Shown: positions 1 to 64,000 of the stretch, piece after piece
Layout of the letters: every line of letters starts with the position of its first letter
How positions within the stretch are numbered: the stretch's first letter is position 1
Source: Pseudomonas sp. BGr12
GTDB lineage: Bacteria > Pseudomonadota > Gammaproteobacteria > Pseudomonadales > Pseudomonadaceae
Direction of reading: 5' to 3'
Assembly (NCBI RefSeq): GCF_030272895.1
Contig: NZ_JALRNF010000017.1
Coordinates: 1 to 64,000, forward strand
DNA: 64,000 nucleotides
Position numbers and translations under genes: made by a program
Notes under the pieces: model-generated
Database searches by the model: none
Seen by the model: the letters and a program-made list of their open reading frames with translations, nothing else
What the model was told of the DNA's origin: nothing

Positions 1-120
1 CGTAAGATTCATACACAAACATCTCTTAACCCATGATCCAACGCAGCGGGGGTCACGCCCGCTCATCCCCGGGTTGGTGGGGGCTTCCCCCGCGATGAGG
101 CCCCTAAGGCCGCCGAAATA

Positions 121-147
121 CCGGGAGATGCTCCACCTTCCTCCCGG
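121..147. terminator. Stem-loop downstream of transaldolase gene
   Basis: CCGGGAG (121-127) and CTCCCGG (141-147) form a perfect 7-bp stem with a 13-nt loop, just beyond the tal stop codon. No T-run follows on the minus strand, so it may be a 3' stabilising or rho-assisted structure rather than an intrinsic terminator. The rest of 1-168 shows no gene. Confidence 0.35.
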
Positions 148-168
148 CACCGGCAACCCGGACTTGTA

Positions 169-1095
169 TCAGGCCTTTGCAGCCAGCAGCGCCTCGAGCT
201 TCTCCTGGTCCCGGGCAAACTGGCGAATACCCTCGGCCAGCTTCTCGGTGGCCATGGCGTCTTCGTTGGAAGCCCAGCGGAACTGCGCTTCGCTCAGTTG
301 CTGGCGCGGTTCACCGGGGTTGCCCGGCTTGAGGATGCGCGGCAGCGCGCCCTGGTCATCGCTCAGCTGTTGCAGCAACTCGGGGCTGATGGTCAGGCGA
401 TCACAGCCCGCCAGTTGCTCGATCTGGCCGATATTGCGAAAGCTAGCGCCCATCACCACGGTGTCGTAACCGTTGGCCTTGTAGTAGTTGTAGATTCGCG
501 TCACCGACTGCACACCCGGATCCTCGGCGCCCACATACTCTTTGCCGGTGGATTTCTTGTACCAGTCATAGATACGGCCTACGAATGGCGAAATCAGGAA
601 CACCCCGGCGTCGGCGCAGGCCTGGGCTTGGGCGAAGGAGAACAGCAGGGTCAGGTTGGTCTGGATGCCTTCCTTCTCCAGCTTCTCGGCGGCGCGGATG
701 CCTTCCCAGGTCGAGGCCAGCTTGATCAGCACCCGGTCGCGACCGATGCCGGCTTTTTCGTACAGGTCGATCAGCTGGCGTGCCTTGTTCAGCAGCGCCG
801 GCTCATCGAAGGACAGACGGGCGTCCACCTCGGTGGAAATGCGCCCCGGGATCACCTTGAGAATCCCCGCGCCCACCGACACTGCAAAGGTATCGCAGGC
901 CAGGCCCAGGTCACCCTTGCTGCCCCGTACGGCCTGATCGAGCAGGTCGGCATAACCGGGCATGGCCGCGGCCTTGAGCAGCAGGGAAGGGTTGGTGGTG
1001 GCGTCGACCGGTTTCAGGCGGCTGATGGCATCGATATCACCCGTGTCGGCAACCACGGTCGTGAACTGCTTGAGTTGTTCCAGCTTGGAGGTCAT
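169..1095 (-). CDS. tal: Transaldolase
   Basis: Transaldolase, the pentose-phosphate enzyme that moves a dihydroxyacetone unit from sedoheptulose-7-P to glyceraldehyde-3-P through a lysine Schiff base in the cytosol. The 308-residue product matches the TalB-type length. The Schiff-base lysine is K125 in the motif LIKLASTW, and D17 in VADTGD is the conserved N-terminal aspartate. I start at ATG 1095 (MTSKLEQ), the conserved beginning of TalB-type proteins. An in-frame ATG 33 nt upstream would add an unconserved 11-residue tail. The gene lies downstream of dusA in the same orientation with a gap of about 120 nt, so co-transcription is possible. The identification is secure by sequence recognition. 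Confidence 0.95.
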
Positions 1096-1217
1096 GGGTG
1101 TGCTCTGTCCTGTGCGATGAATCGACATTACCCGAGCACCGCCAACCGCTCAAGGGCTGGCGGGCACGTGGGTTGAAGATAAACCTTCGAGTGTCGAAGC
1201 CGGCACAGGTTCCGGGG

Positions 1218-2237
1218 CTAGCGCCCTTGCAGCAGCTCGCCGGCCTGGTCGAGCAGGCCCAGCGGATCGGTGCTCTTGTGGATATCCACCGACAGCAACT
1301 GGCGGAACTTGCGCGCTCCCGGGAAGCCCTGGCCGAGGCCGAGGATATGGCGGGTCACGTGATGCATGGCTCCGCCCGACGCCAGGTGCGCGGCGATATA
1401 CGGTCGCAGCCTGGCCAGTGCCTCGCTGCGGCTGATCACCGGTGCCTGGCTTGCGAACAGTTGCTGATCGACCTCGGCCAGTAGGTACGGGTTGTGATAC
1501 GCCTCGCGACCGAGCATCACCCCGTCGAAGGTCTGCAAGTGCGCCTGGCACTCGGCCAGGGTCTTGATACCGCCGTTGAGGACGATCTCAAGCTCGGGGA
1601 AATCCGCCTTCAACTGCGCCGCCACGTCGTAGCGCAGGGGTGGGATCTCGCGGTTCTCCTTCGGCGACAGGCCTTCGAGAATCGCGATGCGCGCATGCAC
1701 GGTGAAACTGCGGCAACCGGCATCACGCACCTGACCGACGAAATCGCAGAGCTCGGCATAACTGTCGCGGCCGTTGATGCCGATACGGTGCTTGACCGTT
1801 ACCGGAATCTGCACCGCATCCTGCATCGCCTTCACGCAGTCGGCCACCAATGCCGGATGCCCCATCAGGCAGGCGCCGATCATATTGTTCTGCACCCGGT
1901 CGCTCGGACAACCGACATTGAGGTTCACCTCATCGTACCCGGCGTTCTCGGCGAGCTTTGCACACGCCGCGAGATCCGCCGGCACACTGCCGCCCAGTTG
2001 CAAGGCCAGCGGGTGCTCGGCCTCGTCATGACGCAGGAAGCGCTCGGTGTCACCGTGGAGCAGGGCACCGGTGGTGACCATCTCGGTGTAGAGCAGGGTG
2101 TTGCTCGAGAGCAGGCGCAGGAAGAAGCGGCAGTGGCGGTCGGTCCAGTCCATCATCGGCGCCACGGAGAAGCGGCGGGAGGGCTCGGGGCGAGTGTTTG
2201 CTGGGGTTGAGGCGGATTCTGGGGGCATTTCGTTCAA
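1218..2237 (-). CDS. dusA: tRNA-dihydrouridine(20/20a) synthase
   Basis: FMN- and NADPH-dependent enzyme that reduces uridines 20/20a in the tRNA D-loop. The 339-residue protein carries the FMN-barrel start FSVAPMMDWTDRHCR (about residues 23-37) and the catalytic cysteine C110 in NLNVGCPSDRVQ. It also has the KHRIG phosphate/FMN-binding segment and the later LNGGIKT barrel strand, in the order typical of DusA. The first about 20 residues are low complexity, and a start nearer residue 20 cannot be excluded. dusA is transcribed toward tal. dusA is a frequent integration site for mobile elements in Proteobacteria, but no integrase is seen beside it here. Confidence 0.95.
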   Translation of the reverse strand: MNEMPPESASTPANTRPEPSRRFSVAPMMDWTDRHCRFFLRLLSSNTLLYTEMVTTGALLHGDTERFLRHDEAEHPLALQLGGSVPADLAACAKLAENAGYDEVNLNVGCPSDRVQNNMIGACLMGHPALVADCVKAMQDAVQIPVTVKHRIGINGRDSYAELCDFVGQVRDAGCRSFTVHARIAILEGLSPKENREIPPLRYDVAAQLKADFPELEIVLNGGIKTLAECQAHLQTFDGVMLGREAYHNPYLLAEVDQQLFASQAPVISRSEALARLRPYIAAHLASGGAMHHVTRHILGLGQGFPGARKFRQLLSVDIHKSTDPLGLLDQAGELLQGR

Positions 2238-2590
2238 CGTGGGTCGTCGTAGGGGTTTCGGGGACGAGAGGTCAATAGTTTACCAAGAGTGCCAAGCTTT
2301 CGCCCGCAAGCAAGCGGCTAAATCGTTCTCCGTGGCTGAATAGCATGACATGATTTGGCTCTTGCGGAGCCTAGGCGTAACCTTGAGTGATTTTTTTGGT
2401 TACTCTGCCTAATGGATTTGGCTTGGCGGCCGATTATCGTTATGGGGAAAATTGAGACAAGGAAATGACAGCGGAGCCAGGGTCAGGAGCCTGGAGGGGT
2501 CCGCCTCAGTTGTAGAGTCCAAAATCCAATAAAGATACAGGGGATGTATTGCTATGCCTGCGCCTACAATAAATTTTTTGGACGATAACC
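2238..2590. other. Intergenic region between dusA and acetyltransferase
   Basis: This 353-nt stretch must hold the dusA promoter (minus strand) and that of the acetyltransferase (plus strand). It is more AT-rich than the flanks from about 2340 on. CCAGG/CCTGG arms near 2476-2494 could form a short hairpin. I see no convincing ORF, tRNA or attachment site. Confidence 0.4.
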
Positions 2591-3298
2591 ATGTTCTTCA
2601 GTAAAGGCGGTATTGATATCGCTTCCGAGTCCACGTTTCTGCAGTTGAAAAAAAATCAGTCGATCGTAGAGGCGCCGGCGAGGATATCCGGAGTCAGTAG
2701 CTTTAATGTGGGCTCGGTTGGGGCTTTCACTTTTTTTCGCGGTGGCTCTGTTGAAGGGTTGAAGTCGATTGGCCGCTTTTGCTCGGTTGCTCCTAATATA
2801 GTGGTGGCCCCCGTAGAGCATGACATGAGGCTTTTGACGACGAGCACATTCATCAATTCCTGGCTGGATGTGGAGGTTTCCAACGATTACTGGGGCAGAA
2901 ACGCAGAAGAAAGGAAGAGTGCGCTACGCAGGATGCGCGAGCCTACCTCCCGGAATCAGCAGCACGTGATCATTGGAAACGACGTATGGATTGGCCAGAA
3001 CGTGGTCATCCGGAAGGGAGTAAGAGTCGGCAATGGTGCTGTGATTGGCGCGAACTCCGTAGTGTCGAGAGATGTCGAGGCATATGAAGTCGTGGGAGGC
3101 GCACCAGCCAAGCACATCAAGTACAGATTCTCGACCGATCTGATCGCGGTGTTGGAAAGGGTCCAGTGGTGGAATTGGGCGCTTGATTGCCTGGATGGGA
3201 TTGCTTGGGTCGATCCCGAGCAAGCCGCTGAGCTGCTGGATGAGCGGCACAGGCACGGTATGTATCATGAGGCCAGCTACGAAACGCTGGTTTATTGA
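2591..3298 (+). CDS. CatB-type hexapeptide-repeat O-acetyltransferase
   Basis: Predicted xenobiotic/polysaccharide acyltransferase of the left-handed beta-helix (LbH, CatB/VatD-like) family, acetyl-CoA dependent. In 235 residues there are hexapeptide turns (for example [17 protein letters not shown] and [35 protein letters not shown]). The catalytic histidine is probably H77 in the PVEHDM motif. The closing [14 protein letters not shown] segment, where acetyl-CoA binds, is characteristic. The substrate is unknown; relatives acetylate surface sugars or streptogramin/chloramphenicol-type drugs. It stands alone in an AT-richer pocket after dusA, suggesting acquired DNA. The Shine-Dalgarno sequence is weak. 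Confidence 0.8.
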
Positions 3299-3745
3299 CT
3301 TGGCCGCCATCAATCCATTTGTCAGATGCGTCTGATGTATGGGTGGCCGTAGAGACGAGAGTTAAGGTAAGTGGATTGCCGGTCTGGATGTCCATGGATT
3401 GGACGGGCTCTTGATGAAGAGAAGGCAAAATTTTTGCTCGTCGCCCGTTTTATAAGCTCACTGCTGCAACGTCCCGAACTAAATGCGTCTGAAAGTAATC
3501 GAAACGGCCTGTTGCATTGTTCCGTTCGCGTAACAAATCAGCGAAAAGGTTATGGACTTATTTTCCAGGCGCCGTCGCGTAATGGGCCTGCCCCTTTTCC
3601 CTCATGAGCATGTGCCTACAAGCGGTACAGTAAAGTTTGAGCTGAGTGGATGGAGACCGGGGTGCCGGAGCCAGGTACAGGAGAGGCTGAGTAGTTCCAG
3701 AGTATATACCTGATTACCCGGATCATTTGATCTGTGCCCTGCTTA
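3299..3745. other. Gene-poor interval, 447 nt
   Basis: This interval lies between the acetyltransferase stop and the stop of the small minus-strand membrane protein. A frame open at 3371-3607 encodes a cysteine/serine-rich sequence that matches nothing I recognise and has no ribosome-binding site, so I do not call it. Nothing else is supported. Confidence 0.4.
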
Positions 3746-3853
3746 TTAATCGTAGTCCTCACACTTCTTTATTCGTCGGCCAATTATAAAAATCGTCGCT
3801 ACCGGGATAGCAACGAACACAATGATGATCAGGGCTGCAGCAATCCACCACAT
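3746..3853 (-). CDS. Small single-span membrane protein, 35 aa
   Basis: A 35-residue ORF starts at ATG 3853 and begins MWWIAAALIIIVFV. It is one continuous hydrophobic helix (about residues 3-24) followed by a basic/acidic cytoplasmic tail (GRRIKKCEDYD). A good ribosome-binding site, GGAGAGGTGCC, ends about 3 nt before the start codon, which separates it from chance. No family is recognised. Small single-helix proteins of this type often modulate larger membrane partners or act in stress, but no partner is visible nearby. Translation is plausible from the Shine-Dalgarno sequence and composition only. Confidence 0.5.
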   Translation of the reverse strand: MWWIAAALIIIVFVAIPVATIFIIGRRIKKCEDYD

Positions 3854-4337
3854 GATGGCACCTCTCCGGCCCGTAGGCCGTGCGTTGAGCTGTGTCCGTC
3901 CAGAACCCGATCAGTGATCGAGTTGGTCGAACGCTTATCACTCTCCCTGTGCCCGCTGTTGAGCGGGTAATTATTTTTGTTTGGGGAAACCAATACAGCT
4001 CACCGAACAACAACCGAAAGCCATTCTGCCCGGGCAGGTAGCTGCGCCGTCACTTTCCTGGCGCCGCTAAACTGTACCATTGCTTTCTATTAGGCAGAAA
4101 GGGGCGGCGGAAAGGATAGAGATTTATTTTGCAGGACACCCCGCTGCCTGTTCTTGCGGCAGTCAATGTGACGTGTTGGGAGCTGTTGAAGCAAACGTTT
4201 TCTATCACTTGTTTTTATGAAAATTCCTTACAGATCAAATGTCTGTTCTTCCTGACGCTTCAGGTGTATGGCAATTTGACGCTGCTGTTTTTCCCGTCTA
4301 TGCCTACTTGAAACACCCCCTGTGGAGGCGTTGCGAA
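3854..4337. other. Intergenic region upstream of secreted-protein operon
   Basis: 484 nt without a convincing gene. It contains the promoter of the small minus-strand membrane protein, a hairpin followed by a T-rich tract at 3952-3979 (listed separately), a 12-bp perfect palindrome CTGCCCGGGCAG at 4026-4037, and presumably the promoter for the gene starting at 4338. The frame is open upstream of 4338, but that translation does not look protein-like. Confidence 0.35.
3952..3979 (+). terminator. Possible intrinsic terminator
   Basis: CCCGCT (3952-3957), loop GTTG, AGCGGG (3962-3967), then TAATTATTTTTG. This looks like a rho-independent terminator for plus-strand transcription. No plus-strand gene ends nearby, so it could terminate a long 3' UTR of the acetyltransferase gene or a small RNA. 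Confidence 0.35.
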
Positions 4338-5063
4338 ATGGCAACATCAAACTGGCTGTGGCCTTCCTCCAAAGTCGAGATTCCTTTCATCCAATTGACC
4401 GCTTCGATGCTGCTCCCACTGCTCGTCCTCATTGCCGGCTGGAGCCCTGCCGCCAGCGCCGCATCCGGCTGCGACGGGGTTGTGCAGTGCAGGTCGAACA
4501 CAGGGGGCGGTTACTCAGGCTCCGGCAGCAGTAGCAACGACGCCGCCACCTCGCAAATGATCCAGCAAGGCGGCGAAATGCTGATGCAGATGCTGGAAGA
4601 TGGCGAGAACGAGCGCCGGGCCCGACAGGAAGAAGAGCAGCGCCAGCTCCAGCAGGAAATCATGCTCCGGGAGCAGGAAAAACAGTACCAGCTCAACAAG
4701 GCCAGGCAGGATCCTTCACTCAACCCCTGGTCCGACGGCCCCAGCTTTCAACGGCGCGCAAACACGCCCCCCGCGGCGCCGGTTCCTACGCCCAGGGTCG
4801 TCTCGAACCCCGACAAGCCGCCACCCCCACCCAAACCCAAGGATCCCGACCAGAACTACGCCGGAAAGTCCTGCGAGTACTTCACCCGCCCCAGTGACGA
4901 GGCCCACCTGAATTACCACGCCGACGGCACGGTGCTTTCGTATGGCAAGTACGTCTACAAGTGTGAAAACCGGCGGTGGAAATATCTCACCACCCGCGAC
5001 AAGTACTGGGCATCGACCGAGCGGCTGGACGCCAGTTGGTTCGAAGGCGGTTCCGCCGAATGA
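4338..5063 (+). CDS. Secreted protein with coiled-coil and proline-rich segments, unknown function
   Basis: I do not recognise this family. ATG 4338 is chosen because GGAGG lies about 10 nt upstream. The longer open frame upstream has no ribosome-binding site. The 241-residue product has a hydrophobic export segment ending in GWSPAASAASG (signal peptidase I-like AxA), and mature cysteines. A Gly/Ser linker follows, then a Glu/Gln/Arg-rich heptad-like region (about residues 75-125) likely to form a coiled coil. A Pro/Lys-rich stretch (about 150-175) leads into a C-terminal Cys/Tyr/Trp-rich domain with GKSCEYF and YKCENRRWKY. The signal region is unusually far from the N-terminus, so the true start could be the later ATG before LLPLLV. 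It lies 13 nt upstream of a lipoprotein gene, and the two probably form an operon. Confidence 0.65.
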   Translation: MATSNWLWPSSKVEIPFIQLTASMLLPLLVLIAGWSPAASAASGCDGVVQCRSNTGGGYSGSGSSSNDAATSQMIQQGGEMLMQMLEDGENERRARQEEEQRQLQQEIMLREQEKQYQLNKARQDPSLNPWSDGPSFQRRANTPPAAPVPTPRVVSNPDKPPPPPKPKDPDQNYAGKSCEYFTRPSDEAHLNYHADGTVLSYGKYVYKCENRRWKYLTTRDKYWASTERLDASWFEGGSAE

Positions 5064-5076
5064 GGAGTGCGCTGAC

Positions 5077-5868
5077 ATGAACATGAAGCTGATGACGGTC
5101 GCCTGGGTGTTTCCTTTGCTGGCCGGGTGCATGTCGTACAGTTCGCTGGACGGCTCGAAGGAAATCGAATCCATTGAGGCGTCTACCAGCAATCCGAATG
5201 CGATAGCTGATCAGTTGATCCCATTGGCACAGAAGGTGTGCAGCAAGAATAAAGTGTCCTGGGATTATTACTGGTCATGCACCAGTTACTATAAAGCGAT
5301 TGGCCATGCCTTGTACATTTCCGGTCGCTACGCCGAAGCGAACGACTACATCATCAATTACTTGATGATGAGCCGGATTTCCGAGGAGAAAAATAATGCA
5401 GGTACCACCAGTGACCTGATCCAGTGCAATACCATGTTGTATTATGAGGCCGATTCGAAACAAAAAACTTCGCCTTACTACAACGCCAGAACGGCCTTGT
5501 ATCAATCGCTGAAGGCCTCGGGCGATCCGCGGGCCAGGGACTGGCTGGCCATGGCCTATCTGTGCCAGTCGGCATTTGACAGTGCCAACCTGCAGCCGGT
5601 CATCAGTGATGCCGCCTACCTGGATGACGTCGAGCGGTTCTGGGGCAAGGAAGACCGCAGGGAAGCCGAGTTCTATATCAAGAATGTCAAAGAGGTCATC
5701 GAGCGCAAGCGCGACGAGATCCTCAGCAACCCCAACCTGGAGAGCGGGCAATACGCTGCCGAAGGGGCCATCGTCTACAAGAATGCCCTTGATTATGTGG
5801 TGAAGAACAACCTGTCGCTTCCCTATCAGCAATTCTTGCAGCAGCAGTATGCGGACTTGAGCAACTGA
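5077..5868 (+). CDS. Lipoprotein of unknown function
   Basis: A 263-residue predicted lipoprotein. It has a short basic N-terminus, a hydrophobic core and a lipobox LLAG-C with the lipidated cysteine at about residue 18. ATG 5077 is preceded by GAGGAG about 10 nt upstream and starts 13 nt after the preceding gene, so they look co-transcribed. The mature part is mostly helical with repeated Tyr/Ala-rich stretches (ISGRYAEANDYIINYL, ASGDPRARDWLAMAYLCQS) that resemble degenerate TPR/Sel1-type helices, but no domain can be named. Its partner is probably the secreted coiled-coil protein encoded just upstream. Confidence 0.7.
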   Translation: MNMKLMTVAWVFPLLAGCMSYSSLDGSKEIESIEASTSNPNAIADQLIPLAQKVCSKNKVSWDYYWSCTSYYKAIGHALYISGRYAEANDYIINYLMMSRISEEKNNAGTTSDLIQCNTMLYYEADSKQKTSPYYNARTALYQSLKASGDPRARDWLAMAYLCQSAFDSANLQPVISDAAYLDDVERFWGKEDRREAEFYIKNVKEVIERKRDEILSNPNLESGQYAAEGAIVYKNALDYVVKNNLSLPYQQFLQQQYADLSN

Positions 5869-5911
5869 GTCGGCATCCGCCACGTTCGGTATTTCCTCCG
5901 TGCAGACGTGG

Positions 5912-6493
5912 TTACAGCCATTTGGGAATGTCGATTCGCGTATGACGGCCAAGTTTGTCGAGCAGAACACTGGCATCGGCTTCAACGATTAATGATTGTC
6001 GATGACCGTCGGGTAAGAACTTCTCTTTAACCATGTGATCGATAAAGCCAAGGAAGGGGGTGAAGAAACCCCCGATATTCAGCAGGCCAACCGGTTTGTC
6101 CATCTCCCCCAGTTGGTTCATCGACCACACTTCCATGAGTTCTTCCAGGGTGCCGATTCCGCCGGGCAGGGCAATGAAGGCGTCGGCCAGTTCAATCATG
6201 CGTTCCTTGCGGCGGCGCAAGGTCGGTGTGATTTCATGCCCGGTCAGGCCCGCATGGGACTGCCCGCGCTGATGCAGGTTCGCGGTAACGACACCATGCA
6301 CCCGCCCGCCCGCTGCGAGGGCGGCGTCGGCGACGGTCCCCATCAGGCCTTTGCCGGTCCCGCCATAGATGGTGGCAATGCCGTGATTGCCGAGTACCTG
6401 CCCCAAGGTTCGCGCGCCATCGGCAAAGTCATCGCTGGCACCGAAATTGGACCCGCAGAACACCGCGACAGCGTTGATGGTGCGGATCGTCAT
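5912..6493 (-). CDS. LOG-family nucleoside 5'-monophosphate phosphoribohydrolase
   Basis: Rossmann-fold protein of the LOG/TIGR00730 family (lysine-decarboxylase-like). Members hydrolyse cytokinin riboside 5'-monophosphates or AMP to free base and ribose-5-P. The 193-residue product has the nucleotide-binding start NAVAVFCGSN and the family signature PGGIGTLEE at residues 110-118 preceded by RKERM. ATG 6493 is chosen over an upstream ATG because it overlaps the azoreductase stop codon by one base (TGATG), the usual sign of translational coupling. Function in a non-plant-associated context is usually purine salvage; cytokinin activation is only a family possibility. Confidence 0.88.
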   Translation of the reverse strand: MTIRTINAVAVFCGSNFGASDDFADGARTLGQVLGNHGIATIYGGTGKGLMGTVADAALAAGGRVHGVVTANLHQRGQSHAGLTGHEITPTLRRRKERMIELADAFIALPGGIGTLEELMEVWSMNQLGEMDKPVGLLNIGGFFTPFLGFIDHMVKEKFLPDGHRQSLIVEADASVLLDKLGRHTRIDIPKWL

Positions 6494-7134
6494 CAGTCTT
6501 TTCTCCAGTGGGCGCAAGGTGTTGCTGTGCAGTCGGTAAAATGCTCCTGCAATGCCTGCTCCGCATGCTCCCTTGCCTGCAACACATATTCCTGTGCGGC
6601 ATTGGTGCCCTGTACGGAGAAAAACCTCAGGTCGTGAAGCCCGATGGTCGGCAGGATGGCCTTGAGGTAAGGGGTGAGGAAGTCGGGTTGGCGTGCCAGT
6701 TCTCCACTGAATCGGCCGCCGGAGGAAATGGCAACGTACACGGGGCGATCAGCCAGCAGGCCGACCTTGCCGGACCGGGTGATGGTAAAGGTGCGTCGAA
6801 CCCTGACCACATGATCGATCCAGGCTTTCAGGGCCGAGGGCGCTGCCAGGTTGTGCATCGGCGTGCTGATGACGATGCAGTGCGCGCATTCCAGCTCCTG
6901 GATCAGCGCTTCAGAGCGGGCCATGGAACCGACCGGCGACACATCGCTATCCGATGCCTGTGACTGAGCATGGTCGGCATCGATGTGCGGCAGGGATCCA
7001 TCGCCGATGACTCGGTGGGTCAAGTGGGCTGTCGGCTCATTCTGCTGAAGCCGTTCGATGATTCGCCGGGCCAGCCTGAAGCTTTCCGCGACTTCTCCCC
7101 TTGGGCTGCAACTGACATGCAGGATTCTCTTCAT
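6493..7134 (-). CDS. azoR: FMN-dependent NADH-azoreductase / quinone reductase
   Basis: Flavodoxin-fold AzoR-type oxidoreductase that transfers two electrons from NAD(P)H to quinones, azo dyes or nitroaromatics. At 213 residues it has the usual length. Features are the FMN-phosphate loop SCSPRGEVAESF near the N-terminus, the STPMHNLAAPSALKAWIDHV segment lining the flavin, and the AISSGGRFSGE loop. It is the first gene of a two-gene operon with the LOG protein and lies divergent from a MocR-type regulator. Electrophile/quinone stress induction through that regulator is inference. The subfamily is clear, the physiological substrate is not. Confidence 0.85.
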   Translation of the reverse strand: MKRILHVSCSPRGEVAESFRLARRIIERLQQNEPTAHLTHRVIGDGSLPHIDADHAQSQASDSDVSPVGSMARSEALIQELECAHCIVISTPMHNLAAPSALKAWIDHVVRVRRTFTITRSGKVGLLADRPVYVAISSGGRFSGELARQPDFLTPYLKAILPTIGLHDLRFFSVQGTNAAQEYVLQAREHAEQALQEHFTDCTATPCAHWRKD

Positions 7135-7287
7135 TGCGCTTTCCGGTGTTGTTGGTCGGTGTCAAAGCATACGAGCCGGGTTGTGGCCACCCCAGAGCCA
7201 TGAATCGACACGAGTATTGGTCCATGAAGGGCCGTGAAGAGCGGGTGGTATAGTTCAGGCGTAATAATCGCCCCGGATAGCCAGACC

Positions 7288-8718
7288 ATGCCTACCCCCC
7301 AAATCAGTGGCCTCGCTGCACTTGACCCTGCCAGCGGAACGCCGCTGTATCGACAGGTCTATGACCGGCTGCGTGACGCCATCGCCGCCGGTGTGCTCAA
7401 GCCCGGCGAGCGGGTTCCTTCGGTCAGGGCGTTGACCAAGGAGCTTGGGCTGTCCAGGGGGACCGTCGATGCGGCCTACGCGCAGCTCGCCGCCGAAGGC
7501 TACCTCCAGGCCCGGGGACAGGCCGGTACCATCGTCGCCAGTGACCTGCCGTCCATTGCGCCTGTTGCGCAGCGGGCGCCAGCGCCAGAAGTCACCGTCA
7601 CCGCGACCAGCTTTCGCCCCGAATCGATACGCCCGTTGCAAATGGGCTTGCCGGCGCTGGACAGCTTCCCGCGCAAGGTCTGGGCGCGGTTGGGTGCCAG
7701 TTGCCTGCGCGCCATGCAGGCTGCGGACATGGTGCATCCGGCGGTTTGTGGCCTGCCTGAGTTACGTACTCAGATTGCAGCGTATCTGCAGGTTGCGCGG
7801 GGTATTACCTGCTCGCCGTCCCAGGTCTTCGTCACCAGCGGCTATCGCCACACGGTCTCGTTGATCGCCGAGGCTCTGTTGATGGCAGGCGATAGCGTCT
7901 GGATCGAAGATCCGGGCTACCCGCCGACACGCGAACTGCTCGAACGCCGGGCTATCGCGACCGTCGCAGTGCCGGTGGATCAGGAGGGGATGCTGGTTGC
8001 CACAGGGCTGGCGCGGGCTCCCCGGGCGCGAGCGGCGGTCGTCACCCCTGCCCACCAGAGCCCACTGGGTGTGTCCTTGTCGCTGGCGCGGCGCCTGGCG
8101 CTGCTGGAGTGGGCCAGACGCGAAGCAGCATGGATCATCGAGGACGATTACGACGGCGAATACCGATATGTCAGTCGTCCGTTGCCGGCATTGAAGAGCC
8201 TGGATCATGACGGCCGGGTGCTCTATGCGGGCACGTTCAGCAAGGTGCTGATGCCGGGCATACGCCTTGCCTATCTGGTTGTTCCCCCGATGCTGGTCGA
8301 GCGCTTCGAACTGGTTACCCAGACCTTCACCGGCGGAAGCCCCCAGCTCACCCAGGCGATGGTCAGTGCCTTCATCGCCCAGGGGCACTTTGCGCGGCAC
8401 ATCCAGCGGATGCGCAAGCTCTACGCCGAACGTCGAGCCCTGGCAGTCGCTGGCCTTCAGAGCGAGTTGCAGGACTATGTGCACATTGACGTTCAGCCAG
8501 GCGGCATGCATCTGGTCCTGCGCCTGAAGGCGCCACTGTTGGATCGCGATCTGGTTGCCCGCATACTTGAGCATGGCTTGTACGCCGAAGCGCTGTCGGA
8601 TTGGAACGTGGAGCCCAGAAGCGCCCCCGGCTTGCTGGTGGGGTTCACCAACATCGAATCGCGCAGTGTCGCGCAATCCCTGGGACGGCAGCTTCGCATG
8701 CTGATCCAGTCCGCCTGA
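7288..8718 (+). CDS. MocR/PdxR-type regulator (GntR winged helix + aminotransferase-like domain)
   Basis: A 476-residue chimera of an N-terminal GntR winged helix (about residues 12-80, LYRQVYDRLRDAIAAGVLKPGERVPSVR and LGLSRGTVDAAYAQL) and a fold-type I aminotransferase-like domain. The PLP lysine is K319 in GTFSKVLMPG, with IIEDDYDGEYRY upstream. MocR proteins sense PLP or amino compounds and usually control adjacent genes. I start at ATG 7288 (MPTPQISG), as upstream codons give unconserved sequence. It is divergent from azoR and lies about 100 nt before a CMD-family gene and an SMR exporter, both candidate targets. Confidence 0.88.
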   Translation: MPTPQISGLAALDPASGTPLYRQVYDRLRDAIAAGVLKPGERVPSVRALTKELGLSRGTVDAAYAQLAAEGYLQARGQAGTIVASDLPSIAPVAQRAPAPEVTVTATSFRPESIRPLQMGLPALDSFPRKVWARLGASCLRAMQAADMVHPAVCGLPELRTQIAAYLQVARGITCSPSQVFVTSGYRHTVSLIAEALLMAGDSVWIEDPGYPPTRELLERRAIATVAVPVDQEGMLVATGLARAPRARAAVVTPAHQSPLGVSLSLARRLALLEWARREAAWIIEDDYDGEYRYVSRPLPALKSLDHDGRVLYAGTFSKVLMPGIRLAYLVVPPMLVERFELVTQTFTGGSPQLTQAMVSAFIAQGHFARHIQRMRKLYAERRALAVAGLQSELQDYVHIDVQPGGMHLVLRLKAPLLDRDLVARILEHGLYAEALSDWNVEPRSAPGLLVGFTNIESRSVAQSLGRQLRMLIQSA

Positions 8719-8823
8719 GTCGCGGCAGCATGGCCCAGTGCGGAAGACCAATCATGGACCTTCTGGCATAGGCCATGTCCCCCGATGATTGAGTCTCTTG
8801 TTCGTTCACTCCAAGGACTCATC

Positions 8824-9273
8824 ATGACCCAACGAATCGATTACACCAAAGCCTCCCCTGAGGGCTACCAGGCGTTTGGTGCCGTGTACATGACGTTGCA
8901 AAAATCCGCTTTGCCCAAGGCGCTCGTCGACCTTGTGTACCTGCGTGTTTCGCAGATCAACGGCTGTGCGTTCTGCATCGACATGCACTCGCGGGACCTG
9001 ATCAAGTCGGGACTGGCGCAGGACAAACTGGTGCTGGTGCCGGTCTGGCGTGATGCGGGTGAGCTGTTCAGTGCGCGTGAACGGGCCGCCCTTGCCTGGG
9101 GTGAAAGTGTGACGTGCGTCACCCGGAACGGCATTCCCGATGCCGATTATGCCGCTGCTGCTGCACAGTTCAATGACAAGGAACTGGCCGATCTTACCTA
9201 CGCCATTGGCCTGATGAACGCCTTCAATCGTTTCGGCGTGGCATTCCGCTCGACGCCGGCTGCTGCGGCGTAA
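8824..9273 (+). CDS. Carboxymuconolactone decarboxylase / AhpD-like protein
   Basis: A 149-residue member of the CMD/AhpD family. The redox motif C48-A-F-C51 followed by H55 (GCAFCIDMHSRD) is the alkylhydroperoxidase-type active site, so a peroxidase/thiol-disulfide function is more likely than true decarboxylation. ATG 8824 follows a GGACTC-rich region, and MTQRIDY is the typical family start. It lies directly downstream of the MocR regulator and just ahead of the SMR gene. The three may respond to the same electrophilic stress (inference). Confidence 0.88.
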   Translation: MTQRIDYTKASPEGYQAFGAVYMTLQKSALPKALVDLVYLRVSQINGCAFCIDMHSRDLIKSGLAQDKLVLVPVWRDAGELFSARERAALAWGESVTCVTRNGIPDADYAAAAAQFNDKELADLTYAIGLMNAFNRFGVAFRSTPAAAA

Positions 9274-9296
9274 TTCAATCGGGAGGCTGGCTGAAG

Positions 9297-9617
9297 ATGG
9301 CGTGGGTTTTACTTGGCGTGGCAGGCATTCTGGAAATTGCCTTTGCCTGGTTCATGAAGTCGTCCCATGGTTTCACGCGGTTGACGCCTGCGCTGCTGAC
9401 CCTGGCCGCTGGTGTGTCGAGCGTAACGCTGCTATCCATTTCGTTGCGCAGTTTGCCGATGGGGACCGGGTATGCGGTCTGGACAGGCATTGGTGCTGCC
9501 GGTACAGCAATGGTGGGAATAGTCTGGCTGGGCGACTCCGCAGCGCCGATGAGGCTGGTGTGCATCGGTCTCATACTGGCCGGTGTCATCGGGTTGAAGC
9601 TGGTTTCAATCCCGTAG
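9297..9617 (+). CDS. SMR-family exporter (Gdx/SugE-like)
   Basis: A 106-residue, four-helix small multidrug resistance protein of the inner membrane. The essential glutamate E13 lies in AGILEIAFAW. The segments SHGFTRLTP, YAVWTGIGAAGTAMVGIVWLGDSA and IGLKL match the SugE/Gdx guanidinium-exporter subgroup rather than EmrE. It acts as a dimer in proton-coupled exchange. Start ATG 9297 is preceded by a GGGAGG Shine-Dalgarno. No guanidine riboswitch is visible upstream, so the substrate (guanidinium versus quaternary amines) is undecided. Confidence 0.88.
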   Translation: MAWVLLGVAGILEIAFAWFMKSSHGFTRLTPALLTLAAGVSSVTLLSISLRSLPMGTGYAVWTGIGAAGTAMVGIVWLGDSAAPMRLVCIGLILAGVIGLKLVSIP

Positions 9618-9717
9618 CTGCTGCCTCGCTGGCTCGGAGACATAGAGTGGTCAGGTTAAGTATTGCCTTTCGGCCCAATGGTCTGATCGAAAGGCGGGCA
9701 GCGTTCCGAAGGGCCGT

Positions 9718-10075
9718 ATTTTTTTGGTTCTTCACGGAATCCCGGGGGGCTAGGCTCCTTGGGCTTGGGCTTGGGCTTGGGCTTGGGCTTGGGCTTGGGC
9801 TTGGGCTTGCGAGCTTATCCATTCCATGTGGCGACGCTGCCGGCCCCTTCCGCCCTTACGGCGGCCTACTTTTCTCTTGGGAAAAGTAGGCAAAACCGCT
9901 CGCTCCTACATACGGCCCTACGCTGCGCTCCGGGTTCCCTCGCTACGGTGTCTTCCAGGGGCTGCGCGGCCTACGACTTGCTTCGCCAAGTCTACGGCTC
10001 GCGTTCTTCGGCTACGCCGAAGGGTGCTACGCACCCGCCCCCTCCAGACACCTACGCTCGGCCTCCTGAAGTCGC
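9718..10075. repeat. Left arm of large inverted repeat
   Basis: This arm begins near TTGGTTCTTCACGGAATCCC and ends near CTCCTGAAGTCGC. It is an imperfect reverse complement of 10213-10540. It includes the hairpin-forming block CCTACTTTTCTCTTGGGAAAAGTAGG and clusters that also fold locally (GGCTACGCC). All six frames give Arg/Pro/Ser-rich translations with a recurring AYFSLGKSRQ sequence that I know as a spurious ORF in Pseudomonas genomes. I regard the unit as a non-coding dispersed repeat. Confidence 0.75.
9761..9808 (+). repeat. (GGGCTT)8 hexanucleotide tract
   Basis: Eight perfect tandem copies of GGGCTT. The G3-N3 spacing permits a four-stranded G-quadruplex on the plus strand, and slipped-strand copy variation is expected. 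The tract occurs only in the left arm of the inverted repeat and accounts for much of the length difference between the arms. Confidence 0.95.
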
Positions 10076-10142
10076 GAAGTTACGGGTGGTGTCTGTGCTG
10101 GCGCATCTTCGAAGGCAGATGTTGGCGCAGCCTGGCTGACGC

Positions 10143-10172
10143 CATCGCGGGGCAAGCCCGCTCCTACGGTTG
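10143..10172. repeat. REP element in the loop of the inverted repeat
   Basis: ATCGCGGGGCAAGCCCGCTC followed by CTACG is the same REP-type sequence that occurs as a facing pair near 53.9 kb. It lies in the unpaired centre (10076-10212) of the large inverted repeat. Confidence 0.7.
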
Positions 10173-10212
10173 CTCTTGATCTTCATGCGCGTCAGTTCAG
10201 GCGCCGCAGAAT

Positions 10213-10540
10213 GCGACTTCAGGAGGCCGAGTGGAGGTGCCTGTAGGGGCCGTGCGCAGCACCTTCGGCGTAGCCGAAGAGCGCGAGCCGTAGACTTGCG
10301 TAGCAAGTCGTAGGCCGCGTGGCCCCGGAGGGCGCCGGAGCGAGAGGACCCGTAGCGCAGCGGAGGGCCGTATGCAGGAGCAAGCGGTTTTGCCTACTTT
10401 TCCCAAGAGAAAAGTAGGCCGCCGTAAAGGCGGAAGGGGCCGCCAGCGTCGCCACATGGAATGGATAATCTCGCAATCCCAACACCCGAACCCAAGGAAC
10501 ATACCCCCCAGGATTCCGTGAAGAACCATTTTTTTGGGAG
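10213..10540. repeat. Right arm of large inverted repeat
   Basis: Reverse complement of the left arm, from GCGACTTCAGGAGG to GATTCCGTGAAGAACC followed by a T-run. The arm ends about 130 nt before the acyltransferase gene. The long frames open through it are repeats of the spurious translation seen in the left arm and are not called as genes. Confidence 0.75.
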
Positions 10541-10673
10541 TGGCGGCATTCCGTTGGCCGCGCACAGTGCTCACGCAGAGGTCCCGAAACGACGATGGAT
10601 GGCTCGGCCATGCGCTGGCGAACGGTTGGTTTTTATGGATAATGGCGCGGCGATATTTTCCTGGCTGTGAGTG

Positions 10674-11804
10674 ATGTTGATGTCGGAAATAAATATAAAA
10701 AAATATGACTATATTGATGCTGTTCGAGGTATCGCTATAACACTGGTTGTACTTGTTCATGCGTCTCAATATGTAAAGCCCTTGAGTACCTGGCTCCTGA
10801 CAATGATGGGCGAAGGTGCAAGTGGGGTGCAGCTTTTTTATATCGCCAGTGCCATTACCTTGTGTATGTCGTGGGTTGCCCGACAAGGCAAGGATGTCTA
10901 TCCGGTGCGCAGCTTCTATCTGCGAAGGCTGTTCAGGATCGCGCCGATGTTTTATCTGGCAATTATCTTGTTTCTGTTCTTGAACGGTACTGCGGCGTCC
11001 TATTTTGCGCCAAACGGCATCAGTTGGTGGTTCGTTCCGATGACCGCCTTGTTTCTCCACGGTTTTCATCCTGAGACTATCAACTCAGTGGTCCCCGGCG
11101 GATGGTCGGTGGCGGTCGAAATGACCTTTTATCTGGTGTTTCCACTGCTGATGTGTGTTCGCAGGTTTTATTACCTGTTGTTTATCCTGATCAGTTGTAT
11201 CGTGCTGCAGCAGTTCAATGCACCGCTGTCCTCGATGATTTTCAATTACCAGGCGCCTCAGGCTTACCTGATTGATCGATTTGCATTCTTCAACTTCTTC
11301 AGCCAACTCCCGGTTTTCATCATGGGGATCATGGCGTACCTGTTCCTGGTAAAAAACCACACGATCGGTCTGAAAAGCCTTGTGTTGGGTGGCGTTGCTT
11401 TCGTGCTGCTGATGCTGGAGTTCTGGCGTCCCAGCCAGACGTTTGTCCAGCATCATGTCGTGGCAGGTGCGATGTTTGCCATTTTCTCGATCTTCCTGGC
11501 TTACCGGCCCACGGTGTTGCTGGTCAATCGACTGACCGTGTTCCTTGGCAAGTTGAGTTTCAGCATGTACCTGGTCCATATCGCTGTGCTGAAGATCCTG
11601 GGTAACGCCCAGATCAACCTTCTGTTCGCCAGCGGGGATCTGAACAGCCTGCTGTTCTTCTTGTGCGTGTTGACGTTGACCGCTGGTGTCTCGTGGCTCA
11701 CCTATCGCTTTGTCGAGAAACCGGGCATTGCGCTGGGCCGCAGGTTGATCGACAAGCTCGAGGCGGGTCGCTCCGGCGCCGCAATGTACAAGAACCTAGG
11801 GTAA
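10674..11804 (+). CDS. Acyltransferase-3 family membrane protein (OafA/NodX-like)
   Basis: A 376-residue integral membrane acyltransferase of the Acyl_transf_3 family, which O-acetylates or succinylates surface glycans using acyl-CoA. The N-terminal motif YIDAVRGIAITLVVLVHAS carries the conserved R18 and H29. About ten hydrophobic helices follow, with GGWSVAVEMTFYLVFPLL as the second family motif and VEKPG near the C-terminus. GTG 10671 and ATG 10680 are alternative starts. It is followed after 9 nt by a second family member, so they form an operon. Local base composition is more AT-rich than average, suggesting acquired surface-modification genes. Confidence 0.85.
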   Translation: MLMSEINIKKYDYIDAVRGIAITLVVLVHASQYVKPLSTWLLTMMGEGASGVQLFYIASAITLCMSWVARQGKDVYPVRSFYLRRLFRIAPMFYLAIILFLFLNGTAASYFAPNGISWWFVPMTALFLHGFHPETINSVVPGGWSVAVEMTFYLVFPLLMCVRRFYYLLFILISCIVLQQFNAPLSSMIFNYQAPQAYLIDRFAFFNFFSQLPVFIMGIMAYLFLVKNHTIGLKSLVLGGVAFVLLMLEFWRPSQTFVQHHVVAGAMFAIFSIFLAYRPTVLLVNRLTVFLGKLSFSMYLVHIAVLKILGNAQINLLFASGDLNSLLFFLCVLTLTAGVSWLTYRFVEKPGIALGRRLIDKLEAGRSGAAMYKNLG

Positions 11805-11813
11805 GGGTGGCGT

Positions 11814-12938
11814 ATGTCTCGCTTGACGCAGGATCAGTCGCAGCAGCTTGATTCGATCAGGGCACTTGCAGCCTTTGCAGTGTTGTTGGGCCATACCTAC
11901 CAGACCCTGCTTTTACCAACGCTCGGGTCGTGGTTTACCGTGGTTGTCCTGGTGGCGCAATTTGCGGTGATGGCGTTCTTCGTGCTGAGTGGATTCCTCA
12001 TCGGCAAATCAGCCTGCAACAATGTCCGCAAACATACAGTTTTCAGTATTGGCGACTATACAAAGGCTCGCGTGCTGCGGCTCTATCCGCCGCTGATTGC
12101 AGCGTTGATGCTGATGCTGTTCCTTGGCCTGATTGCCCCGCATTTCTTTCCTTCCGGTTCCAATGCGTTGCTGCCGATTGAAGGTGTCGACTTCATTCGC
12201 ACAGGGTTTGTTACGTCGACAGCAGATATCTGGGGCGCACTGACCTTCCTCAATGGTTTCAAGGTAGAGAATCCCTCCGCCAATAGCCCGCTGTGGAGTC
12301 TGTCGCTGGAAGCCTGGTACTACGTGATAGCGGCTGCCATCTTCCTGTGGCCTGGAAAGAAGCTGCTGGCGCTGGTGCTTGTGGCCGTTACCGCATTTGT
12401 CACCCATGGCAACTCATTGTTCTTCCTGCTCGCACCCGTGTGGTTTTCCGGCTTTGTGCTGGCCTTGATTCACCAGCGTCATCCGGCCATGAGTAGTCGG
12501 GTTTACACCTGGCTCTTCCTGGTCATGAGTGTCGCGCTGGTTGCGGTGACAGCCGATGCGCTCTGGCGCCATCCATCGGGTAACGAAGTGGTCTATGAAA
12601 AGATCAATATGTTCAGGGTGGTTTCGGGGCTTTGGTTTGCCTGTTTCATGGCGATGTTGCTCGGCGGCAAGTTGAGGTTTTCGACCTGTTTGCACAAGCA
12701 CGCGAGCTATTCGTACACCCTCTATGTCATCCATTTTCCGATCATGCTGTTCGCCCTTGGGGTGTTCCAGGTCTTTGCCTACGGGTCCAGCGCCAGGTCG
12801 CTGATGGTGAGCGTAGGGGTGGTACTGGTTTCACTGGCCGTGTCCTGGTCGCTGAGCCGTTGGGTGGAGAACAAAGCCTTGCTGGATGCGTTGTTGCGCT
12901 CCGCCATGAGGCGGGCTGGCAGTAAAAAAACAGCGTGA
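11814..12938 (+). CDS. Second acyltransferase-3 family membrane protein
   Basis: A 374-residue multi-span protein of the Acyl_transf_3 family, with LDSIRALAAFAVLLGHTYQ carrying R16 and H27. NSPLWSLSLEAWYYV is the family's second motif, and VENKALL lies near the end. It starts 9 nt after the previous acyltransferase and has its own Shine-Dalgarno (AAGGGTGG). It is clearly divergent in sequence from its neighbour, so it is not a recent duplication. The two may modify different hydroxyls of one glycan. A link to the capsule genes 3 kb downstream is possible but unproven. Confidence 0.85.
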   Translation: MSRLTQDQSQQLDSIRALAAFAVLLGHTYQTLLLPTLGSWFTVVVLVAQFAVMAFFVLSGFLIGKSACNNVRKHTVFSIGDYTKARVLRLYPPLIAALMLMLFLGLIAPHFFPSGSNALLPIEGVDFIRTGFVTSTADIWGALTFLNGFKVENPSANSPLWSLSLEAWYYVIAAAIFLWPGKKLLALVLVAVTAFVTHGNSLFFLLAPVWFSGFVLALIHQRHPAMSSRVYTWLFLVMSVALVAVTADALWRHPSGNEVVYEKINMFRVVSGLWFACFMAMLLGGKLRFSTCLHKHASYSYTLYVIHFPIMLFALGVFQVFAYGSSARSLMVSVGVVLVSLAVSWSLSRWVENKALLDALLRSAMRRAGSKKTA

Positions 12939-12951
12939 CACACGGGTGTCA
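12924..12951 (-). terminator. Intrinsic terminator of the alpha/beta-hydrolase gene
   Basis: Read on the minus strand, the hairpin TGACAC-CCGT-GTGTCA (12951-12936) is followed by CGCTG and seven T residues (12930-12924). It overlaps the stop codon of the convergent acyltransferase gene. Confidence 0.5.
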
Positions 12952-12953
12952 GG

Positions 12954-13562
12954 TTACGACAGCATATGCCTGTCAATCAGTTGCGCCACCTCCGATGCAT
13001 GACTGTTCCCCAGGTCATGCCCCGCACCTGCCAGCACCTGCAGCGTTGCACGGGGCAGCAAGCGGGCAAGGTGCTCGCCCACAGCCACCGGGCTGATCGG
13101 ATCACGGTCACCCCAGAGCAACAGCACCGGCATGCTCAGATCCGCCAGGCGCGCACTGAGGTCGCTGTGCTCATCGAGGAACCAGCGCGGCGCGCCCGGG
13201 TACTCGGCGGCGAAATCCGCCCGCCAGTCCTGGGCACCGAATGCCGGCATGTTCACCCCGCCTGAAGTAACGCTGAGCACCAGGTGAGTAATTCGCTCGG
13301 GTCGCTCCAGTGCGGCACGCACCGCGACGATCCCGCCCATGGACTGCGCCACCAGCGCCGTAGGTCGGTCGATGGCCGGCAGCAGGCGGGCGACCAGATC
13401 ATCCAGGCTGTTCACCTGCGGATCGGCCGGAGTCGGTCCGAAGCCGGGCCAGCCGACATGCAGCTGATGTGCCGGGTGCACGAGTTGCCGCGCGGCCGGG
13501 CGCCAGAAGTCGGTGTTGCCCGAGGCGCCGGGGAGAAAAATGAGGCGTGAGGGGTGGGTCAT
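12954..13562 (-). CDS. Alpha/beta-fold hydrolase
   Basis: A 202-residue alpha/beta hydrolase, rather short for the family. The nucleophile S74 sits in the elbow VAQSMGG, the acid is probably the aspartate of LLLWGDRDPISP, and the histidine that of LAGAGHDLG. The oxyanion segment is FLPGASGN. ATG 13562 (MTHPSRL) is chosen because upstream codons lack similarity and a Shine-Dalgarno sequence. It lies about 50 nt beyond arsH on the same strand. A role in arsenic metabolism is not implied, and the substrate is unknown. Confidence 0.82.
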   Translation of the reverse strand: MTHPSRLIFLPGASGNTDFWRPAARQLVHPAHQLHVGWPGFGPTPADPQVNSLDDLVARLLPAIDRPTALVAQSMGGIVAVRAALERPERITHLVLSVTSGGVNMPAFGAQDWRADFAAEYPGAPRWFLDEHSDLSARLADLSMPVLLLWGDRDPISPVAVGEHLARLLPRATLQVLAGAGHDLGNSHASEVAQLIDRHMLS

Positions 13563-13611
13563 CAGCAAAACCTCAGGGTCCGTTTCAAGGGAAATGCTGC
13601 GCCGCACTCTA

Positions 13612-14319
13612 TCAGATCGAGCGTTGCCCCACCCGCTGGGTCAGCGCCGCTGCCGATTCCTTGCGCTCCGAATAACGATCCACCAGGTACTCACCACGAT
13701 CGCGCAACAGCAGGGTGAACTTGACCAGCTCTTCCATCACATCCACCACTCGGTCGTAGTAGGGTGAAGGCTTCATGCGGTTGTCGGTGTCGAACTCCAG
13801 CCAGGCCTTGGGCACCGATGACTGGTTGGGGATAGTGAACATGCGCATCCAGCGGCCCAGCACCCGCAGCTGGTTGACCACATTGAACGACTGCGAGCCG
13901 CCACACACCTGCATCACTGCCAGGGTCTTGCCCTGGGTCGGGCGCACCGCACCGAGGGCCAGCGGCACCCAGTCGATCTGTGCCTTGAACACCGCCGAAA
14001 GGGCGCCGTGGCGCTCCGGCGAGCACCACACCTGGCCTTCGGACCACTGCATCAGTTCCAGCAACTCCTGGACCTTGGGATGGCTGGTCGGGGCGTCGTC
14101 AGGCAGGGGCAGGCCGCTAGGGTTGAAAATTCGCGTTTCTGCGCCGAAGTGTTCGAGCAAGCGCGCCGCTTCTTCGGTCAGCAGACGACTGAAGGAGCGT
14201 TCGCGGGTCGAGCCATAGAGCAGCAGGATGCGTGGCTTGTGGCCGTCGTGGGCGGCGAAGGGTTTGATCAGTTCGAGGTCGAGGTTGGGCAGGTCTTCAT
14301 TCATGGGTTCGTCGCTCAC
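13612..14319 (-). CDS. arsH: ArsH, NADPH-dependent FMN reductase (organoarsenical oxidase)
   Basis: A 235-residue flavoprotein of the NADPH-dependent FMN-reductase superfamily, ArsH branch. It oxidises trivalent organoarsenicals and reduces quinones/dyes. The FMN phosphate loop is [15 protein letters not shown], and the family-specific segments [22 protein letters not shown] and [15 protein letters not shown] are present, with the N-terminal extension typical of ArsH. Its start codon overlaps the arsC stop by 4 nt (ATGA). Expression should be under ArsR control as the last gene of arsR-arsC-arsH. Confidence 0.93.
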
Positions 14320-14786
14320 AGGGTGCCGATACGGTTGAGTTCGCGCTGTAGGTCATCTGCGTCCAGCGTTGCAAAAGGCAGGGCGAGGAAGGCGCGGCAG
14401 CGTCGTTCGATCTGCGCCAAGGTGGCGTCGAAGGCGGTGTTGATCTGCGCCTCGCTACCCCGGACCTCGGAAGGGTCCTCAAGGCCCCAGTGGCTCTTGA
14501 GCGCCGGGCCGAACCAGACCGGGCAGGCTTCGCCGGCGGCCCTGTCGCACACAGTGATGACGATATCGGGCGGGTTGTCGACAAAGGCGTCGTTGCCCTT
14601 GCTGGACAGGCCCGTGGTGGCGATACCGGCGCGCTGGAGCGTCGTCAGGCTGCGGGGCAGTACCTGGCCCTTGGGAAAGCTGCCGGAACTGACCGCTTCG
14701 AAACCCGCCGGGGCCAGGTGGTTGAACAGGGCTTCGGACAGGATGCTGCGGCAACTGTTGGCCGTACACATGAACAGGATTCGCAT
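14316..14786 (-). CDS. arsC: Arsenate reductase, LMW-phosphatase fold, thioredoxin-type
   Basis: A 156-residue arsenate reductase that converts As(V) to As(III). The P-loop C7-TANSC-R13-S is the LMW-PTP phosphate-binding loop, with the nucleophile C7. C80 and C88 in [13 protein letters not shown] match the C-X7-C pair that shuttles the disulfide in the thioredoxin-coupled class (as in S. aureus ArsC), so this is not the glutaredoxin type. It overlaps arsH by 4 nt and follows arsR by 16 nt. No arsenite efflux gene is in the operon, so the As(III) product must leave through a pump encoded elsewhere. Confidence 0.93.
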
Positions 14787-14802
14787 CGGGACATTCTCGC
14801 TA

Positions 14803-15147
14803 TCAACAGCAGGTAGGTCGGGCAGGGCGTTCGCCCATGGCGCCGAGGCGGGCGCTGTCGTCGCTCAGCCAGTGCTGGTTGGCATCGAGGGTCAGCTTCA
14901 GCACCTCGCCTACCCAGGCGGGCAGTTGCGGGTTGAGCCGGTAGTAGACCCACTGGCCCTGGCGACGGTCGAGCAGCAGGCCACACCTGCGCAGTTGCGC
15001 CAGGTGGCGGGAGATTTTCGGCTGGCTTTCATCCAGCGCGCTCATCAGCTCGCAGACACAGAGTTCGCCTTCGCGAACGATCAGCAAGGTAGCGCGCGTC
15101 CGGGTTTCGTCGGCCAGGGACTTGAATAGTGCGGCAGGGGTGAGCAT
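14803..15147 (-). CDS. arsR: ArsR-family arsenic-responsive repressor
   Basis: A 114-residue winged-helix repressor. ELC30VC32ELMSALDESQPKISRHL combines the As(III)-binding Cys-X-Cys with the recognition helix, and GQWVYYRLNP is the wing. A Cys-Cys pair ends the protein and may add a metal ligand. I start at ATG 15147 (MLTPAALFKSLADET). The longer open frame would run through the operator palindrome. It is autoregulated, most likely through the perfect inverted repeat 17 nt upstream. Confidence 0.93.
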   Translation of the reverse strand: MLTPAALFKSLADETRTRATLLIVREGELCVCELMSALDESQPKISRHLAQLRRCGLLLDRRQGQWVYYRLNPQLPAWVGEVLKLTLDANQHWLSDDSARLGAMGERPARPTCC

Positions 15148-15163
15148 CGCAGTTGCCCGCTTT

Positions 15164-15201
15164 AACATATGGAAATCCGAATATACGGATTTCCATATGT
15201 T
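15164..15201. promoter_or_regulatory. ArsR operator palindrome
   Basis: AACATATGGAAATCCG (15164-15179), spacer AATATA, and an exact reverse complement (15186-15201). The perfect 16-bp arms lie immediately upstream of arsR, overlapping where its promoter must be. Since TauE/SafE ends at 15238 in the same orientation, the site can only control arsR-arsC-arsH. It can also form a strong hairpin downstream of the permease gene. Confidence 0.7.
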
Positions 15202-15237
15202 ATGCAAGCCGCGATGAGACGCTGTGCGGGGGTGGTC

Positions 15238-16023
15238 TCAGAACGCCAGCTTGTAGCCGATCATCAGTAGCATGCCCGCCAGGCATGGGCGCAGGACGCC
15301 GTCGGAAATGCGCCCGGTCAGGTGACTGCCCAGATAGATGCCCGGCAAGGAGCCCAGCAGCAGGTAACCCAGCAGCGACCAGTCCATGTTGCCCATGCTG
15401 GCATGGCCCAGGCCCGCGACCAGGGTCAGGGGCACGGCGTGGGCGATCTCGGTGCCGACCAGGCGACGGGTGACCAGGTAGGGGTAGAGCAGGAACAGCG
15501 CCACGGTGCCCAGGGCGCCAGCACCGATGGAGGTGAGCGAGACCATGATGCCGAGGATGACGCCGGTGACCACGGTCAGCAGGTTGAGGGTGCGGCCGTT
15601 GAGGTGCCAGCGGTCGCCGGCGTGCTTGTTGGCGAAGGCTTGCAGCTTGCTCTTGAACAGGATGGCCAGGGCGGTCAGTACCAGCACCACAGCCAGGCCT
15701 TGCTTGATGATGGCGTTGGCCGCCTGGGTGTCGGCGTCCAGGCTGCTGAGGAACCACAGGGTCAGGGCGGCAGCCGGAACGCTGCCCAGGGTCAGCCAGC
15801 CGGTGATCTTCCAGTCGATGTTCTTGTTCTTGCCATGCACCCAGACGCCACTGGCCTTGGTGATGGCGGCATAGAGCAGGTCGGTGCCGACCGCCGTGGC
15901 CGGGTTGATGCCGAACCACAGCAGGATCGGGGTCATCAGCGAGCCGCCGCCGACGCCGGTCATGCCGACGATGAAGCCTACAACCAGACCTGCAATGGTG
16001 AAGCCGAAAGAACCTACATCCAT
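15238..16023 (-). CDS. TauE/SafE-family membrane permease
   Basis: A 261-residue polytopic protein of the TauE/SafE (DUF81) family, whose members move sulfite, sulfoacetate or other small organic anions. The two family repeats are visible: GFTIAGLVVGFIVGMTGVGGGSLMTPILL (N-terminal) and LTVVTGVILGIMVSLTSIGAGALGT (centre). ATG 16023 (MDVGSFGF) is chosen over a codon 18 nt upstream. It has its own promoter region (16024-16412), and its substrate is unknown. Its position upstream of arsRCH, with no arsB present, makes an arsenical substrate conceivable, but the operon boundary argues against it. Confidence 0.85.
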   Translation of the reverse strand: MDVGSFGFTIAGLVVGFIVGMTGVGGGSLMTPILLWFGINPATAVGTDLLYAAITKASGVWVHGKNKNIDWKITGWLTLGSVPAAALTLWFLSSLDADTQAANAIIKQGLAVVLVLTALAILFKSKLQAFANKHAGDRWHLNGRTLNLLTVVTGVILGIMVSLTSIGAGALGTVALFLLYPYLVTRRLVGTEIAHAVPLTLVAGLGHASMGNMDWSLLGYLLLGSLPGIYLGSHLTGRISDGVLRPCLAGMLLMIGYKLAF

Positions 16024-16412
16024 AGTCAACCTAACGCCCAACGTGCCCGTGATCGGATGGCAGCCAGCATAAAGGTTTTTTTATAGCCAAATAGACTAGT
16101 TCGTTATTAGGTTATAACTGCAATCGGCTACGACCATTGTGTGAACCGGTTCGGACATTCGCCAGGCGACTGGCGCTTGGGGTTTTCCCTTATCATCCAG
16201 ACCGCGTATTATTCAATCAGATAAGTCTGAAGGTCGTCCCCGCGTAGCGCACACGCCGTTTACCTTGCGTGGCCCAGGTGCCTCGCAAGGTGATCTCCAG
16301 AACCAAGCATGATCCACATAAAGACGTTTAACGACTGCCAAAGTTGAATTGGCCAGGCTTGCCGGCTGTCCGCAGGATGGGACGGTGCCAGTGGTTTTTA
16401 AAGGAATGGGTT
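16024..16412. promoter_or_regulatory. Divergent promoter region: TauE/SafE permease and PKS
   Basis: This 389-nt intergenic region separates the permease (minus) from the PKS operon (plus). An AT-rich segment at 16075-16125 lies next to the permease. TATTATTC at about 16208 is a possible -10 element for the PKS, with a leader of about 200 nt. No known operator is recognised. Confidence 0.4.
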
Positions 16413-19400
16413 TTGACAAAGCGTAAACAGGTTGCAATTGTTGGTTGTTCTTTTCGTTTCCCTGGCTCCACCACCAGCAGTTTCTGGCAAAACCTGATGA
16501 CCGGGCGCGACCTGGTGACCCAGGTCGACGCCTCGCGCTGGGAGCATGCCGAGTTCCTGCACCCGGACAAAGCCAATCCGGCTACCAGCTACACCTTCGC
16601 TGCCGGCAGCCTGGGTGACGTCAGCGCTTTCGATGCCGGGTTCTTCAATATCTCGCCGCGCGAAGCGGCAGTGATGGACCCGCAGCAACGCCTGTTGCTG
16701 GAAATGTGCTGGGAAACCTTCGAGAACGCCGGGGTCAAGCCGTCGAGCCTGCGTGGCAGCAACTGCGGCGTGTACCTGGGGATCGCCAGTGTCGAGCAGG
16801 CCTATCGCCTGGTCGAAGACATGGCCTCGATCGATGGCGCCACCGCCACCGGCAACACCATGAGCATCGCCGCCAACCGCTTGTCGTTCTTCTACGACCT
16901 GCGCGGTCCGAGCATGGCCATCGACACCGCCTGTTCGTCGTCGCTGGTGGCCTTTCACCAGGCCTGCCAGGCGATTCTCAGTGGCGATATCGACCAGGCG
17001 GTGACCGGCGGCATCAGCCTGCACATGCACCCGTTCGGTTTCATGATCTTCGCCAAGGCGTCGATGTTGTCGCGCACCGGGCGTTGCCACAGCTTCGATG
17101 AGAGCGGTGATGGCTACGCCCGTTCCGAAGGCGGTGGACTGTTCCTGCTCAAGGACTACGACCAGGCCCTGGCCGATGGCAACCCGATCCTGGCGGTGGT
17201 GGCGGCCAGTGCGGTCAATACCGATGGCCGCAAGTCCAGCCTGACCCTGCCCAACGCCGAGGCCCAGGCCGCCTTGCTCAAAGGCGCCTATGCCAAGGCC
17301 GGCATCGACCCTGCGCAACTCGATTACCTCGAAGCCCATGGCACCGGCACCGCGGTCGGTGACCCGGTCGAGACCCGTGCCATCGGAGAGACCCTGGGCC
17401 AGGCCCGTGGCGCCGGCAATCCGCTGCCGATCGGCTCGATCAAGAGCAACCTCGGTCACCTGGAAGCCGCCTCCGGCGTTGCCGGCCTGATGAAGGCCCT
17501 CAACTGCCTGGCCGAGCGCAAGATTCCGGCGACCATCGGGGTCGAAGCGCTTAACCCCAACATCGACTTTGTCGACCTCAACCTGGACGTGGTCACCGAG
17601 CCGCGCACGCTCAAGCCTGAAGGGCAGCTGACGGTCGGCATCAACTCGTTCGGCTTTGGTGGCGCCAACGCCCACGTCATTTTGCAGAGCGCCGAAGCGC
17701 AGCCTGTGCCGGCCGCGCCGAACCAGGCGCGCCGACTGCCGTTGCTGCTCAGCGCCAAGGATGCCGCAGGCCTGCGCGCCACGGCCGAGCGCTTTGCCGA
17801 CTACCTGGCCGCGCATCCCGAAGCCAGCTACTACGACGTCGCCTACCAGGCCATGTTCCGTCGCGATGCCCATCCGCATCGCCTGTTGTTGATCAGCGCC
17901 GACCCGGCCGAATCCGCCCAGGCGCTGGCCGACTATGCCCAGGACCCGAGCCTCAGCGAGCTGAGTTCGGTGCTTGAAGCCGGGCAGGCGCTGGACCAGG
18001 TCCAGGGCCCGGTCTTCGTCTATTCCGGCAACGGTTCGCAGTGGCAAGGCATGGGCCGGGCGATGCTCGGTGATCCACTGTTCGAGGCAGCGGTCGCTGA
18101 AGTCGATGCGCTGTTCCAGCCATTGGCGGGCTACTCGCTGCGTGCCGAACTGATGGGTGAGAACGGCGACGATCGCTATGCGCGCACCGAGATTGCCCAG
18201 CCGGCACTGTTCGCCTTGCAGGTGGCCGTCACCCGTGTACTGGCGGCGCAGGGCGTGCATCCCCAGGCGGTGATCGGCCATAGCGTTGGCGAAGTGGCCG
18301 CGGCCTGGGCCTGCGGTGCCCTGAGCCTGGAGGACGCCACCCAGGTGATCTTCCACCGCAGCCGCCTGCAGGGCCTGACCCGTGGCAACGGCCAGATGGC
18401 CGCCGTGGGCCTGTCGGCTGAAGCCACCGCTGCCGTACTGGCCGAACTGGGCCTGGACGAGCGTCTGGTGATCGCTGGCGAAAACAGCGCCCGCGGTGCC
18501 ACCGTGGCAGGCTGTGTCGAGGCCTTGGGCGAGCTGGAGCAGGTGCTCGGCGAGCGCCAGGTCTTCGCCCGTCGCTTGGCCCTGGACTACGCCTTCCATT
18601 CGCCGGCGATGAACCCGATCGAACAGCAGGTCATCAGCGACCTGGCGCACATCCGCCCGCGCACCGGCCGTATTCCGTTCTACTCCACCGTGGTCGGTGG
18701 CCAACTCGATGGCGAGCGACTGGACAGCCGCTACTGGTGGCAGAACATCCGCCTGCCGGTGCTGTTCCAGGGTGCGATGGACGCGCTGGTGGGGCAGGGC
18801 TGCAACCTGTTCGTCGAAGTCGGCCCGCACCCGATCCTGCGCAGCTACGTCACCGATGCCCTGGCCCAGCGCGAGGTCGCCGGCCAGGTGATCGCCACCT
18901 TGCTGCGCAAGGACCACAGCCCAGTGCTGCTGGAGCGTTGCCTGGCCAAGCTGCTGATCGCCGGTGTCGAGCCGGACTGGCAGGCGCATTTCCCGGTGGC
19001 CGGTGCCAACCTGCGCCTGCCCAACTACGCCTGGCAGCGCGATCACTTCCAGTTGCCGGTCAGCTCCGAGTCGTCCGGCCTGTTGCAGCGCGAGCGCGTG
19101 CATCCCTTGCTCGGCTATGCGCTGGCCGACCGTGCCCTGACCTGGGAAAACCGTCTGGATACCCAGCTGTTCCCGACCCTGGGCGATCACAAGGTCGGCG
19201 AGTCGGTACTGTTCCCCGGCGCCGGCTTCACCGAACTGGCCCTGGCTGTGGCCTTGTTGCACCAGCCAGGCGAGTTCGTCGACATCGAAGAACTGGAGAT
19301 TCACAACCCGTTGCTGCTCGGCAGCGAAGGCAGCAAGAAGATTCGCGTCAGCGTCGAGGAGGCCGATGGCACCTTGCGCATCGTCTCGCGCACCCTGGCC

Positions 19401-22400
19401 CAGCGCGAAGAGTGGGTACAGCATGTGGTCGCGCGCCTGCCCGGCGAGGCACGCGGGGTGATGCTCGGCGGTCGTGCCCCGGCATTGCCACAGCGCCCGG
19501 CGGATTTCAGCGGCGAGCAGCACCTGGCACTGACCGCGGCGGTCGGCCTGAACTACGGGCCGGCCTACCAGGCTGTGTCGGCTGTCTGGGTGGAACCGGC
19601 GCACATTCTGGCCCGGTTGAGTGTACCGGCTGCGATCAGCGCCGAGCTGACGTCGCTGCACCTGCACCCGGCCTTGCTCGACGGTGCCTTCCAGTTGATC
19701 ACCGAACTGCTGGTGAGCCAGCCGGGCCGCAACAAGGGCCTGGCGTTCATTCCGGTCAAGTTCGGACGCATCGCCTTTGCTCGCGACGGGGGCGTGCCGT
19801 GCCTGGCCGAAGTGCGGCAGCTCAAGCGCACCGAGCATTCGTTGCTGGTCGATTTCGTCCTCTATGACGCCCGCGGCGAAGCGGTGCTGTGCATCAAGGA
19901 GGCGCGCTTCCGTGGCGTGCGCCTGCAGCGCGATCGCTCCGGCGACATCAAGCACCTGGCCCATGTCGGCGTCGCCGCCCCGGGTCAGGTCGTGCCGGTG
20001 CTGCGTGAAGCCCTGCTCGATACGGCGCTGGCCGATCATCTGCAGGGCCTGGCCGATGAGCCGGTGCAGGTGCGCTACCTCAACGAGGTCGAGCCGCTGC
20101 TCGATGCCTTGTGTTCAAGTTTCGTGCTCGACCTGATCGAGCAGGCCGGTGGCCGCCTGAGCGCCGAACAGGTTGCATTGTGGTCGCAACAGGCGACCGT
20201 GCCGGCTGAGTTCCTCGCGACCTTGCTGCGCCATGGCCTGGAAGACGGCAGCCTCGACCGTGATGCCGCCGGTGGCTGGCAGCTTGCCGATGCCGGCGAG
20301 CGCCCGACGTCCGAGGCGATCTGGCAGGAGCTGTTCCAGAGCTACCCGGAACACTTCCAGCTGATTCATTCGGTGGGCCGTATCGGGCGCCACTTGCAGG
20401 CGCTGCTCGACGGTCGCCAGTCACTTGAAACCCTGCTGCCGCGGGAAACCAGCGGCGCCAGCCTGACCCGCCTGGTGCTGGGTGCCAGTGGCCAGCAACG
20501 CCTGCTCGCCGGCCTGCGCCAGACCCTGGCCCAACGCCTGGATGCATTGCCGGCCGGGCAGCGCCTGCGGGTGCTGGAGCTCGGCTTTGGCGGGCCGTCC
20601 TTTGCCGAGTCGCTGTACGCCGCGGTCGATTTCGACCGGGTGGACTACAGCTATTGCGTGCAAGAGCCGGAGCTGGCGCAGATGCTGTGCGACGAGTGCC
20701 CGGCGCTGGATATCCTCGGCTTCGATCAACTGGCCGCTGCCGGTCACTACGACTGGGTACTGCTGCCGACCGACCTGGCGGCGCTGGACAGCATTGGCAC
20801 CGCCTTGCGCCAGGTGGCAACCCAGCTCAACCCCCATGGGCAACTGGCGTTGCTGGCACAGCACCCGGCGCGCTGGGCCGATTTCGTCTTCGGTGCCCAG
20901 GCCGACTGGTGGCTGGCCGGCCCCGAGCAGGCCTTGTCGCGCCAGCAGCGTCCAGGCTTCTGGCAGCACGAGCTGCAACGCCATGGCCTGTCCCTGACCC
21001 ATACCCTCGAAGCCCTGCCAGGCAATGGCTGTGGCAGTTACCTGATGCTTGCCGGCAAGCTGGCGGGCAGCGCTGCGCCGCTGGCGCCAGTCGCCTGCCA
21101 GCACTGGGCCTTGCTGGCTGAGGCCGGGCAGGGCGCCGCCGAGCAGTTGGCCAGTCGCCTGCGCGAGCAGGGCCAGCAGGTCAGCCTGCTGGTGCCGGGT
21201 GATGCCCGGTCGCTGGCGCAGCAACTGGCCGCGCTGGATCAGCCGCCGCAGCAACTCGTGCACCTGGCCGGCTTCGATGCCGCCCGGGGCCTGGATGCCC
21301 AGGGCGAGCGCTGCATGCAGGCCGCGGCGCTGGTCCAGGCGTGTGAATCGCTGGGCCTGGCCCCGCACTGCTGGCTGCTGACCCGTGGCGCTGCCGCTCA
21401 CCTGTACAGCGGCGACAGCGCACAGCAGGTGGATGCGATTGCCGACGCCGCGTTCTGGGGCTTTGGCCGCACCCTGGCGAACGAATCCGCCAGTTGCCCG
21501 ATCCGTCTGCTCGACCTGGCCCATGGCGCATCGATCGACAGCCTGGTCCCGGCCCTGCTGCAGGCCGACGCCGAAAACGAAATGGCCATCAGCGCCGACG
21601 GTTTGCGTTACGTACCGCGCCTGCGCGTGCTGGCGGACAAGCATGACACCATTGACGCGGCAGACCAGCGCATCAGTCTGGGCTTCGACCTGCCCGGCCA
21701 GTTGCGCAACCTGCGCTGGGAAGTGCGTGAGCCGCGCCTGCCGGCGGCGGACGAGCTGGATATCGCCGTGCGGGCCACCGGCCTGAACTTCCGCGACGTG
21801 ATGTTCGCCCTCGGCTTGCTGTCCGACGAAGCCATCGAGAACGGCTTCTCCGGCCCGACGCTGGGCTTTGAATTCGCAGGCGTAGTGCAGGGCAAGGGCG
21901 CCGAGGTACTGGGCGATTTCGCCCCGGGCGACCGTGTGGTCGGCTTCGGCCCGTGCAGCTTCGCCAACCGCCTGGTGACCAACGCCAACGCCGTGGCGCG
22001 GATTCCCGACGGCATGTCGTTCGAAGCGGCGGCGACCATCCCCAGTACCTTCTTCACCGTCTACTACGCCCTGCATTACCTGGCGCGCCTGGAGCCGGGC
22101 GAGAAAGTGCTGATCCACGGCGCCGCCGGTGGCGTGGGTATCGCCGCGATCCAGGTGGCCAAGTGGTGTGGCGCCGAGATCTACGCCACCGCCGGCAGCG
22201 ACGAGAAGCGCGACTTCCTGCGCCTGCTGGGTGTCGACAAAGTGTTCGATTCACGCTCCCTCGCCTACGCCGACGAAGTCCTGGCAATCACCGGCGGACG
22301 GGGTGTCGACGTGGTGCTCAACTCCCTGGCGGGCGAAGCGATCAACCGCAACCTGCGGGTGCTCAAGCCGTTCGGTCGCTTCCTCGAACTGGGCAAGCGC

Positions 22401-23930
22401 GACTTCTACCAGAACACGCGCATCGGCCTGCGGCCGTTCCGCAACAACATCAGCTACTTCGGCATCGACGCCGACCAGTTGATGAGCGAGCGTCCGCAAC
22501 TGACCCGGCGCCTGTTCGGGCAGATGATGGATTTGTTCGAGCAAGGCATCCTGCACCCGCTGCCGTTCCGAGAATTCGATGCCAACCAGGTGGTCGAGGC
22601 GTTCCGCTACATGCAGCAGGCGCGGCAGATCGGCAAGATCGTGGTCACCTACGGCAACCCGATCGAGCACCTGGTGGACACCCGCGAGCAGCCGCAGCAA
22701 CAGCTGCAGCTCGATGGCCAGGCGACCTACCTGGTCACCGGCGGCCTCGGTGGTTTCGGCCTGCGCACGGCGCAGTGGCTGGTGGACAAGGGCGCGCGAC
22801 ACCTGGTGCTGCTCGGTCGTCGCGGCCCGGCCAGTGTCGAGGCGCAGCCGAGCCTGGCCGCCTGGCAGGCCCAGGGTATCGATGTGCAGGCGCTGGCTTG
22901 CGATATCACCGACCCGCAGCAACTGCGCGCCGTGTTCGAACACATCGCCGCCACGCCTTACCCGTTGCGCGGCCTGGTGCACGCCGCGACGGTGATCGAC
23001 GACGGCCTGATCCGCAACCTCGATGCCGGGCAGTTGCAGCGTGTGCTGGAGCCCAAGGCCAAGGGCGCGCAGTACCTGCATGAACTGACCTGCGGGCTGG
23101 CGCTGGACTTCTTCGTGATGTTCTCCTCGGCCACCACCCTGTTCGGCAACCCGGGACAGGCCAACTACGTGGCGGCCAACCACTGGCTCGAAGCCCTGGC
23201 CCGCCATCGTCGCGCCCAAGGCCTGGCGGCCACGGCGGTGCTTTGGGGCGCCATCGATGATGTCGGCTTCCTGGCCCGTAACGAGCAGATCAAGGATGCC
23301 CTGCAAAGCCGCATGGGTGGCGCAGCGCTGCGCGCCGACGTGGCCCTGGCGCACCTGGAGCAGATGCTACTGAGCGGCGACGACGGCATCGGCGTGCTGG
23401 AGCTGGAATGGAAAGCCTTGTCGCGCTTCCTGCCCAGCGCCGCCACCCCGCGCTTTATCGAGCTGGTCCGCGCCCACGGTGGCGAGCAGGACGATGAGGG
23501 CGATGCCCAGGACATCCAGCGCTTGCTCGCCGAGCTGGATGACGAACAGGTGCTGGAGCGTTTCGTCGAACTGCTCAAGCATGAGGTCTGTGAAATCCTG
23601 CGCCTGCCGGCAGCCCGGCTGGATACCCAGCGGCCGCTGCAAGAACTGGGACTGGACTCGCTGATGAGTGTCGAGCTGGTGGTGGCGCTGGAAGAACGCT
23701 TCGGCATTCGCCTGCCGGTCATGGAGCTCAGCGAAAGCTCCAGCATCGACAAGCTCAGCGTGCGCATCCTCGAACTGCTGCGTGGCGAAGCGGCTGAGGC
23801 ACCCGCATCGACCTCGTTGACCGCGAACGTGCTGGCCCGCCACGGCAGTGAACTGAGCCCGGAACAAATCGCCGAGCTGAACGCCGAGCTGGCGGACACG
23901 GCTGCGGCACCTGACCGTTTGATTGAATGA
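16413..23930 (+). CDS. Highly reducing type I polyketide synthase (KS-AT-DH-psiMT-psiKR-ER-KR-ACP)
   Basis: A single-module reducing PKS of 2505 residues. KS: C174 in DTACSSS, H309 in EAHGTGT, H349 in NLGHLE. AT: S624 in GHSVGE. DH: H926 in HKVGESVLFP and D1090 in LLDGAF. Around 1385-1440 there is a methyltransferase-like region whose SAM loop reads LELGFGGPSF instead of the usual GxGTG, then a structural KR half. ER: GLNFRDVMFALG and HGAAGGVGIAA near 1897. KR: VTGGLGGFG near 2105 with FSSAT and NYVAAN active-site segments. ACP: phosphopantetheine S2416 in LGLDSLMS. There is no loading module and no thioesterase. The start is TTG 16413 with AAGGA 7 nt upstream; the track-length frame further upstream lacks an SD. 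The layout predicts iterative synthesis of a saturated, fatty-acid-like chain. The next gene, an alpha-oxoamine synthase, supplies a release step. Confidence 0.93.
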   Translation: MTKRKQVAIVGCSFRFPGSTTSSFWQNLMTGRDLVTQVDASRWEHAEFLHPDKANPATSYTFAAGSLGDVSAFDAGFFNISPREAAVMDPQQRLLLEMCWETFENAGVKPSSLRGSNCGVYLGIASVEQAYRLVEDMASIDGATATGNTMSIAANRLSFFYDLRGPSMAIDTACSSSLVAFHQACQAILSGDIDQAVTGGISLHMHPFGFMIFAKASMLSRTGRCHSFDESGDGYARSEGGGLFLLKDYDQALADGNPILAVVAASAVNTDGRKSSLTLPNAEAQAALLKGAYAKAGIDPAQLDYLEAHGTGTAVGDPVETRAIGETLGQARGAGNPLPIGSIKSNLGHLEAASGVAGLMKALNCLAERKIPATIGVEALNPNIDFVDLNLDVVTEPRTLKPEGQLTVGINSFGFGGANAHVILQSAEAQPVPAAPNQARRLPLLLSAKDAAGLRATAERFADYLAAHPEASYYDVAYQAMFRRDAHPHRLLLISADPAESAQALADYAQDPSLSELSSVLEAGQALDQVQGPVFVYSGNGSQWQGMGRAMLGDPLFEAAVAEVDALFQPLAGYSLRAELMGENGDDRYARTEIAQPALFALQVAVTRVLAAQGVHPQAVIGHSVGEVAAAWACGALSLEDATQVIFHRSRLQGLTRGNGQMAAVGLSAEATAAVLAELGLDERLVIAGENSARGATVAGCVEALGELEQVLGERQVFARRLALDYAFHSPAMNPIEQQVISDLAHIRPRTGRIPFYSTVVGGQLDGERLDSRYWWQNIRLPVLFQGAMDALVGQGCNLFVEVGPHPILRSYVTDALAQREVAGQVIATLLRKDHSPVLLERCLAKLLIAGVEPDWQAHFPVAGANLRLPNYAWQRDHFQLPVSSESSGLLQRERVHPLLGYALADRALTWENRLDTQLFPTLGDHKVGESVLFPGAGFTELALAVALLHQPGEFVDIEELEIHNPLLLGSEGSKKIRVSVEEADGTLRIVSRTLAQREEWVQHVVARLPGEARGVMLGGRAPALPQRPADFSGEQHLALTAAVGLNYGPAYQAVSAVWVEPAHILARLSVPAAISAELTSLHLHPALLDGAFQLITELLVSQPGRNKGLAFIPVKFGRIAFARDGGVPCLAEVRQLKRTEHSLLVDFVLYDARGEAVLCIKEARFRGVRLQRDRSGDIKHLAHVGVAAPGQVVPVLREALLDTALADHLQGLADEPVQVRYLNEVEPLLDALCSSFVLDLIEQAGGRLSAEQVALWSQQATVPAEFLATLLRHGLEDGSLDRDAAGGWQLADAGERPTSEAIWQELFQSYPEHFQLIHSVGRIGRHLQALLDGRQSLETLLPRETSGASLTRLVLGASGQQRLLAGLRQTLAQRLDALPAGQRLRVLELGFGGPSFAESLYAAVDFDRVDYSYCVQEPELAQMLCDECPALDILGFDQLAAAGHYDWVLLPTDLAALDSIGTALRQVATQLNPHGQLALLAQHPARWADFVFGAQADWWLAGPEQALSRQQRPGFWQHELQRHGLSLTHTLEALPGNGCGSYLMLAGKLAGSAAPLAPVACQHWALLAEAGQGAAEQLASRLREQGQQVSLLVPGDARSLAQQLAALDQPPQQLVHLAGFDAARGLDAQGERCMQAAALVQACESLGLAPHCWLLTRGAAAHLYSGDSAQQVDAIADAAFWGFGRTLANESASCPIRLLDLAHGASIDSLVPALLQADAENEMAISADGLRYVPRLRVLADKHDTIDAADQRISLGFDLPGQLRNLRWEVREPRLPAADELDIAVRATGLNFRDVMFALGLLSDEAIENGFSGPTLGFEFAGVVQGKGAEVLGDFAPGDRVVGFGPCSFANRLVTNANAVARIPDGMSFEAAATIPSTFFTVYYALHYLARLEPGEKVLIHGAAGGVGIAAIQVAKWCGAEIYATAGSDEKRDFLRLLGVDKVFDSRSLAYADEVLAITGGRGVDVVLNSLAGEAINRNLRVLKPFGRFLELGKRDFYQNTRIGLRPFRNNISYFGIDADQLMSERPQLTRRLFGQMMDLFEQGILHPLPFREFDANQVVEAFRYMQQARQIGKIVVTYGNPIEHLVDTREQPQQQLQLDGQATYLVTGGLGGFGLRTAQWLVDKGARHLVLLGRRGPASVEAQPSLAAWQAQGIDVQALACDITDPQQLRAVFEHIAATPYPLRGLVHAATVIDDGLIRNLDAGQLQRVLEPKAKGAQYLHELTCGLALDFFVMFSSATTLFGNPGQANYVAANHWLEALARHRRAQGLAATAVLWGAIDDVGFLARNEQIKDALQSRMGGAALRADVALAHLEQMLLSGDDGIGVLELEWKALSRFLPSAATPRFIELVRAHGGEQDDEGDAQDIQRLLAELDDEQVLERFVELLKHEVCEILRLPAARLDTQRPLQELGLDSLMSVELVVALEERFGIRLPVMELSESSSIDKLSVRILELLRGEAAEAPASTSLTANVLARHGSELSPEQIAELNAELADTAAAPDRLIE

Positions 23931-23952
23931 TGTCTGACCGAGTGAACCTGCA

Positions 23953-25305
23953 ATGACTGCTAAAACGCCCTCCGGCCTGAATGCCGGCATCAAGCAACGG
24001 CTGATCGAACAAGCCTTGCAACGCCGTCGCAGCGAGGCGGGCGACGGGGCCCCCGGCGCCACCCTGGAGCAAGCGCAACAGGTGGCGCTCAAGGTGCCGG
24101 AAGCCTTCTATCGCTTCGACCAGCACCCTGGCTACCAGCAGTTGCGGGTGATGCAGCAGGGCGCCGCACGCCTGGGCCTGGCCAACCCGTTCTTCCGTTT
24201 GCACCAGGGCACGGCGGGCGCCGAGACCCGTATCGGCGAGCGCGAGTACCTCAACTTCGCCAGCTACAACTACCTGGGCTACTCCGGTCACCCGCAGGTG
24301 GCCGAAGCGGCCAAGGCGGCGATCGATCGCTATGGCACCTCGGTGTCGGCCAGCCGGCCGGTGTCCGGCGATCGCCCGCTGCACCGGGAGCTTGAGCGCG
24401 CCCTGGCCGACCTGTACGAGGTCGACGATGCGGTGGTGCTGGTCAGCGGTCATGCCACCAACGTCACCACCATCGGCTACCTGTTCGGCCCGCGCGACCT
24501 GGTGCTGCATGACGAGCTGATCCACAACAGCGTGTTGCAGGGCATCCAGTTGTCCGGTGCGCGGCGTCTGAGCTTCGCCCATAACGACTGGCAGGCACTG
24601 GACCGTATCCTCGGTGAGCAGCGCCAGCACTTCGAGCGGGTGCTGGTGGTGGTCGAGGGCATCTACAGCATGGACGGCGACTACCCGGACCTGCCGCGCT
24701 TCGTCGAGCTCAAGCGCAAGCACAAGGTCTTCCTGATGGTCGACGAGGCGCACTCGCTGGGGGTAATGGGCGCGACCGGCAAAGGCATTCGCGAGCATTT
24801 CGCCCTGGCCGGCGACGACGTGGATATCTGGATGGGCACCTTGAGCAAGACCCTGGCCAGTTGCGGTGGCTACATCGCCGGCAACACGGCGCTGATCGAA
24901 CACCTGAAGTTCCTCGCCCCGGGCTTTCTCTACAGCGTCGGCATGCCGCCTGCAGTCACAGCGTCGGCGCTGGCGGCGTTGCAGTGCATGGCCCTTGATC
25001 AGGCGCGGGTGCAGACCCTGCAGGCCCGTGGTGAATTGTTCCTGCGCCTGGCCAGGGCGGCCGGTCTGGACACCGCCACCAGCACCGGGCTGGCGGTGAT
25101 TCCGGTGATCACCGGCAGTTCGTTCAAGGCCGGGCGCCTGTCCAGCGCTTTGTTCGAGCGCGGCATCAATGCCCAGCCGATCCTCTACCCGGCAGTGCCG
25201 GAGCAGGCGGCGCGGGTGCGTTTCTTCGTGTCCTGCGAGCACAGCGAAGAGCAGATCACCCGCACCGTGGCCATCGTCGCCGAAGAGATGGCCAGGCTCG
25301 CTTGA
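23953..25305 (+). CDS. Alpha-oxoamine synthase (AONS/KBL/SPT-like PLP enzyme)
   Basis: PLP-dependent alpha-oxoamine synthase, the family of 8-amino-7-oxononanoate synthase, 2-amino-3-ketobutyrate ligase and serine palmitoyltransferase. These condense an acyl thioester with a small amino acid, releasing CO2. The PLP lysine is K299 in GTLSKTLASCGG. NYLGYSGHP, SASRPVSGDRPLHRELE, VSGHATNVTT and VDEAHSLGVMG are family landmarks. At 450 residues it exceeds a BioF by about 60, the extra being an N-terminal helical extension that could dock the ACP. It begins 22 nt after the PKS stop. Context (no thioesterase, no bio genes) argues that it off-loads the PKS acyl chain as a sphingoid-like aminoketone, not biotin synthesis. 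The amino acid used cannot be read from sequence. Confidence 0.9.
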   Translation: MTAKTPSGLNAGIKQRLIEQALQRRRSEAGDGAPGATLEQAQQVALKVPEAFYRFDQHPGYQQLRVMQQGAARLGLANPFFRLHQGTAGAETRIGEREYLNFASYNYLGYSGHPQVAEAAKAAIDRYGTSVSASRPVSGDRPLHRELERALADLYEVDDAVVLVSGHATNVTTIGYLFGPRDLVLHDELIHNSVLQGIQLSGARRLSFAHNDWQALDRILGEQRQHFERVLVVVEGIYSMDGDYPDLPRFVELKRKHKVFLMVDEAHSLGVMGATGKGIREHFALAGDDVDIWMGTLSKTLASCGGYIAGNTALIEHLKFLAPGFLYSVGMPPAVTASALAALQCMALDQARVQTLQARGELFLRLARAAGLDTATSTGLAVIPVITGSSFKAGRLSSALFERGINAQPILYPAVPEQAARVRFFVSCEHSEEQITRTVAIVAEEMARLA

Positions 25306-25349
25306 TTCTGCAGGTCGTCTGGTTCAACGATGTGGTCGGATTGCGACTG

Positions 25350-25445
25350 CTGCGCAGCCGTTCGCAGGCTTCGCCGGCTCCCACACCGATTGCAGCTCAA
25401 ACTGTGGGAGCTGCCGCCAGGCTGCGATCGGCCGCGAAGCGGCCG
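25350..25445. repeat. REP-like pair between convergent operons
   Basis: TTCGCAGGCTTCGCCGGCTC-CCACA and, facing it, TGTGGGAGCTGCCGCCAGGC-TGCGATCGGCCGCGAAGCGG. These are typical Pseudomonas REP halves arranged tail to tail, and they could act as a bidirectional terminator for the PKS and dioxygenase operons. The same pair recurs at about 25808-25903 in the second copy of the tandem duplication. Confidence 0.7.
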
Positions 25446-25477
25446 TAAAACCTGACCGCGCTGTGCTCAGATTTGCC

Positions 25478-25738
25478 TCAGATCCAGGGCTTTTCGTAGG
25501 CGTTGAGCCGGTCGATGAAGCGCCAGTGGCTGCGCTTGTCGAAGCCCATCAGGCGCTTGAGGCGGATGTCCCAGCGCATGTGATGGTTGGCGATCCAGGG
25601 CAGGGCGAACAGGTGGGCACCGCGCCACGGGATGAACGGATTGCGCCGCAGGCTGGCGTAGATTTCCACCCGGTGGCTGGGGCTCAGGCTCGGGCAGCGG
25701 GCATGGAAGCCCGAGGTGTCGGCCACCACCAGGGTGTT
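25478..25738 (-). pseudogene. 3' fragment of the PhyH dioxygenase gene
   Basis: Encodes the last about 86 residues of the adjacent dioxygenase (NTLVVADTSGFHARCP... to NAYEKPWI) with one visible amino-acid change (SPSHR for TPSHR). It was created by the tandem duplication and lacks a start, the H-x-D ligands and most of the double-stranded beta-helix, so it cannot be an active enzyme. The frame runs back into the duplicated REP sequence without a plausible start. Confidence 0.9.
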
Positions 25739-26196
25739 CGAAGAGATGGCCAGGCTCGCCTGATTCTGCGGGACGTCTGGTTCAACGATGTGGTCGGATT
25801 GCGACTGCTGCGCAGCCGTTCGCAGGCTTCGCCAGCTCCCACACCGATTGCAGCTCAAACTGTGGGAGCTGCCGCCAGGCTGCGATCGGCCGCGAAGCGG
25901 CCGTAAAACCTGACCGCGCTGTGCTCAGATTTGCCTCAGATCCAGGGCTTTTCGTAGGCGTTGAGCCGGTCGATGAAGCGCCAGTGGCTGCGCTTGTCGA
26001 AGCCCATCAGGCGCTTGAGGCGGATGTCCCAGCGCATGTGATGGTTGGCGATCCAGGGTAGAGCGAACAGGTGGGCACCGCGCCACGGGATGAACGGATT
26101 GCGCCGCAGGCTGGCGTAGATTTCCACCCGGTGGCTGGGGGTCAGGCTCGGGCAGCGGGCATGGAAGCCCGAGGTGTCGGCCACCACCAGGGTGTT
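25739..26196. repeat. Tandem duplication, copy 2 (458 bp)
   Basis: The second copy begins with a short orphan 3' end of the oxoamine synthase gene (GAAGAGATGGCCAGGCTCGC), repeats the REP pair, and continues into the intact dioxygenase gene. The junction between copies reads GTGTTCGAAGAG, where dioxygenase sequence meets oxoamine synthase sequence. Confidence 0.92.
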
Positions 26197-26979
26197 GGCT
26201 GGCACCGCGAAGCGCCGCGGTGCGGGCAGGCCCAGCCCGGCCAGTTCTTCTTCATGAATCCGGAATGAACCTTCACGGTGCATCTGCTCGGTCGAGCGGG
26301 CCGCCCCCAGGCTCTGGCGGTACTCCCAGGCCAGGCGCTCCGGCGTCAGGCGATGGGAGCCGGGCACGTAGCTGAACGGGCCCTGGTCGTCGGCCACGTC
26401 ATCGAGGAACAGCCAGGCCTTGGCCGTCGGGTGGAAGGTGTCGGCATGCAGGCGGGTCTGCGGATCCTGCTCGGCAGTGGCCTCATCGATCACGATCGAC
26501 TGCAGCTGATAGGTGATGCCGCCGGTATTGGACGAGGCATAGGCGATCAGGTCGCGCACGCCCTGGTCGGCGACGAAGGCGGCGCTGGCCGGGTTGTGGT
26601 TGAGCACATCCTGGTCGAGGCTGACGCGCCGGGTCACGGCCTTGCCTTGGCGCATCTCCCAGCCTTGGCTGCGCAGCTCGCCCAGTTCGGCGCGCAGCGC
26701 GGCGAACTGTTCGGCGGGCAGGGCGTTCTCGCGGACGAAAAAGCCCTGTTCCTCGAAGCTTGCCAGCTCCGTCGCGTCTATCCGTGGCGCCAGTGCTCGA
26801 CGGCGCAGGCTGGCCATGGCCATGGCCAGTTGGCGGCGCTGCACATGCAGGCCCAGGGCGTTGAGCCGTGAGCTGCCGATTACCGGGTTGTTCTCGAATG
26901 ACTTGGCGTGAGTCAGCAACTGCAGGCAGTGCCAGGGCAATGCCGCGTAACGGCCCAGATCCTTCAATGATGCAGGCAT
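25936..26979 (-). CDS. Phytanoyl-CoA dioxygenase (PhyH)-family Fe(II)/2-oxoglutarate oxygenase
   Basis: A 347-residue member of the PhyH branch of Fe(II)/2-oxoglutarate dioxygenases, which usually hydroxylate acyl chains or small metabolites. The metal triad is likely H178 and D180 (RLHADTFHP) with H273 in DTSGFHARCP. The arginine of SHRVEIYASLR would bind 2-oxoglutarate. It is the last gene of the minus-strand lipid/capsule operon, 3 nt after the second kpsC-like gene, and converges on the PKS-oxoamine synthase operon. A hydroxylation of the PKS-derived chain is inferred from context. Its 3' end has been duplicated downstream. Confidence 0.85.
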   Translation of the reverse strand: MPASLKDLGRYAALPWHCLQLLTHAKSFENNPVIGSSRLNALGLHVQRRQLAMAMASLRRRALAPRIDATELASFEEQGFFVRENALPAEQFAALRAELGELRSQGWEMRQGKAVTRRVSLDQDVLNHNPASAAFVADQGVRDLIAYASSNTGGITYQLQSIVIDEATAEQDPQTRLHADTFHPTAKAWLFLDDVADDQGPFSYVPGSHRLTPERLAWEYRQSLGAARSTEQMHREGSFRIHEEELAGLGLPAPRRFAVPANTLVVADTSGFHARCPSLTPSHRVEIYASLRRNPFIPWRGAHLFALPWIANHHMRWDIRLKRLMGFDKRSHWRFIDRLNAYEKPWI

Positions 26980-26982
26980 GGT

Positions 26983-29105
<2,123 letters not shown>

Positions 29106-29109
<4 letters not shown>

Positions 29110-29684
29110 AGCGCAGGCTCCGCTCGCCGGTGCATGCTGCGCACAGGCGGAAAGGGCACCCAGCGCTTGCGCAGCAGGCGAAAGCCGTTGTGCAGGTAGA
29201 GGTTGCGGGCGCGCTGATTGTCCAGTGGTACTTCCAGGTGCACGTCCTTGAAACCACTCAGTGCAGCATGGGCGCAGCAGGCCTGCACCAGGGCCGAACC
29301 GACGCCCTGGTTACGCGCGCTCTTGTTCACCCGCAGCCCGTACAGCAGGAACGAGTAACGCCACTCGCGGTACTCACTCAGGCAGAACGCGGCAAAGCGC
29401 AGCCAGCCCTGGAACCGACCGAACTCTTCGACGAAGGGTTGCGCGCGCAGGGCGAAGGGGCCGCGCAGGTGATGCTTGAAGGCGACATAGCCCAGCGGCT
29501 GGTCTTCTTCGAAGGCCAGCAGTACCCGGTCCCAGTGAATGCTGTTGCCCAGCAGGCGCTGGCGGCAGGCGGTGTCGCCGAGGATGAAGGCCAGCGAGCC
29601 GCGGCCCTGGGTCACCACGCGCGACAGCGCCGGGTCGGCAGTGCGCTCTGGCGCCAGGCTCGAGCCGAGCACGATCTTCACCAC
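29106..29684 (-). CDS. GNAT-family N-acetyltransferase
   Basis: A GNAT-fold acyltransferase of about 192 residues. The acetyl-CoA-binding motif A is LRVNKSARNQGVGSALVQA (R/Q-x-x-G-x-G/A), followed by VPLDNQRARNLYLHNGFRLL, the typical motif B. The start is GTG 29684 (or GTG 29681), two bases after the preceding stop (TGA-GC-GTG). The much longer open frame upstream is the antisense-like shadow of that gene. Its stop overlaps the TTG start of the kpsC-like gene. GNATs acylate primary amines, so the free amine made by the oxoamine synthase is an attractive but unproven substrate. Confidence 0.8.
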
Positions 29685-29686
29685 GC

Positions 29687-31210
29687 TCAGGCGACCCCGG
29701 CGACGGCGGCGGGCGTGCGCAGGTCCCTGGCGCAGGCCAGCAGTCGGCTGGACAAGGCCTCGACCTTGAGCGGGCAAGGACTGGCGCCGGGCTGGCGACG
29801 GTTCGACCAGATCAGGTAGTCGGTATCGCCGGCCGGCGCACCGATGGCCTGGTAGACGTCGGGCAGGATCGGCACGTGATCGCCAAAGAAACACAGCAGC
29901 GCCTCGCGAGGATGGTCGAGCAAGGTCGCGCGCAGTTTGCCCAGCATGCAATCGGCGTTGGCGATATGGCGCAGGTAAGGGGCCAGGTCGTCCATGCCGG
30001 CCAGCAGCGGGCGCTCGAACCAGGTGGGAAGCTCGTCCGCTTCCACCTGCTCCAGATGCAGCGGGCCGTGGTTCTCCATGGTCACCGCATGGATGAACAG
30101 CGGCTGCTGGCGGGCCGGGTCCTGGAGCAGTTCGCGGATCTTGTCGGCCACGGCGCAATCGCCAATGAACGGCCCGGCTTTTTGCCCGGCGTTGAAGCTG
30201 CGCACATCGATGAATTCATCGAAGCCCAGTGCCGGCAGCACTTTGTTTCGACCATAGAAACTGCCGTCGTAAGGGTGGATGCAGATCGTGCGATAGCCCT
30301 GGGCCTTGAGGTGCGCGGCAATGCTTGGCAAGCCCTGGCGCGCCAGCACCCGATAGGGGTTGAAGCGATGCACGCCGAGGCGCTCGCCGGGGATGCCGGT
30401 GAGGTAGGCGAACTCGGTGCGGACCGTGTTGGCGCCCCACGCAGCCACCTGCAGTTTGCCCCGGGCCAGGGCTTCACCGGCCAGGCGGTCGTACTCGCCA
30501 AGCACGTCGGTCCTGACCCCGGGCCACAGCTCGCGGACATCGAAGAACGATTCGCTCTGCACCGACACCAGATCAGGCAGGGGCTTGCCTGCCGGGATTG
30601 CAACCGGGGCGGCGAACGGCGAACCCAGCGCGTTGCGGTCGACCTTGGTCCGGGCGGCCCAGAAGTAGCGCCACAGGCTGGCGGTCAGCCCCCAGCGGCG
30701 GACATCGGCCTCGGCATCGAAGCTCGGGGGCGCGCGGCGATGGCCGAGCTTCAGCATCAGCATGCCAGTCAGACCCAGCCACAACGCATCGAGGCGCGCG
30801 CCGGCCACCGGCAGCTCGAAGCTCAGCCCGGCCCACAGGTAGGCGATGAACCCGGCTGCCAGTGCGGCCGCCTTGCCGAAGCCGAAGAACGGCAGGTACA
30901 GGCGCGGAAAGCGCACCGCATCGCTGAAGTACTCGAAGTCGGCGCACACGAACGGCTCGCGCAGCGAATGGTACTTGGCGTTGCTGACCATCACGATCAG
31001 CAACCACACCAGCAGCACATTGACGCCGCTGAACAGCGGGCGCGCGGTCAGGCCGTAGAGCAGCGCCAGGCTGACGCACCAGGCGCCGGCGTGCAGCCAC
31101 CAGCAGCTCAAGGGGCGGCGCAGTGCCGGGCGGGGGGTCAGCAGACGTTCGATCAGCACGGTGAGCAGCAGGCCGAACACACCGACCTGGAGGATGGACA
31201 ATTCACTCAC
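29687..31210 (-). CDS. LTA synthase-like membrane phosphotransferase (sulfatase/alkaline phosphatase fold)
   Basis: 507 residues: five or so N-terminal membrane helices (about 1-150) and a periplasmic alkaline-phosphatase-fold domain. The probable nucleophile is T262 in GANTVRTEF, matching the NT..SEF motif of LtaS. HAVTMENHGPL and CFFGDHVPILP (about residue 442) supply metal ligands. LtaS/OpgB/EptA-like enzymes transfer phosphoglycerol or phosphoethanolamine from phospholipids. Its start overlaps the SDR stop by 8 nt, placing it firmly in the operon. It may add a phospho-head group to the lipid or to the capsule terminus outside the inner membrane; the donor is unknown. Confidence 0.83.
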   Translation of the reverse strand: MSELSILQVGVFGLLLTVLIERLLTPRPALRRPLSCWWLHAGAWCVSLALLYGLTARPLFSGVNVLLVWLLIVMVSNAKYHSLREPFVCADFEYFSDAVRFPRLYLPFFGFGKAAALAAGFIAYLWAGLSFELPVAGARLDALWLGLTGMLMLKLGHRRAPPSFDAEADVRRWGLTASLWRYFWAARTKVDRNALGSPFAAPVAIPAGKPLPDLVSVQSESFFDVRELWPGVRTDVLGEYDRLAGEALARGKLQVAAWGANTVRTEFAYLTGIPGERLGVHRFNPYRVLARQGLPSIAAHLKAQGYRTICIHPYDGSFYGRNKVLPALGFDEFIDVRSFNAGQKAGPFIGDCAVADKIRELLQDPARQQPLFIHAVTMENHGPLHLEQVEADELPTWFERPLLAGMDDLAPYLRHIANADCMLGKLRATLLDHPREALLCFFGDHVPILPDVYQAIGAPAGDTDYLIWSNRRQPGASPCPLKVEALSSRLLACARDLRTPAAVAGVA

Positions 31211-31979
31211 TGTAATTCAGACCACGCAGAATGAACGAAGAAAGGCGCTGTGGAATCACCCCCAGCAACCAGGTGCCCAGGTTCAGCGGGAAGGGGAAGC
31301 TGATGCGCGCCTGGTTGGCTGCCAGCCCGCGCTTGATGCGTCGGGCGGCCTTTTCGGCGGTCCACAGGAAGGGTTTGGGACCAGGCATTTCGAAGCACAT
31401 TTTCGATTCGACGTAGCCGGGCACGATCACGTTGAGCTTCACCCCTTGCGGGGCCAGCCAGTCGCGCATCGCTTCGCCATAGACACGGATCGCCGCCTTG
31501 CTGGCGCTGTAGGTGGGCGTGACCGGCAGGCCGCGCCAGCCCGCCAGCGAGCTGAACAGGGCGATCTGCCCGGCGCCGCGAGCGCGCATGGCCGGCAGCG
31601 CTGCGTCGACCGTGGCCAGCGCCGCGGTGACGTTGACGTCGAGCAGGGCGCGGCTGTCGTCCCAGCGCTCCGGTTCGCCATTGCTGCCCACCGCCGTGTT
31701 GAGTCCGGCGCCGACCAGTACCAGGTCCGGCTGCTCGGTCGCGCTGACCCGGCGCACCATCGCCCGCAAGGCCTCCAGGTCACGTACGTCCAGCGCTTCG
31801 AGCAACACCCGGGCGCCGAGGGCACGGCATTCGCTGGCCATCTCTTCCAGGCGTTCAAGGCGTCGGCCTTGCAGGATCAAGGTCACGCCCGGGGCGGCAT
31901 AGGCGGGCGCCAGGGCACCGCCGATGCCGCCGGTAGCGCCGGTGATAAGGATGCAGCGGGGCGTAGAGCGGTGAGTCAT
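31203..31979 (-). CDS. Short-chain dehydrogenase/reductase
   Basis: A classical SDR of 258 residues. It has the cofactor loop ITGATGGIGGAL with an arginine pair (LQGRRLERL) favouring NADPH, catalytic serine in ALFSSLAGWRG, and Y-x-x-x-K in YSASKAAI. ATG 31979 overlaps the KpsS-like stop by 4 nt (ATGA); the longer open frame is read-through from that gene. The length and C-terminal helix resemble 3-ketodihydrosphingosine reductases and related membrane-associated SDRs. A plausible substrate is the aminoketone released by the oxoamine synthase, giving an amino alcohol (inference). Confidence 0.85.
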   Translation of the reverse strand: MTHRSTPRCILITGATGGIGGALAPAYAAPGVTLILQGRRLERLEEMASECRALGARVLLEALDVRDLEALRAMVRRVSATEQPDLVLVGAGLNTAVGSNGEPERWDDSRALLDVNVTAALATVDAALPAMRARGAGQIALFSSLAGWRGLPVTPTYSASKAAIRVYGEAMRDWLAPQGVKLNVIVPGYVESKMCFEMPGPKPFLWTAEKAARRIKRGLAANQARISFPFPLNLGTWLLGVIPQRLSSFILRGLNYSE

Positions 31980-33292
31980 AGGTAGTTTTCGATTCTTGAT
32001 GTTTTTGCCAGCAACACGTCCAGGCAATTGGTCACGGCCATGTCGATGCCGCAGCGGGTATAGAAGCCGCCGTTGATCTGGGTGGTGTGGATGACGGTGT
32101 TGCGAAAGTGATGGAACAGGCCCATGTCCGGTGCTTGCGGGTGCTGCCAGAAATCGTCGAGGCTGCCTTGGTGGGTCAGCCCGGGCATGGCGTAGATCGG
32201 CTCGGCCAGGGTGAAGGTCGGGCGCTTGTGCAGCAGTGCCGAGGCACCGGCGGTGCTGTTGACCGTGATCATCCCGGCAATGTGCGACAGCAGCGTCGGC
32301 ATGTGCCCGCTGGCAAGGTAATCGACCCGGTCGCTGACCCCGTACTGCTGCGCCAGTGCCTGGGTAATGCGCTGGTAGTTGACCAGGCCCGGGCTCAGCG
32401 GATGGTTCTTCACCAGCAGTCGCGCGGCGCTCGGCGCATGGGCGGCGAACGAGGCGATGACATGGTCGATGACTTCGAACATGTTGGCGAAGGGCGAGTG
32501 ATCCTTGATCTGCGAATCGCTGTCCAGTTGCAGCGGCAGCAGGAAGGTCGGGCGCTTTTCCCGTGCCACTTCGGCCACCAGGGCATCGTCGCGACGTGCG
32601 GCCAGCAGCAGGCGCAGGCCCTGGCGGATGAAGCCGGCATACTCCTTGGCTGCGCTGTAGGGCGCATGGGTGCGGTAATGCGGGAAGCACAGTTTGTTCA
32701 GCGCGCCACCACTGTGGTAGAGCACGTCATGGGCGGCGCGGGCAGCGAAGGACAATTTGAACGGCGTGCCGTTGCCATAGCGCTCGATGTGCTTGCCGAC
32801 TTCGCGGTACCAGGCCGGGTCGCGTGGCAGCCGCGAGTTGTTGTTGACCCCGTCGCGCTCCAGGGTGATCCAGTAGGGGCGAAAGTAACCTTCTTCGAAC
32901 ACGTGCACGCGAATGCCCAGTTGCCGGGCCAGGGCCACGGCGGGGCGGTGCACCGGACGGCAGTCGCCGAACAGCACCACGTCGGTGATGCCAAGCTCGT
33001 CGAAGCGCTGGCGATAGAAGCCTTCCAGCTCGTCCGGGCGCGCCGAGAAGAGGCTGCGCGCACCCGAGCTGTAGAGCACGTCGCCAACGTTGAAGCCGAT
33101 CCGGTGCACACGCTGGTCGCGCGCGCGCAGGGCCTTGGCCAGCCGGTCGAAGAACGGCGAGCTGACCCCTTGCAAGAACAGAAAACTGTTGCGCCCGCAG
33201 GGTGGAAGAGGGCATTCCGGTGCCCGCGCTGTCAGCTTCTCGGGCGACGGATGCCCAGTAAACTGCTCAAGCGCTCTATCAAGTCCTGCCAT
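31976..33292 (-). CDS. kpsS: KpsS-like capsule biosynthesis protein (beta-Kdo transferase)
   Basis: A 438-residue single-module protein of the Capsule_synth family. In E. coli, KpsS adds the first beta-Kdo to lysophosphatidylglycerol. Landmarks are FLQGVSSPFFDRLAKALRARDQRVHRIGFNVGD, VVLFGDCRPVHRPAV, VHVFEEGYFRPYWITLE and ITVNSTAGASALLHKRPTF. ATG 33292 is preceded by GGAG at a suitable distance. It overlaps the kpsC stop by about 60 nt, unusually long, so a later start is possible. Here it sits with lipid-tailoring genes, and the acceptor may be a lipid other than lyso-PG. Confidence 0.87.
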   Translation of the reverse strand: MAGLDRALEQFTGHPSPEKLTARAPECPLPPCGRNSFLFLQGVSSPFFDRLAKALRARDQRVHRIGFNVGDVLYSSGARSLFSARPDELEGFYRQRFDELGITDVVLFGDCRPVHRPAVALARQLGIRVHVFEEGYFRPYWITLERDGVNNNSRLPRDPAWYREVGKHIERYGNGTPFKLSFAARAAHDVLYHSGGALNKLCFPHYRTHAPYSAAKEYAGFIRQGLRLLLAARRDDALVAEVAREKRPTFLLPLQLDSDSQIKDHSPFANMFEVIDHVIASFAAHAPSAARLLVKNHPLSPGLVNYQRITQALAQQYGVSDRVDYLASGHMPTLLSHIAGMITVNSTAGASALLHKRPTFTLAEPIYAMPGLTHQGSLDDFWQHPQAPDMGLFHHFRNTVIHTTQINGGFYTRCGIDMAVTNCLDVLLAKTSRIENYL

Positions 33293-35253
33293 CTGGATGT
33301 TGCTCCTGACTGCGGTAACGCGTGCCAATTCTGTAATTCGTAAAGGGTCTGTTCAGCCGTGGTGAAGCGATTGGTGATGCGGCTGACATAGGTGGGGTAC
33401 AACAGCAAGGTGCCTGCAACCAGTTCATCGAGGCTCAGCGTTCGTGAGCGCCTGGCCTGCACCTGCGGGTGAAGGTCGAGGTCGCGGGTCAGGCCCCAGC
33501 CGGCATAGAACGGCTGGCCGTAGGTGGTCACCGGGACACCGCGCAACAAGGCTTCGAAGCCGGACTGGGAAGTCAGCACATGGACCTCGTCGACACGCTC
33601 CAGCAACTGCTGGAACGGGCTGTCGCCAATGACCTCGTCGCACCACTGCACGGTCTGCGCTTCATCGGCACCTTGGGCGCGGGTGCCGGCCAGCACCTCC
33701 GGGTGCGGCTTGTACAGCAGCCAGGCATCCGGGTTGCGCTCACGCACGGCCTTGAGCAATTGCAGGTTGCTGCGGATGCGATGGGCGCCAAAGCGGATCG
33801 AGGCGTCGTCTTCCACCTGGCCGGTGACCAGGATCACCCGCTGCGCCTGTGGCGGTCGCTGCCAGGTGCTGCCGGGCAGGTTGTACTTGGTCAGGCCGGC
33901 GCGGCAGATGGCCAGGCGCAGGGCCCGGGCCCGCTCCAGCAGCGCCGGGTCGAAGGGTTCGCTGAGCAGGATGCGCTCCAGGCGCGAGGTACGCGTGGCG
34001 TCGTAGTAGATGCCCAGGTCGTCGACAACCCAGGACAGCGGACGGGCCTTGCCGGCACCCAGGCCGACCGAGCGCAGGAAGCCATCCTCGACCCGACTGA
34101 TCGCTTGCGGATGGCTTGCCAGTTCAGCATCGTGCTTGCAGCCCCAGGACACCACGGGCAGGCCCGGGCTCAGGGGCTGCTCGGGCTTGACGAAGTGGAT
34201 CGCGCTGCCCTCGAAGAACAACTTGACCAGCGGTTCCTTCCAGCGGCTGAAACCAAGCATCTGGATGGCGCTCGGCAGGGCGCTGCGATGGCGGCGTTGC
34301 AGGCCGAGCCAGTGCATCAGCATTTCCGGCTCGCAAGGCTGGCCGCGCTCGGGGCAGACATAGCGCGGGTAGCGCACCAGGCTGGCATGGATCAACTGCG
34401 CAAGGCTCGCCGGCTGGCGCCGCGACGGTGGCGGCAGACGGTCATCGGTCAGGCCCCAGCCGGCGTAGAACGGCATGCCCCAGGTGTGCACCGGCACATT
34501 CCACAGCAGCGCATCGAAGCCCAGTTGCGAGGTCATCACATAGACCGCGCGCATGTGCGGCAACAGTTCGGCCGGGTGCACATTGCGCGCCAGTACCTGC
34601 ACCCGCGGATGACCCGCCAGTGCCGCCAGGTCGAAATGCCCGCGCTTGCGCCCAGCCACCACGTCCGGGTGGACCTTGAGCAGCACGGTGCTGCTGGGGT
34701 AGCGGGCCAGGGCGGCATCGAGCATGGCCTTGAAATCGGCGGGCCCGGCCCCTTGCAGCGAGGCGTCGGCGCAGGTCTGGTCGGCCACCAGCACACAGTC
34801 GGCAGGCAGCTCCGGCGCTTCGATGCGCGCGTCGTTGTACTTGGAGACTCGCTGTTGTTGCCACAGCAGTTGCAGCGCCAGGGCGCGTTCGCTTTCGCTG
34901 GCCGTCAGTGGCGTGGCGATCAACTGCTCCAGGCGCGAGGGCGCACTGGCGTCGTAGTAGATGCCGAGATCATCGACGATCAGCGACAGCGGCGGATCGT
35001 CGGCGCCCAGGCCCACGGAGCGCAGGAAGCCGTCTTCGAGGGTCAGCACCGGTCGCTGGTTGCTGGCAGCCTCGGCCATGGCCTTGATCGCGCTGGGCTT
35101 GCGTCCCCAGGCCATCACCCAGTCGGCATCCTTCACATCGCGCACAGTACCGTTGTGCAGCGCGAAATCGGGCAGCAGCGAGGGCAGTGTGGCTATGCGT
35201 TGAGCGCCTTTGGAGAGGATCAGCAAACGCGGGCGGGGAGCAACATCATCCAT
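33232..35253 (-). CDS. kpsC: KpsC, dual-module beta-Kdo transferase
   Basis: The canonical KpsC: 673 residues with two modules. Module 1 carries LEDGFLRSVGLGADDPPLSLIVDDLGIYYDA (about residue 70) and FYAGWGLTDD (about 262). Module 2 carries VEDGFLRSVGLGAGKARPLSWVVDDLGIYYDA (about 386) and FYAGWGLTRD (about 580). It builds the alternating poly-beta-Kdo linker that joins capsule polymer to its lipid, at the cytoplasmic face. It starts 179 nt after the kinase-like gene and is followed by kpsS. The family identification is strong; linkage chemistry is taken from the E. coli and Neisseria homologues. Confidence 0.93.
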   Translation of the reverse strand: MDDVAPRPRLLILSKGAQRIATLPSLLPDFALHNGTVRDVKDADWVMAWGRKPSAIKAMAEAASNQRPVLTLEDGFLRSVGLGADDPPLSLIVDDLGIYYDASAPSRLEQLIATPLTASESERALALQLLWQQQRVSKYNDARIEAPELPADCVLVADQTCADASLQGAGPADFKAMLDAALARYPSSTVLLKVHPDVVAGRKRGHFDLAALAGHPRVQVLARNVHPAELLPHMRAVYVMTSQLGFDALLWNVPVHTWGMPFYAGWGLTDDRLPPPSRRQPASLAQLIHASLVRYPRYVCPERGQPCEPEMLMHWLGLQRRHRSALPSAIQMLGFSRWKEPLVKLFFEGSAIHFVKPEQPLSPGLPVVSWGCKHDAELASHPQAISRVEDGFLRSVGLGAGKARPLSWVVDDLGIYYDATRTSRLERILLSEPFDPALLERARALRLAICRAGLTKYNLPGSTWQRPPQAQRVILVTGQVEDDASIRFGAHRIRSNLQLLKAVRERNPDAWLLYKPHPEVLAGTRAQGADEAQTVQWCDEVIGDSPFQQLLERVDEVHVLTSQSGFEALLRGVPVTTYGQPFYAGWGLTRDLDLHPQVQARRSRTLSLDELVAGTLLLYPTYVSRITNRFTTAEQTLYELQNWHALPQSGATSRWQDLIERLSSLLGIRRPRS

Positions 35254-35432
35254 GAACGAGCAGCGAAAATCCGTTTAAGTGCGTGACTGCGCCAGGGCGG
35301 CTTCTGTGAAACAGGCCGAAGGAAAAAGTTGGCGCGCAAAGAGCCACATATCTTAACAATTGGCCGGCTGAATTTGTGGATAAAAATGTGCTCCAGATCA
35401 GATATTTCCTACATCTGGTTTGCGCGCCTTCT

Positions 35433-36473
35433 TCAGAGCAAGCCGAGCAGGTAGTCGTACTTCTGCCGTAGCAGCGGCATGCGCTGCTTTTCCTGATACT
35501 CGCTGATGGTCTCCGGGCGCAGGCAATGGAACAGCGCCGTGAGCAGGAACATGTAATCCAGGTTGCGCAGCGCCTCAACGCCATCGAAGTGCGCGGGCAG
35601 GGCAGCCTGGTAGGCTTCCAGGAACTGCGTCCGAGCGGTGAGGAACGCCGGCATGTCCTTGCGTCTGAACAGGCTGCCCAGATAAGCGCCGCCGTCGAAC
35701 CCCACCCGACCGACCTTGACTTCGCTCCAGTCGATCAACTGCAGCTGGCCCTTGTCGATGAACAGATTCTTGCGCAGGTAGTCCATGTGGCTGATACAGC
35801 GCGGGCTTTGCCAGGCGGCCGACTTCAGTCGGGTCAGAAGCGGTTCGAAGCCCTTGAAGGAGTCGGCCAGGCCAGCGAAGCGTTCGTCGCTGGCCGCCAG
35901 GCGCTGCAGTTCGGGCAGGCAGCGCGCATAGTTGAAACGCGGACGTAGCAGGAACCAGGGGCGGAAGAAGTCCATGCTCCAGAACAGCGCAGCCTTGTGC
36001 CAGGGCTGGTTGCTCAGGTAGCGGTGGCTGCGCTCTTCCAGCTCGGCAATGCCCAATGCCAGCTGCCCGGCAATGGCCTGCATGCGCGGCGGCTTGCCGC
36101 GTACAAATTCGGTGAAGATCAGGCTTTCCCAGGGGGTTTCGATGACCCCCAGACAGGCCGGGTAGTGGAAATGCTCGCTGCCGCGCAGCATGTCCTGGAT
36201 GCGGTGGAAGCGTGCTTCCTGACTGCCGATCAAGCCCAGCTTGCGGATGGACTTCTCCACCAGCTCGAACGGCTCTCCGGTGCAGGGGTCGAGCAGTCGA
36301 TGGTGGCGCACATAATTGACGAACGACGCGTTGGCGTTCAGGTCCTGGCTGGTGATGGTCAGGGGTTTGTCGCCCCAATGGGGCAACAGGGCGCGAAGGT
36401 GGTCTTCCAGGTGACCGTGTTGCCAGCGGTAAAGCGTTCTGCAGCCTTGCAGGGGGTGTAGGTCCATGTTCAT
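35433..36473 (-). CDS. APH/choline-kinase-fold phosphotransferase
   Basis: A 346-residue protein with the protein-kinase-like APH fold. The catalytic loop HMDYLRKNLFID and the metal motif QLIDWSEVKVG (H-x-D-x-x-x-x-N followed by I-D-W) are clear in the C-terminal half. The N-terminal lobe is divergent. Members phosphorylate aminoglycosides, choline, ethanolamine, sugars or lipid A heptose. As first gene of the minus-strand capsule/lipid operon (divergent from kpsF), it could phosphorylate an amino-alcohol, Kdo or another sugar. The substrate cannot be read from sequence. ATG 36473 is used; ATG 36467 two codons on is equivalent. Confidence 0.75.
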   Translation of the reverse strand: MNMDLHPLQGCRTLYRWQHGHLEDHLRALLPHWGDKPLTITSQDLNANASFVNYVRHHRLLDPCTGEPFELVEKSIRKLGLIGSQEARFHRIQDMLRGSEHFHYPACLGVIETPWESLIFTEFVRGKPPRMQAIAGQLALGIAELEERSHRYLSNQPWHKAALFWSMDFFRPWFLLRPRFNYARCLPELQRLAASDERFAGLADSFKGFEPLLTRLKSAAWQSPRCISHMDYLRKNLFIDKGQLQLIDWSEVKVGRVGFDGGAYLGSLFRRKDMPAFLTARTQFLEAYQAALPAHFDGVEALRNLDYMFLLTALFHCLRPETISEYQEKQRMPLLRQKYDYLLGLL

Positions 36474-36714
36474 AACTTCAACTTAGGCAAGCGCCGTACG
36501 TCTGATTTGTCGCGGTTTCGGTAATAATATGCTGCGTCATACAGCCCGGCGGCACAACGAAAAGTTTATCCCGATGGCCGTGGTTGACGGGGCGGGTGCG
36601 AAAAATACGTTTAAACTGCGACTCCGGCGGTAATGCGACTTTGCTAAATCTTGCAAAAACCTTAAAATTCGCCCTCGATTACCACGCTGTTTTTTCAAGG
36701 ACGAACGTCAAACG
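36474..36714. promoter_or_regulatory. Divergent promoter region of the kinase-kpsC operon and kpsF
   Basis: 241 nt between oppositely oriented capsule genes. An AT-rich stretch lies next to each start. AATAATATG near 36521-36530 could serve as a -10 box, and a second AT-rich patch lies at 36640-36690 before kpsF. No named operator is recognised. Confidence 0.4.
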
Positions 36715-37647
36715 ATGAATCACCTCGCTATTGCCAAAGAAGCCCTGATCGCTCAGGCCCAGGCTGTCACCCAGCTGTCCGACCGCCTGAATGGCGAATT
36801 CCAGCAGGCTGTCGAACTCATCCTCGGCTGCCAGGGACGCACCGTGGTGTGCGGCATGGGCAAATCCGGCCTGATCGGGCAAAAAATGGTGGCCACCTTC
36901 GCCTCCACCGGCACCCCGAGCTTCTTCCTGCACCCGGCCGAAGCCTTCCACGGCGACCTGGGCATGCTCAAACCCATCGATGTGCTAATCCTGATCAGCT
37001 ACAGCGGTGAGACCGAAGAGCTGATCAAACTGATCCCGAGCCTGAAGTCCTTCGGCAACAAGATCATCGCCATGACCGGCAACGGCAAGTCGACCCTGGC
37101 CAAGCATGCCGACATCTGGCTGGACATCTCGGTCGAGCGCGAAGTGTGCCCGAACAACCTGGCACCGACTACCTCGACCCTGGCCACGATGGCCATGGGC
37201 GATGCCCTGGCAGTGGCGCTGATCGAAGCCATCCAGTTCAAGCCGATGGACTTTGCCCGCTACCACCCCGGCGGCAGCCTGGGCCGCAAGCTGCTGACCC
37301 GCGTCAGCGACGTCATGCACTCGCCGGCACCAGTAGTAACCCCGACCACCAGCTTCCACGACTGCCTGCTGGTCATGACCCAGAGCCGTATGGGCCTGAC
37401 CGTGGTCATGGACCAGGGCACCCTGGTCGGTATCGTCACCGACGGCGACCTGCGCCGTGCCCTGCTGGAAGACGAAGGCATCATCCACGCGACCGTCGCC
37501 CAGTTCATGACGGCCAACCCGCATACCATCAAGGCCGATTCGCAGTTGTCGGAAGCTGAAGCCTACATGCTCGATAACAAGATCCGCGCCCTGGCGGTGA
37601 CCGATCAGAACAATGCGGTGGTAGGTGTAGTCGAGATTTTCGACTGA
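36715..37647 (+). CDS. kpsF: Arabinose-5-phosphate isomerase (capsule Kdo pathway)
   Basis: Converts ribulose-5-P to arabinose-5-P, the first committed step of Kdo synthesis. 310 residues: an SIS domain (CGMGKSGLIGQKMVATFASTGTPSFFLHPAEA with ISYSGETEEL) followed by two CBS domains from about residue 200 (VSDVMHSPAPVV, MTANPHTI). This is the standard KpsF/KdsD layout. It is the only plus-strand gene among the right-hand capsule genes and ends in a strong bidirectional terminator shared with kdsB-kdsC. A housekeeping kdsD is expected elsewhere, so this is named kpsF by context. Confidence 0.93.
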   Translation: MNHLAIAKEALIAQAQAVTQLSDRLNGEFQQAVELILGCQGRTVVCGMGKSGLIGQKMVATFASTGTPSFFLHPAEAFHGDLGMLKPIDVLILISYSGETEELIKLIPSLKSFGNKIIAMTGNGKSTLAKHADIWLDISVEREVCPNNLAPTTSTLATMAMGDALAVALIEAIQFKPMDFARYHPGGSLGRKLLTRVSDVMHSPAPVVTPTTSFHDCLLVMTQSRMGLTVVMDQGTLVGIVTDGDLRRALLEDEGIIHATVAQFMTANPHTIKADSQLSEAEAYMLDNKIRALAVTDQNNAVVGVVEIFD

Positions 37648-37672
37648 TCCTTCCGCCTGTGCATGAAGAATA

Positions 37673-37700
37673 ACGGGGCCCTACAACGGCCCCGTTTTTC
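37673..37700. terminator. Bidirectional intrinsic terminator between kpsF and kdsB-kdsC
   Basis: ACGGGGCC (37673-37680), loop CTACAAC, GGCCCCGT (37688-37695), then TTTTTC. On the other strand the hairpin is followed by a short A/T-rich stretch (TTATTCTTC). It suits termination of both convergent genes. Confidence 0.8.
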
Positions 37701-37708
37701 ATTTGGCC

Positions 37709-38995
37709 TTACTGCGCCATCTTGGCCATCACCTGCGCGTAGCCTACCGCTGTACCCAGCACCGCATCCTTGCCCTGGGCAAAGAGGATGGCATCCGCCA
37801 CTTCACGGAAGGCGCCAGTACCGCCAGCAGCATTGAGCACACCGGTGGCCGCCGCTTTGACGTACACCGGTGCATCCGCCACCGCGAATGACAGTGCACA
37901 GGCGGCGAACGCCGGCAGGTCGATGCAGTCGTCGCCGATGCATGCCGTTTGCGCGGCGCTGACACCGGCTTCGGCCATCAGCTGGTTGCAGGCGGCCTGC
38001 TTGTCCTTCACGCCGAACTGGCAGAGGGTGATGCCCAGGTCGGCCACGCGCTTGCGCAGGGTGGCCGAATCACGACCCGACAACACGGCTACACGCACAC
38101 CGTTCTCTTCCAGCAGGCGCATGCCCATGCCATCGCGGACATGGAAGCGTTTCAGGCATTCACCGCTGGCGTCGTAGTAGATGCCGCCGTCGGTGAGCAC
38201 ACCATCGACATCGGTGATCACCAGGCGAATGTCCTTCAGCGTCGGCTGCGAGGCAGGGGGCTGGCCGCTCATCAGGGCGCGCACCTGCTCCAGGCACTCG
38301 GGTGTATCAACGCCCGGGCCGGTTGGTTCTACCTGATAGGCGCGGATGCAGTAGCCGGCGGCCATCAAGCGCAGTTGCTCGAGCTTTTCCGCGTGCTCGA
38401 GCATCGGTTGCGGAAGGCTGCTGTAGTCGGCCAGCACTTCGCGGCGATAACCGTACACGCCAACGTGCTTGAGGTAATGAGCCACTTCACCATCGCGCGG
38501 GTAGGGGATCGGCGAGCGGCTGAAGTACAGGGCGTTGCCGTTGTTGCCCAGCACCACTTTCACGGTGTTGGGATTGCCGGCTTCGTGGCTGTCGATCGGG
38601 TGGCACAAGGTGCCGACCTTCACGCTGGCGTCGGCGAGCATGCCGGCGGCCAGGGCGTCGATATCGGCCGGGCGCACCAGCGGCTCGTCACCTTGCAGGT
38701 TGATGTAGATGTCCGCCTCGACCTGGGCCATGACTTCCGCCAGGCGGTCGGTGCCGGACGGATGATCCGGCGAGGTCATCACGCATTCGCCACCGAACCC
38801 GCGCACGGCCTGGGCAACGCGCTCGTCATCGGTGGCGATCACCACCACCTGGGCATTGGCGACCTGCAGCGCGCGCTCGTACACGTGCTGCACCATCGGC
38901 TTGCCGGCAATGTCGGCCAGCGGTTTGCCCGGCAGGCGGGTGGAGCCATAGCGGGCCGGAATGACGATCGCCACCCGTTGTTCTGTACTTGCCAT
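37709..38995 (-). CDS. Fused CMP-Kdo synthetase and Kdo-8-phosphate phosphatase (KdsB-KdsC)
   Basis: A 428-residue bifunctional enzyme. Residues about 1-245 are CMP-Kdo synthetase (KdsB): VAIVIPARYGSTRLPGKPLADIAGKPM, the CTP loop, and HVGVYGYRREVL. Residues about 260-428 are the HAD-type Kdo-8-P phosphatase (KdsC): VITDVDGVLTDGG with the nucleophile aspartate, VLSGRDSATL and IGDDCIDLPAFA. ATG 38995 has AAGGA about 8 nt upstream. The two steps are consecutive only after KdsA, so fusion puts Kdo dephosphorylation and activation on one polypeptide. It lies just downstream of kdsA, consistent with a dedicated capsule Kdo supply. Confidence 0.93.
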   Translation of the reverse strand: MASTEQRVAIVIPARYGSTRLPGKPLADIAGKPMVQHVYERALQVANAQVVVIATDDERVAQAVRGFGGECVMTSPDHPSGTDRLAEVMAQVEADIYINLQGDEPLVRPADIDALAAGMLADASVKVGTLCHPIDSHEAGNPNTVKVVLGNNGNALYFSRSPIPYPRDGEVAHYLKHVGVYGYRREVLADYSSLPQPMLEHAEKLEQLRLMAAGYCIRAYQVEPTGPGVDTPECLEQVRALMSGQPPASQPTLKDIRLVITDVDGVLTDGGIYYDASGECLKRFHVRDGMGMRLLEENGVRVAVLSGRDSATLRKRVADLGITLCQFGVKDKQAACNQLMAEAGVSAAQTACIGDDCIDLPAFAACALSFAVADAPVYVKAAATGVLNAAGGTGAFREVADAILFAQGKDAVLGTAVGYAQVMAKMAQ

Positions 38996-39026
38996 CTTCA
39001 CAATCCTTGCTTGGAGACGTACGGGT

Positions 39027-39881
<855 letters not shown>

Positions 39882-39898
39882 TTAGATTTGAGGTGGAG

Positions 39899-40657
39899 TT
39901 ATACGTCAGGACTCCAGAGGGACAATCCTTCAGAAGAGTCAAAACTCCATGGTTGCTGGACGGACAAGTGGAGTTTGTCCCAAACAATATCTGTTTTAGT
40001 GACTTTTGCTGGGGTGCCGACAGCAATGCAGTGCTCGGGTATTTCACCCTTAACTACTGACCGATAGCCAATCACGCTTCCTTTGCCAATGTTAGACCCG
40101 GAAAGTACCGCCACGTGTGGGCCAAGCCACACATGGTCTCCTATGGTTACGGAGCGACTATGATTCAGTCTCTGTCCAGTTGAACGTGAAAATATTGGGT
40201 GCGCGTCATCGCTTCGTATATCAATATCTACTGCAAACATGCAGTCGTTACCTATTGTAACGGATGTCCCTTCGGCGGCTGATATGTTCATGGAGCCTGT
40301 GGGTTTCAGGCGAGATCCCACAATAATAGTGCTATTTAAGCCGGTTCTAACTCTTCCGCGGAGTTCGGTGTCTTTTTTTAAGATGACAGTGCCGCCATCT
40401 GCCTGCATTGTAATGTTTACATCTTTAAGTGTAACACCCTCTTCAATTTCAATTCGGCAGTTCTTTGCGCCGAAAAAAATTGTCAGCCTTCCTTTGCTCG
40501 TAGCTGTACCGATGATCGAATTTCCATTTTCGTCATTATAATCGGTCGCTTCGTTCAGTACAGGCATGCGGTTCTCTGCATCAGGTTTCAGTTGGACCGT
40601 CTTAATATTTCGTTTTGATGTCTTTGTCAATAGGCGACGGATTTTTGACGTCAACAT
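39899..40657 (-). CDS. Hexapeptide-repeat acyltransferase, capsule-associated
   Basis: A 252-residue left-handed beta-helix protein. After an N-terminal basic segment there are irregular beta-helix turns (IEIEEGVTLKDVNITMQADGGTVILKKDTELRGRV). These are followed by the acyltransferase turns (VTIGDHVWLGPHVAVLSGSNIGKGSVIGYRSVVKGEIPEHCIAVGTPAKV). SDDAHPIFS contains the likely catalytic histidine. It probably O-acetylates a sugar of the capsule repeat unit. Base composition is markedly AT-richer than kdsA beside it, marking the boundary of a transferred serotype block. The C-terminal 30 residues are unique. Confidence 0.82.
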   Translation of the reverse strand: MLTSKIRRLLTKTSKRNIKTVQLKPDAENRMPVLNEATDYNDENGNSIIGTATSKGRLTIFFGAKNCRIEIEEGVTLKDVNITMQADGGTVILKKDTELRGRVRTGLNSTIIVGSRLKPTGSMNISAAEGTSVTIGNDCMFAVDIDIRSDDAHPIFSRSTGQRLNHSRSVTIGDHVWLGPHVAVLSGSNIGKGSVIGYRSVVKGEIPEHCIAVGTPAKVTKTDIVWDKLHLSVQQPWSFDSSEGLSLWSPDV

Positions 40658-40737
40658 TTGATGTCTATAAGCGGATATGTTTGTTTAGTATTTTTTCCGC
40701 AGGCAGTTAAAGCTGATCTGCCTGCGGAAAAACTAAC

Positions 40738-43700
40738 TTAGGCCTGGGATGAAATATCGAACTTATTGTTGCCAAAAAATATTTTCAAATAAGGCATCTT
40801 AAGTGTAAGCAGCCTTAGCTTGAGTTTCTGGTTGTTGGGCATTAGCTGCTGAGCTTTAATCAAGGCCTCAATAGCGGATTTTCGGTCGTTTGCTAACAGA
40901 TAGGCCTCTGAAGCCGCGCGCAATAGATTTGGCTTTTCGGGCTTCGCTTCAAAAGCTATGTTGAACGCAGACGCGGCCTCGGAAAATTTTTGTTCTTTGA
41001 AGAGTCTGCGAGCAGATGCTTCTAGGTCCACGTACTGTTTGTGGATGTCGGTCCTGGCTTTTTTCTTGGTTTCAAGTTTTGCCTGGTTTTGTTTTTCGAG
41101 AGCCGACTGTTTAAGTGCGCTGAGCCCATTTTTTAGCGCTTGAGTACCTTCTTTCCAAAGTGTTGGGCTAACATCCAGGCGGTTCTTTGGCGGGACGAAA
41201 TATCGTAGTGGGCGGCCAGCAAAGTAGTTTTCGATAGTAATGCCGGAAAATACCTCGGAGTCTCGATACATTGGAGATTCTAGCATCGAGAACAGGCGGC
41301 CACATACATCGTCATACATCCACAGATGGCTGATCTGTATTGAGTTGAAGCACTCTTGAATGGTGTCAAGAAGGTCTTTTGTATACTGCAGCGAGCCGGA
41401 ATGTATTTCTTGATTAAAGATGGCGCGGGCGCGTTCCTTTCCATCAAGGAATGTTGGCGAGAGTTGGTCGGACTCTTTTTGGAACCTTAGGAAGGTTCCT
41501 TTGTTGTTGAGGAACAGAGATTCGATAATAAGTGCATATCGAATGTATTTTTGTGTTCTGTCAGAAGCGCTGATTCTGTCTTTGTAGAAACCAGTGCCAA
41601 TATGCTGGCCGGGTACCGCAGATAGCGTGCTTTCAACGCCATCGTAAGTGCAGAAGTAGTAACCGCGAGTCTGCTTAAGATTACGAGCTTTGGCCAGGCT
41701 GGCTTGAAGCGATCCGTTGTGGCCGATGTCAACGAGTCCGAGCGGAGCGTCAGACTCGATAAAGCCAACTCCATCCAAGTACTCGGAATATAGTTCGCGT
41801 TCTTCGGCAGCATTTTCCAAGATAGCGGTAAGCAGTTCTCGAGATTTTAGCCATGCTTCCAAAAGTGCGGGGGCGTTGTTCTCGCTGGTTTTTTCGATGC
41901 TGCGCTCAAGCTCCTCAAGGCCGAAAGAGTTTAGCGCTTTGGTTGTAAGCCCGAATCGTAGCGAAATATATTGGTCTAGGCTCGATTTATTTGGGTTCTT
42001 TGCATACTCTTTGGTTACTAGATCAATTTCTTCAAGAATGTCATTTTCGTTTCGAAGCGAAACGACTCGGGTGGATCGCCGAGAGGCCAGTAAATATTGG
42101 GTTCGGATTTTGTTTCCGGGAATTCGGCTTAACAGTTCGTCCGCCATCTTCTTGACAATTTCACCGTCTCTTGCCAAGAAATAAAGTGTTTCAACTCCAT
42201 CAATCCGAGCTTTTTCAATAGTCCATGCGGCGAACGCGAGCATCATATCGCCCACGATGTTATAGCCAAGGTTGTAAGGCTTGCCGCTAGTATATCCTGC
42301 GCCGTTGGTGATCGATGGATATCCAGCAGTGTTTCGCTGAATTAGGCCATTTTTTATTGGGCCATAGGGGCCTGTTGAGCGAAGGAATTGTGGGGTGCTA
42401 CCTTTAAATTGGTCGTGATTGGAAATTACCCAGCTCGCATTGATTTTGTGTGCATGGGCATTAGTAATGTCGGCTTTGTAGTTGTCGCCGATATGCAATA
42501 ATTTATTCTTTTCTTGTGCAAGCAGCACTTCGTATAGTCCGCCAGCTTCCTTGGTGGCGTCATAAGCGCTTGATGCATATATTTCATCGGGGAAAATGCT
42601 TGCTGCAGCAAGAAACTCTCTGATTTGGTCCTCAGAGAAATAGGTGTCAGATGTAATAATCACCCGTTTGCCGCGAGCTTGAGCGTATTCTAGAGCCATC
42701 TTCCCGATTGTACGGGCTTCAAGAAGGCCTTTTTCAACTTCAATTTCAAACTCGTAAAGCTTTGCTGTAGTGGCAGGGTCAAGCTTTAGAATTTTTCCGA
42801 TTATTTCGTAACGCTCTGTCAAAGGGACTTCATGTTTTGTCGAATGCTTTTTCGCTTCACGACGTGCACGTACGAAGTCCTCCTGGATGATTCCAAACTC
42901 AGTGTGGGCTCTATGACCTGTTAAGGAAATAACATCGCCAGGGACCCAGGTCTTTCTTTGGAGAAGCGTGTCGAAAACATCAAACGAAATAGTCTCATGT
43001 TGATCGATAAGGGCTTCGAGCTTCTTAAGGGATGGCGGATTGGCTTGCAGGCGCTCGGAGGTTACTTTGGTTGACTTGGATTCGGGTTGATCCTTGCGCT
43101 TAACACTTTTTGATTTTGTTGAGTCGACGAAGGACGCATGGTTTTTATCAAAAACATGGGTGTTGTAGTAAAGCGCCAGCATGTCACGATAGTTTGATGA
43201 GGGGTTCAAAAAATCGTAGTCAGAGGATATTTTTGTTGTTGGGAGGCTGCCACTTAAAATTGCCTGCCAGAACCCAGGAGAGTGAAGTTTCGAAAATACT
43301 GAGTAGTATCCAGAAGGAGTATTTCTGTCAAAGATTTCTAGAACTGGACGATACAAGTAACTAAAACTTTTCCCAAAGTACTTGGATTCATACATTAGAG
43401 ACGAGGAAACGCCGGTTACGTGCTCGATGGATTCGGTGCAGAGCAGTTTGTAGCCAGGTTCAGTTGTAATGCTTGTGTTGTCATGTGAAAGAACAAATTC
43501 AAGCTGTGCAGAGTCATCACCCTTGATCATAGGGTGGCGTGAGAAATACACATGACTGAAACGTTTTGTGAGCTCGGTGAACTCATCTTTAAAATTAAGC
43601 ACGTTAAGCATTGTGCCGTCACGGCAAACTGCTTTGTCGGTCAAAGTCTGGCCAACAAAGAGCGCTGAGTTTGCCTTCAGTGCATTATCTAGACTGTTTT

Positions 43701-44223
43701 TGTATTTATCCCACCCCATGTAGGACTGGATGCGCAGTTTGTCTGCATAGAGTGTGTAGACATCATCTTTGAGGTGAAAGGATTCTAGAGCGTAGTTAAT
43801 CTTTTTTACATTAGATCGAAATGCAAAGAAATTATCGTCTAAAAAGCGAATCGGATGAAGCCAAATGTCAATATACGAGATATTGGCTCTTGACAAGACG
43901 GCTCGGGTTTCTTCCGAAAGTTCATAGCCAATAAGAATTGTGTTTTGGAGTGGTGCTTTAATTAGCTCCAGTGACTTTTCTGAGATTGACTGCTCATTAA
44001 AGTGGAAGTGAGACTCGGACTCGTTAAGGATTATTCCGCTTTTCGCGAAAAAATCTCGACGACTGAAGGTGTTTTGCTGGTCGCTCAAAAAGTCTTCAGG
44101 CTTTACTTTAAGTGCGCGACCTAGTGATGTGTTCAGGATTGTGGAAAGCCAGCGCAAATGGTATCGCTGGGTTTCTGGACGAGTCATCAAAAAATCGCAG
44201 CACAAAAATATTTTAGCAAACAT
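40738..44223 (-). CDS. Large capsule enzyme: glycosyltransferase-like region, HAD domain, TPR tail
   Basis: 1161 residues. Residues about 1-390 resemble GT-B capsule/phosphopolymer transferases (ILIGYELSEETRAVLSRANISYIDIWLHP, FSHVYFSRHPMIKGDD, ESIEHVTGVSSSLMYESKYFGK), but the family is not certain. A HAD hydrolase begins at D415/D418 (ISFDVFDTLLQ) with HIGDNYKADI. This middle part matches the 'predicted HAD hydrolase' type often found in surface-glycan loci. TPR-like helices (FNIAFEAKPEKPNLLRAASEAYLLAND) end the protein from about 1065. It is AT-rich, and ATG 44223 is preferred to GTG 44235. As the only large unassigned gene between the Kdo genes and exporter, it is the best candidate for the capsule polymerase. 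Confidence 0.7.
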   Translation of the reverse strand: MFAKIFLCCDFLMTRPETQRYHLRWLSTILNTSLGRALKVKPEDFLSDQQNTFSRRDFFAKSGIILNESESHFHFNEQSISEKSLELIKAPLQNTILIGYELSEETRAVLSRANISYIDIWLHPIRFLDDNFFAFRSNVKKINYALESFHLKDDVYTLYADKLRIQSYMGWDKYKNSLDNALKANSALFVGQTLTDKAVCRDGTMLNVLNFKDEFTELTKRFSHVYFSRHPMIKGDDSAQLEFVLSHDNTSITTEPGYKLLCTESIEHVTGVSSSLMYESKYFGKSFSYLYRPVLEIFDRNTPSGYYSVFSKLHSPGFWQAILSGSLPTTKISSDYDFLNPSSNYRDMLALYYNTHVFDKNHASFVDSTKSKSVKRKDQPESKSTKVTSERLQANPPSLKKLEALIDQHETISFDVFDTLLQRKTWVPGDVISLTGHRAHTEFGIIQEDFVRARREAKKHSTKHEVPLTERYEIIGKILKLDPATTAKLYEFEIEVEKGLLEARTIGKMALEYAQARGKRVIITSDTYFSEDQIREFLAAASIFPDEIYASSAYDATKEAGGLYEVLLAQEKNKLLHIGDNYKADITNAHAHKINASWVISNHDQFKGSTPQFLRSTGPYGPIKNGLIQRNTAGYPSITNGAGYTSGKPYNLGYNIVGDMMLAFAAWTIEKARIDGVETLYFLARDGEIVKKMADELLSRIPGNKIRTQYLLASRRSTRVVSLRNENDILEEIDLVTKEYAKNPNKSSLDQYISLRFGLTTKALNSFGLEELERSIEKTSENNAPALLEAWLKSRELLTAILENAAEERELYSEYLDGVGFIESDAPLGLVDIGHNGSLQASLAKARNLKQTRGYYFCTYDGVESTLSAVPGQHIGTGFYKDRISASDRTQKYIRYALIIESLFLNNKGTFLRFQKESDQLSPTFLDGKERARAIFNQEIHSGSLQYTKDLLDTIQECFNSIQISHLWMYDDVCGRLFSMLESPMYRDSEVFSGITIENYFAGRPLRYFVPPKNRLDVSPTLWKEGTQALKNGLSALKQSALEKQNQAKLETKKKARTDIHKQYVDLEASARRLFKEQKFSEAASAFNIAFEAKPEKPNLLRAASEAYLLANDRKSAIEALIKAQQLMPNNQKLKLRLLTLKMPYLKIFFGNNKFDISSQA

Positions 44224-44363
44224 TGTCGGTCTCACTGATTACAGCATGAGCATATATGCTTATGCTTTGCGTTCATTCCATAAACAGCAGGGCGATCCCT
44301 GCTATACAGTGTGCCTAGAAATCTGTTTTTGTAGTTTTTGTTCCCAGCACGCCTCAGTCTGTT

Positions 44364-45449
44364 CTATTTGATAGCGCCAGTCACATTACCCACCAACATG
44401 GTCTGTACGATCGGCGCGATGATTTTTTGCCATTCGTACACAGCTGCGTTGGTCACATAGATGGTGTCATCCGGCTTGATCATGACCTGGCGAGCGTAGA
44501 AAACCGCCGCCGGATCACGCATGTCCAGACGCAGCACCGTAGGCTTGGCGTTGGCGCCTTCGCCCATGCGGAACACGAATACGCCCTCAGGGTTGGCATT
44601 CGCTTCGCGCAGGCCACCGACGCTACCCAGTGCATCGAGCAGGCTGGTGTTCTGCGATGGCAGGTCCTTCAGGCCTGGCTCGCCCACGGCACCCATGGCC
44701 ACGAAGCGCTGGCGCGCACGGTCCAGCACCACTTCCGAGTTCGGACGCAGGACCATGTTGTTGCCGGCCAGAACATCTTCGTAGTTGAACTGCTGGACAT
44801 CGCTGCCGGTACGTACGGTGACGTTGACCAGGTGCGGTTCCAGCACCGGGCCACCGGCCTGGTTGACCGCATCGAGCAGGGTCAGCGGGCCTTGCAGGGT
44901 GCTGAAGCGGCCTGGAGCCTTGACCGCGCCGGCCACCAGCACCGAGCCCGACAGGTCGCCGACCAGCTCGACGTGGGTCTGCACGTCGGTGGTCACGCCC
45001 TTGAGCTTGTTGCGGATCATGGTCTCGACCTGGCTCAGGGTCATGCCGGCGACGAACTGGCGACCCACGTAGGGCAGGGAGATGGTGCCCTGGTCGTCGA
45101 TGCGGGTCTTGAGCTGGGTGCCGCCGGTGGTCAGCGGGGCGAACAGCGCCGAGCCTTCCGGGGCGTTGTCGGTGATCAGCACATTGAGGGTGTCACCAGC
45201 CATCAGCCGCGCGGTCGGGGCCACCGGCTTGGCGATGGTTGCCTGCGCCGGGCGCACTTCGCCGCGCATGTACGGGGCGATGGTGTTGGCGTTGATCTCG
45301 ACCAGGTTGTAGGGCTGGTTCTTGGCTTCGATATCACCCTTGTAAGGGCCGGCGCCGGACAGGGTGCCGCCGCATCCGCTCAGGCCCAGGGTCGCGAGGG
45401 CCAGGGCTGCCAGTTTGAACTTGTGGGAAACGACAAGGGATTTAATCAC
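44364..45449 (-). CDS. kpsD: Capsule export outer-membrane lipoprotein (Wza/KpsD-type OPX)
   Basis: A 361-residue polysaccharide-export protein. It is a lipoprotein with lipobox LSG-C (C26). A Poly_export domain follows (TARLMAGDTLNVLITD ... IDDQGTISLPYVGRQFVAGMTLSQVETMI), then SLBB-like repeats (GSVLVAGAVKAPGRFSTLQGPLTLLDAVNQAGG; RFVAMGAVGEPGLKDLPSQNTSLLDALGSVGGL). It would form the outer-membrane translocon for capsule, docking on the KpsE adaptor. The start is GTG 45449, overlapping the kpsE stop by 8 nt (GTGATTAA) with GAGGA upstream. It is shorter than E. coli KpsD (about 560), more like the CtrA/Wza type. Confidence 0.9.
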   Translation of the reverse strand: MIKSLVVSHKFKLAALALATLGLSGCGGTLSGAGPYKGDIEAKNQPYNLVEINANTIAPYMRGEVRPAQATIAKPVAPTARLMAGDTLNVLITDNAPEGSALFAPLTTGGTQLKTRIDDQGTISLPYVGRQFVAGMTLSQVETMIRNKLKGVTTDVQTHVELVGDLSGSVLVAGAVKAPGRFSTLQGPLTLLDAVNQAGGPVLEPHLVNVTVRTGSDVQQFNYEDVLAGNNMVLRPNSEVVLDRARQRFVAMGAVGEPGLKDLPSQNTSLLDALGSVGGLREANANPEGVFVFRMGEGANAKPTVLRLDMRDPAAVFYARQVMIKPDDTIYVTNAAVYEWQKIIAPIVQTMLVGNVTGAIK

Positions 45450-46548
45450 GGTGATCCTCGATGGAAGCCAGGATGAAGCGGGTAATGCCGTACAGCATCA
45501 GCAGGCCTAGCAGGATGGTTGCCAGGTTGTACAGACGCTCTGGGTACAGGGCCAGTTGTGGGGTGTTCGGGCTGACGACGGTCACCAGGGTGCGGATCTT
45601 CTTGCTGGCCTCGATACGGGCGTTGTCGAGGGCGGCGACCGCGGTCTTGTAGCTTTCTTCGGCAATGCCGGCGTCCAGGGTCAGTTGCTGGTAGCGCGAG
45701 GCGACCACGTTCAACTGCGAACCGTTGGGCGAGGACACCAACAGGCGCTTTTCCTTGGCCAGCTGCTGGGTGATGGCACTGACCTTCTGGATCTGCTGTT
45801 TGACCTGTGGCGCATCGGCGCGCAGCTTGAACTGCATCTCGGTGAGAACGGCCTGTTCCTTGGTGTACTGGCCTTCGAGGTCGGCAATGATGCTGGCGCG
45901 GCTCTGTGCGGTGTTGCCACCGTCCAGGACCTTGTTGATGTTCTGGAAGTCGAGCAGTTCGGTCTTGCGCTCGGCGTAGTTGATGCGTGCGGTTTCCAGT
46001 TCACCTTGGGCGAACTTCATCTGCTCGCGGGCGATGCTGTGGCTGACTTCGTTGACGAAGTGTTCGCTGGCCTTGAGGATGGTGCGCAGCATCTGCTCCG
46101 ACAGTTCAGGGGTGAAGGCTTGCACCTCTACACGCAGCAGGCCGGTGGTTTCGTCGTAGTGCGCCGAGACCATGCGCTGGTAGTACTCGAGCAGGTCTTC
46201 GCGCTCGGCGTCCTTGTCCAGCCAGAAGAACACGTCGCTGCGCTGGGCGGCGTACTGTTCGATCCAGTGCAGGCGCTCTTCGAGCAGCAGCATCATGTCG
46301 GTCGACACGATGTACTCGCGCAGGTACAGGGTCTCTTCACGGGAAGCCGGGTTGTTACCGGTCAGCAGGGTGGCCAGGCCTGGCATCTGCGCACCCGGGT
46401 TGCCGCCATCCTGGCGCACCACCACCTGGGCGGAGCTGACATAGCGGTCGACGGCGAATACAGCGTAATACACGGCCGCCAGGATCAGTGGTAAGACCAC
46501 CATGGCCATCGCCAGGCGCCAGCCCTTTTTTGTACCCGTACTGCTCAT
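45442..46548 (-). CDS. kpsE: Capsule export inner-membrane periplasmic adaptor (PCP-3)
   Basis: A 368-residue KpsE/CtrB-type adaptor. It has a transmembrane helix near the N-terminus (MAMVVLPLILAAVYYAVF), a long periplasmic part with coiled-coil heptads (about 150-290, including EQMKFAQGELETARINYAERKTELLDFQ), a PNTPQLALYPER proline motif and a C-terminal membrane helix. It links the KpsMT exporter to KpsD. ATG 46548 (MSSTGTKKGW) is chosen because the frame further upstream is out-of-frame kpsT sequence. It follows kpsT by about 50 nt. Confidence 0.92.
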   Translation of the reverse strand: MSSTGTKKGWRLAMAMVVLPLILAAVYYAVFAVDRYVSSAQVVVRQDGGNPGAQMPGLATLLTGNNPASREETLYLREYIVSTDMMLLLEERLHWIEQYAAQRSDVFFWLDKDAEREDLLEYYQRMVSAHYDETTGLLRVEVQAFTPELSEQMLRTILKASEHFVNEVSHSIAREQMKFAQGELETARINYAERKTELLDFQNINKVLDGGNTAQSRASIIADLEGQYTKEQAVLTEMQFKLRADAPQVKQQIQKVSAITQQLAKEKRLLVSSPNGSQLNVVASRYQQLTLDAGIAEESYKTAVAALDNARIEASKKIRTLVTVVSPNTPQLALYPERLYNLATILLGLLMLYGITRFILASIEDHRD

Positions 46549-46597
46549 ATGTGATGCATCCTTGAAGTGGAACGGTGCTGCGAAATAGGGGGTGCGC

Positions 46598-47251
46598 TCA
46601 GCTGTTGTAGGCCTTGATGCCTTCGGCGACGTCGTCGAAGACCTGGATGCCGCCATCGCGTACCAGCAGGACGATGTCGCAGAGCTTTTCGATTTCCGGC
46701 ATGGAGTGCGAGACCAGGACGACGTTGGACTTCTGCAGTTTTTCCTGGAAGACCTCGGCGCACTTGCGCTTGAACTGCGCATCGCCCACCGACATCACTT
46801 CGTCGATCAGGTAGTAATCGAAATCGAAGGCCATGCTCAGGCCGAAGGCCACCCGCGAGCGCATCCCGGAGGAGTAGGTCTTGATCGGCTCGTCGATCCA
46901 GTCGCCGATCTCGGCGAACTCCTGGACGTAGCGGACCTTCTCGCGCATGGCTTCGCCTTCGGCGCCATAGACGCGGCAGACGAACTTGATGTTGTCGCGG
47001 CCGGTCATGCTGCCCTGGAAACCGCCGGTCAGGCCCACGGGCCAGGAAATGCTGCGGTCGGTGACGATGGCGCCGGAATCGGGGACGTCGGCGCCGCCGA
47101 GCAGGCGCATCAGGGTCGATTTGCCCGCGCCGTTGCGGCCGATCAGGCCGATGTTCTTGCCCGGGGGAATCGCCAGCGACAGGTTGCGAAAGACATACCG
47201 ACGGCCGTTGGGGGTCAGGTAGGACTTGGTGACGTTTTTAAGTTCGAACAC
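46598..47251 (-). CDS. kpsT: Capsule ABC exporter ATPase
   Basis: A 217-residue ABC ATPase of the KpsT/CtrD group. It has Walker A IGRNGAGKSTLM, Walker B DYYLIDEVMSVGD, and the variant signature YSSGMRSRVAF, which is characteristic of polysaccharide exporters. With KpsM it moves lipid-linked capsule across the inner membrane. It is 11 nt downstream of kpsM. Confidence 0.95.
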   Translation of the reverse strand: MFELKNVTKSYLTPNGRRYVFRNLSLAIPPGKNIGLIGRNGAGKSTLMRLLGGADVPDSGAIVTDRSISWPVGLTGGFQGSMTGRDNIKFVCRVYGAEGEAMREKVRYVQEFAEIGDWIDEPIKTYSSGMRSRVAFGLSMAFDFDYYLIDEVMSVGDAQFKRKCAEVFQEKLQKSNVVLVSHSMPEIEKLCDIVLLVRDGGIQVFDDVAEGIKAYNS

Positions 47252-47262
47252 GTAGGCCTTCC

Positions 47263-48081
47263 TTAGCCGTTCTTGGTGGAAATCAAGTGCAGGCGGCGGG
47301 CGCGGTAGCTACCCAGGGCGATGAACAGCAACACGATGGTCAGCGAAATCACATAGGTCTCGGACACGCCATCGACCGGGGTGTAGTGCGGCAGTACTTC
47401 GGCGCGAATCAGCTCGATCAGGTGCAGGAACGGATTGAGCAGCAGCACGGGCATCATCGCTTGCGGCAGGTAAGCCGCCGGCACCAGCACGCCGGAGATG
47501 AAGTAGAGCGGGAAGAAGGCCATGCGGATGACCAGCTTCAGGCTGGGCAGGGCGTGGGTGATCAATGCCAGCAGCATGCCCAGGCCAAAGGCGAACAACA
47601 GGCCCAGGGCCAGGGTCGCGACCCACTGCAGCGGGCTGTGCACCGACATGTCGAAGCCGTACCAGGCAAAGCCGAACACCAGGATGGCGTAGACCGTGAC
47701 GCTGATGCAGGTTTCCACCAGTACCCGGGCCACGTAGGTGTCCAGCGGCTTGATCTGCTTGTAGCCGAACAGCGAACGGTTCTCGCGCAGGCTGTCCATC
47801 AGGCGCAGGGCAGTGTTGCGGTAGAGCAGGAAGGGGGCCAGGCCGACCAGGACGAACACCGGGTATTCGACGCCGGCCACGGTACGGCCGCGAATCAGCG
47901 TGAATAGCAGGGTGAAGATCAGCAGGTGGCAGATCGGCTCGATCAGGGTCCAGACCGCTCCCATGCGGCGGTCGCCGACACGCGCGCGGGCTTCGCGCAG
48001 AACAAGGGCAAAGATGACCGATTTCTGGATCTGGAAGGAGGAGCGAGGCTTCAAGATATTTACCGCAAAGCAAAGCAGCAC
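47263..48081 (-). CDS. kpsM: Capsule ABC exporter permease
   Basis: An ABC-2-type permease of 272 residues at most, with six membrane helices. The N-terminal amphipathic segment FQIQKSVIFALVLREARARVGDRRMGAVWTLIEP is diagnostic for KpsM/CtrC. The start is uncertain: GTG 48081 is the longest. A TTG about 10 codons later (before KPRSSFQ) would give the usual family N-terminus, and neither has a strong Shine-Dalgarno. It is the first gene of the minus-strand operon kpsM-T-E-D that may read on into the serotype and Kdo genes. Confidence 0.92.
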   Translation of the reverse strand: MLLCFAVNILKPRSSFQIQKSVIFALVLREARARVGDRRMGAVWTLIEPICHLLIFTLLFTLIRGRTVAGVEYPVFVLVGLAPFLLYRNTALRLMDSLRENRSLFGYKQIKPLDTYVARVLVETCISVTVYAILVFGFAWYGFDMSVHSPLQWVATLALGLLFAFGLGMLLALITHALPSLKLVIRMAFFPLYFISGVLVPAAYLPQAMMPVLLLNPFLHLIELIRAEVLPHYTPVDGVSETYVISLTIVLLFIALGSYRARRLHLISTKNG

Positions 48082-48431
48082 GCCTGGGGCATGCTGGTGA
48101 ATTCATTTCATGAAAGGTCCGATTTCCCTAATGAAAACGGGCGTTCGGAAAGCTTCCGTGCTCTAAGGGGCGCGAGATTAATCCGTGGGCGATAGAAGCG
48201 TCAAGATGAGAGGTATTCACGACGGCTGCCGCAGAACGTGAAAAAGTTCCTGTAGGCCTTGTCGGATATGGCTGTGGGCAGATTCCACTTAGGATCCAAA
48301 CTTTTTGAACAGGTACCTGCCGTAACCGCTGTCGCCTGGTTGGGAATCGTTGCTAAAAACTGACCCGGTTTTCAGCTTCTGCTGTATCGAGGTAGTGGAT
48401 CGCGAGGGCTTTGCGGTCGATCGTGGGGCGT
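48082..48431. promoter_or_regulatory. Upstream region of the kpsMTED operon
   Basis: 350 nt between kpsM and the cupin regulator, both on the minus strand. It must hold the capsule-export promoter and the terminator of the regulator gene. I looked for an ops/JUMPstart-like GGCGGTAG element in kps orientation and do not see an exact one. No ORF with a start and Shine-Dalgarno is present. Confidence 0.4.
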
Positions 48432-49088
48432 TCAGCGATCGGTCATCACCACCATCACATGGGCATCACCGCCATCGTCTGTCTCCGACAGGTAGATATG
48501 CCCGACATTGCTGTTGAAGTACGCCGTCTCCTGCGGCCCGATGCTCACCGCTTCGCCGGTCTCGAACTCGATCCGCACCCGGCCGCTGAGCACCAGGGCG
48601 AATTCCTGGCCGGGGTGGCGGATGAATTCGTCAAACTGCTGCCGCTCGCGGGCAATGATCCGCGCATACATCGGCGTCATCAGTCGCTCGGGAAAGGCCC
48701 CGGCAATCGGATGGTAGTCATAGGTACCGGTGCTGTAGCCCGCCGCGGCCGGCAGTGAGTCGACCACCACGGTGGCCGGCGCCGGTGTGTCGCCCACGCC
48801 GGAGGAGCGAAACAGCTGGGCAATGTCGACATTCAGCGCCCGCGCCGCAGCCGCCAGTTTTTCGTAGCTGACCGAGACCTGGGCCAGTTCCATTTTCGAC
48901 AGGGTCGACACCGGCACCCCGGAGCGCTCCGACAGTTGCTTGAGGGTCAGTTGCTGGCCCTTGCGCACCTGGCGCAGACGCGCGCCGACTTCGCCACGGT
49001 CGATCAAAGGTAGCGCGCCAGGGCGGTCGGCAGCAGGGGAGCGGTCGGCACTCATCAAGGATCTCGGTCTGTCTTTACGGGCAGGCAT
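48432..49088 (-). CDS. XRE-type regulator with C-terminal cupin domain
   Basis: A 218-residue transcription factor. It has a helix-turn-helix of the XRE type (VGARLRQVRKGQQLTLKQLSERSGVPVSTLSKMEL, about residues 34-68) and a cupin barrel (GQEFALVLSGRVRIEFETGEAVSIGPQETAYFNSNVGHIYL). This HTH-cupin class commonly controls neighbouring amine or amino-acid catabolic genes (PuuR/SutR type). It is divergent from the FAD-oxidoreductase/RidA/YkvI operon, with direct repeats between them as candidate binding sites. ATG 49088; ATG 49055 is an alternative. Confidence 0.88.
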   Translation of the reverse strand: MPARKDRPRSLMSADRSPAADRPGALPLIDRGEVGARLRQVRKGQQLTLKQLSERSGVPVSTLSKMELAQVSVSYEKLAAAARALNVDIAQLFRSSGVGDTPAPATVVVDSLPAAAGYSTGTYDYHPIAGAFPERLMTPMYARIIARERQQFDEFIRHPGQEFALVLSGRVRIEFETGEAVSIGPQETAYFNSNVGHIYLSETDDGGDAHVMVVMTDR

Positions 49089-49115
49089 CTTACCGTGGCC
49101 GCTTGCGTATTTCTA

Positions 49116-49141
49116 AATTCTCATATATTAGAATTCTCATA
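49116..49141. promoter_or_regulatory. Direct repeats, candidate operator for the XRE-cupin regulator
   Basis: AATTCTCATA occurs twice (49116-49125 and 49132-49141), 16 bp apart. An inverted repeat ATTCT/AGAAT (49117-49121/49130-49134) is interleaved with them. The site lies midway between the divergent starts. Confidence 0.5.
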
Positions 49142-49175
49142 AGTGATAATTTTGTATTTCCCAACAGGCGGTGGC

Positions 49176-50312
49176 ATGGATATGACCCAGACGTTCGACA
49201 GCGTGATCATTGGTGCCGGTATTGCCGGTGCGTCCCTGGGCTACCGGTTGGTCGGCGGGCAGCAGGTGTTGCTGCTCGAACGTGAGGCCCAGCCGGGCTA
49301 CCACGCCACCGGCCGTTCGGCGGCAATGTTCATGGAGGCCTACGGCACGGCGCAGATCCAGGCCCTGACCCGCGCCAGCCGCAGCTTCTACGAGGCGCCG
49401 CCGGCCGGGTTCTGCGAGCACCCGCTGCTGGAGTCGCGGGGCTGCCTGTACGTCGCCAACCTTGAACAGCAGGAACTGCTGGCCAGCACTTATGCGCAGA
49501 ACCTCGCCAACGGCACTGCGGTCAGCCTGCTCGATGCCCCGGCAGCCCTGGCGCTGGTGCCCAGCCTGCGTGGCGAAACCCTTGCCGGCGCGGTGCATGA
49601 ACCGGGTGCCATGGACCTGGATGTACATGCCTTGCACCAGGGCTTCTTGCGCGGCTTCCGCCAGGCCGGTGGCCAGCTGCGCTGTCATGCCGAGGTGGTC
49701 GAAGGTCGTTTCGAGGACGGCCTCTGGCACCTGAGCCTGGCCGATGGCAGCGGGGTGCAGGCGCGTCAGTTGATCAACGCGGCAGGCGCCTGGGCCGACG
49801 AGGTGGCCCGGGTTTGTGGCGTGCAACCGGTTGGCTTGCAACCCTGCCGGCGCAGTGCCTTCACCTTCGAAGGCCCGCAAGACCAGGACTTCGCCCGCTG
49901 GCCGGCGGTGATCGGTGTCGACGAAAGTTTCTATTTCAAACCCGATGCCGGGCAGTTGCTCGGCTCCCCGGCCAATGCCGATCCGGTCGCGCCCCAGGAC
50001 GTGATGGCCGAGGAGCTGGATGTGGCGCTGGGTATCTACAACATTGAAAACATGACCACCCTGAGTATTCGCCGCCCCAGCCACACCTGGGCCGGGCTGC
50101 GCTCGTTCGTCGCCGACGGCGACCTGGTGATCGGTCATGAGCCCGGACAACCGGCATTTTTCTGGCTGGCGGCCCAGGGTGGCTATGGCATCCAGTCGGC
50201 TGCCGGTGTTTCGCAACTGGCCGCGGCGCTGCTGCTCGAGCAGCCGTTGCCCGCGGCCCTGATCGCCGAAGGTGTCGAGCCGCAACGCTTGTCGCCCGCG
50301 CGTTTTCGTTAA
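49176..50312 (+). CDS. FAD-dependent amino-acid/amine oxidoreductase (DadA/DAO-like)
   Basis: A 378-residue DAO-superfamily flavoprotein. The FAD-binding GxGxxG is VIIGAGIAGASLGYRL, followed by LLLEREAQPGYHATGRSAAMF, and the C-terminal GGYGIQSAAG closes the FAD site. It probably oxidises a D-amino acid, glycine-like amine or opine to an imine. The RidA-family gene that follows would hydrolyse the imine/enamine. ATG 49176 (AGGCGG upstream). Substrate unknown. Confidence 0.85.
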   Translation: MDMTQTFDSVIIGAGIAGASLGYRLVGGQQVLLLEREAQPGYHATGRSAAMFMEAYGTAQIQALTRASRSFYEAPPAGFCEHPLLESRGCLYVANLEQQELLASTYAQNLANGTAVSLLDAPAALALVPSLRGETLAGAVHEPGAMDLDVHALHQGFLRGFRQAGGQLRCHAEVVEGRFEDGLWHLSLADGSGVQARQLINAAGAWADEVARVCGVQPVGLQPCRRSAFTFEGPQDQDFARWPAVIGVDESFYFKPDAGQLLGSPANADPVAPQDVMAEELDVALGIYNIENMTTLSIRRPSHTWAGLRSFVADGDLVIGHEPGQPAFFWLAAQGGYGIQSAAGVSQLAAALLLEQPLPAALIAEGVEPQRLSPARFR

Positions 50313-50333
50313 TCACTCATCGAGGAGTTTTCC

Positions 50334-50711
50334 ATGAGCACCAGCATCCAGCGTATCCCCAGCAACCTGCCGTTTCCCTTCTCCAAAGCGATCAAGGTCG
50401 GCGGCTTCCTGTTCCTCTCAGGCCAGGTGCCCATGAGCCGCGAAGGGGAGGTGGTGCGTGGCGATATCCAGGCCCAGACCCGCGCCACCCTCGAACGTAT
50501 CGGCGAGACCCTGGCCGAGTGCGGCGTCGGTTTCGGCCAGGTGATCAAGGCCACCGTCTGGCTGTCGGACATGGTCCATTTCGCCGGTTTCAACGAAGTC
50601 TACAAAGAGTTTTTCACCGAGGGTTACCCGGTACGTTCCACGGTCAGTGCCGGGCTTGCCCTGGGGGTGGATGTAGAGATCGAAGTGCAGGCCTGGATCG
50701 GCCAGGACTGA
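50334..50711 (+). CDS. RidA-family enamine/imine deaminase
   Basis: A 125-residue Rid/YER057c/UK114 protein with the trimeric chorismate-mutase-like fold. Family landmarks are FLFLSGQVPMSREGEVVRGDIQAQTRATLERI, VIKATVWLSDM and the RSTVSAGLALGVDVEIEVQAWI end. The conserved arginine of PVRSTV would bind the substrate carboxylate. It is placed 21 nt after the flavoprotein gene, and the two probably act sequentially. The ending departs from the archetypal RidA (R-x-C replaced), so it belongs to a Rid2-7-like subgroup. Confidence 0.87.
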   Translation: MSTSIQRIPSNLPFPFSKAIKVGGFLFLSGQVPMSREGEVVRGDIQAQTRATLERIGETLAECGVGFGQVIKATVWLSDMVHFAGFNEVYKEFFTEGYPVRSTVSAGLALGVDVEIEVQAWIGQD

Positions 50712-50789
50712 TGACTGCGCGCCATCCCGGCGCCGCACTGGACAAGAACAACAAGGCTCGCAAAGGGCTATAGACCAGAGGATTCGGAC

Positions 50790-51854
50790 ATGCGGGAACA
50801 GCTGAAAATTGCCGGTGCCTTCATCGGTGTCATCGTGGGTGCGGGATTCGCGTCAGGGCGTGAGTTGCTGCTGTTCTTCGTCGACTTCGGCCTCTGGGGG
50901 CTGCTCGGCGCGCTGGTCAGTGCGGCGCTGTTCACCTTCCTCGGCATGGCCCTGGCGGGCCTGGGCAATCGCCTGCAGGCAGCCTCGCACAAGGATGTGG
51001 TGTACGCCATTTGCGGACGTCACCTGGGCTTGTTCATCGACCTGTTGATCACCTTCTTCATGTTCGCCGTGACGGTGGTGATGCTCGCCGGCGGCGGTGC
51101 CTTGCTTGAGCAGCAGTTCGGCGTTCCGGCGCTGACCGGCAGCATCCTGGTGACAGCGCTGGTGGTGGCGGTGGTGTGCCTGGATGTGCAGAAGGTGATC
51201 GTCCTGATCGGGGCGGTCACGCCGTTCCTGATCCTGGTCGCCAGTGCCATCGCCCTGTATGCGTTGTTCACCCGCAGCTTGAGTTTCAGCGAGCTGAACG
51301 CGGTGGCCAGCCAGCAGGAAGCTGGCACCCGTCACTGGTTGCTGGGGGCGTTTCTCTATGTGTCGTACAACATCGTCGCCGGCACGCCGATCCTGGCGAT
51401 TCTCGGGGGTTCGGCGCGCTTCGAGAAAACCGCGGTCTGGGGCGGTATCCTCGGCGGTGCCGCGCTGGGTGGCCTGATGCTGATCATGAGCGCCGGCCTG
51501 TTGTCGCGGCTCGACAGCGTGGCCGATCTGCCGATGCCGATGCTCTCGATCGCCAGCGAAATCTCCCCGGCCCTGGGTGTGGTGATGTGTGTGATCATCT
51601 TCGGCATGATCGTCAACACGGCCGTGGGTACGCTGTATTCGTTCATGGCCCGGCTGTTGCCGGCGGGGACGCGCAGTTTCCGGATGGGGTCGGTGGCGGC
51701 GGGGGTGGCGGCGTTCGTCTGCAGCCTGATCGGCTTTATCAGCCTGGTCGGCCAGGTCTACCCGTTCTTCGGTTACCTGGGCTTCGTGCTGATGCTGGCG
51801 GTGTTGGTCGGCTGGCTGCGGATCGGTCGTTTCAAACGCGCGGTGACGGTGTAG
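50790..51854 (+). CDS. YkvI-family multi-span transporter
   Basis: A 354-residue integral membrane protein with about ten helices of the YkvI (COG3949) family, related to the LeuT/APC-fold transporters. The start IAGAFIGVIVGAGFASGRELLLFF is the family hallmark (unwound-helix glycine motif). It follows the oxidoreductase and RidA genes in the same direction, so it is a good candidate for importing the amine/amino-acid substrate. It ends at a strong convergent terminator. Confidence 0.82.
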   Translation: MREQLKIAGAFIGVIVGAGFASGRELLLFFVDFGLWGLLGALVSAALFTFLGMALAGLGNRLQAASHKDVVYAICGRHLGLFIDLLITFFMFAVTVVMLAGGGALLEQQFGVPALTGSILVTALVVAVVCLDVQKVIVLIGAVTPFLILVASAIALYALFTRSLSFSELNAVASQQEAGTRHWLLGAFLYVSYNIVAGTPILAILGGSARFEKTAVWGGILGGAALGGLMLIMSAGLLSRLDSVADLPMPMLSIASEISPALGVVMCVIIFGMIVNTAVGTLYSFMARLLPAGTRSFRMGSVAAGVAAFVCSLIGFISLVGQVYPFFGYLGFVLMLAVLVGWLRIGRFKRAVTV

Positions 51855-51863
51855 CGGCAAGCG

Positions 51864-51894
51864 CCTGGCGAGGACGGCAAGCGCCCTCGCCAGG
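51864..51894. terminator. Bidirectional terminator hairpin
   Basis: CCTGGCGAGG (51864-51873) and CCTCGCCAGG (51885-51894) form a perfect 10-bp stem between the convergent YkvI-type and chemoreceptor genes. T-tracts are short, so efficiency is uncertain. Confidence 0.65.
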
Positions 51895-51902
51895 GCCTTC
51901 GA

Positions 51903-53789
51903 TCAGATCTTGAAGCTGTCGACCAGTTGCTTGAGACGACCGGCCTGCTGGGCCAGGGCATCGCAATGGCGCAGGGTGTCATTGAGGTTGGCCACCCCCT
52001 GCTGGTTCAGCACGTTGATCTGGGTGATGTCCAGGTTCAGGCTTTCGACCACGGCGGTCTGTTCTTCGGTGGCGGCGGCCACCGACTGGTTCATGCCGTC
52101 GATCTCGCCGATGCGCTGGGTGACACTGCCCAGGCGCTCGCCGGCCTGGTTGGCGACCATCACGCTTTCCTCGCTCGACACTTGGCTGGCGTTCATATTG
52201 TGCACCGCCTCGCGGGAACCGACCTGCAGGGTGGTGATCATCTTGTGGATCTCTTCGGCCGACTCCTGGGTGCGGTGCGCCAGGTTGCGCACCTCGTCGG
52301 CGACCACGGCAAAGCCACGTCCGGCTTCACCGGCGCGGGCCGCTTCGATCGCTGCGTTCAGGGCCAGCAGGTTGGTCTGCTGGGAGATGCCCTTGATCAC
52401 ATCGAGGATCTGGCCGATGTCGTCGGTGCTGGCGTTGAGGGTCTCGATCTGGGCGCAGGATTCGCTGATCTTCTGCGACAGCGAGGTCATCGCCGAGATA
52501 GTTGCTTCCACCACCTGACGGCCATCGTTGGCCTGCTCGCTGGCGCCGCTGGCGTGCTGCGAGGCATCGGCGGCGTTGCGGGCGATTTCCTGGGTGGCGG
52601 CGCCCAGCTCGTTGATCGCCGCCGCCACGCTGTTGGTGCGCATGCTCTGTTCTTCGGAGCCGATGATCGAGGCATTGGAAGCGCTCATTACCCGCTCGGA
52701 CAGGTCGTGGACCTGGCGGGTGGCCGACGACACTTCGGCGATCGAGGCGTGTATGCGCTCGACGAACTGGTTGAAGGCGCCGGCCAGTTCACCGAATTCG
52801 TCCTTGTTTTCCACCACCAGGCGGCGGGTCAGGTCGCCTTCACCCTGGGCGATGTCCTGCATGGCGCGGCCCATGGTGGTCAGCGGGCGCATCAGCACCG
52901 GAATCAGCAGGCTCAACAGCACGGTGATGGCCGCCACGGCGATGAGCATGGCGATGATCGCCGAGGTGCGGAACTGACTCAGCGCGGCATAAGCCTTGTC
53001 CTTGTCGATGGACAGGCCGATGTACCAGTCGGCCGACGGCAGGTTGCTGACCGGGGCGAAGGAAATGATCCGATCCTGGCCGTTGAGGGTCACGTCATGG
53101 ATGCCCGGCGCCACCTGCAGGCTGCTGCCGGGGTAGATGTCCTTGAGGTTCTTCATCACCTGGCCCTTGTCGGGGCTGACGATCACCTGGCCGCTGCGGT
53201 CGACCAGGAAGGCGTGGCCGATGCCGCCGAAGTCCACGGCGTTGATGATGTCGACCAGGGTGCCCAGGCTCAGGTCGCCACCGACCACGCCCAGCAGCTC
53301 ACCGTTGGCCTTGCTCTTGACCGGCATGGCGATGGTCACCACCAGGCCGCCGACGGCGGCCATGTAGGGCGGGGTCAGCATGGTCTGGTTGGCGGCCACG
53401 GCAGCGCTGTACCAGGGGCGCTGGCGCGGGTCGTAGCCGTCGGGCATTTTCGCGTCCGGGCGCTGGGTGAACACGCCGTTGGCCTGGCCGACGTAGGTGA
53501 ACTGGAAGTTGCTGGTGAACGACGGCTGGTCCACTAGGCCTGGCAGGTCGGCCCGGGCGCCTTGGTGGGCGACGTCCTGGGCGAGGTTTTCCAGCACCAG
53601 GATGCGCCCGCCCATCCAGTTCTGCACGCTGCTGGCGGTCAGGGCGCCGGCCTGCTTGACTGAGGATTCGATGTTCTGCCGGATGGTGTTGCGTTGCAGG
53701 TAATCGTTGTAGAGGGTGAACAATGCAAATGCCAGAACCACGACGCTGCAAGCGCACAGCAGGATCTTGTGGCGAAATTTCAGGTTCAT
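51903..53789 (-). CDS. Methyl-accepting chemotaxis protein with dCache ligand domain
   Basis: A 628-residue chemoreceptor similar in layout to the Pseudomonas amino-acid receptors PctA/B/C. It has an N-terminal helix ([21 protein letters not shown]) and a periplasmic double-Cache domain (about 35-280; [49 protein letters not shown]). A second helix near 290 leads to HAMP and the signalling tip [41 protein letters not shown] 53789 (MNLKFRHK) is chosen; upstream codons are not conserved. Ligand specificity is not assigned. Confidence 0.9.
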
Positions 53790-53908
53790 GTTCCGAGACC
53801 TTGTGCCAGTAAAGAGAAATGCCGAGCGCTGCTTGTGGCGATGCTCGTACCTATCCCGACGGGTATCGGCTGATTTGCGCAAAGGTTGAAGGACAGATTG
53901 CCGCAGCC

Positions 53909-53984
53909 CTGTAGGAGCGGGCTTGCCCCGCGATTACGCTGTGGCAGGCATGGGCCCAATCGCGGGGCAAGCCCGCTCCTACAG
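53909..53984. repeat. Inverted REP pair
   Basis: CTGTAGGAGCGGGCTTGCCC (from 53910) and its reverse complement ending at 53984 flank a GC-rich loop of about 25 nt. This is a typical REP-pair (BIME-like) between the chemoreceptor promoter side and the 3' end of the LysR gene, where it can protect or terminate the LysR transcript. Confidence 0.85.
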
Positions 53985-54854
53985 TAGCTTCACCAGTTCC
54001 TGTGCAGCCTTCTGCAGTGGCTGGTTGTGACGCCAGAAGGCATGCACCGGCAGCTGCAGCTCATTGCGGGTGTTCTTGAAGTCCAGGCGCAGCAGGCGCC
54101 CGGCGGCCAGCAGCGGTGCCACCCGTGACAGCGGAAAATCGCCCCAGCCCAGGCCCGCTTCGACCATTTCCAGGGCCATGGCCAGGCTGTCGGTGCGCCA
54201 GTGGGCCTTGCCGATCAGGGCGCGAGTATCGCTGATCGGCAGGTCGCGGCTGGCCACCACGATCTGCCGGACATTGACCAGGTCTTCGAGGTAGGCGATC
54301 TGCCGGGGCTGGCCTTGCAGGGCAGGGTGGTGGGGAGAAATGGTCGCCACCAGCGACTCCATGCCAATGTTCTGGAAGCGTTGCTGCGGATCAACCGCCA
54401 GCCCGGCAAAGGCCAGGCACAGGCTGACCCGGCCGCTGTGCAGCAGGTGCAGGGCTTCTTCCTGTGGGGCGCTGAGCACTTCCACCTGCAGCAACGGATA
54501 GCGCTCGCTGATCCGGGTGATTGCCGCCAGCAGCGGGCCATGGTCGATATCCGGGACCACGCTGATGGACAGGGTGCTCTCCAGTCCCTGGGACAGTTCC
54601 AGGGCGTGTACCTGCAATTGCCCAAGCTGGGCGGCGATCAGCCGGGCGTGGGGCTCCAGTGCCCGGGCCAGGGCGGTGGGCCGGGTTTCCCGGTGGCTGC
54701 GTTCGAACAGGGCGAAGCCCAGCTCGGCCTCAAGGTTGCCGATGGCCATGCTCACCGCCGAAGGCACCCGCCCCAGGGCGCGGGCGGCGGCCGAGAAGGA
54801 GCCGCCGTCGAGCACGGCGAGAAAGAGTTCGATGTTGTCGCTGGAAAAATTCAA
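53979..54854 (-). CDS. LysR-family regulator
   Basis: A 291-residue LysR-type transcription factor. It has an N-terminal winged helix (FLAVLDGGSFSAAARALGRVPSAVSMAIGNLEAELGFALFERSHRETRPT) and a C-terminal effector-binding domain (LESTLSISVVPDIDHGPLLAAI). The start is TTG 54854 with GGAG 8 nt upstream. Divergent from the PACE efflux gene, which it probably activates in response to a pump substrate. Confidence 0.9.
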   Translation of the reverse strand: MNFSSDNIELFLAVLDGGSFSAAARALGRVPSAVSMAIGNLEAELGFALFERSHRETRPTALARALEPHARLIAAQLGQLQVHALELSQGLESTLSISVVPDIDHGPLLAAITRISERYPLLQVEVLSAPQEEALHLLHSGRVSLCLAFAGLAVDPQQRFQNIGMESLVATISPHHPALQGQPRQIAYLEDLVNVRQIVVASRDLPISDTRALIGKAHWRTDSLAMALEMVEAGLGWGDFPLSRVAPLLAAGRLLRLDFKNTRNELQLPVHAFWRHNQPLQKAAQELVKLL

Positions 54855-54951
54855 AGGTCAATCTCCTATCAGTCAATCTGATAGCTGCTGACTTTGGCTG
54901 TCAAGAAGATTGACGCATCCTCACCGGCTTTACAGCTCATGAGGTAACCCG

Positions 54952-55398
54952 GTGCAAGGTGTCAAACGCAAACTGGTCTACGTGACCGCCTATGAAGCCA
55001 TCGGCCTGTGCATGTCGACCCTGGGCCTGGCCTACCTGTCGGACAGCGCGCCGAGCAATACCGGGCCGCTGGCGGTGATGATCACAACCATCGCCATGGC
55101 CTGGAACTTCATCTACAACACCCTGTTCGAGTACTGGGAAAGCCGCCAGGCCACCCGTGGCCGCAGTGTTGCGCGACGGCTGGCGCATGCCGTCGGCTTT
55201 CAGCTGACCCTGGTGGTCTACCTGATTCCGCTGATCGCCTGGTGGCTGGACATGAGCCTGCTGGAAGCCTTGCTGGTGGACCTGGCCTTCATCATTCTCA
55301 TTCCTTGCTACACCTTCCTCTACAACTGGTTGTTCGATCGCATCTTCGGCCTGCCGACCTCGGCCCAGGCCAAGGACGACCCGCGCGTTGCCGCCTGA
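54952..55398 (+). CDS. PACE-family multidrug/biocide efflux transporter
   Basis: A 148-residue, four-helix inner-membrane protein of the proteobacterial antimicrobial compound efflux (PACE, AceI-like) family. It has two tandem BTP repeats: KRKLVYVTAYEAIGLCMSTLGLAYL with MAWNFIYNTLFEYWE, then RLAHAVGFQLTLVVYLIPLIAWWL with PCYTFLYNWLFDRIF. The essential acidic residue E15 is present. The start is GTG 54952 with GAGGT upstream. Substrates of relatives include chlorhexidine and short-chain diamines. Confidence 0.9.
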   Translation: MQGVKRKLVYVTAYEAIGLCMSTLGLAYLSDSAPSNTGPLAVMITTIAMAWNFIYNTLFEYWESRQATRGRSVARRLAHAVGFQLTLVVYLIPLIAWWLDMSLLEALLVDLAFIILIPCYTFLYNWLFDRIFGLPTSAQAKDDPRVAA

Positions 55399-55400
55399 GG

Positions 55401-56513
55401 CTATTGCGCCGGGATTCTGATGTAGAGCGAGCCGGTATCGGAAGGGCCAGAGCCAGAGCTGGGAGTGGGGTCGGTGTCGGTGTCGGTGTTGGCGTTGCTG
55501 TCGGGATTGTCCTGCAGGCGCGTGGCACCCAGCAGGTTGTCCTCGATCTCGCCGGACAGGTAGTAGACCCCGGCCATGGCCCCGGTCTTGCGGTTATCCA
55601 TGAGGTCGCGCCATTCCTGGTTGAGCGCCACGTTGAGGATCACCCGCAGCTGCTCGATCATCGCCGGTTGTTCCTGGTTGTGGGTCACCACGTTGTAGCC
55701 GGTGGCCGCCAGCGAGATCAGGGTGCCGGCGGCGCGGCCCACGGCGGCGGCCACGGCGCTGGCAATGCCGCGCGGGGCGAGGGTGGCGCCGAGCTTTTCA
55801 CTGGCCTGGCGCGCCACCGACGACAGGCCGATGTCCGAGCGCTGGGTGCCGGCGCGCACGGCGCTGTGCATGCGTTTGTGCAGCGCGACCCAGGCCGGTT
55901 GTTCGGACAGCGACTTGGCGAACAGCAACTGGTAGAGCGAGGCATCGTTGGACTTGGGGGGCGCCAGGCTGATGGCCTGGATGCGGGTCAGGCGCAGGTT
56001 GAACTGCTCGGCGGGGGCGCGGTAGCGCTGGGCGATCTGTTGCAGTTGCTGGCCGAGCAACTGCAGGTACAGTTCCATGGCCCGATCGCGGATGCCTTCG
56101 GGGTTGATCTCCTTGGCCACCTGGTCGAGTACGCGCTCGTGGTACTGCTCTTGCAGGTACAGGGCCAGGCGCTTATCCGGCGCGTCGTCGGCATTTTTGC
56201 TGTTCATCTTGTACCAGGCCACCTTCATGGTCAGCCATTGCTGGGTCCAGTAGCCGGTGAACCAGGGGATGAAATTGCTTTCGGTGTACTGCTGCACCCG
56301 ATCTTTCCACACGCGCATGGAGCGCCTCGCGTAATCATTGACCGAGCTGGTGGCCGCCAGGGAGGCGTCGATGATTTCCCGGTCGATCTGCTCCCAGGTC
56401 GCCGGGCTCAGTTGCACCGGCGGCGGCTCGACGGGCTTTTCCCGTGACGCGCAGCCGCCCAGCACCAACAACAGGGTGAGCAGGAGGAAGGTGAGCGGGG
56501 AACGCGCATTCAC
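55401..56513 (-). CDS. Large lipoprotein of unknown function
   Basis: A 370-residue lipoprotein with a clean signal sequence and lipobox LGG-C (LLLTLLLVLGGCASREK). The mature region is helical, with a Trp/Tyr-rich stretch (FIPWFTGYWTQQWLTMKVAWYKM). An alanine/glycine-rich hydrophobic segment follows (GIASAVAAAVGRAAGTLISLAATGYNVV), which could insert into a membrane. It ends in an Asp/Thr/Ser/Pro-rich disordered tail (DSNANTDTDTDP). I do not recognise a family. It converges on the PACE gene with a 2-nt gap. The hydrophobic helix in a lipoprotein is unusual. Confidence 0.75.
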   Translation of the reverse strand: MNARSPLTFLLLTLLLVLGGCASREKPVEPPPVQLSPATWEQIDREIIDASLAATSSVNDYARRSMRVWKDRVQQYTESNFIPWFTGYWTQQWLTMKVAWYKMNSKNADDAPDKRLALYLQEQYHERVLDQVAKEINPEGIRDRAMELYLQLLGQQLQQIAQRYRAPAEQFNLRLTRIQAISLAPPKSNDASLYQLLFAKSLSEQPAWVALHKRMHSAVRAGTQRSDIGLSSVARQASEKLGATLAPRGIASAVAAAVGRAAGTLISLAATGYNVVTHNQEQPAMIEQLRVILNVALNQEWRDLMDNRKTGAMAGVYYLSGEIEDNLLGATRLQDNPDSNANTDTDTDPTPSSGSGPSDTGSLYIRIPAQ

Positions 56514-56586
56514 ATCGCAGCCCCCTGTGAAGAGTCAGGCGTACCGGCTTGGTTACCTTAGTATAGGTCCGGCCTCCCTGTGCGTT

Positions 56587-57276
56587 TCAGTCCTGCAGGT
56601 CGAGCTTGGCCTCGATATGGTCCAGGTGCTCGTGCATCAATGCCAGCGCCTTGTCGCCATCGCCCTGTTCCAGCGCATCGATGATCGCCGCGTGCTCCTG
56701 CCAGGCACAGTGGCTGCAGGGGCGGGCTTCGTACTGGGCGATGATCAGCGAGGTCTGCGGCACCAGGCCGTTGAGAAAACGGGTCAGCGGGGCATTGTTG
56801 GCGATCTCGGCCAGTTTCAGGTGAAACTCGCCGCCCAGACGAATGGCGGTGCAGCGCTGGCCCTGTTCGTGGTGCTGGCGCTCGCGGGCCACCAGTTCGC
56901 GCAGCTGGCGGATCTTGGCCGGGCGCGAGCGCTGTGCGGCGAGGCTGATCAGGGTGGTTTCGGCCAGGCGCCGGGCGCTGAGGATCTGCCGCGCCTGTTG
57001 CGGGTCGGGGGCGGCCAGACGGGCGGTGTGGCTGGGGCGCTGGACGATCACCTGCTGGTCGCACAGGCGGCCAAGCACTCGGCGGATCACCGTGCGACTG
57101 ACTCCGAACGCCTCGCCCAGGGCTTGCTCGGGCAGGGCGCTGCCCGGTGCCAGGCGCTGTTCGAGAATGGCGTCGAACAGGCGCGGGTAGATCTGCTCGG
57201 CCGACAGCCGTACCTCGCCATGGGCCAGCAGGGGCGGCAGGGTGGTCGCAGGGGCTTGGGCGCTGGTGTTCATCAC
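56587..57276 (-). CDS. GntR-family regulator with FCD domain
   Basis: A 229-residue GntR/FadR-superfamily repressor. It has a winged helix (LPEQALGEAFGVSRTVIRRVLGRLCDQQVIVQ, about residues 45-77) and an all-helical FCD ligand domain (LRELVARERQHHEQG; EFHLKLAEIANNAPLTRFLNGL; H in WQEHAAIIDALEQGD). Usual ligands are carboxylates bound through a metal. It is 13 nt downstream of a second FCD regulator and distal to a DctA-type carrier, all on one strand. Confidence 0.88.
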   Translation of the reverse strand: MMNTSAQAPATTLPPLLAHGEVRLSAEQIYPRLFDAILEQRLAPGSALPEQALGEAFGVSRTVIRRVLGRLCDQQVIVQRPSHTARLAAPDPQQARQILSARRLAETTLISLAAQRSRPAKIRQLRELVARERQHHEQGQRCTAIRLGGEFHLKLAEIANNAPLTRFLNGLVPQTSLIIAQYEARPCSHCAWQEHAAIIDALEQGDGDKALALMHEHLDHIEAKLDLQD

Positions 57277-57289
57277 TGCACTCCTCTGA

Positions 57290-57994
57290 TCATTTGACCG
57301 GATGTTCGTCCGGGATCTTCAGTTCGATACCCATGCGCAGGCCTTCCTGGAGGATATGGTGGCGCATCTGGGCGCTGGCCTGGGCACTGTTCTTGTTGCG
57401 AATGGCGCGAACCACCGCTTCGTTTTCTTCCAGTCGCGCCGCCAGGTGCTCGGGCGAGTTGCGCAGCACATCGGCGCTCTGCTTGAGGGCGTTGCTGGTC
57501 TGCTGCACCACGTTCTGGAAGATCGGGTTGGCGGTCAGGGTAAACAGCTCTTCATGGAAGGCGATGTAGGCATTGACCCCGGCTTCGCTGTCCTGGGCCT
57601 CGAGGGCTTCGCGCATGTCCATCAGGGTCAGGCGCAGCTGGCCGATTTCCTTGCTGCTGATCGACTGGGCGACCAGGCCGACGATAAATGGCTCCAGGGT
57701 GTAGCGCAGTTGCAGCACATCTTCCAGGCTGGCCTCGGCGACGGTGTTGGCCACGGGCGCCGTTTCGACGCTGCCCGGCTCCAGCACCAGCACACCCTTG
57801 CCCGGCAGCGAGCGCACCAGGCCCAAGGTTTCCAGCACGGTGACCGCTTCGCGCAGGCTGGGGCGGCTGATGCCCAGTTGCTCGGCCAGTTCACGCTGGC
57901 CCGGGAGCATTTCGCCGGAGCGCCACTGGCCCCGGTCCAGGGCCTGGCGCAGTTTTTCTACCACGGCGTTGACGACGGTTGATGAGCTGATCAC
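57290..57994 (-). CDS. FadR/PdhR-subfamily GntR regulator
   Basis: A 234-residue FadR-type regulator. The DNA-binding region is WRSGEMLPGQRELAEQLGISRPSLREAVTVLETLGLVRSLPGKGVLVLEP. An FCD domain follows with F-H-E-E-L-F metal/ligand residues (AYIAFHEELFTLTANPIF). The start is GTG 57994. It lies between dctA-like and the second GntR gene, and probably represses the symporter through the GGTCTNACC sites upstream of it. Length and motifs match LldR/PdhR relatives; the effector is likely an organic acid. Confidence 0.88.
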   Translation of the reverse strand: MISSSTVVNAVVEKLRQALDRGQWRSGEMLPGQRELAEQLGISRPSLREAVTVLETLGLVRSLPGKGVLVLEPGSVETAPVANTVAEASLEDVLQLRYTLEPFIVGLVAQSISSKEIGQLRLTLMDMREALEAQDSEAGVNAYIAFHEELFTLTANPIFQNVVQQTSNALKQSADVLRNSPEHLAARLEENEAVVRAIRNKNSAQASAQMRHHILQEGLRMGIELKIPDEHPVK

Positions 57995-58057
57995 GGTTCA
58001 CTCCCTGAGATCGGTTTCACGCTTGCCGGGCCGGCGCCAGGGCACCGGCCCGTTCAC

Positions 58058-59368
58058 TCAGAACTCTTGTTGATGGGTGGCTTGGCCTTTGCGCTGGGCA
58101 AAGCTGTAGCCCTGTTTGCCGGCCAGTACATTGTTGGCCCGTTCCATGTCGATATCGCCTTCCCATTTGCCGATGGCCACGGTGGCCACGCAGTTGCCGA
58201 TCAGGTTGGTCAGGGCGCGGCCGATGCCCATGAACCAGTCCACTGCCAGCACCAGCACCAGGCCGACCACCGGGATCGCGGGAATGGCGGTGAGGGTGGC
58301 GGCGAGGATCACCAGCGCCGAACCGGGGATGCCGTGGGCACCTTTGGAGGTGATCAGCGACACCAGCAGGATGGTCAACAGGTCGGTCATGGCCAGGGGC
58401 GTGCCGGTGGCATTGGCGATAAAGACGATGGCCAGGGTCAGGTAGATCGAGAAGCCGTCGAGGTTAAAGGAATAGCCGGTGGGAATCACCAGGCCGACGG
58501 TGGAATTGCCGATGCCCAGGTGCTCCAGTTTGCGCATGATCTGTGGCAGCACGGCGTCGGACGAGGCGGTGCCGAGGACGATGGTCAGCTCTTCGCGCAG
58601 GTATTTGATGAACGGCAGGATGCGCAGGCCCGACAGACGCATCACGGTACCCAGGATCAGCAGCACGAAGCCGATGCAGGTCAGGTAGAACAACGCCACC
58701 AGGCCGCCCAGGTGCTGCAGCGACTCCAGGCCATATTTGCTGGTGGTGAAGGCGATGGCGCCGAACACACCCAGCGGCGCCAGGCGCACGATCATGCCCA
58801 TGATGCGGAAGATCACATGGCTCAGCTCGTTGATCAGCCGCGAGATGCCCGAGGCCGCTTCACCGACCAGGTTCAGCGCACTGCCGAACAGCACCGAGAA
58901 CAGCAGGACCTGGAGGATGTTGTTGTCGGCAAAAGCACCGACCACCGAGGTGGGGATCAAATCCATGAGGAAGGCGGCGGTGCCGTGGATGTGCTGGCCA
59001 CGCTCGGCCAGGTTGCTGGCTTCGGCGCTGGCCAACTGGTCCAGATGGATGTTGGCGCCGCTGCCGATGCCGGAGGTAAAGGCGAACACCAGGCCGATGA
59101 CCAGGGCGATGGTGGTGAGGATCTCGAAGTAGATCACCGATTTCAGGCCGATCCGCCCGACCTTCTTCAGGTCCCCCGCACCGGAAATACCGCTGACCAC
59201 CACGCAGAACACAATCAAGCCGATGAGCATCTTGATCAGCTTGATAAAGCCGTCACCCAGGGGTTTGAGCTGCAGGGAAACTTCAGGAAAGCTCAAGCCA
59301 CAGGCGATGCCGAGCACCAGGCCGAGCACTACTTGGAGAAAGATCGAACGCGAGCACCATTTGAGCAT
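58058..59368 (-). CDS. Dicarboxylate/amino acid:cation symporter (DctA-type)
   Basis: A 436-residue DAACS-family carrier of the inner membrane, close to DctA. It has a first helix with VVLGLVLGIACGLSFPE, the serine-rich re-entrant loop LTIVLGTASSDAVLPQIMRKLE, the family motif VIPTGYSFNLDGFSIYLTLAIVFIANATGTPL, and the second loop TSKGAHGIPGSALVILAATL. Probably takes up C4-dicarboxylates or a related acid with H+ or Na+. Followed by two GntR-family genes in the same orientation, suggesting a self-regulated transport operon. Confidence 0.92.
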   Translation of the reverse strand: MLKWCSRSIFLQVVLGLVLGIACGLSFPEVSLQLKPLGDGFIKLIKMLIGLIVFCVVVSGISGAGDLKKVGRIGLKSVIYFEILTTIALVIGLVFAFTSGIGSGANIHLDQLASAEASNLAERGQHIHGTAAFLMDLIPTSVVGAFADNNILQVLLFSVLFGSALNLVGEAASGISRLINELSHVIFRIMGMIVRLAPLGVFGAIAFTTSKYGLESLQHLGGLVALFYLTCIGFVLLILGTVMRLSGLRILPFIKYLREELTIVLGTASSDAVLPQIMRKLEHLGIGNSTVGLVIPTGYSFNLDGFSIYLTLAIVFIANATGTPLAMTDLLTILLVSLITSKGAHGIPGSALVILAATLTAIPAIPVVGLVLVLAVDWFMGIGRALTNLIGNCVATVAIGKWEGDIDMERANNVLAGKQGYSFAQRKGQATHQQEF

Positions 59369-59438
59369 GGGAGGGATCTCTGGTCGGTGTCCTTGCTTCG
59401 GTGCCCGGAGGCGAAAGAGCGGAGGACTTAATTATTGT

Positions 59439-59447
59439 GGTCTTACC
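59439..59447. promoter_or_regulatory. Candidate FadR-type operator, proximal
   Basis: GGTCTTACC in the AT-rich context TTGTGGTCTTACCGGTATG, 71 nt upstream of the symporter start. GGTC-N-ACC symmetry is typical of FadR-subfamily GntR regulators, two of which are encoded in the same operon. Confidence 0.5.
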
Positions 59448-59534
59448 GGTATGTCCAGTGCGTGCTCAGTGTAGGCGCGGTTTTCTCGCGATCGCAAGGG
59501 GTTTTCGGATAAAAGGATGGGAATTGGCTTTACC

Positions 59535-59543
59535 GGTCTGACC
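59535..59543. promoter_or_regulatory. Candidate FadR-type operator, distal
   Basis: GGTCTGACC within TACCGGTCTGACCAGTTGA, a second copy of the same symmetric motif 96 bp further upstream. The spacing is about nine helical turns, compatible with looping. Confidence 0.45.
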
Positions 59544-59573
59544 AGTTGATGCCAATAGGGCGGCCGTGAAGGT

Positions 59574-59888
59574 TCAGGATTTGGACAACACCAGGTCGAC
59601 GGCGTTGATCAGGTCGCCCAGGGCCTGGGGTGGGGCTTTGTGGATGACGTCGAACAGGTAGGCGCGCTGATCGTCCTCGTCGTCCTGTTCGGCGAAGAAG
59701 GCTTTGAGCTTGATGCCCAGTACTTCGGCGAAGATCAGCAGGGCGTCGATGCTGGGGGTGTAGGTGCCGGTTTCGAAACGGCTGATGGTCTTGGGGTCGA
59801 AGCCTGTGCGCTCGCCCAGTTCAGCCTGAGTAAGCCCCGCGACCTTGCGGTAACGCTTGATGGCCGGACCCAAACTTGAATGTGTCAT
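59574..59888 (-). CDS. Small XRE-family helix-turn-helix regulator
   Basis: A 104-residue XRE regulator. HTH: AIKRYRKVAGLTQAELGERTGFDPKTISRFETGTYTPSIDAL (about residues 8-49). The C-terminal half is acidic (AEQDDEDDQRAYL) and helical. ATG 59888 has AGGA 8 nt upstream, and an inverted repeat ATTCC/GGAAT overlaps that region, consistent with autorepression. It is divergent from the Aer-like receptor gene and could regulate it. Confidence 0.85.
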   Translation of the reverse strand: MTHSSLGPAIKRYRKVAGLTQAELGERTGFDPKTISRFETGTYTPSIDALLIFAEVLGIKLKAFFAEQDDEDDQRAYLFDVIHKAPPQALGDLINAVDLVLSKS

Positions 59889-59894
59889 CAATTA

Positions 59895-59909
59895 ATTCCT
59901 ATTTGGAAT
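59895..59909. promoter_or_regulatory. Inverted repeat overlapping the XRE gene leader
   Basis: ATTCC-TATTT-GGAAT, a perfect 5-bp inverted repeat overlapping the ribosome-binding region of the XRE gene. A plausible autoregulatory operator. Confidence 0.4.
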
Positions 59910-59953
59910 CAAGAACTTACCGATATACATAAGTCGCAGGCAACGTCAAAAGC

Positions 59954-59980
59954 CATCACATTTGGTTGCAAAATGTGATG
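59954..59980. promoter_or_regulatory. Perfect 10-bp inverted repeat upstream of the Aer-like receptor gene
   Basis: CATCACATTT (59954-59963), spacer GGTTGCA, AAATGTGATG (59971-59980). A TTGACA-like hexamer lies about 20 bp downstream (60002-60007). Looks like a dimeric regulator's operator close to the promoter of the receptor gene. Confidence 0.55.
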
Positions 59981-60142
59981 GTATTCGTAGAATAGATTAT
60001 CTTGACAGGTCAAAAACCATCAAGTTCCAGACAGGGGCGTGCCGCTTATCCAGCGCGAGCGCAACGCCTGATGGAGCGCTCTTTTCGATGTCGGATGAAG
60101 GGTCTGCGCCTGGATGCAGACCGCAGCAGAAGGAATTTCAAC

Positions 60143-61708
60143 GTGCGTTTCAACCTGCCGGTCACCTCGGTCGAACAGACTTTCGGCGAGGATCAACGGC
60201 TGATTTCTGCAACCGACACCGCCAGCAACATCACCTACTGCAACGCCGAATTCGCCGCCATGAGCGGCTTCAGCCAGGAAGAACTGATCGGCAGCCCGCA
60301 CAACCTGGTGCGCCATCCGGACATGCCTGCCGAGGTATTTCGGCAGATGTGGCAATACCTGAAGGCCGGCAAGAGCTGGATGGGCATCGTCAAGAACCGC
60401 AGCAAGAACGGCAATTACTACTGGGTCAGTGCCTACGTCACGCCAATCCTGGAAAACGGCCGTGTGGTCGGCTACGAGTCGGTGCGGGTCAAACCGACCC
60501 GCGAGCAGGTGCGGCGCGCCGAGGCGCTGTATGCCCGTTTGCGCGCCGGCAAGGCGGCGGTATCCGGTGCTCGGCGTGTGGCCGGGTTCGCCCGGGTAGC
60601 CAGCGTGCCGCTGCTGGCAGGCATAGTGGCGATCGGCGTGCAACAGTGGCTGCCCGGCTGGCCGGCCCACGGCATCACCCTGGGATTGTTCGGCGCGCTC
60701 GGCCTGTGGGCCCATCAGCGCCTGGACCAGCAGTTGCAGCAGATCGCCCGCAGTGCGGGCAACGCCTTCGCCGACCCGATCGTCGCCCTGACCTACAGTG
60801 ATGACGTGGGCCCGGCGGCGCAGTTGCAGATGATCCTGATCAGCGAGCAGGCGCGGCTCAAGACCGCCCTGACGCGCCTGAGCGACCTGGCCGTGCAGAT
60901 GAGCGAGGCGGCCAGCGACTCCAGCCGCTTGTCCCGGCACACTGAAACGGCCTTGCTCGAACAGCGCGCCGAAACCGACCAGACCGCCGCGGCCATGACC
61001 GAGATGGCCGCCTCGATTGCCGAGGTCGCCTTGCACGTGCAGCAGACCGCCGGTGAAGCCCACACCGCCAATCAACTGGCCGGGCAGGGCAGCGAAGTGG
61101 CCGGGGCGACCCGCGAGGCCATTCAGTTGCTGGCCAGCACCGTTCGCCAGATCAACCAGGCGGTGACCCACCTGGCCGGGCAGACCCAGGACATTTCCCT
61201 GGCCGCCGAGGTGATCCGCGCGATTGCCGAGCAGACCAACCTGCTGGCGCTCAATGCCGCCATCGAAGCGGCGCGTGCCGGTGAACAGGGGCGCGGTTTT
61301 GCCGTGGTCGCCGATGAGGTGCGCGCACTGGCCGGCAAGACCCGGCAGTCGACCTTGCAGATTCAGGGTATCATCGACAGCCTGCGTAGCGGCGCCGATG
61401 AGGCGGTACAGATCGCCAGTCTGGGTATCGACGAAGCCGAGCAGGGCGTGGCCCGGGTGCTGGAGGCGCAGCAGGCGCTGCGGGGTATCCGCGACGCGGT
61501 GGCCTGCATCAGCGACATGAGCCAGCAGATGGCCGCGGCCTCCCAGCAACAATCATCGGTCGCCGAAACGGTGTCCGAACAGATCAACAACGTGGCCGGC
61601 ACCGTGCAGCACACCGCGCTGAACGCCAATGCCGCCGCCACCCGCGGGGCTGAACTGCAGGGTATTGCTTCGGGCCTGCGTGCCCTGGTCGAGCGCTTCA
61701 ACCGCTAG
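60143..61708 (+). CDS. aer: Aer-like aerotaxis/energy-taxis receptor (PAS-MCP)
   Basis: A 521-residue chemoreceptor with an N-terminal PAS domain ([70 protein letters not shown]), two adjacent hydrophobic segments (about 150-190) and a cytoplasmic signalling tip ([37 protein letters not shown]). This matches FAD-binding Aer proteins in length and order. The start is GTG 60143 because AAGGA lies 8 nt upstream and MRFNLPVT is the family N-terminus. The open frame 47 codons upstream is not conserved. It lies 22 nt before a c-di-GMP gene; the two are likely co-transcribed. Confidence 0.9.
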
Positions 61709-61730
61709 ACCCCGGGACAACGAGATTTTC

Positions 61731-63428
61731 ATGGACGATAACTACCGCACGGCCGTGGATGCGGCCGCGATCTTTTCTGAAACCGACCTGAGTGGCCGGA
61801 TCACCTACGTCAACGAGCAGTTCTGCAGTATTTCCGGCTACAGCCGCGACGAGCTGCTGGGCGCCAACCACCGCATCCTCAATTCCGGCCTGCACGATCC
61901 GGACTTCTTCGACGGCATGTGGCGCGCCCTGGTCGCCGGCCGGGTGTGGAAGGGCGAGATCTGCAACCGGGCCAAGGACGGTTCGCTGTACTGGGTCGAC
62001 AGCACCATGGTGCCGCTGATCGATCCGGCCAGCGGGCGGGTACGCAAGTACGTGTCGATCCGCTTCGACGTCACCGAAAAGCGGCAGTTGCTGCATACCT
62101 TGCAATGGCGGGTCGGCCATGACGTGCTGACCGGCCTGCCCAATCGCGCCTACCTGTCGGACCTGCTCAACCAGGCGCTGGAGTTCTCCCGTCGCGAGGA
62201 CACGCCCCTGGCGGTGTGCATGCTCGACCTGGACGGCTTCAAGGCGGTCAACGACGGCTATGGTCATGCCAGTGGCGACCTGCTGCTGGTGGAAGTGGCC
62301 GCGCGCCTGAAGGCGATCCTGCGCGGCGGCGATGCCGTGGCGCGGCTCTCGGGGGACGAGTTCGTGCTGATCCTGCGCGAGGTGCAGGAGCCGGCACAGC
62401 TGCAGGCCGCACTGGAGCGAGTGCTGCAAGCCCTGGCTACGCCCTACGTGATCCGTGAGCGCGAGGTCAGCGTCAGCGCCAGTATCGGCGTCACCCTGTT
62501 CCCCCTCGACAACGAGGACACCGACACCCTGCTGCGCCACGCCGACCAGGCGCTATACGTCGCCAAGCAGAGCGGGCGCAACCGCTACCACCTGTTCGAC
62601 GTGTCGGCCGACCGCGAGGTCAAGGCCACCCACCAGACCGTGGCACGGGTGCGCCACGCGCTGATCAAGGGCGAGCTGTGCCTGCACTATCAACCCAAGG
62701 TGAACATGCGCAGCGGGCAGGTGCTGGGTTTCGAGGCCTTGCTGCGCTGGCAGCATCCCTTCAAGGGGCTGGTGACCCCGGCGGAATTCCTGCCGCTGGT
62801 GGAGCAGACCGACCTGATCGTCGATATCGGCGAGTGGGTGATCGCCCAGGCCCTGGCGCAGATGCAGCGCTGGCAGCAGGCCGGGCATGCGTGGCCGGTG
62901 AGCGTGAACATCGCTGCCCGACATTTCCAGCGCGCCGACTTTGTCGAGCGCCTGCAACGCTTGCTGGCGCGTCACCCGACGGTGGCGCCGCAGATGCTCG
63001 ACCTGGAAATCGTCGAGTCGGTAGCCATCGAGAACATCCAGCGGGTCAGCCAGTGCCTGGAGGCCTGCCAGCGCCTGGGGGTGCAGTCGTCCCTGGATGA
63101 CTTCGGCACCGGCTATTCGTCCCTGAGCTACCTCAAGCGCCTGCCGACCCGGACCATCAAGATCGACAAGTCGTTCGTGCGCGACATTCTCAATGACCAC
63201 GACGACCTGGCCCTGACCCGGGCGGTGATCGGCCTGGCCCGGGCCTTCGGTCGCCAGGTGATCGCCGAAGGCCTGGAGACCGTCGAGCACGGCCAGTTGC
63301 TGATGGGCCTGGGCTGCGATGTCGCCCAGGGCTATGGCATCGCCCGGCCGATGCCGCCCGAGGCGGTGGTCGACTGGGCCGCCGGCTACGTGCAGCCACC
63401 TCAGTGGCGGGCCTCGGCAGGGCACTGA
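61731..63428 (+). CDS. PAS-GGDEF-EAL cyclic-di-GMP protein
   Basis: 565 residues. PAS (FSETDLSGRITYVNEQFCSISGYSRDELLGANHRILNSGLHDPDFF, about 12-130). GGDEF domain (about 135-300), whose active-site loop reads RLSGDEFVLI, with SGDEF instead of GGDEF. EAL domain (about 315-560) with all catalytic segments: FEALLRWQHP, VNIAARHFQ, LEIVESV, DDFGTGYSSLSYLK and EGLETVEH. It should be an active phosphodiesterase. The cyclase is doubtful but not excluded, since SGDEF proteins are sometimes active. Both it and the receptor upstream carry very similar PAS domains and may sense the same redox signal (inference). Confidence 0.9.
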   Translation: MDDNYRTAVDAAAIFSETDLSGRITYVNEQFCSISGYSRDELLGANHRILNSGLHDPDFFDGMWRALVAGRVWKGEICNRAKDGSLYWVDSTMVPLIDPASGRVRKYVSIRFDVTEKRQLLHTLQWRVGHDVLTGLPNRAYLSDLLNQALEFSRREDTPLAVCMLDLDGFKAVNDGYGHASGDLLLVEVAARLKAILRGGDAVARLSGDEFVLILREVQEPAQLQAALERVLQALATPYVIREREVSVSASIGVTLFPLDNEDTDTLLRHADQALYVAKQSGRNRYHLFDVSADREVKATHQTVARVRHALIKGELCLHYQPKVNMRSGQVLGFEALLRWQHPFKGLVTPAEFLPLVEQTDLIVDIGEWVIAQALAQMQRWQQAGHAWPVSVNIAARHFQRADFVERLQRLLARHPTVAPQMLDLEIVESVAIENIQRVSQCLEACQRLGVQSSLDDFGTGYSSLSYLKRLPTRTIKIDKSFVRDILNDHDDLALTRAVIGLARAFGRQVIAEGLETVEHGQLLMGLGCDVAQGYGIARPMPPEAVVDWAAGYVQPPQWRASAGH

Positions 63429-63544
63429 AGGCGTAGTTTTACGCATTCTTTATGCCCGGGCGCAGGTCCCGGTCTCGTCCCTTTACAGCCGCTCTACCGA
63501 CAATGACCGTCAACGGCGACCTGCCGTAAGGACGGAGAGTTTTC
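63429..63544. promoter_or_regulatory. Promoter region of the kdp operon
   Basis: 116 nt between the EAL protein gene and kdpF. GGACGGAGAG just before the kdpF ATG gives a strong Shine-Dalgarno. The KdpE-controlled promoter should lie here, but I cannot place its operator with certainty. Confidence 0.45.
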
Positions 63545-63634
63545 ATGAGCATTCTGGACGGGGTGTCACTGCTGCTGGCAGTGGCGTTGATGATCTACCT
63601 GATGGTCGCGCTGCTGCGCGCCGACCGGGGCTAG
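63545..63634 (+). CDS. kdpF: KdpF, small subunit of the K+-transporting ATPase
   Basis: A 29-residue single-helix membrane peptide beginning MSILDGVSLLLAVALMIYL and ending LLRADRG. It has a GGAGAG Shine-Dalgarno and lies 8 nt before kdpA. Sequence and position identify KdpF, which stabilises the KdpABC complex. Confidence 0.92.
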   Translation: MSILDGVSLLLAVALMIYLMVALLRADRG

Positions 63635-63642
63635 GAGCGACC

Positions 63643-64000
63643 ATGCACAGTTACGATTATGCGTTGCTGCTGGCGTTCTTCGCCCTGGTGCTGCTGCCGG
63701 CGCCAGGGCTTGGGCGTTTCTACTACAAGGTGATGGAAGGCCAGCGCACCTGGCTGTCGCCGCTGCTGGGGCCGGTGGAACGCGGCTGCTACAAGCTGGC
63801 TGGCGTGAAGGCCGACAGCGAGCAGAACTGGAAGCAGTACACCCTGGCCCTGCTGGCCTTCAACCTGGCCGGTTTCATCCTGGTGTTCGCTGTATTGCTG
63901 TTGCAAGGCCATCTGCCGCTCAATCCGCAGCACCTGCCGGGGCAGGAGTGGTCGCTGGCGTTCAACACGGCAGTGAGTTTCGTCACCAACACCAACTGGC
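63643..64000 (+). CDS. kdpA: KdpA, K+-transporting ATPase channel subunit (partial, cut by window end)
   Basis: The first 119 residues of KdpA: an N-terminal helix (LLLAFFALVLLPAPGLGRFYYKVMEG), a second helix (TLALLAFNLAGFILVFAVLLLQG) and the first selectivity-filter region SFVTNTNW. The remaining about 440 residues and kdpBC lie beyond 64000. High-affinity K+ uptake under K+ limitation. Confidence 0.95.
   Translation, partial: MHSYDYALLLAFFALVLLPAPGLGRFYYKVMEGQRTWLSPLLGPVERGCYKLAGVKADSEQNWKQYTLALLAFNLAGFILVFAVLLLQGHLPLNPQHLPGQEWSLAFNTAVSFVTNTNW

What the first reader, a model, noticed from the sequence alone, without database searches (positions are those of the whole stretch)
16413..48081. 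Capsule locus interlaced with a polyketide/sphingoid-like lipid pathway
A complete group-2 capsule set (kpsMTED, kpsC, kpsS, kpsF, kdsA, kdsB-kdsC) shares a region with a reducing PKS, an alpha-oxoamine synthase, an SDR, a PhyH dioxygenase, a GNAT and a membrane phosphotransferase. Four of these lie in the same overlapping operon as kpsC and kpsS. Seen: gene content and stop-start overlaps. Known: KpsS/KpsC build poly-Kdo on a lipid, and oxoamine synthases release acyl thioesters as aminoketones. Inferred: a PKS-made amino-lipid is the anchor of, or is conjugated to, the capsule instead of lyso-phosphatidylglycerol. Similar PKS-capsule associations may have been noted in other Gammaproteobacteria; I cannot check novelty.
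Basis: partly seen in the sequence, partly recalled or inferred. Interest (0 to 1): 0.92.

Follow-up and report, generated by a model that had tools for sequence, protein, structure and literature searches.

The report
Capsule locus with lipid-building polyketide synthase
A Pseudomonas carries a sugar-capsule locus together with a small enzyme line that probably builds a special lipid to hold the capsule; the gene set is of a known kind (rkp-1/wcb), and the patterns found here suggest a specific lipid structure that can be tested.

Summary
Observation confirmed. 16413-48081 holds a full ABC-transporter capsule set plus a reducing PKS, an alpha-oxoamine synthase (AOS), an SDR and a membrane phosphotransferase. 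A second KpsC was overlooked. It is not a new kind: the set matches rkp-1 of Sinorhizobium and wcb of Burkholderia, for which a lipid carrier or anchor is already in print. New here: (1) in 298 sampled genomes of the phylum the AOS co-occurs with KpsC/KpsS (11 of 15 AOS genomes; 1.7 expected). (2) KpsS, which puts the first Kdo on the lipid, splits: 12 sampled KpsS from strong-AOS genomes plus the window's form one clade; 22 from genomes without the AOS and an E. coli KpsS lie outside. KpsC, which only extends Kdo, is intermixed. (3) The membrane enzyme is closest to phosphoglycerol transferases (GacH, LtaP, LtaS); its charge pattern predicts a cytoplasmic catalytic domain. Best model: PKS, AOS and SDR make an amino-alcohol lipid; the LtaS-like enzyme adds glycerol phosphate, giving a lyso-phosphatidylglycerol mimic on which this KpsS starts the capsule. 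Against it: 3 of 10 strong-AOS KpsC/KpsS genomes show no such enzyme. The chemistry is inferred throughout. PhyH seems tied to the capsule rather than to the PKS.

The parts
16413..23930 (+). Type I reducing polyketide synthase (KS-AT-DH-degenerate MT-ER-KR-ACP, no thioesterase hit)
   Evidence: Pfam; best PDB relative mycocerosic acid synthase; MT-like stretch weakly like CurJ MT; motifs; RkpA/WcbR homologue
23953..25305 (+). Alpha-oxoamine synthase (RkpG/WcbT homologue), predicted PKS release enzyme
   Evidence: Pfam; NCBIfam; PDB; 52% to S. meliloti rkp-1 gene, 59% to Caballeronia gene
25936..26979 (-). PhyH-family dioxygenase
   Evidence: Pfam; distribution
26983..29109 (-). Second KpsC-like beta-Kdo transferase (KpsC2); start uncertain
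   Evidence: Pfam Capsule_synth, two stretches; KpsC tree; starts
29106..29690 (-). GNAT acyl/acetyltransferase
   Evidence: Pfam; start uncertain (TTG 29690 or GTG 29684)
29687..31210 (-). Five-TM LtaS/GacH-type predicted phosphoglycerol transferase (RkpI/WcbQ homologue)
   Evidence: Pfam; PDB profile; AlphaFold model; fold search; topology
31203..31979 (-). Short-chain dehydrogenase/reductase (RkpH/WcbP homologue)
   Evidence: Pfam; start
31976..33292 (-). KpsS-like Kdo transferase of the AOS-linked clade
   Evidence: Pfam; NCBIfam; trees
33232..35253 (-). KpsC1, two-module Kdo transferase
   Evidence: Pfam; tree
35433..36473 (-). APH-family phosphotransferase, role unknown
   Evidence: Pfam
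36715..37647 (+). KpsF/KdsD arabinose-5-phosphate isomerase
   Evidence: Pfam SIS+CBS
37709..39001 (-). KdsB-KdsC fusion (CMP-Kdo supply)
   Evidence: Pfam CTP_transf_3 + HAD
39027..39869 (-). KdsA
   Evidence: Pfam DAHP_synth_1
39899..40657 (-). Hexapeptide acyltransferase
   Evidence: Pfam
40738..44235 (-). Low-GC 1165-aa protein with a HAD segment, perhaps the serotype-specific polymer enzyme
   Evidence: No Pfam hit; HAD-IA; GC 0.44-0.46; only 26% like its positional counterpart in L084
44364..45449 (-). KpsD-like outer-membrane export protein
   Evidence: Pfam Poly_export, SLBB
45442..46560 (-). KpsE-like co-polymerase (start approximate)
   Evidence: Pfam Wzz, below its curated cut-off; homologues in kps loci
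46598..47251 (-). KpsT ATPase
   Evidence: Pfam ABC_tran
47263..48081 (-). KpsM permease
   Evidence: Pfam ABC2_membrane

Best explanation
This is an rkp-1/wcb-type, PKS-dependent capsule locus. The PKS builds a saturated acyl chain on its ACP; the AOS releases it by condensation with an amino acid to an aminoketone; the SDR reduces that to a sphingoid-like amino alcohol; the five-TM LtaS/GacH-like enzyme, predicted to face the cytoplasm, moves glycerol phosphate from phosphatidylglycerol onto it. The product is a lyso-PG mimic with the glycerol head that KpsS needs. A KpsS lineage particular to these systems adds the first Kdo, KpsC extends it, the polymer is made on it and KpsMTED exports it. 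Shown: gene content, homology, co-occurrence, KpsS/KpsC contrast, enzyme-family assignment. Inferred: every chemical step, the order, the cytoplasmic orientation, and which amino acid is used.
Against: No chemistry was seen. Of the 10 strong-AOS genomes with KpsC/KpsS, 3 (G231, G326, G329) have no phosphotransferase of this family: none at E 1e-15 by sequence, none at 1e-5 by profile (which had no positive control genome), none in the fetched loci; their KpsS lie in the clade all the same, so the glycerol-phosphate step cannot be general as drawn. S. meliloti 1021, which has rkp-1, is reported to make poly-Kdo on a 'phospholipid anchor' (title of Fraysse 2005 seen only in reference lists); if that is ordinary phospholipid, the model fails there. 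LtaS-type enzymes are known to work outside the membrane (recalled); the inverted orientation rests on a charge rule with short, unequal loops. Three Paraburkholderia genomes (of L057, L062, L070) have PKS-AOS-phosphotransferase and KpsMTED but no KpsC/KpsS at E 1e-10, and 11 of 43 AOS genomes searched have none. Sampled genomes are not independent: 5 of the 10 strong-AOS ones with KpsC/KpsS are one genus, 14 of the 22 outside KpsS one family. In the 30-row tree the KpsS split has weak support (59/80), and KpsC too is somewhat clustered (27 of 500 shuffles as low). A distant homologue (26%, residues 44-450) is in a genome without AOS and KpsC/KpsS (G353). The AOS misses the NCBIfam cut-offs for serine palmitoyltransferase and BioF, so its substrate is open.
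Confidence: 0.42

Rival explanations
1. The PKS-AOS-SDR product is the capsule's anchor lipid, but its head group is not glycerol phosphate or is added by another enzyme; the LtaS-like protein does something else (for example modifies lipid or polymer outside).
For: KpsS of G231, G326 and G329, which lack the phosphotransferase, still lie in the AOS-linked clade; LtaS-type enzymes usually act outside (recalled).
Against: The enzyme lies within 3 kb of KpsS in 7 of 7 sampled genomes that have it and its distances follow KpsS best.
Confidence: 0.2
2. Anchor exchange: KpsS and KpsC start the capsule on ordinary PG; after export the LtaS-like enzyme, facing the periplasm as its relatives do, moves the capsule with its glycerol phosphate from PG to the PKS-made amino alcohol, which becomes the final anchor.
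For: Fits the usual outward orientation of LtaS-type enzymes and PG as their donor (recalled); phosphotransferase closest to GacH/LtaS.
Against: Does not explain why KpsS, but not KpsC, segregates with the AOS; charge pattern predicts the opposite orientation.
Confidence: 0.12
3. The PKS-AOS lipid is an export cofactor or a decoration, not the covalent anchor; the anchor stays ordinary lyso-PG.
For: PMC4881576 (passage) describes rkp-1 as making a lipid carrier involved in secretion; reported phospholipid anchor of S. meliloti 1021 poly-Kdo (title only).
Against: The KpsS lineage tracks the AOS although KpsS is only known to meet the anchor lipid and Kdo.
Confidence: 0.18
4. The KpsS split reflects one block of genes inherited together, without a change of KpsS acceptor.
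For: Of 30 AOS loci with KpsS in reach, 28 also have the phosphotransferase and 27 the SDR.
Against: KpsC is as close (it overlaps kpsS in the window) yet mixes; KpsS lies on another contig than PKS-AOS in 6 of 10 sampled genomes.
Confidence: 0.15

Closest known systems
rkp-1 region of Sinorhizobium meliloti (rkpA, G, H, I, J)
   Same: PKS, AOS, SDR, alkaline-phosphatase-superfamily membrane protein and KpsS-like gene in one stretch, with KpsF and an export gene next to it; lipid carrier or anchor proposed (passages of PMC3557214, PMC4881576)
   Different: PKS and AOS on the same strand as SDR, membrane protein and KpsS-like gene; no GNAT, PhyH or KpsC2 hit in the fetched stretch
wcb capsule cluster of Burkholderia (WcbT, WcbS, WcbR, WcbQ, WcbP, WcbO)
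   Same: AONS-like, type I PKS, sulfatase-like membrane protein, SDR and KpsS listed in order (table passage of PMC4275268; single letters of some Wcb names recalled); Caballeronia relative L085 aligns at 40-59%
   Different: LpxC-like deacetylase between PKS and AOS; the window has a GNAT in its operon
E. coli group 2 capsule (kpsFEDUCS-MT)
   Same: KpsMTED export, KpsC, KpsS, CMP-Kdo supply (gene names of E. coli recalled)
   Different: An E. coli KpsS lies outside the window's KpsS clade; window KpsS 279 bits against an equivalog cut-off of 600; PKS/AOS/phosphotransferase not part of it (recalled)
GacH / LtaP / LtaS phosphoglycerol transferases
   Same: Fold, and the Thr, Glu, Asp, His and Arg positions aligned with them kept (residue roles recalled)
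   Different: In a capsule operon; predicted cytoplasmic catalytic domain
Fumonisin-type fungal sphinganine-analogue pathways
   Same: Reducing PKS plus an oxoamine synthase that releases the chain (works like; recalled, search listing only)
   Different: Secreted metabolites of fungi; no capsule, not a family member

Membership tests
rkp-1/wcb PKS-dependent capsule module | RkpA/WcbR-type single-module reducing PKS | tested here: met
   best piece 43% over 798 columns to the S. meliloti gene, 42% over 2551 columns to the Caballeronia gene
rkp-1/wcb PKS-dependent capsule module | AOS (RkpG/WcbT), SDR (RkpH/WcbP), membrane phosphotransferase (RkpI/WcbQ), KpsS-like (RkpJ/WcbO) | tested here: met
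   AOS 52%, SDR 29%, phosphotransferase 25% (E 1e-28) to L083; KpsS 39%
rkp-1/wcb PKS-dependent capsule module | Mutation abolishes or alters capsule | not testable with these tools
   needs mutants
Group 2-type ABC-transporter capsule | KpsM, T, E, D, C, S and CMP-Kdo genes | tested here: met
Group 2-type ABC-transporter capsule | (lyso)PG-poly-Kdo terminus | not testable with these tools
   needs chemistry
KpsS equivalog NF050054 | score over cut-off 600 | tested here: not met
   278.6 bits. Over the same domain the AOS-linked rows tried score 201-230; of seven rows without AOS four score 257-294 and three 152-216
Phosphoglycerol transferase (GacH/LtaS branch) | fold and catalytic residues | tested here: met
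Phosphoglycerol transferase (GacH/LtaS branch) | transfers glycerol phosphate from PG | not testable with these tools
   needs assay
Phosphoglycerol transferase (GacH/LtaS branch) | catalytic domain outside the membrane | tested here: inconclusive
   charge rule predicts inside; no experiment
Serine palmitoyltransferase | NCBIfam equivalog cut-off | tested here: not met
   292 of 640, 262 of 500 and 199 of 670 bits
BioF (8-amino-7-oxononanoate synthase) | NCBIfam equivalog cut-off | tested here: not met
   330 of 426 bits; the genome has one other gene of the AOS family (36%)

The most novel reading that the evidence does not exclude
A widespread class of Gram-negative capsules is held by a PKS-made, sphingoid-like phosphoglycerol lipid: a lyso-PG mimic finished on the cytoplasmic side by an LtaS-fold enzyme turned round in the membrane, and recognised by its own KpsS lineage.
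Probability: 0.28. Interest if true: 0.82.

Novelty: new member of a known kind. Interest (0 to 1): 0.58.

Why it matters
The lipid made by rkp-1/wcb PKS genes is called a carrier or anchor in the papers read here, without a structure. The KpsS/KpsC contrast and the phosphoglycerol-transferase assignment turn this into one predicted structure that mass spectrometry and an in vitro KpsS assay can test. If right, capsules of plant symbionts, environmental bacteria and some pathogens would use a sphingoid anchor rather than lyso-PG, made by a possibly inverted LtaS-fold enzyme, and KpsS sequence would predict anchor type.

Tried and rejected
One search used a KpsS query translated in the wrong frame (one stop inside); its KpsS column is void and was redone. 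PhyH as part of the lipid pathway: not upheld as a rule; 6 of 299 genomes have it, all 6 have KpsC/KpsS, 2 of the 6 lack the AOS, and in one of these it sits beside KpsC. The PhyH model was poor (mean pLDDT 61), so no fold search was made with it. PhyH by sequence against PDB gave only weak hits (best E 0.007).

PKS methylation: the MT-like stretch shows only a broken motif (motif roles recalled), so a methyl-branched chain was not assumed. No phosphoethanolamine transferase passed E 1e-3 in the profile search, but EptA, EptC and MCR share the fold at lower rank; this does not exclude such an activity.

Topology: the 24 family rows used helix limits of the model, the controls hydropathy alone. 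By hydropathy 17 of 19 five-TM family members agreed; L033 and L040 did not, and five members with four or six predicted TMs were split; there 11 close Pseudomonas loci and members outside 480-560 aa were left out by choice. Controls dropped because hydropathy gave no clear five TMs or starts were unsure, nine in all: OpgB (1 against 6, agreeing with the kept controls), L168-L171 (long N-terminal tails put the count the other way), L175, L176, L177, L180.

Trees: G203 was left out of the KpsS trees (KpsC hits only). G132 (weak AOS, no PKS hit at the locus) was labelled apart, fell outside the clade, and is absent. The named KpsS rows were 20 chosen loci, taken by similarity to the window's KpsS. 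'Without the AOS' means no match at E 1e-95. One search dropped G208 (phosphotransferase outside the locus). Whole genomes were searched for 44 of the 80 AOS loci, 43 held.

Literature: ten searches, judged from their listings. None listed a paper proposing a phosphoglycerol-sphingoid capsule anchor or a KpsS split by PKS-AOS. Kiss 1997, Mueller 2009 and Fraysse 2005 are not held; Petrovics 1993 was seen only as a reference title.
Full report
What is there. The window lies in a draft genome of 280 contigs (G000, contig 86); the nearest AOS relatives are in P. putida 31753 and P. vranovensis, 93% identity, so the host is a Pseudomonas. The coordinates and gene content of the finding are right. 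On the minus strand kpsC1, kpsS, SDR, an alkaline-phosphatase-superfamily membrane enzyme, GNAT, a second kpsC and PhyH run with overlaps or near-contact; PKS and AOS are on the plus strand and converge on them; then APH, kpsF, kdsB-kdsC, kdsA, a hexapeptide transferase, a low-GC 1165-aa protein, kpsD, E, T, M. The locus is accessory: of 25 genomes of the genus (own included) only the own one has KpsC/KpsS at E 1e-30; at E 1e-100 the AOS search finds the own gene and one 47% match; the other genome of the same species has neither. On a mobilizable plasmid of Pseudomonas sp. TMW 2.1634 the order from PKS to KpsD recurs, 64-92% identical except GNAT, APH (50-53%) and the serotype genes.

It is a known kind. 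The S. meliloti rkp-1 stretch shows PKS, AOS, SDR, an unannotated homologue of the phosphotransferase, and a KpsS-like gene next to KpsF. A B. pseudomallei table lists 8-amino-7-oxononanoate synthase, LpxC-like deacetylase, type I PKS WcbR, sulfatase-like membrane protein, SDR and KpsS as neighbours (PMC4275268, passage). [quoted passage not shown] PMC4881576 (passage) says their products make and modify a specific lipid carrier for secretion; PMC3908369 (abstract and passages) groups wcb and rkp clusters.

Does the PKS-AOS pair belong to capsules? In 80 AOS loci of other species (at most 10 kb either side): PKS in 76, phosphotransferase in 59, KpsC or KpsS in 32, any kps gene in 44. The four without PKS are planctomycete records whose AOS lies in a longer open frame. 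In 43 whole genomes (44 of the 80 loci asked, one not held), 32 have KpsC/KpsS: 22 within 40 kb of the AOS on the same contig, 9 on another contig, 1 over 1 Mb away; 11 have none. A sample not chosen by the AOS, 298 genomes of the phylum without the own one, gives AOS (E 1e-95) in 15, KpsC/KpsS (E 1e-30) in 33, both in 11, Fisher p 5.8e-9; of 11 with AOS at E 1e-130, 10 have KpsC/KpsS (this stricter cut was set after seeing the list). Five of those ten are one genus, so p overstates independence. 22 of the 33 KpsC/KpsS genomes lack the AOS: the PKS is an option, not a general part, of these capsules.

The new test. KpsS puts the first Kdo on the lipid; KpsC only extends Kdo (PMC10148158, PMC7694667, passages). 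If the PKS product is the lipid, KpsS should follow the AOS and KpsC need not. In the tree of sampled genomes, 12 KpsS from 10 AOS genomes plus the window's form one clade (98/95; 98% of bootstrap trees), and 22 KpsS from 21 genomes without the AOS plus E. coli and Citrobacter KpsS lie outside (14 of the 22 are one family). Adding 20 chosen named loci keeps the clade whole (33 rows, 99/98), with Gamma-, Beta- and Alphaproteobacteria, Desulfobulbus and a Verrucomicrobium; the one KpsS from a genome with only a weak AOS lies outside. One family (f31) has members on both sides, so this is not taxonomy alone. On the same 30 genomes or loci KpsS needs 1 change of label (support only 59/80) and KpsC 5; one clade is rejected for KpsC (p-AU 7e-8), though KpsC too is somewhat clustered (27 of 500 shuffles as low). 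In a 35-row KpsC tree 6 changes are needed (15 of 500). KpsC overlaps KpsS in the window, so linkage alone does not explain the contrast. Over 18 loci the distance matrices agree best for phosphotransferase-KpsS (r 0.90) and AOS-phosphotransferase (0.85), then AOS-KpsS 0.78, KpsS-KpsC 0.75, phosphotransferase-KpsC 0.74, AOS-KpsC 0.62; every pair exceeds all 2000 shuffles.

Topology. With the model's helices mapped onto the alignment, lysine and arginine lie on the catalytic side in 24 of 24 (4-8 against 0-3), the reverse of E. coli EptA and EptB, two own-genome enzymes and four LtaS-like proteins (8 of 8 five-TM controls; nine others dropped as told in Tried and rejected). The loops compared are short and unequal in length, the two sets were cut by different methods, and conserved arginines may bind lipid heads, so this is a prediction only.

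The PKS and AOS. The PKS keeps KS, AT (GHSVGE, YAFH), ER, KR and ACP motifs and Pfam DH domains, its best solved relative is mycocerosic acid synthase, and it has no thioesterase hit. Its MT-like stretch looks degenerate. A saturated, unbranched chain is the likeliest product (inference). In Planktothrix the same domain order continues from ACP into an AOS in one protein, which supports release by the AOS. The AOS is below the cut-offs for BioF, glycine C-acetyltransferase and serine palmitoyltransferase: the amino acid is unknown. The SDR is an unspecific reductase match; 3-keto reduction is inferred from the pathway.

What does not fit neatly. Three Paraburkholderia genomes have PKS, AOS, phosphotransferase and KpsMTED but no KpsC/KpsS at E 1e-10, so the lipid module may serve a capsule without KpsS; this supports a lipid role but limits the KpsS argument. 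Three other genomes have the AOS and the KpsS clade without the phosphotransferase, so the head group may be made otherwise. PhyH occurs in 6 of 299 genomes, all with KpsC/KpsS, two without the AOS. The 2005 title on a phospholipid anchor in S. meliloti 1021 may mean ordinary phospholipid. GNAT, APH and KpsC2 have no assigned step.

Verdict. A real, coherent locus of a known kind; the anchor idea is strengthened by an independent evolutionary test and sharpened to a structure whose last step is the least secure. Interest 0.58: ordinary as gene content, but it makes an old question directly testable.

Noticed in passing
window 25281-26038: 300-base direct repeat (99%), spaced 458 bases, copies the 3' part of PhyH between AOS and PhyH; a truncated PhyH fragment (93% over 92 aa) results.
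   Followed up: partly
L084 (NZ_CP016850.1, pL21564-1): Same order from PKS to KpsD on a mobilizable Pseudomonas plasmid from poultry meat, so the module can probably move as a unit.
   Followed up: partly
L057, L062, L070: Paraburkholderia with PKS-AOS-phosphotransferase and KpsMTED but no KpsC/KpsS in the genome at E 1e-10; what starts the polymer there is unknown.
   Followed up: partly
G231, G326, G329 (L134, L135, L137, L138, L139): Strong AOS and AOS-clade KpsS but no LtaS-like phosphotransferase found.
   Followed up: partly
L085:19033-19959: LpxC-like deacetylase between PKS and AOS in Caballeronia, as in the Burkholderia wcb list; the window has a GNAT in its operon.
   Followed up: no
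L075, L076, L077, L079, L081, L087: AOS in longer open frames or annotated proteins: 1132-1199 aa in four planctomycete records, 1400 aa (cut by the contig end) in Phormidesmis, and a Streptomyces plasmid protein with an MMPL transporter and an LCP protein nearby.
   Followed up: no
G108:C102: PKS-AOS with an LtaS-like gene about 9 kb away and no KpsC/KpsS at E 1e-30 in the genome: perhaps another PKS phosphoglycerol lipid.
   Followed up: no
window 40738-44235: 1165-aa low-GC protein without Pfam domain, HAD segment only; its plasmid counterpart is 26% identical.
   Followed up: no
window 26983-29109 and 33232-35253: Two full KpsC-like proteins of different KpsC lineages in one operon; in a genome without the AOS (G187) a KpsC2-like gene sits next to a PhyH gene.
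   Followed up: partly
window 10671-14786: Two acyltransferase-3 genes, an alpha/beta hydrolase, an FMN reductase and a low-molecular-weight phosphatase-like gene beside the locus.
   Followed up: no
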